Source: Opitutia bacterium Tous-C1TDCM (lineage in GTDB: Bacteria > Verrucomicrobiota > Verrucomicrobiia > Opitutales > Opitutaceae). From it: a stretch of 48,047 bases of DNA. The stretch is taken from assembly GCA_002288455.1 (NCBI GenBank), contig NEUS01000018.1:1-48047 (forward strand), written 5' to 3'. The notes under the pieces are model-generated. The model saw only the letters and a program-made list of their open reading frames with translations, was not told the DNA's origin and did not search any database. Shown here piece after piece: positions 1-48,047 of the stretch (the stretch's first letter is position 1; each line of letters begins with the position of its first letter). The position numbers and the translations under genes are program-made.

Positions 1-1
1 G

Positions 2-229
2 CTGGAGGATATCTTCCTGCCCGAGCGGCCGGCGGACAAATATCTCCGCTCCGCGGACGAACGCGCCGGGGCGCAGTCGATTTTGGTCGGCATCGCCGCG
101 AACCGGAGCCTGCAAACCGGCGCCCAGGTCAAGATCGCCGACCTCGTGCCCGGCTTGGTTGCCCCGGACATGGCGCCGATGCCGTCGCGCCAAGATCCCG
201 TGCCGATGCCCATGCGCGGGCAGGATTGA
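2..229 (+). CDS. Gfo/Idh/MocA-type oxidoreductase, C-terminal fragment
   Basis: The last 75 codons of a gene that begins left of the window, in frame to a TGA at 227-229. The tail contains LVGIAANRSLQTGAQVKIADL, which resembles the C-terminal end of many secreted Gfo/Idh/MocA oxidoreductases of Verrucomicrobiota and Planctomycetes, where a GIAAN-S-x-x-G-x-P/V-x-x-I pattern is common. The final 20 residues are Met/Pro-rich (MAPMPSRQDPVPMPM) and look like a disordered tail. The NAD-binding domain is outside the window, so substrate cannot be discussed. The family call rests on remembered similarity of a short segment. The gene converges on the SGNH hydrolase at 331-1080. Confidence 0.55.
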   Translation: MEDIFLPERPADKYLRSADERAGAQSILVGIAANRSLQTGAQVKIADLVPGLVAPDMAPMPSRQDPVPMPMRGQD

Positions 230-242
230 TTCGGAGGCAAAC

Positions 243-264
243 GGGCCGGACGAACGACCGGCCC
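243..264 (+). terminator. GC-rich hairpin after the oxidoreductase fragment
   Basis: A perfect 7-bp inverted repeat (GGGCCGG, 8-nt loop, CCGGCCC) begins 14 nt after the TGA at 227-229. There is no T-tract after it, so a factor-independent terminator is only one reading; it may simply protect the mRNA 3' end. Confidence 0.35.
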
Positions 265-270
265 GGCGAC

Positions 271-307
271 GGACTCAAACTCCGAACTCAAAACTCCGAA
301 CTCCGGA
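271..307. repeat. Heptamer repeat copy 1
   Basis: Five imperfect 7-nt units on the plus strand: GGACTCA, AACTCCG, AACTCAA, AACTCCG, AACTCCG. Read on the strand of the SGNH gene (minus) the units are GAGTTCG/GAGTTTT. The array starts about 24 nt beyond that gene's stop codon. The same AACTCYG unit appears in the purL insertion near 15.48 kb. Confidence 0.8.
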
Positions 308-308
308 C

Positions 309-336
309 CGATGAACGGCGCGAGCGCCGTTCATCG
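309..336 (-). terminator. Hairpin containing the SGNH hydrolase stop codon
   Basis: A perfect 13-bp inverted repeat (CGATGAACGGCGC, loop GA, GCGCCGTTCATCG). The TGA of the gene at 331-1080 lies inside the stem. No T-tract follows on either strand, so classical intrinsic termination is uncertain. Confidence 0.4.
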
Positions 337-1080
337 CATCAGCTTCGCCAGCGGCTCCTTGATCGCCGCGGCCCAGAGCTCGTAGCCCTGGTCGACGGGG
401 TGGAGGAAGTCGGGCATGATCTCTTTCGGCAGAGTGCCGTCGGCGGCGAGAAACTTGGCGTTGATGTCGAGGAAGTGGACGTTCTTGCCGTCGGCGAGTT
501 TGGCGATGGCGGCGTTGATTTCCGCGATTTGCAGGCGCTGCGGGTGATCCGGCTTTTCGCCGCGGGGGAAGATCGCGAGCAGGAGAATCTTCGCCTGCGG
601 CTGCTTAGTGCGAAGCGTGCGGATGATTTCGGCGACGCCGGCGGAAGTTTCGGCCGGCGTACTGCGCGGCGTGGTCTTGTCGGGTTCGAAGCCGGTGTTG
701 TTGGTGCCGATCATCACGACGGCGGCCTTGGCCTGGTAACCGTCGAGTTCGCCGTTTTGCAGGCGCCACAGCACATGCTGCGTGCGGTCGCCGCCGATGC
801 CGAAGTTCGCGGCCTTGAGCGGGGCGAAGTGGGCATCCCAGACCGCTTTGCCGCCCTTCGGCCCCTCGCGGCGCCAGCCGTCGGTGATCGAGTCGCCGAT
901 GAAGACGACGTCGATGCCGCCCTTTTTGGCGATCGCGACGAAACCGTCGTGGCGTTTCACCCAATTGGCGTCGCGCGGGACGGGTTGGATCGCGGTATTG
1001 GCCGAGGCGGCAACGGTGGCAAAACCGGCCAGCGTGGCGGCGAGAAACGTACGGCGGAGGAAGGGAGTGAAAGAGGTCAT
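331..1080 (-). CDS. Secreted SGNH/GDSL-family esterase
   Basis: A 249-residue protein with an N-terminal signal sequence (about residues 1-27, ending ASA). Block I is GDSITDG with Ser64 as likely nucleophile. An Asn/Gly block is near GIGGDR (about 95-100) and a GTNN block at 126-129. The D-x-x-H pair is DFLH, Asp225 and His228. These are the blocks of the SGNH hydrolase superfamily (PAF-acetylhydrolase-like, rhamnogalacturonan acetylesterase-like). A role in removing acyl groups from carbohydrate in the periplasm would suit the adjacent rhamnose transporter, but the substrate is inference. It lies 171 nt downstream of rhaS on the same strand, with a heptamer repeat and hairpin between, so cotranscription is uncertain. 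The start at 1080 gives a normal signal peptide; its leader is pyrimidine-rich (AACTTTTCCCGCTC) without a Shine-Dalgarno. Confidence 0.85.
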   Translation of the reverse strand: MTSFTPFLRRTFLAATLAGFATVAASANTAIQPVPRDANWVKRHDGFVAIAKKGGIDVVFIGDSITDGWRREGPKGGKAVWDAHFAPLKAANFGIGGDRTQHVLWRLQNGELDGYQAKAAVVMIGTNNTGFEPDKTTPRSTPAETSAGVAEIIRTLRTKQPQAKILLLAIFPRGEKPDHPQRLQIAEINAAIAKLADGKNVHFLDINAKFLAADGTLPKEIMPDFLHPVDQGYELWAAAIKEPLAKLMR

Positions 1081-1195
1081 GAGCGGGAAAAGTTGGCGTT
1101 AGGCAAAAGGGTGTCGGGGTGCGGTCGCGGGCCGGAAGTCAAAAGGGGAAAGATTGTGGGGGAAGGTTCCGGCGGCTCGATGTCCGAAGGTCCGG

Positions 1196-1229
1196 CTTTC
1201 AACCTTCACCTTTCAACTTCGAACTTTTT
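1196..1229. repeat. Heptamer repeat copy 2, 3' of rhaS
   Basis: Plus-strand units CTTTCAA, CCTTCAC, CTTTCAA, CTTCGAA, CTTTTT-. On the rhaS sense strand (minus) the units read AGTTGAA/AGGTGAA. The array abuts the hairpin that spans the rhaS stop. TTCAACT at about 1212-1218 is also complementary to AGTTGAA at 1257-1263, which lies in the last codons of rhaS. Confidence 0.75.
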
Positions 1230-1257
1230 GAGCCGGGCGCCCGCGCCCGGCTCAAAA
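1226..1257 (-). terminator. Strong hairpin across the rhaS stop codon
   Basis: A perfect 14-bp inverted repeat (TTTTGAGCCGGGCG, 4-nt loop, CGCCCGGCTCAAAA). The rhaS TGA (1252-1254) is in the stem. The T-run lies at the 5' foot on both strands and not after the stem, so this is not a textbook intrinsic terminator. It could block 3' exonucleases or attenuate read-through into the esterase gene. Confidence 0.45.
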
Positions 1258-2241
1258 GTTGAACTGGTCGATGTTCGCCTTGTTGAAGACGAAGGGCTTT
1301 CCGAGGAGGATGTTGTCGCCCTTGATTTCGAAGGTGCCGAGGGAACCGGCCTTGAACGACGTCGCGCCTTTCTTGAGTTGGTCTTTCGCGAGCGCGACGC
1401 CGGCGTGGATCGTGAGGTAGCCGAGGTCTTCCGTTTTCCAAAGGATCACGGAATCGGTGACGCCGTCCTTCACGTAGCGGCGATTTTCGTTGGGCAGACC
1501 GAGGCCGATGACGCGGACCTTGCCGGTCTTGCCGGCCTGTTTGACGGCTTCGGCGGCGCCGGGGACGCCGGGCGAGCAGATCGACATGATGAGCTTGAGA
1601 TTCGGATTCGCGCTCATGATCGCGGTGGCTTCCGACTGGGCCTTGTCCTTGAGGTCGTCGCAGGGGCGGACGGCGACGAGCTTCATCTTCGGGTATTTGT
1701 CCTTGAGGCGGGCCTCGATGTGCTTCTGCCATTCGCGCTGGTTGGCGGCGGTGAGCGTGGCGACGATCATGGCGAACTCGCCCTCGTTGTTGAGCAAGCG
1801 GGCGGCTTCGTCCATCAGCGCGTGGCCGATACCCTCGGGTGTGGCCTGGTTGACGAAGAACGAACGCGCGTCGGGCATGGCGTCGGCGTCGTAGGTGAGG
1901 ACCTTGATGCCCTGCTTCTGGGCTTTGCGCAGCGCGGTCGAGATGCCCTCGCGGTTTTCCGCGGCGACCGCGATGACGTCGACGCCGAGCGTGATCCAAT
2001 TTTCGACGATTTCGTTTTGTTTGGCGGCGTTGCTGTCGGTGGGGCCGTCGAAGAGCAGTTCGACGCCGAGTTCCTTGGCGGCCTTTTCGGCGCCGGCCTT
2101 GCAGGAGATGAAGTAGGCGTTGCCCTTGGATTTCGGGAGAAACGCGACCACGAGTTTGGAGCTGGCGGCGGCGGCGGCGCCGGACACGGTGCCGAGCACG
2201 AGGCCGGCCAGCAGGGCGAGACGGAGGAGACGGGATTTCAT
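1252..2241 (-). CDS. rhaS: Rhamnose-type ABC transporter substrate-binding protein
   Basis: A 329-residue periplasmic binding protein of the Peripla_BP_4 type. It has a signal peptide (MKSRLLRLALLAGLVLG..., cleavage near GAAAA), then VVAFLPKSKGNAYF, the usual first strand and ligand loop. The later segment VILWKTEDLGYLT and the ending NIDQFNF resemble rhamnose-binding RhaS of the rhizobial rhaSTPQ system. The start was set at 2241 because the open frame upstream encodes a basic, non-signal stretch. It follows rhaQ by 23 nt and should be cotranscribed. LsrB-like or other sugar-binding relatives share the fold, so the ligand assignment leans on the divergent rhaA gene. The last codons take part in the hairpin and heptamer repeat described separately. 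Confidence 0.85.
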   Translation of the reverse strand: MKSRLLRLALLAGLVLGTVSGAAAAASSKLVVAFLPKSKGNAYFISCKAGAEKAAKELGVELLFDGPTDSNAAKQNEIVENWITLGVDVIAVAAENREGISTALRKAQKQGIKVLTYDADAMPDARSFFVNQATPEGIGHALMDEAARLLNNEGEFAMIVATLTAANQREWQKHIEARLKDKYPKMKLVAVRPCDDLKDKAQSEATAIMSANPNLKLIMSICSPGVPGAAEAVKQAGKTGKVRVIGLGLPNENRRYVKDGVTDSVILWKTEDLGYLTIHAGVALAKDQLKKGATSFKAGSLGTFEIKGDNILLGKPFVFNKANIDQFNF

Positions 2242-2264
2242 GCGGGGAGGGGGAAAGGCGGGAA

Positions 2265-3335
2265 CTAGCCGGCGCGGGCGGGATGCCGGGCGCGCCACTG
2301 CGCCCAGTGTCGCGGCAAAACGCCGGCCGTCAACGCGAGCAACAGCAGGGCGCCGGTGAGCAAACCGGAGATTTCCTCGGCGGCATTCAGGCGCATGACG
2401 GCGGGCAAAGTGGCGAGGCCGTTTTTCAGGACCGCGATGGCGGCCACGCCGATGAGGGTGCCGTAAATGCTGCCGGTGCCGCCGAAGATGCTCGTGCCGC
2501 CGAGCACGACGGCGGTGATGGCGAAGAGTTCGTAGCCGGTCCCGGCGTCGGCCTTGGCCTGGCCGAGGCGGGCCGTGTAGATGATGGCGGCGAGGGCGGC
2601 GATCACGCCGGCGATGACGTAGGCCGAAGCCACGCGGCGGTCGACGGGCAGGCCGGCATAGCGGGCGCCCTCGGGAGCGAATCCAATCGCCCGATACGAA
2701 CGCCCGAAGGTCGTGCGGTGCACCAGCAGCCAGATCGCGGCCGCGACGGCAAAGAAGAGCCAGGCCTGCGCCGGCAAACCGAGCAGGCGTTCCTGGCCGA
2801 GGAAGAGGAAACCGGCGGGAAAATCCGTGTACGTGACGGAGCCGCGCGTGATCGCTTCGGCGAGCCCGCGGAAAAGGGAATACGTGCCAAGCGTCACGAT
2901 CAGCGGCGGGAGTTTGAGCTGCGTGATCAGGGCGCCGTTGAGGCCGCCGGCGAGGGCTCCGACGACCAGCGTGAGCGCGATCGCGACCGGGATCGGCAAA
3001 CCCGCATCGTGCCAGAACGAGCCGAAGAGAATGGCGGAAAGCCCGAGCAGGGAACCGACGGAAAGATCGATGCCGCCGGTGATGATCACGGGTGTGAGCG
3101 CGAGGGCGAGCAGGCCGATTTCGCAGGAGTGGCGGAGAATATCGAATTGCCGGTCGAGGGTGCCGAAGCCGACCACGATGCCGCGGCGGTTAACCGTTGT
3201 CCCGGCGAAGTAGAAGAACAGCCACAGCGCGATGAGGACGTAGAGCAGAATCATCTCGTGGCTCAGCAGCCGGTCTTTCCAGACCGAGGCCGAACCCGAA
3301 TTCCGGGAGGAGGAGGAACGCTGATGATCGCTCAT
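2265..3335 (-). CDS. rhaQ: Sugar ABC transporter permease (rhamnose type)
   Basis: A 356-residue BPD_transp_2 family permease with about ten hydrophobic segments. It carries the conserved loop GGIDLSVGS, expected after an early membrane helix and seen in ribose, rhamnose and autoinducer-2 transporters. Translation from 3335 gives MSDHQRSSSSRNSG before the first helix. That ATG lies within the inverted repeat bounding the inserted GxxExxY unit, so the present N-terminus was at least partly supplied by the insertion; a further in-frame ATG occurs at HEMILLY. It pairs with the permease at 3771-4700, to which it is related but not identical. The names rhaP and rhaQ are given by gene order only. 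Confidence 0.85.
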   Translation of the reverse strand: MSDHQRSSSSRNSGSASVWKDRLLSHEMILLYVLIALWLFFYFAGTTVNRRGIVVGFGTLDRQFDILRHSCEIGLLALALTPVIITGGIDLSVGSLLGLSAILFGSFWHDAGLPIPVAIALTLVVGALAGGLNGALITQLKLPPLIVTLGTYSLFRGLAEAITRGSVTYTDFPAGFLFLGQERLLGLPAQAWLFFAVAAAIWLLVHRTTFGRSYRAIGFAPEGARYAGLPVDRRVASAYVIAGVIAALAAIIYTARLGQAKADAGTGYELFAITAVVLGGTSIFGGTGSIYGTLIGVAAIAVLKNGLATLPAVMRLNAAEEISGLLTGALLLLALTAGVLPRHWAQWRARHPARAG

Positions 3336-3348
3336 GGGCGCTGATCGG
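3317..3348 (+). repeat. Left inverted repeat of the GxxExxY unit
   Basis: Reads AACGCTGAT, a 12-nt spacer, then GCGCTGATCGG. It contains, on the minus strand, the ATG used as the start of rhaQ (3333-3335). Confidence 0.65.
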
Positions 3349-3739
3349 ACGCGATGAACTCGGAGAGGATCATCCGCTTCCATTCGAGGTTACCGGCGTG
3401 TCCGAAGTTGATGAGGTAGCCGACCGGTCGGCGAGTGATGCGCAGATAGTTGAAGAGTTGCGCCTCGTGTTCGGAAGCCAAGGCGGTGACCGCTTTCAGT
3501 TCGACGACCAGACTGCCGAAGACCTCGAGGTCCGGAAGGTACCGTTTCTTCAACTCCCGGCCTTTGTACGTGCACGCGATCTCACGTTTTGCGGCGAAAG
3601 GAATGCCCCGGAACCCGAGTTCGAGCTCAAGACACTCCTGGTAGATTTCCTCGGCCATGCCGTAGCCCCGGTCGTTGTAGACCTCGAACGGCGCCCCCAT
3701 CAGGCGGTAACCTTCTTCTTTCAGGACTTCGGGTTTCAT
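3332..3739 (-). CDS. GxxExxY family protein, PD-(D/E)xK-like
   Basis: A 135-residue protein of the GxxExxY family. The name-giving motif is G27-M-A-E30-E-I-Y33, inside GYGMAEEIYQECL. Downstream lies YLPDLEVFGSLVVELKAV, with Asp70 and E80-L-K82, which fits the core of a PD-(D/E)xK nuclease fold; Lys51 and Glu53 (AAKREI) may also contribute. The family is common in Bacteroidetes, Planctomycetes and Verrucomicrobiota, and no biochemical role is known to me. The gene interrupts the rhaP-rhaQ junction on the same strand, and its 3' end overlaps the start of rhaQ by 4 nt, so it is presumably translated from the transporter mRNA. Nuclease activity is inference from the motif alone. Confidence 0.85.
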   Translation of the reverse strand: MKPEVLKEEGYRLMGAPFEVYNDRGYGMAEEIYQECLELELGFRGIPFAAKREIACTYKGRELKKRYLPDLEVFGSLVVELKAVTALASEHEAQLFNYLRITRRPVGYLINFGHAGNLEWKRMILSEFIASDQRP

Positions 3740-3740
3740 C

Positions 3741-3770
3741 GTTCAGCGGCGATCAGCGCGGATCAGCGTT
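3741..3770 (-). repeat. Right inverted repeat of the GxxExxY unit
   Basis: Three direct copies of a GATCAGCG-like octamer on the plus strand (GTTCAGCG, GATCAGCG, GATCAGCG). Its reverse complement begins AACGCTGAT and matches the left repeat. It begins directly after the rhaP stop codon. Confidence 0.65.
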
Positions 3771-4700
3771 TCAAGATTTCCGGGTCCGGCTGCGCCAGCC
3801 GTCGGCCACGACGGCGAGGAGGATGATCGCGCCCTGGATCGCCTTTTCCCAATACGCTTCGATCCGCAGATGGATCAGCGCCGGGGCCACGCAGGCGAGC
3901 AGCAACAGGCCGGCGAAGGCGCCCCAGAGGTTGCCCCGGCCGCCGGAGATCGCGACGCCGCCGACGACGACGGCGGCGATGACTTTCAGCTCGAGCCCGT
4001 TGCCCGTCAGCGGCTGCACCTGCGGCGATTGCACCAGGTTCAACATCGCCGCGAGGCCGACCAGCGCGCCCATGAAGACGAAAACGAAAAACGTGCCCCG
4101 CTGCGGCCGGATGCCGGCGAGCCGCGCCGCTTCGGCGTCGCTGCCGATCGCATACACGAATCGCCCCGCCGCCAAATGCCGCAACGCCAACGCGAGGACC
4201 ACGAGCACGAACAACGCGAAACTCACGAGCAACCATTGGCCCGTCGCCTGGTTGAGTCCGAACCACTGCACGCCGTCGGGCAGGTTCACGAACTCGCCCT
4301 GACGCACGAGGTTCAGCCCTTGGCGGAGCGTCACCATGGTCGCGAGCGTCACGACGATCGACGGCAGGCCGAGCCCGGCGACGAGGAATCCGTTGAGCGC
4401 GCCGAGCCCGGCGCCGATCGCCACGGAGGCCGGCAGCACCGCGGCCAAGGGCCAGCCGCGCGCCGCGAGCAGGCCGGCGCAGACGCCGCAGACGGAAAAT
4501 TGAGAACCGACGGAAATGTCGATTTGCCGCGCGATGATGACGAAGGCCATGCCGCAGGCGACGATCAGCGTCGGGGCTTCGCGGGTGAGGAGCGACAGCA
4601 GCGGTTGCGGTTGATAAAACGCCGGCGCGAAGACGGCCATCGCCGCGAGCACGGCCAGCAAGGCCCCGGCGACCGAGAGTTCGCGGAAGTGCCGTTTCAT
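3771..4700 (-). CDS. rhaP: Sugar ABC transporter permease (rhamnose type)
   Basis: A 309-residue inner-membrane permease of the BPD_transp_2 family. It has a first helix at about 10-27 (VAGALLAVLAAMAVFAPA), the conserved IIARQIDISVGS loop at about 55-66, and the C-terminal helix IQGAIILLAVVAD. Its ATG overlaps the rhaT stop by 4 nt (ATGA), so the two are translationally coupled. It ends RTRKS directly before the right repeat of the GxxExxY unit. The natural next gene is rhaQ, now displaced by about 430 bp. It should form a heterodimeric channel with RhaQ, energised by RhaT and fed by RhaS. Confidence 0.88.
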   Translation of the reverse strand: MKRHFRELSVAGALLAVLAAMAVFAPAFYQPQPLLSLLTREAPTLIVACGMAFVIIARQIDISVGSQFSVCGVCAGLLAARGWPLAAVLPASVAIGAGLGALNGFLVAGLGLPSIVVTLATMVTLRQGLNLVRQGEFVNLPDGVQWFGLNQATGQWLLVSFALFVLVVLALALRHLAAGRFVYAIGSDAEAARLAGIRPQRGTFFVFVFMGALVGLAAMLNLVQSPQVQPLTGNGLELKVIAAVVVGGVAISGGRGNLWGAFAGLLLLACVAPALIHLRIEAYWEKAIQGAIILLAVVADGWRSRTRKS

Positions 4701-6190
4701 GCGGCTTGGCCCAGGGCGAGGGCCATCACGGTGGGGGCATCCGCGCCGCCGGGCAGCGTGCCGGCCAAGGTGCCGCCGCGCATCACGCCGATGCGATCGC
4801 TCATGCCGAGCACTTCGGGCAGATCGGAGGAAATGAGCAGCACGGCGAGGCCGTCTTTCGCGAGCCCGCGGATGATGCGGTGGATCTCGCTCTTGGCGCC
4901 GACGTCCACGCCCTGCGTCGGCTCGTCGAGGATCAGCAGCCGCGGCTTGGTCGCGAGCCAGCGCGCGAGCGAGACCTTTTGCTGGTTGCCGCCGGAGAGG
5001 CTGCCGCCGGTGGCGTCGGGTCCCGTGCACTTGACGGCAAGATCGCGGATATAGCCGAGCGCGAGTTCGCGTTCGGCCTGCGGCCGGAGCCAGGTGCCGG
5101 GGAAAATCCGGCGGTGGATCGCCATCGTCATGTTCGGCGCGAGCGGCAGATCGAGCACGACGCCGTGGCGGCGGCGGTCCTCGGGCACATAGGCGATGCC
5201 ATGGGCCACGGCTTCCTGCGGCGATCGCGGGGCGATGGCTTGCCCGCCGAGCTCGATGGAGCCGGCGTCGATCGGTGTCAGGCCAAACAGGATACGCGCC
5301 AGTTCCGTGCGGCCGGCGCCGACGAGGCCCGCGAGGCCGAAGATCTCGCCGGCCCGCACCTCGAAGTTCACTCCGTGCACGCCCGAGGCGCGGCAACCGA
5401 CGCCGCGGAGCGCGAGGGCCACCGCGCCCGGCCCCGCCTCGCTCGGCGGGTAGATCTGCGCGACCTCGCGGCCGACCATGAGCTTGATCAGCAGCGCCTC
5501 GTTGATCGCGGCGATCGGATGCGTGCCGACGCTTTCGCCGTCGCGGAGCACGGTGACGCGGTCGGCCAGCGCGAGGATTTCCTCGAGACGGTGGGAAATG
5601 TAGATGACGCCGACGCCCTGCGCCCGCAGGTCGCGGACGACGGCGAAGAGCAGGTGCTGTTCTTTCTGGGTGAGCGACGCCGTCGGCTCGTCCATGATCA
5701 CGATGCGGGCGCCCGCGCCGAGCGCGCAGGCGATTTCGACGAGTTGCTGTTCCGGCATCGAGAGCGAGCGGACCTCGGCCTCGGGTAAAATTTCTGCGCC
5801 GATGCGGTCGAGCAGCGTGCCGGCGCGCGCGCGGCGGGCGCGCCAGTCGACACGGCGGGCGCCGGCGCCGGACTCGAGGCGGAGGGCGATGTTTTCCGCG
5901 ACGGAAAGATCGGGAAACAGCGCCGGCTGTTGGTAGATGCAGGCGATGCCGAGAGCCCGCGCGCTCGCCGGGGTAAGCCCGGCCACGGCGGTGCCGGCGA
6001 CCGTGATGGTGCCGCTGTCGGGCTGGTGCGCGCCGGTGACGATCTTGATCAGCGTGCTCTTGCCGGCGCCGTTTTCGCCGAGCAGCGCGTGGACCTCGCC
6101 GGCCTGCAATTCGAAGTCGACGCCGCGGAGCGCCCGCGCGCCGCCGAAGGACTTGGCGAGCCGGCGGAGTTCGAGCAGGGCGGGGGGCAT
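4697..6190 (-). CDS. rhaT: Sugar ABC transporter ATP-binding protein (rhamnose type)
   Basis: A 497-residue double-ABC ATPase of the ribose/rhamnose class. The first nucleotide-binding domain has Walker [10 protein letters not shown] (38-46), a degenerate signature LSMPEQQ and Walker [10 protein letters not shown]. The second half has the usual altered P-loop GLVGAGRTE, signature LSGGNQQK and Walker [12 protein letters not shown]. Such asymmetry is normal in this family. The start at 6190 ([11 protein letters not shown]) was chosen because the open frame upstream has no homologous content and would run into the divergent promoter; the length then equals the family norm of about 500. It is the first gene of the minus-strand transport operon and diverges from rhaA over a 172-bp gap. 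Confidence 0.9.
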
Positions 6191-6198
6191 CGGGGAGC

Positions 6199-6262
6199 GT
6201 TCTGATTGGCCGCTCGCGCGGATTCGCGCCAGCGGAAACCGAAAAGGCGGGACTGTCAGAAC
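6199..6262. promoter_or_regulatory. Palindromes in the rhaT-rhaA divergent region
   Basis: A hyphenated palindrome at 6210-6235 (CCGCT, GCGC, 6-nt centre, GCGC, AGCGG) sits 20 nt upstream of the rhaT start. It is enclosed by GTTCTGA (6199-6205) and its exact complement TCAGAAC (6256-6262). The region must hold divergent promoters, and no regulator gene is encoded nearby. These are candidate binding sites only; no clear -35/-10 pair was found. Confidence 0.3.
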
Positions 6263-6362
6263 ACATTCGCCGTCGCGCGCCGCCGCGCGTGCCGGCAGGG
6301 TCCGCGACCGCACCGTTGCGGGCTCGACCTGCGCGCGCCGGTGCGCCACGACACTCCCTTCC

Positions 6363-7616
6363 ATGGCCTCAACCCCGTACACGTTTGCCCAGGAATCCTA
6401 CGCCGCCCAAGGCGTCGACACGGAAGCCGCGCTGCGCCGTCTCGCCGGCGTGCCGATTTCGTTGCACTGCTGGCAGGGCGACGACGTCGGCGGCTTCGAA
6501 GCCGCGGGCGATCTCGCCGGCAGCGGCCTCGCCGCGACGGGCAACTATCCCGGCAAGGCGCGCACGATCGACGAACTCCGCCAGGACCTCGGCCAGGCGT
6601 ACAAGCTGATCCCCGGCAAACACCGTCTGAACCTCCACGCGAGCTACGGCGATTTCGGCGGGCAGAAAATCGAGCGCAACGCGATCGGCGTCGCCCAATT
6701 CCAAAGCTGGATCGACTGGGCCAGGGCGCTCGGGCTCGGCCTCGACTTCAACCCGACCTATTTCGCGCATCCGAAAGCCGCCAGCGGCCTGACGCTGTCG
6801 CATCCCGATGCGGGCATCCGGCAATACTGGATCGAGCACGGCATCGCCTGCCGCCGCATCGGCGCGGAGATGGGCCGGCAGCTCGGCTCGCCGACCGTCA
6901 CCAATCTTTGGATTCCGGACGGCTACAAAGACAACCCCGTCGACCGCAAGGCGCCCCGCGAACGCCTCGCCGCGTCCCTCGACGCGATCTTCGCCCCGGC
7001 GATCGATCCGCGGCACAACCTCGACGCCGTCGAGTGCAAGCTCTTCGGCATCGGCTCGGAGTCCTACGTCGTCGGCTCGCACGAATTCTATCTCGGCTAC
7101 GCGGTGAAGAAGCAGAAGTTGCTCTGTCTCGATGCCGGCCATTTCCACCCGACCGAGACGCTGCCCGACAAGATCTGCTCGGTGCTGCAGCACGTCCCGG
7201 AATTGCTCCTGCACGTGAGCCGCGGCGTGCGTTGGGACAGCGACCACGTCGTGCTGTTCGACGACCACCTCCGCGGCATCATGGAGGAATTGGTGCGCGG
7301 GGATTTCCTCGGCCGCACGCACATCGGCCTCGATTACTTCGACGCGAGCATCAACCGCATCGCCGCCTGGGCGATCGGCACGCGCAACGCGATCAAGGCC
7401 CTGCTCATCGCGCTGCTGGAGCCGACGGCGCAGCTCCGCGCCTTGGAAAACGGCGGCGACTTCACGGGCCGTCTGGCGATGCTCGAGGAAATCAAGGGCC
7501 TGCCCTTCGGCGCGGTTTGGGACGAGTATTGCCGCCGCAGCAACGTGCCGGTCGGCGGGGCTTGGCTCGACGACGTGCGCGCCTACGAGAAGGCCGTGTT
7601 GTCGAAGCGCGCCTGA
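6363..7616 (+). CDS. rhaA: L-rhamnose isomerase
   Basis: A 417-residue cytoplasmic enzyme that interconverts L-rhamnose and L-rhamnulose, the first step of rhamnose catabolism. It matches the enterobacterial RhaA type along its whole length (E. coli about 419 residues): [82 protein letters not shown] and the ending [12 protein letters not shown]. The metal ligands of the TIM barrel fall in the KLFGIG, DAGHFHP and DSDHV segments. Start is ATG 6363; the leader ACGACACTCCCTTCC is pyrimidine-rich. Rhamnulokinase and rhamnulose-1-phosphate aldolase are not in the window, so the pathway is completed elsewhere. Confidence 0.96.
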
Positions 7617-7677
7617 GCGGCGCCGATCGACGCGCCGGGTTTGCGTTCGGGGCGTCGCGGCCTTGGGCTCGCGGCGC

Positions 7678-8565
7678 ATGACCCCGCCGCCCCTTGGCCT
7701 GATATCGCGCTCGCTCCGCCACGCCGCCGCCGTCCTCCTTTTGCTGGCCGCCGCGATTGCGTCTGTCCGGGCGGCGCCGCCGCATGCGTTCTTCGCGATG
7801 GACAACATCGCGCGCGGCGGGCCGGACGTCGCGCCGGCCCTGCTCAAGGAACTCGGGTACGCCGGCTACGGCGGGCGGGCCTTCGACGAGATCATGCCGC
7901 CGGCCGTCGCGGCCGCGGGGCTGACGTTTTTCAACGGTTACGGTGTGTTGTCGTTTGCCCCGGCCGCGCCGGCGCCCGACGAAAAACTCCGGCGTTGGCT
8001 CGATGCCATGGCCGGGCGGGGCACGGTCCTTTGGCTCGCGATCCAGCACGTGACGAAACCGGACGGCGCGCGTTTCCCGCTTTCGGATGCGGCGGCGGAC
8101 GAATTTGTCGCCGGCCAGGTGCGGGCGATCGCCGACTATGCCCGGCGCGGCGGGACGACGGTGGCGCTGTATCCGCATACCGGATTCTGGCTGGCGCGGG
8201 TGGAGGATGCGCTGCGGCTGGCGGAGCGGCTCGACCGGCCCGACGTCGGCGTGACCTTCAATCTTTGCCATTGGCTCAAGGTCGAGGGGAGCGAACGCGA
8301 TCCTGCGCCTGTGCTGCGGGCGGCGTTGCCGCGGTTGAAGTTCGTCACGATCAACGGCGCCGACACGGGCGCTACGAAAACCTTCGGGTGGGACCGCCTG
8401 ATCCAGCCGCTCGATCGCGGCAGCTACGACGTGCCGGGCTTTGTGCGGCTCCTGGGCAAAGTCGGCTATACCGGTCCGGTGGGCTTCCAAGGCTACGGCA
8501 TCAAAGAGGAACCGCGCGCCGTGCTCGCGCGCACCATGGCGGCGTGGCGCGCGATCGTGCCCTGA
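7678..8565 (+). CDS. Secreted TIM-barrel sugar isomerase/epimerase-like protein
   Basis: A 295-residue protein starting at ATG 7678, with a signal peptide (hydrophobic AAAVLLLLAAAIASVRA, about residues 17-33). The rest fits an AP-endonuclease-2/xylose-isomerase-like TIM barrel: GYAGYGGRAFDE early, VALYPHTGFW in the middle, VGVTFNLCHWLKVEG (a usual metal-binding strand) and a C-terminal VGFQGYGIKEE. Exported members of this fold are frequent in Planctomycetes and Verrucomicrobiota, and their substrates are mostly unknown. It follows rhaA by 61 nt on the same strand and may be cotranscribed with it, but an exported protein cannot act on cytoplasmic rhamnulose, so its link to rhamnose use is unclear. 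Confidence 0.75.
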   Translation: MTPPPLGLISRSLRHAAAVLLLLAAAIASVRAAPPHAFFAMDNIARGGPDVAPALLKELGYAGYGGRAFDEIMPPAVAAAGLTFFNGYGVLSFAPAAPAPDEKLRRWLDAMAGRGTVLWLAIQHVTKPDGARFPLSDAAADEFVAGQVRAIADYARRGGTTVALYPHTGFWLARVEDALRLAERLDRPDVGVTFNLCHWLKVEGSERDPAPVLRAALPRLKFVTINGADTGATKTFGWDRLIQPLDRGSYDVPGFVRLLGKVGYTGPVGFQGYGIKEEPRAVLARTMAAWRAIVP

Positions 8566-8653
8566 GCCGACCGCGCGGTAAGCCCGTGGCCGGAAATCAA
8601 GCCCCGGATCCCGACGGCCGTCGCGGAGAACGCATCGGGGGGCGCGGTCCGGT

Positions 8654-8681
8654 CTTTCAACTTTCACCTTTCAGCTTTCAA
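8654..8681. repeat. Heptamer repeat copy 3, 3' of cardiolipin synthase
   Basis: Four clean 7-nt units on the plus strand: CTTTCAA, CTTTCAC, CTTTCAG, CTTTCAA. On the sense strand of the gene at 8697-10124 they read (G)TTGAAAG, CTGAAAG and so on, beginning 15 nt after its stop. TGA recurs every 7 nt and so falls in all three frames. Confidence 0.85.
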
Positions 8682-8696
8682 CCGCCGCCCCGCGGC

Positions 8697-10124
8697 CTAC
8701 AGCAGCGGCGACAGCGGCCGCAGCGCGGCTTCGAGGAATTTTTGCCGGAACGGCCGGCGGCCGAAAGGGCCGGATTCGATCTCGGCGCTCAGGGCGAAAT
8801 CCTGCTCGAGGATGGCCGCGAGGGCGGCGTTCTCCTTCGCGGAATGGAAGAGCAGGTTGAGCTCGAAGTTCAGGCGCAGCGACCGGTAGTCGAGATTGGC
8901 GGAACCGACCATCGACCATTGGCGGTCGGCGATCGCCATCTTGGCGTGGTTGATGCCGGCCGAGTATTCGAAAATGCGCACGCCCGCGGCGAGCAGTTGG
9001 TGGTAGTAGGAGCGTCCCACGGAGACGAGCCAGGGGTGGTCGTTGCGTTCGGAAATCAGCAGGCGCACATCGACGCCGCGGTTGGCCGCGAGCTCGAGGG
9101 CGGCGAGCACGATGTCGTCGGGCACGAAGTAGCCGGTCGCGATCCAGACGCGTTCGCTCGCCTCGTTGATCAGGCTGACGATCGATTTCGCGATCGGCTC
9201 GTTGCGCCGGTCGGGGCCGCCGAGCACGACGTGCACGGGATGCGGTCCGCCTTGGCCGGCCGTGGGGTAGAATTTTTCCTCCGCGATCTGTTCGTCGGTC
9301 GCGAAAAACCAATCGTCGGCAAACACCGCCTGCAGCTCGCAGACGACGGCGCCGGAAACCTCGACCTGGATGTCGCGCCAATGGCCGAGCGCCGGATCGA
9401 GCCCGCGGTACTCGCCGCCGATGTTCATGCCGCCGACAAAGGCCGTGCAGCCGTCGACGATCTGGAGTTTGCGGTGGTTGCGCAGGTTCAGAAAGAAACG
9501 GTTGCGCCGCGGATCGAGACTCTGGAACCAGGAGAATTGTCCCCCGGCGGCGCGGAGCTCCGCGACCAGGTCTTCGTCGAGATCGTGCGAGCCGACGCCG
9601 TCGAGCAGGAGCCGGACTTTGACGCCGCGCCGGGCGGCGGCGGTCAGCAGCGCGAGGAACTCGCGGCCGACCTCGTCGGGTTGCCAGATGTAAAACTCGA
9701 TGTGGATGTGGTCGCGGGCGGTGCGGATGCGTTCGGCGAGGGCCGGATAGAATTGGTCCGCGTCGCGCAGGATGCGCAGCTCGGAACCCGAGCTGGCGGG
9801 AATCTGGTTGATGCGGCTGAGCAGGCGGAGGAACTGGCGGTCGCGCCGGGGCAGCTCGGCCAGCAGTTGGCCGGTGGCCTGGTCGTGGGCGGCCGCGGGG
9901 AAAGGCCGGCGTGTCGTGCGCGCGGAGAAGAGGTTGCGGCGTTTGAGCCGGCGGCGCTTGAGCCGATCGGTGCCGAACAGCAAGTAGGCGAAGGAACCGA
10001 GGTACGGGATGAAGATGATCGCCCAGAGCCAAGCGAGGGTGGCGGTGGGCCGCTTCTTCAGGAGCAACAGGTGCGGGATCAGCGCCCAACCGGCGAAATA
10101 GGCGATGATCAGGAGCAGTTGCAT
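8697..10124 (-). CDS. cls: Cardiolipin synthase (phospholipase D family)
   Basis: A 475-residue membrane enzyme expected to make cardiolipin from phosphatidylglycerol at the inner membrane. Two N-terminal hydrophobic segments (about 2-22 and 30-53, the latter WAIIFIPYLGSFAYLLFGT, the usual PLDc_N) precede a linker and two HKD motifs: NHRKLQIVDG with TAFVGGMNIGG, and NHAKMAIADRQ with MVGSANLD. Both have the full H-x-K-x4-D signature. It ends in the typical arrangement with two Leu before the stop (PLSPLL). The start at 10124 was chosen because it immediately precedes the first membrane helix. It diverges from the FAD oxidase gene over 108 bp. Confidence 0.92.
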   Translation of the reverse strand: MQLLLIIAYFAGWALIPHLLLLKKRPTATLAWLWAIIFIPYLGSFAYLLFGTDRLKRRRLKRRNLFSARTTRRPFPAAAHDQATGQLLAELPRRDRQFLRLLSRINQIPASSGSELRILRDADQFYPALAERIRTARDHIHIEFYIWQPDEVGREFLALLTAAARRGVKVRLLLDGVGSHDLDEDLVAELRAAGGQFSWFQSLDPRRNRFFLNLRNHRKLQIVDGCTAFVGGMNIGGEYRGLDPALGHWRDIQVEVSGAVVCELQAVFADDWFFATDEQIAEEKFYPTAGQGGPHPVHVVLGGPDRRNEPIAKSIVSLINEASERVWIATGYFVPDDIVLAALELAANRGVDVRLLISERNDHPWLVSVGRSYYHQLLAAGVRIFEYSAGINHAKMAIADRQWSMVGSANLDYRSLRLNFELNLLFHSAKENAALAAILEQDFALSAEIESGPFGRRPFRQKFLEAALRPLSPLL

Positions 10125-10232
10125 GCGGCAAAGGCAGGGAAGCGATGCGGCCGGCGCTGGCAACTGCCGTGACGGCCCGGAAATCCCGCGCGGCCGCTCG
10201 CAACTCGCACGCATTCTGCTCCGGTGCGCCGC

Positions 10233-11624
10233 ATGCCGCCGTTTCCCGAATCGCTCCGCGCCGAACTTCGCGCCCTCGTGGGTGCCGAAAATCTGGTCGA
10301 GGGCGGCGAGACGCTCAAAACGCTTTCGCTCGACTACTATTGGTATTCGCCGGCGTTGCGCACGCAGCTCGACGACAAACGGGCCGACGTCGTCGTGCGG
10401 CCCGGCAATGTCGACGAACTGCGCGCGGTGCTGGCCGCCTGCTGCCGCGCCGGCGTCGCGGTGACGCCCCGCGGCGGCGGCACCGGCAACTACGGCCAAT
10501 GCGTGCCGATTTACGGCGGGGCGGTGGTCGATTGCACGCGGCTGGACCGCATCCACTCGGTGGCCGACGGCGTCGTGCGCGCCGAACCCGGCGCGCGGCT
10601 CGGGCCGATCGAGACGGCGGCGCGCGCGGCGGGCTGGGAACTGCGGTGCTATCCGTCGACCTGGATGAAGGCGACGCTCGGGGGATTTTTCGGCGGCGGA
10701 GCGGGCGGCATCGGCGGCGTGCGCTGGGGCGGTATCGCGTCCGGCGATACCGTGAAATCAATCACGATTCTGACCTGCGAAACGGAGCCGCGGACCCTGC
10801 GCTACAAAGGTCCGGAAGCGATGGTGGCGCTGCGGACCTTCGGGACCACGGGCTACATGACGGAAATCGAGATGCGGCTCGCGCCGAAAATCGACTACGA
10901 CCAATTGGCGTTCAGCACGCCGGACTGGAACCGGCTGCTCGAATGGACGGACGCGGCGGCGCGGAACGGTGCGTGGCGCAAACGCGTGGCCTCGCAGTTC
11001 CAGTGGCCGATTCCTTCGTATTTCAAACCGCTCAAAAAACACCTGCGCGACGGCGAGCATGTGAGTTTCCTGCTCGTCGACCGGGCGCAGACGGACGAGA
11101 TCGCGGCCGCGGCGGAAGCGGCGGGACTCGCTGTCGTTTACCGGCGTCCGCTGGCCGATCCGCCGAAGCCGCCGTTCCTCTCCGACTTCACCTACAACCA
11201 CACGACGCTGTGGGCGATGAAGTCGGATCCGAGCATCACGTATGTGCAGGCCGGCTTCACCGCGGATTTTCGGAACCAGTTCGAAGCGTGGCTGCGGCAG
11301 TTTCCGGACGAGGTGCTGTTGCACCTCGAATGGGGCGCGGTCGATCCGGCGCGCGCCGTCGGCCCGGGGGCGGTGCCCGAGGCGATCGGGGTGGGCGGCA
11401 TTCCGTTGATCCGGTACCGCGACGACGCGCGCTTCCGCGAGATCCTCGCGGCGGCGGCGGCCCTCGGTATCTACATCGGCAGCACGCAAACCTACCATTT
11501 GCCCGAGGGTACGGCGGAGACGGTTGCGGCGCGGCATGCGCTCAAGCGGGCGGTCGATCCCCGCGGGCTGATGAATCCGGGCAAACTGAAATCGTATCCG
11601 CTGAACCCCTTCGCTGTCGCCTGA
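10233..11624 (+). CDS. FAD-linked oxidase (GlcD/lactate dehydrogenase-like)
   Basis: A 463-residue flavoprotein with an N-terminal FAD_binding_4 (PCMH) domain: RPGNVDELRAVLAACCRAGVAVTPRGGGTG (about 52-82), the pyrophosphate loop, then GGFFGGGAGGIGGVRWGG. The C-terminal end PRGLMNPGKLK is the usual D-lactate/glycolate oxidase tail. The substrate is probably a 2-hydroxyacid or a similar alcohol; nothing in the sequence fixes it. ATG 10233 was preferred over an in-frame GTG nine bases upstream. It stands alone, convergent with the hydrolase at 11644 (19-nt gap). Lack of a signal peptide suggests a cytoplasmic or peripheral membrane location. Confidence 0.82.
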   Translation: MPPFPESLRAELRALVGAENLVEGGETLKTLSLDYYWYSPALRTQLDDKRADVVVRPGNVDELRAVLAACCRAGVAVTPRGGGTGNYGQCVPIYGGAVVDCTRLDRIHSVADGVVRAEPGARLGPIETAARAAGWELRCYPSTWMKATLGGFFGGGAGGIGGVRWGGIASGDTVKSITILTCETEPRTLRYKGPEAMVALRTFGTTGYMTEIEMRLAPKIDYDQLAFSTPDWNRLLEWTDAAARNGAWRKRVASQFQWPIPSYFKPLKKHLRDGEHVSFLLVDRAQTDEIAAAAEAAGLAVVYRRPLADPPKPPFLSDFTYNHTTLWAMKSDPSITYVQAGFTADFRNQFEAWLRQFPDEVLLHLEWGAVDPARAVGPGAVPEAIGVGGIPLIRYRDDARFREILAAAAALGIYIGSTQTYHLPEGTAETVAARHALKRAVDPRGLMNPGKLKSYPLNPFAVA

Positions 11625-11643
11625 CGTCGCGTCGGGAAGCAAC

Positions 11644-12543
11644 TCACTTCGCCGTCGGCGCGATGCCGGCGGCGGTGAGAAACTCCCGGACGACGGCAAG
11701 CCGCCGTTCCTCGTAGAATTCCTTGCCGCCGTGCGCGGCCCCGTGGACGGCGACGAAGCGCACGGGCCGGCCGACTTTTTCGTAGGCGCCCTGGAATTCG
11801 AGGGATTGGGCGATCGGCATCTGCGGATCCTGCTCGCCGTGGAACAGGAGCAGCGGCGGGTCGCCGGCGTCGACGTGCGCGACGGGACTGGCGAGACGCG
11901 CGAGCTCGGGTTTCTCCTCGGGCTGGCCGCGGAACAACAACTGCAACGCCGGAATGCGCACGCCGAGGCCGTAGGGCGTCGACTGCCGCAAAATGCTCTC
12001 GAGATTGGAGGCGCCGTAGAAACTCACGATGGCGTGGACGTCGCTGCTCGTGTTGCGGAACGAGCCGACGGCACCTTCGAGTTCGGGGTGCCGGTTGGTC
12101 ACGCCGACAAGGGCGGCGAGGTGGGCGCCGGCCGAAGCGCCGGCGATGGCGATGCGTTCCGTGTCGAGGCGGTACTCGGCGCCGCGGGCGCGGAGGAAAC
12201 GGATCGCGGCCTTGAGATCGTGGACATTGGCGGGAAACGGCGCCACGGGCGTGAGGCGGTAGTCGACGCTGGCAATGGCCCAGCCGCGCGCCACGAGGGG
12301 CGCGAGGGGGTTCTCGTTTTTCGAGCCGCTGCGCCAGGCGCCGCCATGGACCCAGACGATGAGCGGCGACGGGGCGCCGCCGGCGGCCGGGAGATGCAGA
12401 TCGAGCTTGAGCGAAACTTCGCCGAGCTTGGCGTATTCAAGGTTTCGATGCGTCGGCTGGGCGGAGGCGGCGGCGGCAAGCACGCCCGCGAACGCCGTCG
12501 CGAGGGTGAGCCCGAGGATCGGACGCGGAAGGAAGGTCGTCAT
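11644..12543 (-). CDS. Secreted alpha/beta hydrolase (esterase/lipase)
   Basis: A 299-residue exported protein (signal about 1-28, ending ASA). It has the oxyanion motif HGGAW at 66-70, nucleophile elbow GASAG with Ser138, likely acid Asp239 (HGEQDP) and His271 (HGAAHGG). This is the BD-FAE/carboxylesterase-like arrangement often seen in carbohydrate-utilisation loci, where such enzymes remove acetyl or feruloyl groups. The particular substrate cannot be told. The leader GGTTCCCCGCCCC has no Shine-Dalgarno. It lies downstream of purL on the same strand, separated by an AT-rich palindrome and 180 bp, so it is probably independently transcribed. Confidence 0.85.
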   Translation of the reverse strand: MTTFLPRPILGLTLATAFAGVLAAAASAQPTHRNLEYAKLGEVSLKLDLHLPAAGGAPSPLIVWVHGGAWRSGSKNENPLAPLVARGWAIASVDYRLTPVAPFPANVHDLKAAIRFLRARGAEYRLDTERIAIAGASAGAHLAALVGVTNRHPELEGAVGSFRNTSSDVHAIVSFYGASNLESILRQSTPYGLGVRIPALQLLFRGQPEEKPELARLASPVAHVDAGDPPLLLFHGEQDPQMPIAQSLEFQGAYEKVGRPVRFVAVHGAAHGGKEFYEERRLAVVREFLTAAGIAPTAK

Positions 12544-12634
12544 GGGGCGGGGAACCGGGGCAGTAAGCCGGCCCGAGGCCGCGGTGCAACGCGCGAGTCG
12601 GGCCGCGGGAAAACCTCCGGGGTGGCTCCCGCTG

Positions 12635-12659
12635 CAAAGTAACCCAATAGGTTACTTTG
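12635..12659. promoter_or_regulatory. AT-rich perfect palindrome between purL and the hydrolase
   Basis: A 10-bp perfect inverted repeat (CAAAGTAACC, loop CAATA, GGTTACTTTG) stands out in very GC-rich DNA, about 92 bp upstream of the hydrolase start and 67 bp beyond the purL stop. It could be an operator for a dimeric regulator of the hydrolase gene or a transcript hairpin. There is no T-tract, so a terminator is less likely. Confidence 0.4.
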
Positions 12660-12688
12660 TGTGGGCACGGGAAGGGGCGGTGGACTGA

Positions 12689-12708
12689 CCCGGGCTGAAG
12701 CGCCGGGC
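12689..12708. repeat. REP-like GC palindrome after purL
   Basis: CCCGGGCTGAAG followed by CGCCGGGC, 18 nt beyond the purL stop. It resembles the CCCGGGCTGAAGCCCGGG palindromes scattered through Planctomycetes and Verrucomicrobiota genomes, but with one extra base. Only 5 bp pair perfectly. Confidence 0.35.
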
Positions 12709-12725
12709 TACGGCATGGGTTCGGT

Positions 12726-16724
<3,999 letters not shown>

Positions 16725-16983
16725 GGCGGGAAAAGTGCGACGCTCGCGAACATCGCGGACGCGGTCAAGGGGCGGGAAATTCCTTCCGTGTCACGCGCGC
16801 GCGCCTTGAAAAAACGGCATAAGACGCGGCGCGCGGAGAAAGCCGTTGACCATTGCGGCACCCTGCCCGAAATCGCCCCTTTCCCGATGTCACGCGACTC
16901 GCATTCACCGTTCCCCTGGACTGCCGCGACGGCGGTCCGGCCGGCGGACGGGGCCCGGGCGGGATGTCGGCGGAGCTTCGTCC
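16725..16983. promoter_or_regulatory. purL-purF divergent promoter region
   Basis: A 259-bp gap between divergent purine genes, which must contain both promoters. TTGAAA at 16806 and TTGACC at 16847 are possible -35 hexamers for the purF side, but no convincing -10 lies 16-18 nt beyond. No purine riboswitch or recognisable PUR box was found. Confidence 0.3.
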
Positions 16984-18891
16984 ATGTCTGACCGGATCAC
17001 CCACGAGTGCGGCGTAGCGATGGTGCGGTTGCTGAAGCCGCTTTCCTATTACGAACAGAAGTACGGGTCGCCGCTGTGGGGTTTCACGAAACTGTTTCTG
17101 CTGATGGAAAAGCAGCACAACCGCGGCCAGGACGGCGCGGGCGTGGCCTGCGTGAAGCTCGATATGCCGGCGGGCGTGCCGTTCATGTTCCGCGAGCGGA
17201 ACATCAAGGCCAACCCGCTCGACAAGATTTTCCGCACCCTGCTCGGGCAGTACAACGACCACGTCGCCGCCGGCACCGTGCATCCGGAGTTTACCGACAC
17301 GGTGAAGGAGAAATTCGATTTCGGCGGCGAATTGCTGATGGGGCATCTGCGCTACGGCACGAGCGGCGGCTACAACCTCTCGTCGTGCCATCCGTTTTTC
17401 CGGCGCAGCCCGTGGCCGACGCGCAACCTGGCGCTGTGCGGCAACTTCAACCTCACCAACACCGAGGACCTGAACCGCTCGCTGATCGCGATGGGGCAGC
17501 ACCCGATCTTCGCGACCGACACGCAGGCCATCCTCGAGAAAATCGGCTTCTTCCTCGATGAGGAACACGAGGACATTTACCGCTTCCTGCGGAAACGCGA
17601 TCTGGCCGGCGAGGAATTGTCCCGCCGGATCAGCGAGGACCTCGACGTCGGCCGCGTCATCACCCGCGCCGCGCAGAAATGGGACGGCGGCTACGTGCTC
17701 TGCGGCCTGATCGGCAACGGCGACGCCTTCGTGGTGCGCGATCCCTCGGGCATCCGGCCGTGTTTCTGGTTCCAGAACGACGAAGTCGTGGCTTTCGCCT
17801 CGGAACGCGCGCCGCTGATGACGGTGTTCGATCTGGCGGTGGAGGACGTGCGCGAGGTCGAGCCCGGCCACGCCGTGGTGATCAAGAAACGCGGCACCGT
17901 GTCGTCGACGCCGTTCACCGCGCCGCTGCCGCGCGCGTCGTGTTCGTTCGAGCGGATCTATTTTTCCCGCGGCAACGACGTCGATATCTACCGCGAGCGC
18001 CAAGCCCTCGGCGGGCAGCTCGCGCCGCAGGTGCTGAAGGCGATCGGCTACGACTGGGGCAACACGGTCTTCAGTTTCATCCCGAACACCTCGGAGACGG
18101 CGTTCTACGGCCTGATGTCGGCGCTGCGCACGCTGCGCCGCGACGAAGTCAAAGCCGCGATCATGAAGGCGAGCCGCGAAGGCACGCTGACGGAAGCGGC
18201 GCTCGACGATTTGATCCTGCGCAATTGGCCGCGCGGCGAGAAGGTCGTGAGCAAGGACATCAAGATCCGCACCTTCATCGGGCAGGAAAACCTGCGGAAC
18301 CAACTCGCGAGCCACGTTTACGACATCACCTACGGGTCGGTCCGCTCCGGGGAGGACAATTTGGTCGTGGTCGACGATTCCATCGTGCGCGGCACGACAC
18401 TGAAGCGCTCGATCATCCGCATCCTCGCGCGGCTCAACCCGCGCAAGATCGTGATCCTCTCGACGGCGCCGCAGATCCGCTACCCGGATTGCTACGGCAT
18501 CGACATGTCGGAACTGGGGAAATTCATCGCCTTCGAGGCGGCGGTCTCGCTGCTGCGGGAACGCGGGCAGGGCGTGCTGCTCGACGAAGTGTATGAACTT
18601 TGCCGCGACGAAGTCGCGAAGGGCGGACCGGAGAACCATGTGCGCCGGATCTACGAGCCGTTCACGGCCGAGGAGATTTCCGCCAAGATCGGGCAACTCG
18701 TGCGCCCGAAGCTGAGCTGGGAAGGCGAAGTGGAAATCATCTTCCAGACGGTGGAAAACCTGCATGCCGCCGTGCCGCACCACCGCGGCGACTGGTATTT
18801 CACGGGCCGCTACCCGACGCCGGGCGGCTACCGCGTCGTGAACCAAGCCTACCTGAATTACTACGAGAAGATCGACAAGCGGAGCTACTGA
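16984..18891 (+). CDS. purF: Amidophosphoribosyltransferase, long Bacteroidetes-like form
   Basis: A 635-residue enzyme making 5-phosphoribosylamine from PRPP and glutamine, the committed step of purine synthesis. The N-terminus is MSDRITHECGVAMVRLLKPL; Cys9 should be the glutaminase nucleophile after removal of eight residues. It then has MEKQHNRGQDGAG, GHLRYGTSGG and NFNLTNTEDL. The phosphoribosyltransferase half has the PRPP loop VVVDDSIVRGTT. At about 130 residues longer than E. coli PurF (505) it matches the longer type found in Bacteroidetes, with the extra length in the middle and C-terminus. The start at 16984 is fixed by the Cys position. It is followed 31 nt later by purM. Confidence 0.92.
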   Translation: MSDRITHECGVAMVRLLKPLSYYEQKYGSPLWGFTKLFLLMEKQHNRGQDGAGVACVKLDMPAGVPFMFRERNIKANPLDKIFRTLLGQYNDHVAAGTVHPEFTDTVKEKFDFGGELLMGHLRYGTSGGYNLSSCHPFFRRSPWPTRNLALCGNFNLTNTEDLNRSLIAMGQHPIFATDTQAILEKIGFFLDEEHEDIYRFLRKRDLAGEELSRRISEDLDVGRVITRAAQKWDGGYVLCGLIGNGDAFVVRDPSGIRPCFWFQNDEVVAFASERAPLMTVFDLAVEDVREVEPGHAVVIKKRGTVSSTPFTAPLPRASCSFERIYFSRGNDVDIYRERQALGGQLAPQVLKAIGYDWGNTVFSFIPNTSETAFYGLMSALRTLRRDEVKAAIMKASREGTLTEAALDDLILRNWPRGEKVVSKDIKIRTFIGQENLRNQLASHVYDITYGSVRSGEDNLVVVDDSIVRGTTLKRSIIRILARLNPRKIVILSTAPQIRYPDCYGIDMSELGKFIAFEAAVSLLRERGQGVLLDEVYELCRDEVAKGGPENHVRRIYEPFTAEEISAKIGQLVRPKLSWEGEVEIIFQTVENLHAAVPHHRGDWYFTGRYPTPGGYRVVNQAYLNYYEKIDKRSY

Positions 18892-18922
18892 GCCGCGCCG
18901 CCGACCGCTCCCGTTTTCCGCG

Positions 18923-20029
18923 ATGTCCCTTTCCTACGAAGCCTCCGGTGTCCGCTACGACCAACTCGACGCGTTCAAACGCGCGTGCCAGCAGGCGGCG
19001 CGCACGACGGCGGGGCTGCTCCGCGACCACGGTTACGCCGAGCCGGCGTCGACGCGCGGCGAGAGCGCCTACCTGATCGAGGCGGCGGACCATTTTCTCG
19101 CGCACGTCGAGGAAGGCCTCGGGACCAAGAACCTCGTCGCCGACGCCGTGTACGCCGAGACCGGGAAATGTTTCTACCGCGAGATCGCGATCGATACCGT
19201 TGCGACCATTGTCAACGACCTGATCACGTGCGGGGCGTTGCCGATCTCGGTCGCGATGCACGCGGCGGTCGGCGATTCCGGCTGGTTCGCGGATGCGGTG
19301 CGCACGAACGCCCTCGTCGCCGGCTTTGCCGAAGGTTGCCGCGCGGCCGGGGCGGTCTGGGGCGGCGGCGAAACGCCGACGCTCGGCGGCGTGGTCGAGC
19401 CCTCCGCGATCGTGCTCGCGGGATCGGCGATCGGGAAAATTCAGCCGAAGTCGCACCGGATCACGGGCAACGTGGCCGAAGGCGACGCGATTTTGTTTTT
19501 CGCCAGTTCGGGCGTGCAGACGAACGGCCTCTCGCTCTGCCGCAAACTCGCGGCGCAGTTGCCGCAGGGTTACAGCACACCGATCGGCCACGGCGACCCG
19601 CGGACCTACGGCGAGGCGCTGCTGGCGCCGTCGGTGATCTACGTGGCCTTCGTCCGCGAGTGCCAGCGGCGCGGTCTGCCGCTTAACTATGTCGCGCACG
19701 TCACGGGCCACGGCTGGCGCAAACTGATGCGGCTGGAGGAGCCTTTCGTTTACGAGATCACGGACCCGCGGCCGGCGCCGGCCTTGTTCCAATTCATGAT
19801 GGAGGCCGGGCCGATCGACCGGCGCGAGGCGTACGCGACGTTCAATATGGGCATCGGCTTCGCCGCCTTCGTGGCGCCGGATCAGGCCGAGGAGGCCCTC
19901 GCCTTGGCCCAGGCGACGGGCTACGACGCGTGGCGTGCGGGCACGGTGCGCAAACAGGGCAACCGCAAGGCCGTCGTGGTACCGGCCTTCGGACTCGAGT
20001 TCGGCGGCGAGACGTTGCAGGTGCGCTGA
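18923..20029 (+). CDS. purM: Phosphoribosylformylglycinamidine cyclo-ligase (AIR synthase)
   Basis: A 368-residue AIRS-family protein that should convert FGAM to AIR, the step after PurL. Recognisable segments are GLGTKNLVAD, DTVATIVNDLITCGALPISVAMHAAVGDSGWF, GGGETPTLGGVV and GSAIGKI in the N-terminal ATP-binding half, and FNMGIGFAAFV near the C-terminus, the PurM counterpart of the usual FNMGIGM. It is divergent from the compact E. coli type but has the expected length. Adjacency to purF and purL supports PurM over the related HypE or ThiL branches. Translation starts at ATG 18923 after a pyrimidine-rich leader (CTCCCGTTTTCCGCG). A heptamer repeat element begins 12 nt after the stop. Confidence 0.88.
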   Translation: MSLSYEASGVRYDQLDAFKRACQQAARTTAGLLRDHGYAEPASTRGESAYLIEAADHFLAHVEEGLGTKNLVADAVYAETGKCFYREIAIDTVATIVNDLITCGALPISVAMHAAVGDSGWFADAVRTNALVAGFAEGCRAAGAVWGGGETPTLGGVVEPSAIVLAGSAIGKIQPKSHRITGNVAEGDAILFFASSGVQTNGLSLCRKLAAQLPQGYSTPIGHGDPRTYGEALLAPSVIYVAFVRECQRRGLPLNYVAHVTGHGWRKLMRLEEPFVYEITDPRPAPALFQFMMEAGPIDRREAYATFNMGIGFAAFVAPDQAEEALALAQATGYDAWRAGTVRKQGNRKAVVVPAFGLEFGGETLQVR

Positions 20030-20040
20030 GCCGGGCTCGC

Positions 20041-20170
20041 TCAGTTGAGAGAGCTAGGTTGAGAGCTGAGAGCAGAACCGTTCGGTTCCTCAGCTTGAGG
20101 GCTGGGGCGACGATTCCCGTGTCTCGACGGGTCGATCTTTCAACCTTCAACTTTCAATTTTCAACTGAAG
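20041..20170. repeat. Heptamer/palindromic element copy 4, 3' of purM
   Basis: A left arm of GTTGAGA-type units (20042-20076), a hairpin near 20064-20096 (AGCTGAG, GAACCG, TT, CGGTTC, CAGCTT), a unique middle, and a right arm of CTTTCAA, CCTTCAA, CTTTCAA, TTTTCAA (20137-20164) complementary to the left. It shares TGAGAGCAGAACCG and TCGATCTYTCAACC with the element at 41850-41985, so the two are homologous. It lies between purM and the tricorn-like gene. Confidence 0.85.
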
Positions 20171-20246
20171 GGCTTCGGCTGAGGCGGGCAGCCGATGCTC
20201 GACAGCCGGAAAAGTCGGGCGCAGAGCTGAGGCACCCCGTTTTTCC

Positions 20247-23200
20247 ATGCACACCGGCACTCTTCCGTCCTGGTTCCGTGGTTGCGCCCGCCGCTTGCCG
20301 GCGTGGACCGCGGCCCTCGTTTGCTGTTTCGGCCCCGTCGCCTCCGCGGCCGAGCCGACCGCGCGCACCGCGGTGCGCCTCGCGCAGGATCCGACGTTGT
20401 CGCCCGACGGCCGCACGTTGGTGTTTTCCTGGCGCGGCGATCTTTGGTCGGTGCCGACCGCCGGCGGCACGGCGCGGGCGCTCACGCGCCATCCCGCGCG
20501 CGACACCGCGCCGAGTTTTTCGCCCGACGGCCAGCGCCTCGCCTTTCTGAGCGAGCGCCTGCCCGGCCCGCAGGTTTACGTCATGCCGGCGGCGGGCGGC
20601 GCGGCCGAGGCCCTTACCGCCCACAGCGAAGGCTATGCCTTGGACGGCTGGTACCCGGACGGATCGGCGCTGCTGGTCAACGTCGAGCGCGACCATTCCC
20701 ATTACATGCGTTCCGGCCTCCGTTTCGTGCGGTTGCCGGTGGCGGGAGCGACCGGCGAGCAGCCCGTGTTCGACGACTACGGCCGCACCGGCGATGTGTC
20801 GCCCGACGGAAAACGCCTGCTTTTCACCCGCGAAGGCGAGCAGTGGTTTCGCAAGGGTTACAAGGGCTCGCAGGCCGGGCAGATCTGGCTGCACGACACG
20901 ACGACCGGCGGTTTTACTCAGGTGGTCGCGGATGCCGTCAGCGCCCGCACTCCGCGGTGGCGGCCGGACGGCAAGGGTTTCTATTATGTGAGCGCCCGCA
21001 GCGGCTCGTTCAATCTGTGGGAACATGATTTGGCTTCGGGCCGGGCGACGCAGCTCACGGCCTTCACCGACGATGCGGTGATGATGCCCTGTGTTTCCCG
21101 CGACGGCTCGACCTTGGTGTTTCGGCATCTCTTCGATCTCTACCGGCTCCGGACCGGCCGCGGCGCAAAGGCGGAGAAGATCGAGATTTGGGACGAGTCC
21201 GATGCCGGCCCGACGCCCGCGGACCGGCGCACGCTGACCTCGGCGAGCGAGGTGGCGTTTTCGGACGACGGCCTCGAAGTCGCGTTCATCGCCGGCGGCG
21301 ACCTTTGGGTCATGGACACGGTGCTGCGCGAACCGCGGCAGGTCACGCGCACGCCGGAGGAAGAGCGGGATCCCGTGTTTTCGCCGGACGGCCAGCGTCT
21401 TTTCTTTGCCAGCGACCAGGGTGGCCGGAGCGATCTTTGGCAGGCGGAGCGCAAACGCCCCGACGATTACTGGTGGCGCAACGACCGCTTCGAGTTGAAA
21501 CGGCTCACCGATGACGCCGACGTCGAGCAGGACCTCCAGTTCAGTCCCGACGGCAAGCAACTCGCCTTCGTGAAAGGCCGCGGCGACCTGTGGACCTATG
21601 ATGTGGCCAAGAGTTCTGCGACCCGCGTGCTCGAGGGGTGGAACCGGCCGCAGTACCAGTGGAGTCCGGACGGCAAGTGGTTCGTCGCCGCGTTGAACGA
21701 CACGGATTTCAACAGCGACATTTGGATCTTCAAAGCCGACGGCACCGGCGAGCGCACGAACGTCTCGCGGCATCCCGACAACGAAGGCAATCCCGCCTGG
21801 TCGCCGGACGGCCGCGCGCTCGCTTTCACGGGCCGGCGCACGGAGACCGAGGTCGACATCTATTATGTGTGGCTGCGGGCGGAGGACGAAGCCCGCGACC
21901 GCCGCGACCGCACGCTCGAGCGCGCGGTGGAGAAAATGACCAAGGGCCGGAAAAAACAGTCCGCCCGCACCGAGAAAACGGAACCCGCAGCCGAGCCGGC
22001 GAAGGAGAAGGACGAAGCGGCCGAGGCCGCCGAAAAGCCCGGTCCCGCCGCCGAGGCCCGCCCGGCCGCGACGCGTCGGACCCGCAAGGCGCCCGAGGTG
22101 AAAATCGACTTCGCCCGCCTGCACGAGCGCGTGCGGCGGATCTCGATTCCGAATTCCACCGAGTCGGAACTGCTCTGGTCGCCCGACTCCAAGAAGCTCG
22201 CGTTCACCGCCACGGTCGACGGCAAGCGCGGCACGTACACGGTCGAGTTTCCCGACGACCTGAAACCCAAGCTGCTCGCCAGCGAGACCGGCCGCCAAGG
22301 CCGCTGGCTGGAGACGGGCAACCAGATCGTCTGGCGCCAGGATCCTGCGCGGCCCGGCGCCGGCAGCGGCGGGCCCGCGGCGACGCCTGCGCCCGAGCCG
22401 GGGGCCGCGCCGGAGAACACCGGCGGCGTGCCCGCCAGCCTGAGCGACACGGGCCGCGCGACGGCGTTGACGTTTCGCGCCGCCCACGAGGTCGACCTCG
22501 CGGCCAAGCACGCCGCGGCCTTCGACACCGCGTGGCGCGCGATGCGCGACAACTGGTACGACGACCGCATGGGCAACCGGAACTGGGAAGAGATCCGGAC
22601 CAAGTACCGCGCGGCCGCCGCGTCGCCCGATGCGGCCAACCTCGCGACGGTCGTCAACCTCATGCTCGGCGAGCTGAACGGTTCGCACCTCGGCTTTACC
22701 CTGCGCTCGGCTCCCGCCGAGAGCAGCGCGCCCTGGAGTCCCGTCACGCCGCACCTCGGGTTGCGTTGGGATTACGCCTTCCGCGGACCGGGTCTGAAGG
22801 TGCGCGACGTGATTCCCGACGGCCCTGCCGACCGGGGAGAGAAAGGCGTCGCGGCCGGCGAGATCGTGCTCGCGATCGACGGCACCGCGGTGGACGCGAC
22901 GACCGACTTGGCCAAGTTGCTCAACGGCCCCGCCGGGCGCGACGATTTCCGGCTGCGCGTGCGCGACGCCGCCGGCAAGGAACGCGACGTGAACCTGCGG
23001 CCGACGCGGTACACCGCGGTGCGTGCTTCGCTTTACGGCAAATGGGTCCGCGACAACCGCGCCGCCGTCGAAACGTTGTCGGGCGGCAAACTCGGCTACC
23101 TCCACGTCCGCGCGATGTCGCAGGAGAGTTTTCTCCAATTCGAACAGGACCTCTATGCGGCGGGCGTCGGCAAGGACGGCCTGGTCATCGACGTGCGCGA

Positions 23201-23702
23201 CAACGGAGGCGGCAGCACGGCCGACCAATTGCTCACGGCGCTGACGCAGCCGGTGCATGCGATCGCGGTGCCGCGCGGCGGCGGTCCCGGCTATCCGCAG
23301 GACCGCAAAGTCTACGCCTCGTGGTCCAAGCCCATCGTCGTGCTGCACAACCAGAACAGTTTCAGCAACGCCGAGATCTTCGCGCATGCGATCAAGACGC
23401 TGAAGCGCGGCGCGCTTGTCGGCGTGCCCACGGCCGGTGGCGTGATCAGCACCGGCTCCCGCCCGATCATGGATCTCGGCACCTTGCGGATGCCGACGCG
23501 CGGCTGGTTCGTCATCGGCAGCGGCGAGGACTACGAGCTCAACGGCGCCGTGCCCGACCACGTGGTTCCGCTGCAGCCCGGGGCGAACGCCGCGGGCGGC
23601 GACGCGCAGATCCGCAAGGCCGTCGAGGTGCTCGCCGCCGATGTCGCCGCGGCCCGCGCGCGCCCGACGCCGGTGCTGCGCAAGGCCACCGAGCGCCGCT
23701 GA
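20247..23702 (+). CDS. Tricorn-like S41 protease, exported
   Basis: A 1151-residue protein with a signal sequence (about 1-35, ending ASAA). Repeated FSPDGQRLAF/SPDGRTLVF blades make up an N-terminal beta-propeller (about 45-550). There follows a charged, Ala/Glu/Lys-rich linker (about 565-620), a second propeller-like part, a PDZ-like domain (about 835-915, beginning LGLRWDYAFRGPG) and an S41 peptidase domain (GKLGYLHVRAMS, VIDVRDNGGG). The likely nucleophile is Ser1040 in NSFSNAEIF, the position of the tricorn active Ser. This is the bacterial tricorn architecture; archaeal tricorn is cytosolic, whereas this copy should work in the periplasm, degrading oligopeptides. The Asp that follows the nucleophile in archaeal tricorn is Asn1041 here. 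Confidence 0.88.
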   Translation: MHTGTLPSWFRGCARRLPAWTAALVCCFGPVASAAEPTARTAVRLAQDPTLSPDGRTLVFSWRGDLWSVPTAGGTARALTRHPARDTAPSFSPDGQRLAFLSERLPGPQVYVMPAAGGAAEALTAHSEGYALDGWYPDGSALLVNVERDHSHYMRSGLRFVRLPVAGATGEQPVFDDYGRTGDVSPDGKRLLFTREGEQWFRKGYKGSQAGQIWLHDTTTGGFTQVVADAVSARTPRWRPDGKGFYYVSARSGSFNLWEHDLASGRATQLTAFTDDAVMMPCVSRDGSTLVFRHLFDLYRLRTGRGAKAEKIEIWDESDAGPTPADRRTLTSASEVAFSDDGLEVAFIAGGDLWVMDTVLREPRQVTRTPEEERDPVFSPDGQRLFFASDQGGRSDLWQAERKRPDDYWWRNDRFELKRLTDDADVEQDLQFSPDGKQLAFVKGRGDLWTYDVAKSSATRVLEGWNRPQYQWSPDGKWFVAALNDTDFNSDIWIFKADGTGERTNVSRHPDNEGNPAWSPDGRALAFTGRRTETEVDIYYVWLRAEDEARDRRDRTLERAVEKMTKGRKKQSARTEKTEPAAEPAKEKDEAAEAAEKPGPAAEARPAATRRTRKAPEVKIDFARLHERVRRISIPNSTESELLWSPDSKKLAFTATVDGKRGTYTVEFPDDLKPKLLASETGRQGRWLETGNQIVWRQDPARPGAGSGGPAATPAPEPGAAPENTGGVPASLSDTGRATALTFRAAHEVDLAAKHAAAFDTAWRAMRDNWYDDRMGNRNWEEIRTKYRAAAASPDAANLATVVNLMLGELNGSHLGFTLRSAPAESSAPWSPVTPHLGLRWDYAFRGPGLKVRDVIPDGPADRGEKGVAAGEIVLAIDGTAVDATTDLAKLLNGPAGRDDFRLRVRDAAGKERDVNLRPTRYTAVRASLYGKWVRDNRAAVETLSGGKLGYLHVRAMSQESFLQFEQDLYAAGVGKDGLVIDVRDNGGGSTADQLLTALTQPVHAIAVPRGGGPGYPQDRKVYASWSKPIVVLHNQNSFSNAEIFAHAIKTLKRGALVGVPTAGGVISTGSRPIMDLGTLRMPTRGWFVIGSGEDYELNGAVPDHVVPLQPGANAAGGDAQIRKAVEVLAADVAAARARPTPVLRKATERR

Positions 23703-23795
23703 GCCGGCGGCGCACCCGGCGGGCGCAAAGTAGGCGGAACCGGGGCGGCGCGGTTGACGGCCGCGCCGGCGCCGCCGCAAGCTTCCGGCCACCCC

Positions 23796-24515
23796 ATGCG
23801 CCCCCTCGTCCAAATCTCCCTGGACCTCACCGATCGCGCCGAGGCGCTCCGCACCGCGGAAATCGCCCTCCGCGCCGGCGTCGACTGGCTCGAAGCCGGC
23901 ACGCCGTTCATCCTCGCGGAAGGCGTGCACGGTGTGCGCGCCTTGCGTGAGCGTTTTCCGGATACGCCGATCGTCGCCGACCTGAAGATCATGGACGGCG
24001 GGTACCTCGAGGCCGAGCTGATGGCCAAGGCCGGCGCGACGCACGTCGTCGTCATGGGCCGCGCGCACCCCGAGACGCTCAAAGTCGTCGTCAAGGCCGG
24101 CCGCGACTACGGCGTCAAGGTGATGGGCGACAACCTCGGCTGCCCCGACATGGTCGCCGGCGCGAAGGAACTCGAGGACCTCGGCTGCGATTTCATCGTC
24201 CACCACATCGGCTACGACGAGCGCCGCGGCATCGCCGCCGCCGGCGGCCGCATGCCGAGTCCGTTGGACCAATTGCGCGAGATCGTCGCGGCCGTGAGCG
24301 TGCCCGTGCAGGCCGTCGGCGGCCTCACCCTCGAGCAGGCCGTGCGCACGCCCGAATACGGCGCGCCGCTCGTCGTGATCGGGGCGCCGCTGGCCGTCGA
24401 TGCCGATGCCTTCCGCACCGCGGCCGGCGACCTCGGCGGCACGTTGAAGATCATCTGCGACCGCGTGCATGCCTACGGCGACGTCGCGGTCAAAACCAAG
24501 TCTCCCGCCCGATGA
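23796..24515 (+). CDS. HPS/KGPDC-type sugar-phosphate aldolase or decarboxylase
   Basis: A 239-residue TIM-barrel protein of the OMP decarboxylase suprafamily, branch 3-hexulose-6-phosphate synthase / 3-keto-L-gulonate-6-phosphate decarboxylase. The Mg2+ and catalytic set is intact: Glu33 (WLEAGTP), Asp62, Lys64 and Asp67 (ADLKIMD) and His136. From memory of the UlaD/HPS literature, positions 112, 139 and 169 (Glu, Arg, Thr in KGPDC) help set decarboxylase character; here they appear to be Asp112, Gly139 and probably Val169, closer to HPS. It overlaps the next gene by 4 nt (ATGA) and leads a four-gene operon of sugar enzymes. No 6-phospho-3-hexuloisomerase is adjacent, so the true substrate is open. 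Confidence 0.8.
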   Translation: MRPLVQISLDLTDRAEALRTAEIALRAGVDWLEAGTPFILAEGVHGVRALRERFPDTPIVADLKIMDGGYLEAELMAKAGATHVVVMGRAHPETLKVVVKAGRDYGVKVMGDNLGCPDMVAGAKELEDLGCDFIVHHIGYDERRGIAAAGGRMPSPLDQLREIVAAVSVPVQAVGGLTLEQAVRTPEYGAPLVVIGAPLAVDADAFRTAAGDLGGTLKIICDRVHAYGDVAVKTKSPAR

Positions 24516-25537
24516 AAAGCCCCGCCGTCGTCAATTTTTCCCGCGAACCGCACAGCGTCGAATTGCGCGAATTCACCCGGCCCGAGCCGGGGCCCGAGGA
24601 CGTGATCCTCGCCGTCGAGGCCGTCGGGGTCTGCGGCAGCGACCTGCACCAGTGGACGAGTTCGCACAGCTGGCCGGTGAACTATCCGGTGGTGCTCGGC
24701 CATGAATTCGGCGGCCGGATCGCCGAGCTCGGGGCCGCGGTCAAAGGTTGGAGCGAAGGCGACCGCGTCGTCAGCGAGACCGCCGCCGTGATCGACGCGA
24801 ACAGCCCGCTCACCCGCGCCGGCCTCTACAATCTCGAGCCGAAGCGGAAGGGCTTCGGCTACGGCGTCGACGGCGCGATGACGCGCTTCGTGCGCGTGCC
24901 GGCGCGTTGCCTGCACCGCGTGCCCGCCGGCCTGGCGATGGAGCACGCCGCGCTGACCGAGCCCTGCTGCGTCGCCTACAACGCCGTCATCCAAAACGCC
25001 CGCGTGCATCCCGGCGACCGTGTGATCGTACTCGGGCCCGGCCCGATCGGAATCCTCTGCGCCGCGATGGCGCGGCTCGCCGGCGCGGAAGTGGCGCTGG
25101 TCGGATTGGAACGCGACCGCGCGCGGCTCGAGGTCGGCAAGGCCTACGGTTGCGAAGTCATCATCGGCGACGCGACGGCGTGGGCGAAGGCGCGCGACGG
25201 CCTTGGGGCCGACGGCGTGATCGACGCGGCCGGCGCCTCCGCCGCGCTCAAGGTGGCGCTCGAACTCGTGCGCCCGGCCGGCTGGATCAGCAAAGTGGGC
25301 TGGGGCCCGCAGCCGTTGGGCTTCTCCCTCGATCCGCTCGTGCAGAAGAACATCACGCTGCAGGGCAGCTTCAGCCACAACTGGCCGATCTGGGAGCGCG
25401 TGCTCGCGTTGCTGGCGTCGGGGCAACTCGACGTGCGCCCGATCACCGGCGGCATCTGGGCGCTCGAGGCGTGGCACGAGGCCTTCGAAAAAATGCATTC
25501 CGGCGCCATCGTGAAAGCGGTGCTGCGGCCGAGCTGA
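24512..25537 (+). CDS. Medium-chain dehydrogenase lacking the structural-zinc cysteines
   Basis: A 341-residue MDR-family dehydrogenase of the threonine/sorbitol dehydrogenase type. Catalytic-zinc residues Cys41 (GVCGSD) and His64-Glu65 (GHEFGG) are present, the nucleotide-binding stretch is VIVLGPGPIGIL, and FGYGVDGAM is conserved. In relatives a C-x2-C-x2-C-x7-C set binds a structural zinc; here the aligned positions are Asp95, Ser98, Thr101 and Glu109, so that site is lost while the flanking VVSET and YNL are kept. The substrate is probably a polyol or sugar acid, given its place between the HPS-like gene (4-nt overlap) and an SDR gene (29-nt gap). Confidence 0.88.
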   Translation: MKSPAVVNFSREPHSVELREFTRPEPGPEDVILAVEAVGVCGSDLHQWTSSHSWPVNYPVVLGHEFGGRIAELGAAVKGWSEGDRVVSETAAVIDANSPLTRAGLYNLEPKRKGFGYGVDGAMTRFVRVPARCLHRVPAGLAMEHAALTEPCCVAYNAVIQNARVHPGDRVIVLGPGPIGILCAAMARLAGAEVALVGLERDRARLEVGKAYGCEVIIGDATAWAKARDGLGADGVIDAAGASAALKVALELVRPAGWISKVGWGPQPLGFSLDPLVQKNITLQGSFSHNWPIWERVLALLASGQLDVRPITGGIWALEAWHEAFEKMHSGAIVKAVLRPS

Positions 25538-25566
25538 GCCGCGGCTGTATCCGCAATCCCGATCCC

Positions 25567-26337
25567 ATGCGCCTCCGCGACAAAGTCATCATCATCACCG
25601 GCAGCACCGGCGGCATCGGCCGCGCGATCGCGGCGCGCGCCGTGGCCGAGGGCGCCCGTGTTTTGATCCACGGCATTGATCGGCCGGCGGGTGAAATGAC
25701 CGTGGCCGAACTCGGCGCCGCGGCTGCCCTGCACCTCGACGATCTCGCCGACCCCGGGGCGGCGGCGCGCCTCGTGGCGGCGGCGGTGAACGCGTTCGGC
25801 CAGGTCGATGCCGTGGTGAACAACGCCGCGATCGTGCCGCGCACGACGCTCGCGACGACCGCGGCCGAGACCTTCGACCGCACGATGGCGATCAACGTCC
25901 GCGCGCCGTTGCTGCTGATCCAGGCGGCGTTCGCGCAACTCAAGGCCAACCGCGGCTGCGTGCTGAACATCGGTTCCGTCAACGCCCTCAGCGGCGAGGC
26001 CACGCTGCTCGATTACTCGATTTCCAAGGGCGCGCTGCAGACCCTGTCGCGCAACTTGGCGAATGCCCACGCGGCCGACGGCGTCCGTTTCAACCACTTC
26101 AACGTCGGCTGGGTGCTGACGGAGCGCGAATACGCGATGCAGGTCGCCGAGGGGGCGCCGGCGGATTGGCACCGGAAGATTCCGGCGGTCTTCGCGCCGG
26201 CGGGCCGGATCTTGCAGCCGGAGGAAATCGCCGCCGCCGCCGTCTATTGGCTGGGCGACGAATCCTATCCGGTCAGCGGAGCCGTCGTCGACGTGGAGCA
26301 GTTCTGCATCCACGGCCGCAATCCGGTGAAGACCTGA
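25567..26337 (+). CDS. Short-chain dehydrogenase/reductase
   Basis: A 256-residue classical SDR. The cofactor motif is TGSTGGIG (about 11-18), with NNAAIV, then NIGSVNALSG with the catalytic Ser, and Y-S-I-S-K as the Tyr/Lys pair. A C-terminal YPVSGAVVDVEQ fits the usual end. It likely oxidises or reduces a sugar hydroxyl in the same pathway as the adjacent MDR dehydrogenase. It starts at ATG 25567 after ATCCCGATCCC and is followed after 21 nt by the TIM-barrel isomerase gene, so all four genes (23796-27255) look like one transcript. Confidence 0.9.
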   Translation: MRLRDKVIIITGSTGGIGRAIAARAVAEGARVLIHGIDRPAGEMTVAELGAAAALHLDDLADPGAAARLVAAAVNAFGQVDAVVNNAAIVPRTTLATTAAETFDRTMAINVRAPLLLIQAAFAQLKANRGCVLNIGSVNALSGEATLLDYSISKGALQTLSRNLANAHAADGVRFNHFNVGWVLTEREYAMQVAEGAPADWHRKIPAVFAPAGRILQPEEIAAAAVYWLGDESYPVSGAVVDVEQFCIHGRNPVKT

Positions 26338-26358
26338 GTTTCCGTTTTCCCAATCCCC

Positions 26359-27255
26359 ATGCCCCGTCTCGCCGTCTTCCCGAAAGCCTTCATGCGCCCG
26401 CTGTGCCGCGACGGCACGATGACGTTGCGGCAGTGGACGGAGCTGGCCGCGCCGCTCGGCGTCGACGGACTCGAGTATTACGCCGGCTTTCTGGAATTGG
26501 CGGAGCCGGAAAAATGGCCGCAGCTGCGCCGCGAGGTCGAGGCCGCGGGACTGACGATTCCGATGCTCTGCTGTTCGCCGGATTTCTCGCAGCCCGATCC
26601 GGTGCTGCGCGCGCGGGAAATCGAGCAGGAGAAAACGTGGATCCGGATGGCCGCGACGCTGGGCGCGAAGTACTGCCGTGTGTTGTCCGGGCAAAAGCGG
26701 CCGGAACTTTCGCGCGCGGCCGGGCTCGATTTGGTCGTCGCCAACATCGAGGCCTGTTTGCCCGAGGCCGAGGCCTGCGGCGTGACGCTGATCATCGAGA
26801 ACCACTACAAGGACGATTTTTGGACGTATCCGGAATTCGCGCAGAAGATGGATGTGTTCTGCGAGCTCGTGGACCGGATCCGGCACCCGCGTTTCGGGGT
26901 GAACTACGATCCGAGCAATGCGTTTCTCGCCGGCGACGATCCCCTCGAATTGCTGCGGCGGGTGAAGGACCGCGTGGTCACGATGCACGCGAGCGACCGC
27001 TACCTGGCCGAAGGCACGCTCGAGGATTTGCGCCGCGAGGAAGGCGGCGCGGAGGGCTACGCGAAACGCCTGCGGCACGGCACGATCGGCCGCGGGCTCA
27101 ACGACTACGACGCGATTTTCACCGAGTTGAAAGGCGTCGGCTTCGACAACTGGGTGAGCATCGAGGACGGCGTCGACGGCATGGAGCAATTGGCCGAGAG
27201 CGTGCGTTTCGTGCGCGGCAAGCTGCGGCAATTCTGGCCGGGACGCGCGGCTTAG
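26359..27255 (+). CDS. TIM-barrel sugar (phosphate) isomerase/epimerase
   Basis: A 298-residue AP-endonuclease-2 family protein without a signal peptide. Likely metal ligands lie in LIIENHYKD, FGVNYDPSN, VTMHASDR and VSIEDG, the normal Glu-Asp-His-Glu pattern of UlaE-, IolE- and tagatose-epimerase-like proteins. As the last gene of the operon with an HPS/KGPDC homologue and two dehydrogenases, it probably epimerises or isomerises a keto-sugar intermediate. The pairing of a UlaD-type and a UlaE-type fold recalls L-ascorbate catabolism, but no kinase or lactonase is present. The leader is CCGTTTTCCCAATCCCC, pyrimidine-rich. Confidence 0.85.
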   Translation: MPRLAVFPKAFMRPLCRDGTMTLRQWTELAAPLGVDGLEYYAGFLELAEPEKWPQLRREVEAAGLTIPMLCCSPDFSQPDPVLRAREIEQEKTWIRMAATLGAKYCRVLSGQKRPELSRAAGLDLVVANIEACLPEAEACGVTLIIENHYKDDFWTYPEFAQKMDVFCELVDRIRHPRFGVNYDPSNAFLAGDDPLELLRRVKDRVVTMHASDRYLAEGTLEDLRREEGGAEGYAKRLRHGTIGRGLNDYDAIFTELKGVGFDNWVSIEDGVDGMEQLAESVRFVRGKLRQFWPGRAA

Positions 27256-27438
27256 GGCACCGCGGCGGATGGGCGATTCCACCGCGGGGATCCGGCGTTG
27301 GGGCGCGCGCTAAGCTCCGGAAAACGCCGGCACCGGAACGGCGAGCGCCGGCCAGGGGATCGGGTTTGCGCAGCGAGGAACGGAGCCGGTGGGCGGTGGC
27401 GGCTTGGGTCAGAGCGCCGGAGCGTTCGACTGCGTTGG

Positions 27439-27463
27439 CTTCCGGACCGCAATGGTCCGGAAG
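27439..27463 (-). terminator. Hairpin downstream of the TonB receptor genes
   Basis: A perfect 10-bp inverted repeat (CTTCCGGACC, GCAAT, GGTCCGGAAG) 16 nt after the stop of the gene at 27480-30482. It is the likely end of the minus-strand receptor transcript, although no T-run follows. Confidence 0.45.
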
Positions 27464-27479
27464 CGGCGGGTCCGCGGCA

Positions 27480-30400
27480 TCAGTACGTGCCCTTGACGGA
27501 AAACGTCCACGAGGTGCCGACGGTTTCGTGGCGGATGAGGGCGTTCGGGGCGGACGGGAAGCGCTGCAGGTCGAGCCACGGCGTATCGGTCAGATTGCGC
27601 ACCGCGACGGACAACGTGTAGTGCGGCCCAAGGCGCCAGCCGCCGCCGATATCGACGTTGCTGTGGTGGCGGCGGTAGACGGTGCCGGCGACGTTGCGGG
27701 GGAAGTCGTCGGTCCAGTTCCAATTCGCGTACACATTCAACCGGTTGAGCGTGTAGTTCAGGCCGGCGCTCGCGAGGTGCGGGGTCAGGGTGGCGGTGGG
27801 AATCGAAGCGTAGAGCCGGGTGTAGCTGCCGTGCACGCCGAGGCGCTTGAAGGCGGCGCCGAGGAACCCGAGGTTCTGGTTGTATTCCAGTTCCACGCTG
27901 CGGATCCGGGTGGTGCCGGCGCCGTTCTCGGTCGTGAGAAAGTCGTATCCGGCCAGTTCGTCGGTGCCCGTGTAGCCGAACTCCTGGGCGGAGAGCGTAT
28001 CCGTGATGAGCATATCCTTCACGTTTCGCTGCGAGGCCGTGACGGCGACCTGGCCGACCGGCTCGAAGTAGTAGGCGAGCCGGCCGGTGAAGTTGCGGGC
28101 GGTCTCCGGCTTCAGGTTTGCATTCGGCGCGGTGACGGTGCGGGCGGTCTCGTTGATCGCCCACACGCCTGCGATGGCGGCGTACGGGGGGCGGCGAATC
28201 GTCGAACTGAAGCCCAGCTGGCCCTCGAGATTGCGCGTGAACGGATACTTGAGCGACGCACTCGGAAAGAGGTTGTCGTAGGTGCCGGTGCGGCGGGTGC
28301 GAGGACGGGAAAGGAATTGGTACTGGATGCCCTCGATCGTGGTCGCGACGCCCGCGGGGGTGACGCCGTAGCCCGCGGCTCTGACTTCGGCGGGCGTGCG
28401 TCCGTTGGCTTCGTTGGCTTCGGTGCCGGTTTCCTCCCAGCGCAGGCCGGCGCGCGCGGTCAGGCGGTTCCAAGTGGTCGTGGCCATCGCGAAGCCGGAG
28501 TCGATTTGTTCATAGAACCGGCGTTTGCGGGCGACGTAGGATTGGTAGTAGTTCGTCGCATTGGCGCCCCAGTTCGGGCGGAAAGCGGCGGGGTTGCTTT
28601 GCACCGCGCCACCGAGGGCGCGGAGGTCGGGCATGAAGATATTGCTGCCGGAGATCGACCGGATGCTGCTGCCCGCCTGGCCCAGGCTGAAGGCCCAGGG
28701 GGAGTTGTAGGCGGCCCAGCCGCCGGTGGCGGGCACGCCGATATAGTCGCGGCGCCACGCGAGGGTATCGTCCTCGAATTTTTGGATCTGGTAGCGACTC
28801 TTCGCGCCCGCCTTCCAGGTCACGGGCAACTGCGCCACGGTCGTCTTCAGGGAGGCCGCGACTTCCGCCGAGATCAAGGTCGTGCGGCCGAAGCGGCCGT
28901 CGTTCACCGTGATGGCCGGACTGGTGTAATTCGCGCCGTTGCCGATGTCGGGCCCGGCGACCTGCGCGAATTTCCAGTCGGCGGCGAGCGGACCGGAGCG
29001 TTGGGCGCGGAAAGTGACATTGTTGACGGTCGGGGTGTTGAAATCGCGGATGGAATCGCGCCGCGAATAGGGGTCGTACCAACTCGTCGAGTCGCTGAAC
29101 GAGCCTTTCGCCTCCACTTCCAGATTGTGCCGTCGGTAAGTGATCCGCGGCAGGAGCGTCGTGGTTTCGCCGAGCTTGGCGACGGCCACCGGATTGGTTT
29201 GAACCACGCCGGTCGGGGCCGAGGTGAATTCCAGCAACGGATCCCCGCCGATCACGCCGGCGCGCGGGCCCGCGTTGAAGACGATGTTTCGCTGCGGGGT
29301 CCAGAGGTCGGCGAGATTGTAGACCACGCCCAGCCCCGCATCGAGGTGCGCGTTGATTTTGTAGTCGGCGGCGAACGTCACCGCGAAACGCCGGTTGGTG
29401 CGCGGCGCCCATTGGTAGTTGAGCGTCGTGGGGACCAGCGGGCGCGAGTCGGTGGCCGTCGGGGTCGCGTTGTAGGCGAGGGACGCCACCACGGCTTCCT
29501 GGTACACATCGGACAGGCTGAGGTTCAGAACCACGCCGAGGCGCTTGTTCAGGAAGATGTCGGAGTACTCCAGAATGCCGCCGGGGCGGATTTTGCGGGA
29601 GCGCCGATCCTCGTCGGGCCCGAGGGAGCGCTGCAGATTGAACTCCTGCGAGTGCGCGGTGACATTCGTCTGCCACGACATCCGGCGGCCGGCGCGGTCG
29701 AAGGCGCGTTTCGTGCGGAGGTTGATGGTGCCGGCCGGGGCGTTGGCGTCGACGTCGGCGCTGATGGTTTTCGAGATCTCGATCGATTCGACGCTGTTCA
29801 GCGAGGCCATCTCCATGGTGAAGGCGCGGGAATTGGCCGCGCCGCTCGTGCCGGCGTCCACGCTGGCGAGGGACATGCCGTCCATCAGGACGGCGGTGTA
29901 GTCGGACGGAAGTCCGCCGAGGCGCACCGTGCGGACCTCGCCGAAAAAGAGCTCGAGTTGGACGCCGGGCATGTGGCGCAGGAACTCGCCGATGTTGCCC
30001 TCGGCATTGTCGCCGAACATGTCGGACGCGACGGTGTTCGTGATGTTCATCGAATTGCGCTGGTCCATGATCGCCTTGGCCGCGCCCTCGCGTTGGCCGC
30101 CCACGACAAACGCGTCGAGCTTCACCGTGGCGCCGGGGGTCGCCGCCTCCGCGGCCAGCGTGCTCACGAGCTCGAAGTCGCGCGCGACCGTCGCGCCCGC
30201 GGGCACGGCGACGGCGGCGGTGACGGTGCGGTAGCCGGTGTAGCTGACGGAGAGCGTGACGTTGCCGGCGGGCACGGGGTAGAGGCGGTACTCGCCGCCG
30301 CCCGCCGAGACGGCCGAAACCGCGCCGCCCTCGACGCGGATGGTCGCGTTGCGGATGTACTCGCCGGTGGCGGGGTTGAAGACACGGCCGGCGATGGTGC

Positions 30401-30482
30401 CGGGCGCGGAGGTTTGGGCGCCGGCGAGCGCGGCGAAGACCCAGTGCAGGGTCAGGAGCAGGGGCAGGATGGACTTTTTCAT
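27480..30482 (-). CDS. TonB-dependent outer-membrane receptor (no STN domain)
   Basis: A 1000-residue receptor. A signal peptide (MKKSILPLLLTLHWVFAALAG) is followed by a CarboxypepD-reg-like beta-sandwich (about 26-110: GTIAGRVFNPATGEY, GEYRLYPVPAGNVTLSVSYTGY). Then come the plug domain (about 135-260, EVRTVRLGGLPSDYTAVLMDG) and a 22-strand-type barrel ending in a C-terminal aromatic residue (SVKGTY). It is closely similar along most of its length to the next receptor, indicating tandem duplication, but lacks the N-terminal STN domain, so it can transport but probably not signal to FecR. The start at 30482 gives a clean signal peptide; an ATG four codons upstream is possible. The ligand is unknown, presumably an oligosaccharide. 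Confidence 0.9.
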   Translation of the reverse strand: MKKSILPLLLTLHWVFAALAGAQTSAPGTIAGRVFNPATGEYIRNATIRVEGGAVSAVSAGGGEYRLYPVPAGNVTLSVSYTGYRTVTAAVAVPAGATVARDFELVSTLAAEAATPGATVKLDAFVVGGQREGAAKAIMDQRNSMNITNTVASDMFGDNAEGNIGEFLRHMPGVQLELFFGEVRTVRLGGLPSDYTAVLMDGMSLASVDAGTSGAANSRAFTMEMASLNSVESIEISKTISADVDANAPAGTINLRTKRAFDRAGRRMSWQTNVTAHSQEFNLQRSLGPDEDRRSRKIRPGGILEYSDIFLNKRLGVVLNLSLSDVYQEAVVASLAYNATPTATDSRPLVPTTLNYQWAPRTNRRFAVTFAADYKINAHLDAGLGVVYNLADLWTPQRNIVFNAGPRAGVIGGDPLLEFTSAPTGVVQTNPVAVAKLGETTTLLPRITYRRHNLEVEAKGSFSDSTSWYDPYSRRDSIRDFNTPTVNNVTFRAQRSGPLAADWKFAQVAGPDIGNGANYTSPAITVNDGRFGRTTLISAEVAASLKTTVAQLPVTWKAGAKSRYQIQKFEDDTLAWRRDYIGVPATGGWAAYNSPWAFSLGQAGSSIRSISGSNIFMPDLRALGGAVQSNPAAFRPNWGANATNYYQSYVARKRRFYEQIDSGFAMATTTWNRLTARAGLRWEETGTEANEANGRTPAEVRAAGYGVTPAGVATTIEGIQYQFLSRPRTRRTGTYDNLFPSASLKYPFTRNLEGQLGFSSTIRRPPYAAIAGVWAINETARTVTAPNANLKPETARNFTGRLAYYFEPVGQVAVTASQRNVKDMLITDTLSAQEFGYTGTDELAGYDFLTTENGAGTTRIRSVELEYNQNLGFLGAAFKRLGVHGSYTRLYASIPTATLTPHLASAGLNYTLNRLNVYANWNWTDDFPRNVAGTVYRRHHSNVDIGGGWRLGPHYTLSVAVRNLTDTPWLDLQRFPSAPNALIRHETVGTSWTFSVKGTY

Positions 30483-30639
30483 GGAGAGTCGCATCCCGGT
30501 CGGGCGGGTAGGCGTGGCTGGTGCGGACGGACCGGGGTTGCCGATACTCGTCGTGCCGCCGGCCGAAATGGGTTATTGCGTTTTCCGTATCGCCCGAACT
30601 CGGGTCGACGGCCGGGGCGACCGCGCTGGCCGCGCGGGT

Positions 30640-33600
30640 TCAGTACGCTGCTTTGAGCGCGAAGGTCCAGGACGTGCCGACTTTCTCGAAGCGCGTGACG
30701 GCGGTGGCGCCGGATTCGAACCGCTGCAGGTCGATCCACGGGACGTCGGTGAGATTCCGGGCATTCACGGAGAAACTGTAGCGGCGCGTGAGCCGCCAGG
30801 CCGCCGCGACATCAAGGTTGGCGTGGTGCCGGCGATACACGGTGCCGGCCGGGTTCCGGGTCATGTCCGCGCTCCACGTCCAATCGGCAAGGATACGGAG
30901 GCGGCCGGCCGAGTAGCTCGCGCCGGCGGTGGCGAGATGGGGCGTGAAGCCGGTGGGCCGACTGGCGGCGGCGAACCGGGTATAGCTGCCGTGGACCGCG
31001 CCGCGGCGGAAACCGGGGCCGAGGAAGCCGAGGCTCTGGTTGTAGTCGAGGGCGAGATTGCGGACCGTGAGGCGATCCGCGCCGTTGCGGCCGGTGATGA
31101 AATCGTAGCGCGCATAGTCCGACGGGCCGCGGTAGCCGAAAGCGGCCGCCCCGATCCGGTCCGTGACGATCGGATGGCGGACGTCGAGTTGGGTGGCGGT
31201 GAGCGAGAGTTGCCCGACGGGCTCGAAGTAGGCGGCGAGGCGCGCCGAAACGACGGCCGCTTGCTCCGGTCGCAGCTGTGGATTGGGCGCAGTGACGGAC
31301 AGGTCCGCTTCGTTTAACAGCCAGGCACCGGCAAGGGCGGCGTACGGCGGGCGCCGGAGGGTGCGGCCGAACGCGAGTTGCGCGTCGAGGTTTCGGGTCG
31401 GCGAGTACTTCAGGGCCGCGCTGGGAAACAGCGTATTGTATCCGGACTCGCGGCGGGTCCGGGGGCGGGAAAAGTACTGGTGCCGGATTCCCTCCACGGT
31501 CGTGGCGATCCCGTTGGCGCCGACGTCGAAGCCGGCCTCGCGCACTTCGGTCGGCGCCAGCGGGGTGAGCTCGGCTGTCGCGGTGGCGGTGTGTTCCCAA
31601 CGCAAGCCGGCGCGGAATAGGAGTCGGCGCCAGGTGCCGGTGGCCATCGCAAAGCCGGCATCGATCCGCTCGTGCAGTCGGCGGTCGCGCGCGACCTGCG
31701 ATTCGTAGTAGTTGACCGCGTTGCTGCCCCAGTTGGTCCGGAAGCCGGCGTGGGCGGTGCGGTAGCGACGGCCCAACGCGGCGAGATTCGGGAGAAAGAT
31801 TTCGCGGCCCGAGGAAGTCGCGATACCGGCATCCACGAGGCCGAGTCGAAACGGCCACGGCGAGGCGGAGCCGGCCCACGCGCCCGCGGCCGGCGCCCCG
31901 ACAAGATCGGTTCGCCAGGCGAGCGTATCGTCGGCGAAGGTCTGGAGATGGTGCCGGGTCTTGAGCCCGGTTTTCCAGGCGACGGGAACCGAGCCGAGCA
32001 GGGTGCGTCCGCTGCCCGCGACTTCTCCCGACGCCAGAACGGTCCGGCCGAAGCGGCCGTCGTTCGCGGTGAATGCGGGGCTGGAGAAGCTGGCACCGTC
32101 GGCCAGATCCGGGCCCCCGATCTGCACGAAGTTCCAATCCACCGCGAGCAACGAGGACCGCGCGGCGCTGAAGCGGATGTTGCCGGCGGTGGGCCCGTTG
32201 AAGTCGCGGATCGAGTTCCGGAATCCGAGCGGGTCGTAGCGGCTGCTCGAATTGCTGTACGAGCCCTTGGCTTCGATTTCGAAGTCGCCGCGCCGGTAGG
32301 CCACTCTCGGCAGCAGCGTGACCGTCTCGCCCCGCTTCGCGATCGCCGCGGGATTCACCTGCACGGAACCGTTGGGCGCGGAGGTGAAGGCCAGCAGCGG
32401 GTCGGGGCCGACGATGTCCGTCCGGGTGCCGGTGTTGAACGTCACGCGGCGCTGCGGTGTCCAGAGGTCCGCCAGATTGTACACCACTCCGAGGCCGGCT
32501 TCGACGGCGGGCGCGAGCCGGGCATCCGCGGAGAACGTGACCGAGAAACGCCGGTTGAAGCGCGGCGCCCATTGGTAGCTCAAGCTGGCCGGTACGGGCG
32601 GGCGCAGGTCGCCCGGAGCGGTCGGTTCGTGGTAGGTGAACGCCGCGACGACGGCCTCCTGGTAGACATTGGACTCGGTGACGTTCAGGACGATGCCGAG
32701 CCGGCGGTCGAGGAACGTGTCCGAATACTCAAGAATGCCGCCGGGCCGGAGTTTTCGTCGGCGGCGTTCCTCGTCCGGCCCCGGCGTGCGGCCGAGGGTG
32801 AAGGCTTCGGAATGGGCCGTGAGGTTCGTTTGCCACGACACGTGGCGCCCGGCGCGGTCGAAGGCCCGCTTGGTGCGGAGGTTGATCGTGCCGGCGGGCG
32901 CGTTGGCGTCGACGTCGGCGCTGACCGTGCGGGAAATCTCGATCGATTCGACGCTGTTGAGCGAAGCCATTTCCATGGTGAAGGCGCGCGAGTTGGCGGC
33001 GCCGCCGGTGCCGGAGTCGACGCTGGCGAGGGGCATGCCGTCCATCGTCACCGCGGTGTAGTCCGAAGGCAGGCCGTTCAGCCGCACGGTCCGGACCTCG
33101 CCGAAAAACACGTCCAGTTCGACGCCGGGCAGATGCCGCATGAACTCGCCGATGTTGCCCTCGGGGTTGTCGCCGAAGGTGTCGGAGGCGACGGTGTGCG
33201 TGATGTTCATCGAGCCGCGTTGTTCCATGATCGCCTTGGCGGCGCCTTCGCGATCCGCCGGCACCACCAACGGCGAGAGCCGCACGGGTTCGTCGGCGGC
33301 GGGCCGGGCCGGAGCAAGTTGGCTGACGATTTCGAAATCCTGGCGCACGACCGCTCCCGGCGGCACCTGCACCGTCGCGACGGCGGTGCGGTATCCGGTA
33401 AAACTTACGCTCAGGGCCACGGGCCCGGGACCGACCGGGGCCAGCCGATACTCGCCGCCGGGACCGGAAACGGCAGCGAGGTCGGGGGCGTCGCCGCGGA
33501 TGCGCGCGTGGCGCACATATTCCCCATTGGCGGGGTTGTAGATGCGGCCGACGATGACGCCGGGAGTTTGGCGGGCGCGCGGGCTTCGCCCGATCATCCA

Positions 33601-33990
33601 GGCTTGCGAGGTCGGGTCGTCGACCAGTTCGAGCGCGGTGCCGGCGAGGAGCTTCTCCAGCGCGACGCGCGGGGTGTAGCGGCCGGCGACGGCGTTCGTC
33701 GTCACGCCGCGGACGACATCGACCATGAAGATGATCTGCTGCTCGGCGATCCCCGCAAACCGCCGCAGAGTTTCAGCCGCGTCGCCGGCCGGCAGATCGA
33801 AGGTACGCGCGGGCGGCTTCGGGCTCGGCGCCGCGGTATCCTGTCCGGCGGCAACGACGCCGCAGAAAGCGAGGAACAGCATGCAAACCCATGGGCGCAC
33901 GGCGCGTCCTGCCGCCCGCGGGAGACGGGCGACGCGCGCGGGGGCGGTGCGACGGCAGGATCCTCGGTCGGGGGCGGGGTTGGGGTTCAT
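30640..33990 (-). CDS. TonB-dependent receptor with N-terminal STN signalling domain
   Basis: A 1116-residue FecA-like receptor. The N-region is long and Arg-rich before a hydrophobic core at about 35-48 (CMLFLAFCGVVAAG). An STN domain follows at about 64-135 (FDLPAGDAAETLRRFAG...VALEKLLAGTALEL), then a CarboxypepD-reg-like domain, plug (VRTVRLNGLPSDYTAVTMDG) and barrel ending ALKAAY. The STN domain normally docks on FecR, and fecR and an ECF sigma gene lie directly upstream on the same strand, so ligand binding likely switches on this locus. The paralogue at 27480-30482 lies 157 bp downstream. The long n-region leaves the exact start uncertain. Confidence 0.9.
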   Translation of the reverse strand: MNPNPAPDRGSCRRTAPARVARLPRAAGRAVRPWVCMLFLAFCGVVAAGQDTAAPSPKPPARTFDLPAGDAAETLRRFAGIAEQQIIFMVDVVRGVTTNAVAGRYTPRVALEKLLAGTALELVDDPTSQAWMIGRSPRARQTPGVIVGRIYNPANGEYVRHARIRGDAPDLAAVSGPGGEYRLAPVGPGPVALSVSFTGYRTAVATVQVPPGAVVRQDFEIVSQLAPARPAADEPVRLSPLVVPADREGAAKAIMEQRGSMNITHTVASDTFGDNPEGNIGEFMRHLPGVELDVFFGEVRTVRLNGLPSDYTAVTMDGMPLASVDSGTGGAANSRAFTMEMASLNSVESIEISRTVSADVDANAPAGTINLRTKRAFDRAGRHVSWQTNLTAHSEAFTLGRTPGPDEERRRRKLRPGGILEYSDTFLDRRLGIVLNVTESNVYQEAVVAAFTYHEPTAPGDLRPPVPASLSYQWAPRFNRRFSVTFSADARLAPAVEAGLGVVYNLADLWTPQRRVTFNTGTRTDIVGPDPLLAFTSAPNGSVQVNPAAIAKRGETVTLLPRVAYRRGDFEIEAKGSYSNSSSRYDPLGFRNSIRDFNGPTAGNIRFSAARSSLLAVDWNFVQIGGPDLADGASFSSPAFTANDGRFGRTVLASGEVAGSGRTLLGSVPVAWKTGLKTRHHLQTFADDTLAWRTDLVGAPAAGAWAGSASPWPFRLGLVDAGIATSSGREIFLPNLAALGRRYRTAHAGFRTNWGSNAVNYYESQVARDRRLHERIDAGFAMATGTWRRLLFRAGLRWEHTATATAELTPLAPTEVREAGFDVGANGIATTVEGIRHQYFSRPRTRRESGYNTLFPSAALKYSPTRNLDAQLAFGRTLRRPPYAALAGAWLLNEADLSVTAPNPQLRPEQAAVVSARLAAYFEPVGQLSLTATQLDVRHPIVTDRIGAAAFGYRGPSDYARYDFITGRNGADRLTVRNLALDYNQSLGFLGPGFRRGAVHGSYTRFAAASRPTGFTPHLATAGASYSAGRLRILADWTWSADMTRNPAGTVYRRHHANLDVAAAWRLTRRYSFSVNARNLTDVPWIDLQRFESGATAVTRFEKVGTSWTFALKAAY

Positions 33991-34050
33991 GACGGGGCCG
34001 CGGCGATTTGGGCGGGGCCGGCTGCGACCACCCTGGCGGCGGCGACGCCC

Positions 34051-35100
34051 TCACCGGGGCGCATCGGTCGCCGGGTGCAGGGCAATCTCGAATTCACCGC
34101 GCCGTTCGGCCCGGACGGTGCCGCTCTGCTCCATCAGGCGGACAAAGCCTTCGACATTGTCCGAGGCAAAGACACCGGCGACCGGGCGGGCCGCGAGCGC
34201 GGGGTCCGTGAGCACCAGCCGGAGCCGGTTGCGGCGGTTGAACTCCTCGACGGCATCGCGCAGCGGCACCGCATCGAAGAACAGCCGCTTCTCCTGCCAG
34301 GCCAGCGCCCGCCGGATGGCGGCGGCGTCCACGCGTTCGATCACGGCCTTGGTTCCGGAGGCGCGGACGCCGCCCGCGAGCGGAATTCTGGTCCGTTCGC
34401 CGGCCGACATGTCCGCGAGGTGTTCGCCGGCGGATCCGGGCGAGCCCGGAGCATCGGCGACCGCCACGCGGCCCTCGGTCACGAGCAGATCGAGCCCGGC
34501 GGATCCGACATTGACGAGGAAGGCGGTGCCGACGGCGCGCACCGTTACTCCGGCGGCGGCGACGACGAACGGCCGCCGCGGATCTTTCGCGACCCGAAAA
34601 TGCACCTCGCCGGACTGCAGCACGATCCGCCGGACCCCGGGGGCAAACGCGACGAGCACCGCGCTGTTCTGGTTCATTTCAACGACGGAGCCGTCGTCCA
34701 GGAGCACGCGTTGGTATCCGCCGGCCTCGCACACGTAGCGCCGGCCGGATTCGGCCGGCGTCGGCCATTGCCACCAGGCGAACAGGCCGACCAGCACGGC
34801 GGCGGCGCAGGCGGAATAAAAAGCGCGGCGGCGGGCGGACGGAAAGGGGACCACGCGCGGTGGCGGCGCCGACGGCGCGGCGGCGGGGGGCGGAGGCAGG
34901 GTGTCGCGCACGGCGGGCAGCTGGCGCAGCAGCGTTTGGCCCCATTGCAGACGGCGGAGGGCCGCCGCGTGCCGGGGGTCCTGCCGCTGCCACGCCTCGA
35001 ATTCACGCCGACGATCGGGCGCCAGGCCTTCGTCGGCTTCGGCGAGCCAGAGGGCTGCGGCGTCGGCAATCCGGTCGGATTCGTCTTCCGTCGGGTTCAT
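34051..35100 (-). CDS. FecR-type anti-sigma/sigma-regulator protein
   Basis: A 349-residue inner-membrane regulator. A cytoplasmic N-terminal domain (DUF4880-like: ALWLAEADEGLAPDRRREFEAW) precedes a Pro-rich stretch and one membrane helix at about 93-112 (AFYSACAAAVLVGLFAWWQW). The periplasmic part has the FecR beta domain (LDDGSVVEMNQNSAVLV, VAKDPRRPFVV, VRAVGTAFLV) and a C-terminal STN-like domain (FFDAVPLRDAVEEFNRRNRLRLV). Its start overlaps the sigma gene's stop by 4 nt (ATGA). It should hold the ECF sigma factor until the receptor at 30640-33990 reports substrate through its STN domain. Confidence 0.93.
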   Translation of the reverse strand: MNPTEDESDRIADAAALWLAEADEGLAPDRRREFEAWQRQDPRHAAALRRLQWGQTLLRQLPAVRDTLPPPPAAAPSAPPPRVVPFPSARRRAFYSACAAAVLVGLFAWWQWPTPAESGRRYVCEAGGYQRVLLDDGSVVEMNQNSAVLVAFAPGVRRIVLQSGEVHFRVAKDPRRPFVVAAAGVTVRAVGTAFLVNVGSAGLDLLVTEGRVAVADAPGSPGSAGEHLADMSAGERTRIPLAGGVRASGTKAVIERVDAAAIRRALAWQEKRLFFDAVPLRDAVEEFNRRNRLRLVLTDPALAARPVAGVFASDNVEGFVRLMEQSGTVRAERRGEFEIALHPATDAPR

Positions 35101-35675
35101 CGGAAATCCTCCCCCGGCGCGAGGCCGTGTTCGGCAAAGTATTCGGTGCAGCGGCGCAGGCCCTTCGCGATGTGGATTTTCACGGTTTCGGGGGAAATGC
35201 CGAGGCGGACGGCGATTTCCTTGTAGGAAAGATTTTCGAGGTGGCGGAGCATCATGACTTCACGGCAGCGATCGGGGAGGGAGCGCACGGCGTCGGCGAG
35301 CACTTCGAGTTCATACTGCCGGTCGATGAGCTCGGCGCCGCCTGACTCCTCGTACAAGACGGGCAGGTCGACGGAATCGGTTATCGGCTGCATCGGTAGG
35401 ACGCGCTGATGGCGGAGAAAATCCACGGCCACGTTTCGCGCCGTCGTGAAAAGGAGGGCGCGGGGGCAGCGGATGGCGGTCCGTTGCCGGAGCTTGAGCA
35501 GCCGGGCGTAGGTTTCCTGCACGACATCGCTCGGATCCGCGAGGGACGGAAAACGGCGGCGGAGGTAGGCCCGCAGGGCGGGTTCGTGGGGTTGCAACTC
35601 CGCCTCGAACCATCCGGCCGTTCCGGGGTCGTTCGGCAGGTCGGGAAGCGGGGCGGACATCGGGGAGTTTTGCAT
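35097..35675 (-). CDS. ECF-family RNA polymerase sigma factor (FecI-like)
   Basis: A 192-residue sigma-70 family factor. Region 2 carries PSDVVQETYARLLKL and ALLFTTARNVAVDFLRHQR. Region 4 carries LPDRCREVMMLRHLENLSYKEIAVRLGISPETVKIHIAKG, with the helix-turn-helix. FecI-like factors direct transcription of adjacent TonB receptors. It is coupled to fecR and is the first gene of the minus-strand unit sigma-fecR-receptor-receptor. The start at 35675 (MQNSPMSAPLPD) was chosen; the second ATG five codons later is equally possible. A perfect 16-bp palindrome lies about 28 nt upstream. Confidence 0.92.
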   Translation of the reverse strand: MQNSPMSAPLPDLPNDPGTAGWFEAELQPHEPALRAYLRRRFPSLADPSDVVQETYARLLKLRQRTAIRCPRALLFTTARNVAVDFLRHQRVLPMQPITDSVDLPVLYEESGGAELIDRQYELEVLADAVRSLPDRCREVMMLRHLENLSYKEIAVRLGISPETVKIHIAKGLRRCTEYFAEHGLAPGEDFR

Positions 35676-35702
35676 CCGGCCGGCCCCGAGCCGAGTCGAG
35701 CC

Positions 35703-35718
35703 CAAATCCCCGGATTTG
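35703..35718. promoter_or_regulatory. Palindrome upstream of the ECF sigma gene
   Basis: CAAATCC-CC-GGATTTG, a perfect dyad 28 nt upstream of the sigma-factor start, in a 293-bp divergent gap shared with the FAD oxidoreductase gene. It may be an operator or leader hairpin. A run of seven Ts follows at about 35731. No confident -35/-10 was found. Confidence 0.3.
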
Positions 35719-35968
35719 CCGGCGCGGTAATTTTTTTCACGGGCGGATAACCCGATCCGGCGGGTGATCCGACGTAGCGGCTGGCGGCAGGGGCAAAGCC
35801 GGGCCGGCGCCGGTTGTCGCCGCGGGGCCGGAGGATGCGCCGCATGCGGGGGGAGTAACCCATTTCACCGCTTCGGTCGACGTACGGGCAAGGCGTTGCA
35901 ACCCCGTCACGCCGGCTCGCGCGGGCGAAACCCCGATCGTCGAGGCCCGCCGTCCCCGAGATTTTTCC

Positions 35969-38401
35969 ATGACCACTCCGTATCGTTTCCTTCCTTGTCG
36001 ACTCCTGTTTGCCGTCGGCTGCGTTCTTCTGGCGGCGGCCGTTGGCTCGCCGGCGCCGCTGCGGGCGGCCGCGGCGGATGCCGTCGGCAAACCCGGTCTC
36101 GTGTGGCTGGAGACCGAAAACTTCAAGCAGCCCGGCGGCTGGACCAAAGATTGGCAGTTCATCGACCAGATGGGTTCGCCGTACCTCATGGCGATCGGCT
36201 ACGGGTCGCCGGTGGCCGACGCGACGACGACGGTCGAGCGGCTGCCGGCCGGACGTTACCGGCTCTGGGCGCGCACCAACGACTGGGTGCCCCAGCACCA
36301 CCCGGGCAAGTTCGAGATCAAGTTGAACGGCCGGAGCGTGCCCATGGTCTTCGGCGCTTCCGGCCGCGACGGTTGGACTTGGGAGGACGGCGGCGTGCAC
36401 GCCCTCGAAGGCGATGTCGCGGTCGCGCTCCACGACCTGCAGGGCTACTACGGCCGCTGCGACGTCGTCGTGCTCGCGCGCGATCCCGATTGGGTTCCGC
36501 CGGCCGGCAAGACCGAGATCGCCGCCCTGCGGCTGGCGCACGGGGCGCTGAGCGCGGAGATCCACGAGGCGGGCACCTACGACGTGGTGGTGGTGGGCGG
36601 CGGAATCGCCGGGACGTTCGCGGCGGTGTCGGCGGCGCGCCAAGGCGCGAAGACGATGCTGATCCAGAATCGCGCGCTGCTCGGCGGCAACGCCAGCACC
36701 GAGAATCTGGTGCCGCCCGTGGGCGCGATGCAAAACCGGCTCACCAAGGAACAGATCGAGCTGGACCCGCGCGAAACCGGGCTGATCGAGGAAGTGAATC
36801 TCTACGGCCGCCAGCGCTACTTCGAGGTGGGGCGCTACTGGCCGAGCCGCCTGCAACTCTTGGCCGAAGCCGAACCGAATCTGGTCACGCGTTTTCTCAC
36901 CGAGGCGACGGGCGTCGAGCTGCGCGACGGCGAAATCGCCGCGGTGCTTTGCACCGAGATCGAGACCGGCCGGCGGCTGCGGATCCGCGGGCGGCTTTTT
37001 GTCGACGCGACGGGCAACGCCGTCGTGGGGCTCTGGGCCGGCGCCCAGGCCATGTACGGCAAGGAGCCGAAGGCGATGTACAACGAGACCAAGGCGCCGG
37101 ACACGGCGTCGGACGACGTCCTCGGCAGTTCGTTGAAGTATTGGTACACCAAGGCGAACGGGAACATGCCATTCGCCGGTCCGGCGTGGGCGTATCCGTT
37201 CCACCAATGCTCCGACTTCGGCACGATCCGCGACCGGCATCCGTCCGTCGCCGGGATCGACACGCAATGGGTGATCGAACTCGGCGGGACCGGTCGGACG
37301 TACGAAAAAGCCGAGGCGACGCGCGACGATCTGATCCGGTTGATCTACGGCCTCTGGGATCACGTGAAGAATCACTGCAAGGATCCGGTCAACGCCGACG
37401 CGGCGAAACTGCAGCTCGCTTGGGTCGGGCACGTCGTGGGCATGCGCGAGAGCTTCCGGCTGCTGGGCGACTACGTGATGGTCGAGTCCGACGTGACCAA
37501 GCAGCCCCTTCTTGACGACCGCGTGGCCTACGGCGGCTGGGGCCTCGACGACCATCCGTCGCTGGGCTTCTTCGACAAAACGCGACTCAAGAACCACACC
37601 CACGGCGGGTTGCTGTTCTCGGTGCCTTACCGCAGTCTCTATTCCGCCAATATCCCCAACCTGATGATGGCGGGGCGGAACATCTCCGTCACGCACGTGG
37701 CCCTGACGGCGACGCGGGTGATGCTGACGACGGGCACGATCGGCCAGGCGGTCGGAACGGCGGCCGGGATGTGCATCGCCAAGGACGTGAAGCCGCGCGC
37801 GATTTACCAACGGCACCTCGAAGAGCTGCAGCAGCAATTGCTGAAGGACGGCGCCTACCTGATCGAGTTGCCCAATCTCGATCCGCGGGATCTGGCCCGG
37901 AAGGCGACGGCCTCGGCCTCGAGCGAGAAAGCCCCCGCGCGCGAGGCTGTGAACGGATATTCCCGGGCGCGTTTCCCGACCACCACGGCCAACGCCACGA
38001 TGCGCGAGAATGCGTGGTTGCCGGATCCGGCCGCCGCCGGCGAGCAGTGGCTGCAACTGGCGTGGGATTCTCCGCAGCCGTTCAACGTCGTGCACGTCGT
38101 TTTCCAGAATCGCGGCAAATTGGCCCCCCGGAAATTCCGGCTCGAGGCCCGGGTGGGCGGCGCGTGGCGGACGGTGGCCGACGTGGCCAACGCCGACGGC
38201 GCCCGCCGTCTCGTGCTGCCGGTCGGCAAGGTCGAGGGCGATGCGCTCCGCGTCGTACTGACGGAAAACATCCACTACCACGGCGGGATCTGCGAGGTCC
38301 GGGTCTACCGGGAGACCGAGGCTGCCATCGAGCAGATCAAAAGCATCAACCGGGTGGTGGCCACGCCGCTCGGCGAGGTTCCGCTGCCGTGGGAACGGTG
38401 A
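35969..38401 (+). CDS. Exported FAD-dependent oxidoreductase with carbohydrate-binding-like domains
   Basis: An 810-residue protein. A signal peptide (about 1-35) precedes a beta-sandwich-like domain (about 42-172: LVWLETENFKQPGGWTKDW, ERLPAGRYRLWAR), often found next to polysaccharide-acting modules. An FAD_oxidored domain follows, with the dinucleotide motif VVVVGGGIAG (206-215), GGNAS (239-243), LFVDATGNA, and a closing MAGRNISVTHVALTATRVMLTTGTIGQAVGTAAG. A C-terminal jelly-roll of the F5/8 type (about 655-785: ENAWLPD, WLQLAWDSPQPFNVVHVVF) completes it. Related proteins occur in polysaccharide-utilisation loci of Bacteroidetes. It probably oxidises a sugar outside the cytoplasm. It overlaps the ApbE gene (GTGA), starting a four-gene coupled operon. 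Confidence 0.85.
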   Translation: MTTPYRFLPCRLLFAVGCVLLAAAVGSPAPLRAAAADAVGKPGLVWLETENFKQPGGWTKDWQFIDQMGSPYLMAIGYGSPVADATTTVERLPAGRYRLWARTNDWVPQHHPGKFEIKLNGRSVPMVFGASGRDGWTWEDGGVHALEGDVAVALHDLQGYYGRCDVVVLARDPDWVPPAGKTEIAALRLAHGALSAEIHEAGTYDVVVVGGGIAGTFAAVSAARQGAKTMLIQNRALLGGNASTENLVPPVGAMQNRLTKEQIELDPRETGLIEEVNLYGRQRYFEVGRYWPSRLQLLAEAEPNLVTRFLTEATGVELRDGEIAAVLCTEIETGRRLRIRGRLFVDATGNAVVGLWAGAQAMYGKEPKAMYNETKAPDTASDDVLGSSLKYWYTKANGNMPFAGPAWAYPFHQCSDFGTIRDRHPSVAGIDTQWVIELGGTGRTYEKAEATRDDLIRLIYGLWDHVKNHCKDPVNADAAKLQLAWVGHVVGMRESFRLLGDYVMVESDVTKQPLLDDRVAYGGWGLDDHPSLGFFDKTRLKNHTHGGLLFSVPYRSLYSANIPNLMMAGRNISVTHVALTATRVMLTTGTIGQAVGTAAGMCIAKDVKPRAIYQRHLEELQQQLLKDGAYLIELPNLDPRDLARKATASASSEKAPAREAVNGYSRARFPTTTANATMRENAWLPDPAAAGEQWLQLAWDSPQPFNVVHVVFQNRGKLAPRKFRLEARVGGAWRTVADVANADGARRLVLPVGKVEGDALRVVLTENIHYHGGICEVRVYRETEAAIEQIKSINRVVATPLGEVPLPWER

Positions 38402-39369
38402 CGGCAATCGACCGCGAGCCGGGGGAAGCGGTCCACGGGTTTGCTTTCCATGTCCTCGGCGGCGCCGGCCGTGTGCGTTTCGCGGGCATCGGCCGGGAGG
38501 CAGCCGAAGCGGCGGTGATCGCCGCGGTGGAATGGCTGCGGGCCGTGGAGCGAAAACTCTCCCGTTTTCGGCCGGACAGTCTCGTGGCGCGCCTGAACCG
38601 GGGCGATGCGGTGCCGGCCGATGCCGATCTCTCGGCCCTGTGGCGGGAGGCGGCGGACATGGAGCGGCGCACGCAGGGCCGGCTCGCGGCGACCGTCCTG
38701 CCGCTTTGGCAACTGTGGCATGATCCGCTGCGCCGTGAACCTCCGGGACCTGCCGAATTGGCGGCGGCCGCGGCGCGCTGCCGCCCGGTACATCTGCTCC
38801 CGGAAGGTCCGCTCGTCCGGCTGTCGCGTCCCGGTGCGGCGGTTGATTTCGGGGGCCTCGGCAAGGAATGGTGCGTCGACCGTGTGGCTGACTTGCTTGG
38901 GCAACGCGGGCTGCGGAATTTCCTGGTGGAGCTGGCCGGCGATGTGGCGGCGCGCGGCCGATCGTCGGAGCGGCAGCCGGGCTGGTGGGTGCTGCTGCCC
39001 GGGTCCCGCTGGGCTTGGCCGCTGGCTGACGCCGCGCTGGCGACCAGCGGACACCGGATGCGCGGCCGCGAATTGGGCGGCGTCCGGATCTCGCATTTGA
39101 TCGACGCCCGTTCGGGCCGGCCGGCCCCGGGGGCGGTGTTGTCGGCGACGGTACTCGGGGCGACTTGCCTGGAGGCGGGAATCGCCGCGAGCGACGCCGC
39201 CTTGGCCGGCGAGGCCGGTGTCGCGCTGGAGCGGCTCGGCGACCTGCCGGGCCTGCTGCAAATGGAACATGGCGACTGCATTCTGCATCCGACCCTGGCG
39301 CAAGGCGTGCGGGTAGTCGGCCCGGCCGTTCGACCGACCGAGGCCGGGTCGGCGCGATTTGCCGCATGA
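38398..39369 (+). CDS. ApbE-like FAD:protein FMN transferase, no signal peptide
   Basis: A 323-residue ApbE family protein. Features are the N-terminal FHVLGGAGRVRF strand, KLSRFRPDSLVARLNRG (the common L-S-x-F-x-x-x-S-x-x-x-x-L-N), VDFGGLGKEWCVDR in place of the usual DLGGIAKGYAVDR, ATSGHRM and LIDARSGRP. ApbE attaches FMN from FAD to a Thr/Ser of target proteins. The gene begins with GTG overlapping the previous stop (GTGA) and ends with an ATGA overlap, so it is translationally locked to both neighbours. Unlike most ApbE proteins it has no visible export signal. No classical S-G-A-T-x-T/S FMN-attachment motif is seen in the neighbouring proteins, so its target is unknown. Confidence 0.8.
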   Translation: MTAIDREPGEAVHGFAFHVLGGAGRVRFAGIGREAAEAAVIAAVEWLRAVERKLSRFRPDSLVARLNRGDAVPADADLSALWREAADMERRTQGRLAATVLPLWQLWHDPLRREPPGPAELAAAAARCRPVHLLPEGPLVRLSRPGAAVDFGGLGKEWCVDRVADLLGQRGLRNFLVELAGDVAARGRSSERQPGWWVLLPGSRWAWPLADAALATSGHRMRGRELGGVRISHLIDARSGRPAPGAVLSATVLGATCLEAGIAASDAALAGEAGVALERLGDLPGLLQMEHGDCILHPTLAQGVRVVGPAVRPTEAGSARFAA

Positions 39370-40043
39370 AGCCGTCGCGCTGGAGCAAACCCGTGGCCGT
39401 GGTCGCGGCCGCGATCGCCTGCTGGCTCGTGCCGTTGCTTTGGTCGCTCCAGCGGCAGCGCACCGGGGGCGTGTCGCTCCGGCCGAAGGAAGACGGGCCC
39501 GCGCCCCTGCGCGCTGCAACCGTGCGTCCGCTGATCCTGTATGTCGATGCCTGGCCGACCCGCGCCACGCTGGACCTGCGGGAAATCCAGGGATTGACGA
39601 CCGAGTCGGAGAGCACGCTCGCCCCGGCGAAAGTGGCGGACCATCTCGTTTCCGCCTTGGGCCGCCTCGGTATCACGCCCGAGATCCACCGGCTCGACCG
39701 GCTGCCGCCCGCGACCGATGTTTCCGCGTACCGTCCCGTGGTCGTGGTCTATCCGGTGCGCCACGGCCGCCCGGCGGCCGAGGTCGCCGCCTTCTTCGAC
39801 CGCCGCGTCGAGCCTCTGGTCGCCCGGCAAAACGGCCGGGCCGATCTCGCGGTCGCCGATGTGGCGGTGGCGGAGACCCCGGAAATCGCCGCGGCCGCCC
39901 AGCGTTCGGTCGGCGAGTGGTCCCGGTATTACAAGATCCGATACGAAGCCGGCCCGCGGCTCGACCCGCGCCTGAGTCTGCACCGCGAGCGTCAGCTCCT
40001 CGCCGAGCTGGCCGGAAGAATCCGGGCGGAGGCGGGCCGATGA
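39366..40043 (+). CDS. Membrane-anchored protein with possible flavodoxin-like fold
   Basis: A 225-residue protein. One N-terminal membrane helix at about 9-28 (VAVVAAAIACWLVPLLW) would leave the rest outside the cytoplasm. The soluble part alternates strands and helices: PLILYVDAW, then KVADHLVSALGRLGITPEIHRLDRLP, then YRPVVVVYPVRHGRPAAEVAAFFDRR. This recalls the first half of a flavodoxin fold, but the phosphate loop is not typical and the C-terminal portion (ISE-type WSRYYKIRYEAG) is not recognised. It is coupled at both ends by ATGA overlaps, upstream to the ApbE gene and downstream to a small membrane protein, so it is surely part of the same redox unit. The family is not identified. Confidence 0.6.
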   Translation: MKPSRWSKPVAVVAAAIACWLVPLLWSLQRQRTGGVSLRPKEDGPAPLRAATVRPLILYVDAWPTRATLDLREIQGLTTESESTLAPAKVADHLVSALGRLGITPEIHRLDRLPPATDVSAYRPVVVVYPVRHGRPAAEVAAFFDRRVEPLVARQNGRADLAVADVAVAETPEIAAAAQRSVGEWSRYYKIRYEAGPRLDPRLSLHRERQLLAELAGRIRAEAGR

Positions 40044-40381
40044 AACCGGAACTGCCGCCGCGGGTCTGGCTCGACCGCGCCGTGAACCTCGGCCTGCTCT
40101 GGACCGGCTCGCTGCTGGCCGGCTCGGGTCTCGCCCTGAAGTACCGGGTGGGCTACACGGCACCTCGCGGCGCGACGGTCTGGGGGCTCGACGGCGAGGG
40201 CTGGGCGGGCCTGCACTGGGTGCTGTCGCTGGTCGTCTTGGGCCTGCTGGCGCTGCATCTCTTCCGGCACCGGCGCTGGCTGTGGGGCGTCCTCGTCGCG
40301 CGTTTCTCGCCGGGCCTGCTGGCGGTGGTGCTGATCTGCGCGCTGCTCGCCGGCGCGCCGGTGCTGTGGCCCGGCGAGTGA
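40040..40381 (+). CDS. Small three-helix membrane protein, probable b-type cytochrome (DUF4405-like)
   Basis: A 113-residue protein with hydrophobic segments at about 15-33, 58-75 and 89-110. His59 and His73 are 14 residues apart in the second helix (GLHWVLSLVVLGLLALHLFRH), a spacing typical of bis-His haem ligation in cytochrome b561/DUF4405-like helices; His77 follows near the membrane edge. The RHRRWLWG segment resembles the DUF4405 H-W-x-W end. It is the last gene of the FAD oxidoreductase-ApbE-flavodoxin-like operon (ATGA overlap), so it may pass electrons between an extracytoplasmic flavoprotein and the quinone pool. Haem binding is inference from His spacing. Confidence 0.6.
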   Translation: MKPELPPRVWLDRAVNLGLLWTGSLLAGSGLALKYRVGYTAPRGATVWGLDGEGWAGLHWVLSLVVLGLLALHLFRHRRWLWGVLVARFSPGLLAVVLICALLAGAPVLWPGE

Positions 40382-40391
40382 GCCGCGGGCT

Positions 40392-41798
40392 TCAGACCTT
40401 TTCCGGCACGATGTACGGCGCGCGGTAGGGGCGGGTGAGCAAGGCGTCGGCGTCGCGGGCGTTGACGAACTTTTCGTTTACTCCGTCGAAACGTAGCGAG
40501 CGGCCGACGCGGTAGGAAATGTTCGCGAGGTGAGGCAGCGACGTGGACAGATGGCCTTCGAGGATGTCGGCGCGGAGGTCCGCGTCTTTGCCCGAGCGGA
40601 TGGCGTCGAGGAAATTGCCCCAGTGCTCGCCCTTCCAGCCGGGTTCGCCGTCTTTCGAGCCGGCGATCGGTTCCTTGCCGCGGCGGCGGAACGCTTTCCA
40701 CGAGCTGCCGCCGAGTTCGAGCCAGCCTTCGGAGCCGAAGAACAGATTGCCGACTTCCTGGCCGCGGCTGCCCTCGTGGTTGGTGTAGCGGCCGCGCGCT
40801 TCGAACTCGATCATCGTGCCGTCGGCGTAGGTGAAGGCCGCGGTTTGGGTGTTTGGTGTTTCCTGCGACGTGCGGTCGTGGCCGTAGGTTTCGACGCCGC
40901 CGTAGACGCGCGTGCCCGGCGTGGGCGGGCCGTCGTCGCGGCGGAAACCGAAGAGTCCGCCCGCGGAATAGACGGCGACCGGGTGTTCGTTTTTCGCCAT
41001 GCCCCAGCGCGCGAGGTCGAGCTGGTGCGGGCCGGTGTTGCCGGTGTCGCCGTTGCCGGTGTCCCAGTACCAATGCCAGTTGTAGTGGCCGCGCTTCTCG
41101 TTGTACGGGCGCGCGGGCGCGGGCCCGAGCCAGTGGTCGTAGTGGAAACCGGCGGGCACGGGGCCGTCGGGAGAACGGCCGTAGGAGTCGCGGGCCTTGA
41201 AGCAAAGGGCGCGCGCGAGGAAGAGCTCGCCGATGCCGCCGGAACGGAGAAACGCCATCGCCTCGTTCACGCCGCGGGCGGAGCGGTTGTTGAGGCCGAC
41301 CTGGACGCGGCGGCCGTACTTGCGCGCGGCTTCGACCATCTTGCGGCCTTCCCAAATGTTGTGGGAGGCGGGTTTCTCGACGTACACGTGTTTGCCGGCT
41401 TGGCAGGCCCAGATCGTCGCAAGCGCGTGCCAATGGTTCGGGATCGCGAGGAAGACGGCGTCGATGGCCTTGTCGTCGTACACGCGGCGCAGGTCCCACG
41501 CCGTCGCGGGCGCGGCGCCGGTCTTGTCGGTCACCAATTTCACGGCCGCGGCGAAGAGGTTTTCGTCGGTGTCGCAGACGGTGGCGACGCGGACGTTGTG
41601 GCTGTCCTTGAGACCGCAGAGGGCGTTGAGGTGGACCGTACCTTGATTGCGGATACCGATGACGGCGACGTTGAGCCGGGAGTTGGCGCCGGCGACGGCG
41701 GCGCGGGATTTGGCGCTGAAGGCGAGACCGCCGAGGGCGAGGCCGGCGGCACCGGCGGTGGACTGGCGAAGGAAGGTGCGGCGCGGGGTAGGATTCAT
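40392..41798 (-). CDS. Tat-exported Gfo/Idh/MocA-family oxidoreductase
   Basis: A 468-residue protein with a Tat signal (RRTFLRQSTAGAAGLALGG) showing it is exported folded, probably with NAD(P) bound. The Rossmann domain begins LNVAVIGIRNQG (about 42-53). EKPASHNIWEGRKM holds the family Lys-Pro pair, and GHYNWHWYWDTGNGDTGNTGPHQLD is the characteristic substrate segment of the exported subfamily of Planctomycetes/Verrucomicrobiota. Such enzymes oxidise, reduce or eliminate sugars using tightly held cofactor. It lies downstream of the Tat-exported TIM-barrel gene, with a palindromic repeat in the 185-bp gap. It converges on the DUF4405-like gene (10-nt gap). Confidence 0.9.
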   Translation of the reverse strand: MNPTPRRTFLRQSTAGAAGLALGGLAFSAKSRAAVAGANSRLNVAVIGIRNQGTVHLNALCGLKDSHNVRVATVCDTDENLFAAAVKLVTDKTGAAPATAWDLRRVYDDKAIDAVFLAIPNHWHALATIWACQAGKHVYVEKPASHNIWEGRKMVEAARKYGRRVQVGLNNRSARGVNEAMAFLRSGGIGELFLARALCFKARDSYGRSPDGPVPAGFHYDHWLGPAPARPYNEKRGHYNWHWYWDTGNGDTGNTGPHQLDLARWGMAKNEHPVAVYSAGGLFGFRRDDGPPTPGTRVYGGVETYGHDRTSQETPNTQTAAFTYADGTMIEFEARGRYTNHEGSRGQEVGNLFFGSEGWLELGGSSWKAFRRRGKEPIAGSKDGEPGWKGEHWGNFLDAIRSGKDADLRADILEGHLSTSLPHLANISYRVGRSLRFDGVNEKFVNARDADALLTRPYRAPYIVPEKV

Positions 41799-41849
41799 GG
41801 CGGGGGTGAACGGAAGTGGAGGAGGTAAGGAAGGGGCGAAGGCGAACTC

Positions 41850-41985
41850 ACGCGGTTGCGAGAGCCGGGTTGGGAGTTGAGAGCAGAACCGGGCCGTTTC
41901 TCATCGTCGCAACCGCGTCGCTTTTGCGGCGGCAGCTCGATCTCTCAACCCTCAGCTCTCAACGCTCAACGTCGAGAATTCGCTC
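41850..41985. repeat. Heptamer/palindromic element copy 5, 3' of the TIM-barrel gene
   Basis: On the plus strand, TCTCTCA, ACCCTCA, GCTCTCA, ACGCTCA, ACGTCGA run from 41941 to 41975, ending 8 nt from the stop of the gene at 41984-42913. In that gene's sense they read GTTGAGC, GTTGAGA, GCTGAGG, GTTGAGA, with TGA in all frames. The other arm (41868-41887) has GTTGGGA, GTTGAGA. A perfect 12-bp inverted repeat, ACGCGGTTGCGA (41850-41861) and TCGCAACCGCGT (41907-41918), brackets that arm. It is homologous to the element at 20041-20170. Confidence 0.85.
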
Positions 41986-42913
41986 AGAGCAATCCCTGGT
42001 AGGCGAGCCAGAGGCTGCGGAAGTACTTCATCACCCGGACGGGATCCGAGCTTTCGGGAATTTCCGCGAAGGCGAAGCCGGTGAACTTGATCTCGTTGAG
42101 GCGCGTGAAGAGCCGGCGGAACGGATAGTCCTCCAGGTGGAGGTCGCGGAGGTGCACGATGAACATGCGGTGCTTCAGCAGATCGAAGTTGGCGTCGAAG
42201 CCGCCGTCTTCGAGATCGGTCGGATTGGAATTCCAGCAAATGCCGACGGCCGGATGGTCGGCGACATCCATGATGCGGCGGCAACGCGGCCCGCGCGACG
42301 TCTCGCTACCGTGGACCTCGAGCCGGATTTGCTGGCCGAGGCCGGCGCCGAATTGGCCGAGTTCGCGCAGCGAAAGCCCGATCTGCTCGAGCGTCTTGGC
42401 TTCGGGCACGCCCTTGGGCAGGGCATTGGGGCGGACTTTGACGCCGGTGGCGCCGACGTCGTGGGCGAGCTGGATGTAGGCCTTGGTCGCCTCGATATCC
42501 TGGCGGAGCTTCGTCTGGTCGGGTGTATGGTAGTCGTAGGCGCTGCCGAGCGAGGCGAGCTGCACGGGCGAATCGGCGAAACGTTTCTTCACTTCGGCGC
42601 GTTCGGCTTTGCTCAGGGCAACTTCGACGCCGTGGCGATGCGTGGTGCGCAGCTCGACGCCTTCGAACTTCGCCTCGGTGCAATTCTTGATGATGGTGGC
42701 GACGTCCCAATCTTTGCCGAGATTGTAGGTCACCATGCCGAGCCGGTGCAGCGGTTTGCCGGTGACGAAGGACCGGGTGGGGCCGGCGGCTTTCTTCGCG
42801 GCCTTGGCGGGCGCGGAGTCGGCGGCGCGGGCGGAATTGGCGAGGCCGAGGGCGGCGAGGGCGCCGAGGCCGAGGGTGGAATCGTGGAGGAAGCGGCGAC
42901 GGGTGGTCGGCAT
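41984..42913 (-). CDS. Tat-exported TIM-barrel sugar isomerase/epimerase-like protein
   Basis: A 309-residue protein with a Tat signal (TTRRRFLHDSTLGLGALAALG). After an Ala/Lys linker comes an AP-endonuclease-2-type barrel: GMVTYNLGKDW, FEGVELRTTHRHGVEV (strand with Glu), LEVHGSETSRG, VGICWNSNPTD, VHLRDLHLEDYPF and FAFAEIPESS. Ligand-type residues (Glu, Asp/Asn, His, Glu) sit at strand ends as in sugar isomerases. It is paired with a Tat-exported Gfo/Idh oxidoreductase downstream. Comparable pairs in Bacteroidetes and Verrucomicrobiota have been linked to 3-keto-sugar or glycoside processing, but the substrate here is not shown. The leader is CTGCTTCCTCTT. Confidence 0.82.
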   Translation of the reverse strand: MPTTRRRFLHDSTLGLGALAALGLANSARAADSAPAKAAKKAAGPTRSFVTGKPLHRLGMVTYNLGKDWDVATIIKNCTEAKFEGVELRTTHRHGVEVALSKAERAEVKKRFADSPVQLASLGSAYDYHTPDQTKLRQDIEATKAYIQLAHDVGATGVKVRPNALPKGVPEAKTLEQIGLSLRELGQFGAGLGQQIRLEVHGSETSRGPRCRRIMDVADHPAVGICWNSNPTDLEDGGFDANFDLLKHRMFIVHLRDLHLEDYPFRRLFTRLNEIKFTGFAFAEIPESSDPVRVMKYFRSLWLAYQGLL

Positions 42914-43162
42914 AAGAGGAAGCAGGTCGGGGTTGGACGGACGGGGGGGACGGACCGGGCGGGCAGGGGAAGCGCCGCCGGCAAACAGTGGCGGAGTTCC
43001 GCGGCGGGGCGCGAGCCGATACCCGCCCTCGACGGCGAAATGCAGCGGAGCTCATCGGCCCCATCGGAAAGGCGCCGCCGCGTTTCCCGGATGGACGCGG
43101 GACCGGGCGCGGCCAAAGGTCGGCGTCTCCCCGCCCGTCTTCGCGTCCGTTTCCCTTTTTCC

Positions 43163-44908
43163 ATGTTTTCCCGCCGCGGTTTCGCCGCCTTGCTGTTGCT
43201 GTCGTTCACGATTCCCGGATTGGCCGGGCGCGCGGCCGAGGCGGCGCCGGACGCCGTTTTCCTCGGCGGCAAGGTCGTGACAGTCGACGCCGATTTCCGC
43301 GTGCGGGAGGCGTTGGCGGTGCGGGACGGGAAGATTGTCGCCGTCGGCAGCACGGCCGAGATCCGCGCGCTGGCGCAGGCGGGCCGCACGCAGGTGCACG
43401 AGCTCGGCGGGCGCACGGTGCTGCCGGGGCTGATCGATTCGCACGTGCATGCGCCGGCGGCGGCGGTGTTCGAGTTCGACCACGAGATTCCGGCGATGGA
43501 GACGATCCAGGACGTGCTCGACTACATCGCGGCGCGCACGCGGATCGTGCCCGAAGGCGAATGGATCCAGACGCAGCAGGTGTTCATCACGCGCCTGCGC
43601 GAAGCGCGCTACCCGACGCGGGCGGAGCTCGACGCCGTCGCGCCGCGCCACCCGGTGAATTTCCGCACCGGTCCGGACAACATGCTCAACACGCTCGGGC
43701 TGAAAAAATGCGGGTTCGATCGCGCGTGGCAGGTGACCGACGGCGGCCCGGGCTATTTGGAAAAAGATGCCGCCGGCGACCCCAACGGCCTGGCCCGCGG
43801 GCTGGGGCGGTTCATCCCCGGGCCGAAGTTGCGCAAGCCGACGCCGGCGGACCATGAGGCGCGGTTGCGGGCGTTGCTGCTCGACTACAACCGGAGCGGT
43901 TTCACGGCCGTGTGCGACCGCGGCGCGTCGCCGGAATCGATCCGTTACTACGGCAACCTGCGCGAGCGCGGCGAACTCACGGTGCGCGTGTCGCTGTCGC
44001 AGACGTTTCCCACCGTGGGTGCGTTGGAATCGATTCTCTGGGCCATCGACCGGATCGCGGCGAGTCCGCTGCGCCGGCCCGATCCTTGGCTGCATCTCAT
44101 TGGCACCAAGATCTGGCTCGACGGCGGGATGCTCACGGGGAGCTCGTACATGCTGCAGCCCTGGGGGCGAAACGAGAACTACGGCATCCGCGACGATACG
44201 TACCGCGGCGTGCTCAACGTCCCGCCGGATCGCCTGCGCGCGATGGTCCGGCGCGTGGCCGGGCACGGCCTGCAGTTCACGGCCCACGCCGTCGGCGACG
44301 CCGCGGGCACCGAATTGATGGATGCGTACGAGGCAGTCGACCGCGAGATTCCGCTGCGCGGGCTGCGCATGGGCGTGACGCACTCGAACTTCATGACGCG
44401 CGAATTGATCGAGCGGACGGCGAAGCTCGGCGTCGCGCTCGATATCCAGCCGATCTGGCTCCACCTCGACGCGCGATCCTTGGTGCAGCAATTCGGCTAC
44501 GAGCGCCTGCGGTACTTCCAACCGTTGAAGAGCATCTTCGCCTCCGGCGGCAAGGCGGGCGGCGGTTCGGACCACATGTTGAAGATCGGCGATCTGCGCG
44601 CGATCAACCCTTACAATCCGTTCCTCGCGATGTGGACGACGATCACGCGCCGGGCGAAGTGGCACGAGGGCCAGATTCATCCGGAGGAAGCGCTCACGCG
44701 GCGCGAAGCTCTCGAATTCTACACGCGTCACAACGCGTGGGTGATCTTCCGCGAAAAGGAGATCGGTTCGTTGGAACCGGGGAAACAGGCCGACTTCATC
44801 GTGGTCGACCGCGATGTGCTCGCGTGCCCGATCGACGAGCTGCGGGAAACGCAGGTGTTGGCGACGTGGGTCGGCGGGCGCGAGGTGTACCGGCGCGCCG
44901 CGCGCTGA
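43163..44908 (+). CDS. Exported metal-dependent amidohydrolase (amidohydro_3, YtcJ-like)
   Basis: A 581-residue protein with a signal peptide (about 1-28, LLLLSFTIPGLAGRAAEA). The urease-type barrel shows DSHVHAP (the metal-binding H-x-H), TAVCDRGASPESIRYY, IGTKIWLDGGMLTGSSYM (usual Lys/Asp segment), LQFTAHAVGDAA (His), MGVTHSNFM (His) and GGGSDHML (metal Asp). The C-terminal strand is GSLEPGKQADFIVVDRD. YtcJ-like amidohydrolases cleave amide or related bonds of poorly known substrates. It stands divergent from the Tat TIM-barrel gene (249-bp gap, no boxes recognised), upstream of two sulfatases on the same strand. The start at ATG 43163 is preceded by CCGTTTCCCTTTTTCC. Confidence 0.87.
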   Translation: MFSRRGFAALLLLSFTIPGLAGRAAEAAPDAVFLGGKVVTVDADFRVREALAVRDGKIVAVGSTAEIRALAQAGRTQVHELGGRTVLPGLIDSHVHAPAAAVFEFDHEIPAMETIQDVLDYIAARTRIVPEGEWIQTQQVFITRLREARYPTRAELDAVAPRHPVNFRTGPDNMLNTLGLKKCGFDRAWQVTDGGPGYLEKDAAGDPNGLARGLGRFIPGPKLRKPTPADHEARLRALLLDYNRSGFTAVCDRGASPESIRYYGNLRERGELTVRVSLSQTFPTVGALESILWAIDRIAASPLRRPDPWLHLIGTKIWLDGGMLTGSSYMLQPWGRNENYGIRDDTYRGVLNVPPDRLRAMVRRVAGHGLQFTAHAVGDAAGTELMDAYEAVDREIPLRGLRMGVTHSNFMTRELIERTAKLGVALDIQPIWLHLDARSLVQQFGYERLRYFQPLKSIFASGGKAGGGSDHMLKIGDLRAINPYNPFLAMWTTITRRAKWHEGQIHPEEALTRREALEFYTRHNAWVIFREKEIGSLEPGKQADFIVVDRDVLACPIDELRETQVLATWVGGREVYRRAAR

Positions 44909-45047
44909 ATCTCCGCGCCGGTGCCGCGCGGCGGTGTGAAAACGTCGGCTCGACGTGTGCGGTCCGGCCTTCCCTCGGGCCGCGTTCGCGCTTGGGATGC
45001 GGCGTCGGCGCGCCGCTCCGCGGCCGCTCACCCAACCCCGCTCCCCC

Positions 45048-46442
45048 GTGATTTCAGTCCGCGTCCGGCTGCTGTTCTTCGTTTGCGCCGTGGCTTGCTT
45101 GGCCTCCGCGCGCGGCCTCGCGGCGCCGCGGCCCAACGTCGTGATCATTTTGGCCGACGACCTTGGCCGGGCCGATCTTGGCTACGCCGGCAGCGATATC
45201 CGCACGCCGAACCTCGACCGCCTGGCCGCGACGGGTGTGCGGTTGGAACGGTTCTACGCCTGTCCGGTTTGCTCGCCGACGCGCGCGGGGCTGATGACGG
45301 GCCGTTGGCCGATCCGCTACGGGCTGATGCGCACGGTGATTCCGCCGTGGTCCGCGTTCGGTCTGCCGGCCGAGGAGCGGACGTTGGCGGAATGGCTGGC
45401 GCCGGCCGGCTATGCGCGCCGCGGCATCTTCGGAAAATGGCATCTCGGGCACGCGCGCCGCGCGATGCTGCCGCCGCAGCGCGGGTTCACGCACTTCTAC
45501 GGCCACTACAACGGCGCGATCGATTACTTCACGCACCTGCGCGAGGGCGAAACGGACTGGCACCGCAACAATGAGACGGTGAAAGAAGAAGGCTACGCGA
45601 CGGACCTGCTGGCGCGGGAGGCGGTGCGGTTTGTCAACGAGTCCCCGGCGGATGCGCCGTACCTGCTTTATCTGCCCTTCAACGCGCCGCATTCCCCGTA
45701 TCAGGCGAAGCCGGACGACCTCGCCCGCTACCCGGAGCGGCAGGGCAACCGCCGGATCTACGCCGCGATGGTCGATGCGATGGACCAGGCGATCGGCCGC
45801 GTGCTCGACGCGATCGCCGCGCGGCCCGATGCCGACAACACGCTCGTGCTTTTCCTCAGCGACAACGGCGGGAACCTGCCGGTCGCCTCGAACCGCCCTT
45901 GGCGCGACGGCAAATTCTCCGTTTACGAAGGCGGGATCCGCGTCGCCGCGTTGGCGCGTTGGCCGGCCGGCGGGCTCACGGGCGGGCGGGTTTGCGCGGA
46001 GCCGATGGGCTACATCGACGTGGTGCCCACGGTGCTCGGCGTGGCCGGCGTGAAGCCGGAGGCGACCGCGCGGCCCCTCGACGGCCGCGATGTGCTTGCG
46101 GCGATGCAGGGCAAAGCGCCGGCGCCGCGGCGGCCTTGGTTTTCGTATTTCGCGCCGGGCGACACGGAGTGCGCGGCGGTGACCTTGGAGAATTGGAAAT
46201 TGGTGCTCACGGGCGGGGCGGTGCTGGCGGCGACGCCGGACGCGGCTTCGAAAATTGAACTTTTCGACCTCGGCGCGGATCCCGCGGAGGCGCGCAATTT
46301 GGCGGCGAGCGAACCGGACCGCGTTGCGGAACTGCGCGCGTTGCTCGCGGATTTCGGCCGCCTGCAGCAGACGGGCGTCACGGCCTACGCCGAAGGCCGT
46401 CGCGGTTTCAAGGCGCCCAAGGATTGGGTGATCCGCGACTGA
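45048..46442 (+). CDS. Secreted sulfatase (type I, formylglycine)
   Basis: A 464-residue sulfatase from a GTG start at 45048, chosen because it gives a normal signal peptide (MISVRVRLLFFVCAVACLASARGLA); in-frame ATGs lie 17 and 31 codons upstream and would add a basic, non-signal tail. NVVIILADDLG holds the paired Asp ligands. Cys75 in VCSPTRAGLMTGR is the residue converted to formylglycine. GKWHLGH and FLSDNGGN are further conserved segments. It removes sulfate esters from carbohydrate in the periplasm or outside. The maturase (FGE or anSME) is not in the window. It is followed after 92 nt by a second sulfatase, to which it is only distantly similar. Confidence 0.9.
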   Translation: MISVRVRLLFFVCAVACLASARGLAAPRPNVVIILADDLGRADLGYAGSDIRTPNLDRLAATGVRLERFYACPVCSPTRAGLMTGRWPIRYGLMRTVIPPWSAFGLPAEERTLAEWLAPAGYARRGIFGKWHLGHARRAMLPPQRGFTHFYGHYNGAIDYFTHLREGETDWHRNNETVKEEGYATDLLAREAVRFVNESPADAPYLLYLPFNAPHSPYQAKPDDLARYPERQGNRRIYAAMVDAMDQAIGRVLDAIAARPDADNTLVLFLSDNGGNLPVASNRPWRDGKFSVYEGGIRVAALARWPAGGLTGGRVCAEPMGYIDVVPTVLGVAGVKPEATARPLDGRDVLAAMQGKAPAPRRPWFSYFAPGDTECAAVTLENWKLVLTGGAVLAATPDAASKIELFDLGADPAEARNLAASEPDRVAELRALLADFGRLQQTGVTAYAEGRRGFKAPKDWVIRD

Positions 46443-46463
46443 ACCGCGCGCGGCGAAAGCCGA

Positions 46464-46534
46464 TTTCCCGTTTTCCCAATTTCCGGGTCTTCCAATTTCT
46501 CAATTTCCCACTTTCCCGATTTTCCCACCTCCCC
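46464..46534. repeat. Pyrimidine-rich octamer repeat between the sulfatase genes
   Basis: About eight imperfect 8-nt units ending at the start codon of the second sulfatase: TTTTCCCAA, TTTCCGGG, TCTTCCAA, TTTCTCAA, TTTCCCAC, TTTCCCGA, TTTTCCCA, CCTCCCC. The strand is almost purine-free, so no Shine-Dalgarno is possible. It differs from the other copies in period (8, not 7) and orientation. Confidence 0.7.
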
Positions 46535-47878
46535 ATGCGAATCCCGTTTTTCCAACTTCTGGCGGTTGCTCTGGGCGCGGCGGTCTTGCCGGCGGTACGG
46601 GCGGCTGACGCGCCGCGGCCGAACATCATCTTCATTCTGGCGGACGACCTCGGGCCCGGCGACCTCGGTTGCTACGGCGGCACGCAGGTACCGACGCCGC
46701 GGCTCGACCGGATGGCCGCGGAGGGCACGCGGTTCATGCAGTACTATGCCGCCGCGCCGATCTGTTCGCCGTCGCGCGCGGGACTCATCACCGGCCGGCA
46801 GCCGGCGCGCGCCAATCTCAGCAGTTTCCTGCAAACGAAGAAGGGCAACGCGGGCTGCGAGCAGGCCGACTACCTCGATCCGGCGGCGCCGTCGTTGCCG
46901 CGCCTCCTGCGCGCCGCGGGCTACGCGACGGCTCACATCGGGAAATGGCATCTCGGCGGCGGCCGCGACGTCACCGACGCGCCCAAGTTCGCGGCTTACG
47001 GTTACGATGAGGGCATCGGCACCTACGAGAGCCCGGAACCGCATCCCGATCTCACGGCGACGGCGTGGATCTGGTCGATGCAGGACAAGGTGAAGCGCTG
47101 GGAACGCACGGCGTTCTTCGTCGACCGCACGCTCGATTTCCTCGAGCGCCACCGCGACCGGCCGGCCTTCGTCAACCTGTGGCTCGACGACGTGCACACG
47201 CCGTGGGTGCCGGACGAAGTGTCCGACCGCAAAGACCTGCCGAAGAACTTCCGGCCCGTCATGGCCGAGACCGACCGGCAGATCGGCCGGCTGCTGGACG
47301 AATTGCGTCGCCGGAAACTCGATACGAACACCCTCGTGATTTTCACCAGCGACAACGGCGCGCTGCCGACCTTCGACGGTTCGCGTTCCGCCGGCTTGCG
47401 CGGCAGCAAACTCACGCTGTACGAAGGCGGGATCCGCATGCCGTTCATCGCGCATTGGCCGGGGCGGGTGCCGGCGGGCCGGGTCGACGAGACTTCCGTG
47501 CTCACGGCGTGGGACATGTTGCCGACGCTGGCGGCGTTGGGCGGGGCGGCGTTGCCGGCGGGGACGATATTCGATGGCGCGGACCTGGCCGCGGTGTTGC
47601 GCGGGGAGCAGGCGCCGGCGCGGCCGGACCTGTTTTGGGAGTACGGGCGGAACACCACCACCTTCAAGTATCCCGCCGCCGGCCGGAGCCCGAACCTCGC
47701 GCTGCGCCGCGGGCCGTGGAAGCTGCTCGTCTATGCCGACGGCTCGGGCGCGGAGCTCTACGACGTCGTCGCTGACCGCGCCGAAAGCCGCAACCTCGCC
47801 GCGGCCGAACCGGACCGCGTGCGCGCCATGACCGAGGCCGTGCTGGCCTGGCGGGCGACGTGGGCGAGGAAACCGTGA
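46535..47878 (+). CDS. Secreted sulfatase (type I, formylglycine)
   Basis: A 447-residue sulfatase with a signal peptide (about 1-23, ending VRA). Metal Asp pair in NIIFILADDLGPGD; formylglycine site Cys77 in ICSPSRAGLITGR; GKWHLGGG; FTSDNGALPTFDG; and PFIAHWPGRVPAG. C-S-P-S-R and C-S-P-T-R variants are both normal. The sequence is closer to arylsulfatase A/N-acetylgalactosamine-6-sulfatase-like S1 enzymes than to alkylsulfatases. The start at 46535 is fixed by the signal peptide; its entire 5' leader is the pyrimidine octamer repeat. A heptamer repeat begins 2 nt after its stop, followed by an IS-like end. Confidence 0.9.
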   Translation: MRIPFFQLLAVALGAAVLPAVRAADAPRPNIIFILADDLGPGDLGCYGGTQVPTPRLDRMAAEGTRFMQYYAAAPICSPSRAGLITGRQPARANLSSFLQTKKGNAGCEQADYLDPAAPSLPRLLRAAGYATAHIGKWHLGGGRDVTDAPKFAAYGYDEGIGTYESPEPHPDLTATAWIWSMQDKVKRWERTAFFVDRTLDFLERHRDRPAFVNLWLDDVHTPWVPDEVSDRKDLPKNFRPVMAETDRQIGRLLDELRRRKLDTNTLVIFTSDNGALPTFDGSRSAGLRGSKLTLYEGGIRMPFIAHWPGRVPAGRVDETSVLTAWDMLPTLAALGGAALPAGTIFDGADLAAVLRGEQAPARPDLFWEYGRNTTTFKYPAAGRSPNLALRRGPWKLLVYADGSGAELYDVVADRAESRNLAAAEPDRVRAMTEAVLAWRATWARKP

Positions 47879-47880
47879 GG

Positions 47881-47923
47881 GGCTGTAAGCGGAAAGCTGT
47901 AAGCTATAAGCTGAAAGCTAAAC
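47881..47923. repeat. Heptamer repeat copy 6, 3' of the second sulfatase
   Basis: Six units in the sense strand: GCTGTAA, GCGGAAA, GCTGTAA, GCTATAA, GCTGAAA, GCTAAAC. It starts 2 nt after the sulfatase TGA, and its TAA/TGA triplets fall in several frames. An IS-like end follows immediately. Confidence 0.85.
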
Positions 47924-47925
47924 CC

Positions 47926-48047
47926 TGAGCTTGCCCCGATTTGACGGACACGGGTTGAGGCCAAACAAAGGACTCAACGATGACAAAGCAGCAGCAGCAG
48001 AAGGAAGCCGGGGCGAAGCCCCGGCCCTATGACGAGGCGTTCAAGGC
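47926..48047 (+). mobile_element. Left end of a probable IS3-family element
   Basis: TGAGCTTGCCCCGATTTGAC followed by GGACA resembles IS3-family termini, which begin with TG and often carry a CCCC-rich stretch; it is followed by the start of a transposase-like gene. The right end is outside the window, so the inverted repeat and target duplication cannot be checked. Confidence 0.5.
47980..48047 (+). CDS. Transposase OrfA-like protein, N-terminal fragment
   Basis: Only the first 22 residues and part of the next codon are present: MTKQQQQKEAGAKPRPYDEAFK. The R-x-Y-x-x-x-F-K segment is how many IS3-family OrfA helix-turn-helix proteins begin. AAGGA lies about 8 nt upstream of the ATG, a Shine-Dalgarno of the ordinary kind that most other genes in the window lack, consistent with foreign origin. 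The fragment is short, so the family call is tentative. Confidence 0.5.
   Translation, partial: MTKQQQQKEAGAKPRPYDEAFK

What the first reader, a model, noticed from the sequence alone, without database searches (positions are those of the whole stretch)
271..47923. Oriented heptamer repeats directly after stop codons
Seen: six intergenic arrays of imperfect 7-nt repeats (271-307, 1196-1229, 8654-8681, 20041-20170, 41850-41985, 47881-47923). Each starts at or within about 25 nt of a gene's stop codon. Read on the sense strand of that gene all are purine-rich, near G-Y-T-G-A-R-A or GAGTTCG. Because 7 is 1 mod 3, three successive TGA-containing units put a stop in every frame; this holds exactly at 8654-8681 and 41941-41975. 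Inference: they could be a three-frame back-stop for read-through or frameshifted ribosomes, a 3'-end processing or stability signal, or a mobile repeat that targets gene ends. Heptanucleotide tandem repeats (STRRs) are known in cyanobacteria; I know of no description for this lineage.
Basis: partly seen in the sequence, partly recalled or inferred. Interest (0 to 1): 0.82.

Follow-up and report, generated by a model that had tools for sequence, protein, structure and literature searches.

The report
Heptamer-armed elements at stop codons
Short seven-letter DNA repeats sit just outside many genes of an aquatic bacterium, and the best-defined of them are arms of a small jumping element that often lands in stop codons and copies the stop as it inserts, so the gene it hits is left unharmed.

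Summary
In a 735-kb sample of this Opitutaceae-type genome, period-7 arrays are intergenic (102 in 78.8 kb; 13 in 656 kb coding; shuffled 2.6). They flank gene 3' ends, avoid divergent regions (1 of 77) and keep a polarity: within 30 nt of a gene boundary 51 of 53 have the purine-rich strand reading outward from the gene, 32 of 34 without MITE arms. A stop codon lies within 2 nt of its boundary in 33 of 41 copies here and 33 of 36 in a sister genome; three copies have empty orthologous sites. A TGA duplication rebuilds the stop. The three-frame back-stop is not supported: heptamer families carry stops no more than chance (0.36 vs 0.33). Other arrays share no long core; some follow a stop-adjacent hairpin, and one PurL linker holds different heptamers in different species. 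Stop-proximal heptamers are published for Xanthomonas/Nostoc; I found no description of the stop-rebuilding element or PurL hotspot. No transposase was found.

The parts
20030..20179 (+). MITE-like element, copy 1 (150 bp): TIR, purine heptamer arm, core, pyrimidine heptamer arm, TIR
   Evidence: 41 hits to this stretch in own genome, itself included, first look capped at 40 scored of 243 candidates; profile and boundaries; absent at the orthologous stop in sister genome G154
20027..20029 (+). left target duplication TGA = stop codon of gene 18923-20029
20180..20182 (+). right target duplication TGA
41837..41983 (+). MITE-like element, copy 2 (left end decayed); right end abuts TCA 41984-41986, the stop of the minus-strand gene 41984-42913
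   Evidence: a better-preserved copy occupies the orthologous site in G154
41942..41972 (-). heptamer array, right arm of copy 2, purine-rich on the sense strand of gene 41984-42913
276..308 (-). heptamer array (GTTCGGA type), 22 nt after the stop of gene 331-1080
309..336 (-). GC-rich hairpin containing the stop codon, between gene end and array; one base pair changed on both sides in G154
1196..1229 (-). heptamer array (GTTGAAA type), 25 nt after the stop of gene 1252-2241
   Evidence: orthologous array in G154
1229..1254 (-). GC-rich hairpin beginning at the stop codon
8651..8684 (-). heptamer array (GTTGAAA type, four units) after the stop of gene 8697-10124; in G154 the same place holds a two-armed element ending at the convergent gene's stop
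8684..8696 (-). short 5-bp hairpin between stop and array; outer stem kept in G154 with a different centre
15432..15466 (-). pyrimidine arm of the same element inside purL
15505..15527 (-). 10-bp hairpin before the purine arm, inside the purL coding sequence
   Evidence: sequence, by inspection
12726..16724 (-). purL (phosphoribosylformylglycinamidine synthase), host gene of the in-frame array
   Evidence: Pfam FGAR-AT_N, FGAR-AT_linker, AIRS_C, GATase_5
47882..47923 (+). heptamer array (AGCTGTA/AGCTGAA type) 3 nt after the stop of the sulfatase gene 46586-47878; an IS-like end begins at 47926

Best explanation
Two layers. (1) Well supported: a short non-autonomous, MITE-like element (about 150 bp; 22-bp imperfect TIR, left-end consensus GCCGAACTCATGCAGTTGAGAG; heptamer arms GTTGARR inward from each end; variable core) has spread in this genome and its sister. 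It inserts at CTNAG and duplicates the central TNA. When the TNA is a TGA stop codon the duplication restores the stop at the upstream junction, so the insertion leaves the protein unchanged; copies therefore collect at stop codons, and none of the copies examined lies inside a coding gene. This explains 'directly after the stop' and the strand rule for this family, because each end starts with the purine arm reading into the element, away from the gene. (2) Inferred: the other arrays follow the same outward-purine polarity because they too are arms, or decayed single arms, of heptamer-armed foldback elements of several families that persist where they do least harm (gene ends, a linker in PurL), while unit sequences turn over by slippage and conversion between arms. 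Mobilisation is presumably by a DDE transposase of a TNA-duplicating type (IS5 / PIF-Harbinger-like, from recall); none carrying these ends was found.
For: Anatomy and copy number; TIR 98 hits versus 1 with the reversed pattern. Flanks, own genome, 41 distinct full-length copies in the loci I held: identical 3-mers on both sides in 19 (TGA 8, TCA 8, TTA 1, TAA 1, TCT 1); a stop exactly at a boundary in 22 and within 2 nt in 33; 0 of 41 inside a CDS. G154, 36 copies in loci held: stop exact in 30, within 2 nt in 33, 0 inside a CDS, identical TNA in 19. Null with the same 2-nt tolerance: CTNAG sites outside existing copies are 83 at stops, 94 intergenic, 339 in CDS, so 0.47 (0.54 without divergent regions) expected; P 1e-5 to 4e-4 for 33 of 41, 2e-8 to 1e-6 for 33 of 36 (null from the own genome for both). 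Empty sites: copy at window 20030 absent in G154 with the stop at the same place; one-armed copy in G154 after the stop at window 11624, absent here; own copy at L024:3902 absent in G154. Polarity 51 of 53 outward, order purine-then-pyrimidine in 12 of 12 neighbour pairs of differing orientation; 32 of 34 outward without MITE-profile arrays. The solo array at 8651 is a two-armed element in G154. purL linker: empty in some species, different heptamers in others.
Against: No transposase with matching ends was found in the window's genome (PF01797 1 hit, PF01609 2, PF13340 1 broken), nor a long TIR pair among those listed for G154 (list truncated, 159 hits in all, 19 in the reversed control). Only 19 of 41 own copies show identical flanking 3-mers. 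With exact boundaries only 22 of 41 own copies are at a stop, no more than the null (P 0.23-0.58); the excess there rests on accepting shifts of 1-2 nt caused by indels at the ends. So selection on CTNAG insertions, rather than a taste for stops, may be the whole cause. The other heptamer families share no long core: in one masked comparison the largest cluster (72 of 369 regions) was not dissected; around the 70 non-MITE arrays, 21 pairs of loci share flanking sequence at E<0.01, the 15 best rows only 27-40 nt long. In 6 of 12 purine/pyrimidine pairs the two arrays belong to different families.
Confidence: 0.7

Rival explanations
1. Three-frame back-stop: the arrays are selected because heptamers with a stop codon close all frames for read-through or frameshifted ribosomes.
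For: 25 of 63 stop-proximal arrays close all three frames on the sense strand versus 5.1 in shuffles and 9 of 250 control gene ends; antisense 8 of 63.
Against: 22 of 63 contain no stop (shuffled 11.2). Over 44 heptamer families stop content is 0.36 versus 0.33 expected. The same polarity holds before start codons (10 outward, 1 inward). An in-frame array without stops lies in purL.
Confidence: 0.05
2. 3'-end signal: hairpin plus heptamer array is a transcription terminator or mRNA-stability element, the array acting in place of a U-tract or binding a protein.
For: A stem of at least 7 bp lies between stop and array in 11 of 27 sense arrays 10-40 nt after a stop versus 4 of 250 control gene ends; folding energy from the stop -14.5 versus -10.6 kcal/mol median, P 0.015. 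At array 1 one stem pair is changed on both sides in G154. Arrays avoid divergent regions.
Against: 16 of the 27 have no such stem; ten arrays sit before start codons with antisense polarity; hairpin plus array also occurs inside purL; only one sister genome was compared for the stems; no RNA data.
Confidence: 0.25
3. Pure slippage microsatellites: period 7 is favoured by the polymerase and arrays simply persist where selection is weak.
For: No long shared core outside the MITE family; units differ between own and G154 at orthologous places; different heptamers but the same period in relatives. A polymerase-contact slippage idea is reported in PMC4692102 (Discussion read).
Against: Does not by itself give the polarity (32 of 34 without MITE-profile arrays), paired inverse arms, adjacent hairpins, or the MITE-like family with target duplications.
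Confidence: 0.25
4. G-quadruplex elements like the GGGAATC heptamers of Xanthomonas.
For: Same unit length, often four units, same polarity and avoidance of divergent regions as described in PMC4692102; a minority of arrays here (GGGTTTT-type) has G-runs.
Against: The commonest units here (GTTGARR, GTTCGGA, GCTGAAA, GCGGATT, ACCGGAA) have no run of three G, yet follow the same rules (by inspection).
Confidence: 0.03

Closest known systems
Heptameric G-rich repeats (GGGAATC, GGGGA(C/T)T) of Xanthomonas and Nostoc (PMC4692102; passages and Discussion read)
   Same: 7-nt units, preference for four, intergenic, close to the upstream ORF, on the coding strand downstream or the non-coding strand upstream, under-represented between divergent genes, sometimes inverted pairs
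   Different: Here several heptamers, mostly without G-runs, coexist; one family has TIRs, target duplications and empty sites; arrays occur in frame in purL
TAACTGA direct repeats of marine Beggiatoaceae (PMC4679880; abstract and passages read)
   Same: Heptamer direct repeats, mostly intergenic, stops in all frames noted by the author, mobility discussed
   Different: Those sit mostly just upstream of start codons in forward orientation; no TIR or target duplication in the passages read
Bacterial MITEs (reviews PMC10969869 and PMC2229807; starts of abstracts in the listing only)
   Same: Short, non-coding, terminal inverted repeats, multi-copy
   Different: Tandem heptamer arms and stop-codon duplication
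MITE with a minisatellite in Porphyromonas gingivalis (PMC4596501; start of abstract in listing only)
   Same: A tandem array carried inside a MITE
   Different: Different organism and array; stop codons not mentioned in what I saw
IS5-family / PIF-Harbinger transposons with 3-bp TNA/TWA duplications (IS groups and the TNA form recalled; 3-bp duplication of PIF/Harbinger in the start of the abstract of PMC2213677, listing only; a search for IS1031 and TNA gave nothing I used)
   Same: 3-bp TNA duplication at a palindromic target
   Different: No transposase linked to these ends
REP/BIME and REPIN with TnpA_REP (RAYT) (starts of abstracts in the listing)
   Same: Intergenic palindromic repeats
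   Different: RAYT elements leave no duplication (recalled); the one Y1 hit in the genome lacks these ends
STRR heptamers of cyanobacteria (Calothrix, as cited in PMC4692102)
   Same: Heptamer tandem repeats, several per genome
   Different: Not tested for polarity or mobility here

Membership tests
MITE | Terminal inverted repeats at both ends | tested here: met
   Best ungapped match to the 22-bp ends 12-22 of 22 on either side over 51 copies; 98 TIR hits versus 1 control
MITE | Target site duplication | tested here: met
   Identical TNA in 18 of 41 own and 19 of 36 G154 copies under strict anchoring; the other copies differ on the two sides or their anchors slip
MITE | Mobility: empty orthologous sites | tested here: met
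   Three clear presence/absence differences plus one diverged copy in about 93 kb of partly overlapping aligned blocks; three copies shared by both genomes
MITE | Short, no transposase gene, multi-copy | tested here: met
   About 150 bp, at least 41 full copies in own genome
MITE | Parent autonomous element with the same ends | tested here: not met
   None found in own genome or among the TIR pairs listed for G154; own genome is an 86% complete draft and the G154 list is truncated, so absence is weak. Not needed to call it a MITE, but the mobiliser stays open
IS5 / PIF-Harbinger derivative | Cognate DDE transposase | tested here: inconclusive
   PF01609 2 hits and PF13340 1 broken hit; best match to the TIR in their loci 17 of 22, none as a pair
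REP/REPIN (RAYT-mobilised) | RAYT gene flanked by the repeat | tested here: not met
   One PF01797 hit; best match to the element's end in its locus 14 of 22
Xanthomonas/Nostoc-type heptamer SSR | Heptamer arrays near the stop, coding strand downstream / non-coding strand upstream, rare in divergent regions | tested here: met
Xanthomonas/Nostoc-type heptamer SSR | G-tracts able to form a quadruplex | tested here: not met
   Commonest units lack runs of three G; a GGGTTTT-type minority has them (by inspection)
Cyanobacterial STRR | Shared sequence or descent with cyanobacterial STRRs | not tested
   No cyanobacterial genome was compared
Described RNA element (Rfam) | Match above gathering score | tested here: not met
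   0 matches in the window

The most novel reading that the evidence does not exclude
A so far unidentified process writes period-7 arrays of almost arbitrary sequence at gene boundaries, often beside hairpins, with a fixed polarity (purine strand outward from the coding sequence), recurrently at the same sites and across distant phyla; the stop-codon MITE is one product of it that acquired transposase-recognised ends. On this reading length and polarity, not sequence, are what the machinery specifies, which would explain why one PurL linker holds different heptamers in different species.
Probability: 0.25. Interest if true: 0.85.

Novelty: new variant of a known kind. Interest (0 to 1): 0.6.

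Why it matters
If right, it gives a simple route for a mobile element to fill a gene-dense bacterial chromosome without harm: a TNA-duplicating transposon that strikes a TGA stop rebuilds the stop. It also turns a loose observation (heptamer repeats are over-represented in bacteria) into testable rules: outward polarity, association with stop-adjacent hairpins, and occupation of one site by different heptamers in different species. The rules hold here mostly for units without G-runs, so the published quadruplex explanation for the similar Xanthomonas arrays would need revisiting.

Tried and rejected
Rejected: three-frame back-stop; G-quadruplex as the general reason (by inspection); REP/RAYT; a known Rfam RNA. 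Left open: terminator or 3'-end signal; pure slippage. RNA folding of the element gave -68.4 kcal/mol, z -2.16, 8 of 200 shuffles as good: weak, not used. Autonomous partner sought by TIR spacing in own genome and G154 and by transposase families: not found. A common motif over heptamer families (YGR 0.82 versus 0.54, YGRA 0.34 versus 0.17) is post hoc and not used. The first gene caller picked antisense ORFs and was discarded for that. The family-wide TIR search (100 of 150 genomes with a match) looks like its reversed control outside the own genome; G139 (12 hits) was not analysed further for this element.

Dropped before counts: 9 of 102 intergenic arrays at contig edges; arrays with purine share within 0.06 of one half (9 in co-directional regions; also left out; 15); a 4-kb G006 sample with 0% GC, taken as masked. 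The 10 'D4' copies come from the same genome as G154 (contig length 1,813,731) and are not independent of the 36. The copies counted are those in loci I held, many fetched because they carry the element. The polarity counts include arms of the MITE-like element; one search repeats them without.

It added the result that exact boundaries alone do not exceed the null in the own genome.
Full report
What the window is. G000 is a draft genome of 4.15 Mb in 160 contigs. A contig of the public MAG 'Verrucomicrobiia bacterium Tous-C4TDCM' (L064, 26,562 bp) shows the same sequence around its copy of the element as the copy in contig C119 of the window's genome, which has the same length, so the window most likely comes from that MAG or a near-identical one. 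Related copies occur in Opitutaceae MAGs. The closest relative held, G154, is 93.6% identical over 800 bases around the purL site and shares contig lengths with isolate D4_MAG_00009.

The observation. TRF reports period-7 rows at all six places. I built a simple gene caller from the sample (568 genes, 89% coding; 425 of 538 complete stops are TGA) and scanned 41 stretches: the window and the first 20 kb, or all, of 40 contigs chosen by number without regard to arrays (735 kb). Period 7 stands alone: 102 intergenic arrays (1.29 per kb) and 13 in coding DNA (0.02 per kb); period 14 follows as its multiple (52), every other lag from 4 to 16 gives 1-16 intergenic arrays, and Markov shuffles give 2.6 on average. 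At least eight unit families occur, among them GTTGARR, GTTCGGA/GGGTTTT, GCTGAAA, GCGGATT, ACCGGAA, GGCGAAA, GTAGCGA and GCGGTAA.

Gene context. Arrays occur in 22 of 67 convergent, 45 of 320 co-directional and 1 of 77 divergent regions. In co-directional regions those within 30 nt of the stop are 22 sense and 1 antisense, those within 30 nt of the next start 1 sense and 11 antisense. Together, 51 of 53 arrays within 30 nt of a gene boundary have the purine-rich strand reading outward from the gene (41 at stops, 10 at starts; 1 exception each), and the 12 neighbouring pairs of differing orientation all come purine first, pyrimidine second. Leaving out the 23 of 93 arrays that overlap the MITE profile, 32 of 34 read outward, so the rule is not just that element.

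The element behind two of the six arrays. The copies align over about 150 bp with inverted ends, two heptamer arms and a core. Of 41 distinct full-length copies in the own loci I held, 22 have a called stop exactly at a boundary and 33 within 2 nt; 19 show identical 3-mers outside both ends, 18 of them TNA; none is contained in a coding gene. In G154 a stop is exact in 30 and within 2 nt in 33 of 36, with 19 identical TNA and none inside a coding gene. The sites read CTNAG. Since CTNAG sites outside coding DNA are at stops in 47-54% of cases anyway, the excess is moderate: with the 2-nt tolerance on both sides P is 1e-5 to 4e-4 (own) and 2e-8 to 1e-6 (G154), but the exact own count alone, 22 of 41, is not above the null. 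Purifying selection plus target choice may be enough; I do not claim that stops are actively sought.

Empty sites. Aligned own and G154 stretches (about 93 kb of blocks, partly overlapping because own loci overlap) show the copy at 20030 missing in G154 while the stop stays at the same place; a one-armed copy in G154 directly after the stop of the gene ending at window 11624, missing here; and the own copy at L024:3902 (at a stop) missing in G154. A fourth difference (L024:7241) is a diverged copy whose stop relation I did not test. The copies at window 41837, L052/L095 and L017/L286 are shared; the G154 copy in L286 is itself interrupted by another small repeat.

The other arrays. Those of the window that could be compared (276, 1198, 8651, purL) have a counterpart at the orthologous place in G154, of the same family but with altered units, sometimes below my threshold. 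At 8651 the solo array corresponds in G154 to a two-armed element ending at the convergent gene's stop; of 27 genomes searched for that gene 8 have it, and in the six other than own and G154 no array follows within 190 nt, although the protein ends at the same residue. Eleven of 27 sense arrays 10-40 nt after a stop have a stem of at least 7 bp between stop and array, against 4 of 250 control gene ends; at array 1 one stem pair is changed on both sides in G154, at array 3 the outer stem is kept with a different centre. Non-MITE families share no long core: around 70 such arrays 21 pairs of loci share flanking sequence at E<0.01, the 15 best rows 27-40 nt long; in the wider comparison the largest cluster of 72 regions, which mixes several repeats, was not dissected.

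purL. The array at 15432-15504 lies in frame inside purL. In one search the linker was aligned for 13 genomes: own, G154, G122 and G153 have GTTCGGA/GTTCAGG-type units, G139 GTTGAAG/CCTTACC-type, G158 CAAGTGA-type; G152, G156, G159, G104 and G081 are empty; G150 and G157 have unrelated linkers. In one search (30 loci of 23 genomes; G175 does not reach the site) arrays pass the threshold there in own, G154, G122, G158, G171, G173 and G174, and at a second place near residue 1069-1092 in G139 and G174. Either the site is hit repeatedly or its array is rewritten; period and polarity stay. The data do not separate the two.

Function tests. Stops in all frames are frequent in arrays (25 of 63) because the commonest family contains TGA, but 22 of 63 have none, and at family level stops are not enriched (0.36 versus 0.33). 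So the back-stop is at best incidental.

Prior work. PMC4692102 (passages and Discussion read) describes heptamers in Xanthomonas and Nostoc with the same preference for four units, closeness to the upstream ORF, strand preference and avoidance of divergent regions, and proposes quadruplexes; the commonest units here have no run of three G, though a GGGTTTT-type minority does. PMC4679880 (abstract and passages read) describes TAACTGA repeats. My searches on stop codons and insertions, repeats in Opitutaceae and heptamers listed no description of the element or the purL hotspot; I saw listings, not whole papers, and the library holds open-licence papers only.

What is shown and what is inferred. 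Shown: enrichment, polarity, anatomy, target duplications, empty sites, closeness to stops, the purL diversity. Inferred: a DDE transposase as mobiliser, selection as the cause of the stop bias, and that solo arrays are mostly remnants or relatives of heptamer-armed elements.

Noticed in passing
window 12638 and 10 more in L131-L166: A 27-bp near-perfect palindrome, GCAAAGTAACCCAATAGGTTACTTTGC: 11 copies of its core in the 735-kb own sample, all intergenic, 0 in 460 kb of sister genome G154 and 0 in the other relatives' samples searched; a lineage-specific palindromic repeat of unknown nature.
   Followed up: partly
window 47926-48047 (runs off the end); L154:12851; L161 first 122 bases: An insertion-sequence-like end TGAGCTTGCCCCGATTTGACGGACACGG followed by an ORF start; the three exact copies in loci held lie at contig ends, about 3, 37 and 9 nt from a heptamer array or a remnant of the element.
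   Followed up: partly
L012:4196, L025:4126, L047:1616 and L286 around 10855-11045: Another small repeat beginning GGAGCCTCTGAAAA lies in the right heptamer arm of several copies of the element; in G154 it is about 190 bp with inverted ends, so it appears nested.
   Followed up: partly
window 46460-46528: An 8-nt periodic run (TTTCCCAA-like) between a stop and the next gene, unlike the 7-nt arrays.
   Followed up: no
L204:5610 and 7885 (genome G122): Very long GGTCGGA/GGACGGA heptamer runs of more than 90 nt.
   Followed up: no
L146:6634-7095: A short predicted gene (about 122 codons) flanked by inverted GTAGCGA arrays, which could be a cassette or a spurious call.
   Followed up: no
window 3302-3787: A 484-bp stretch of the window corresponds to 38 bp at the orthologous place in G154; not related to the arrays.
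   Followed up: no
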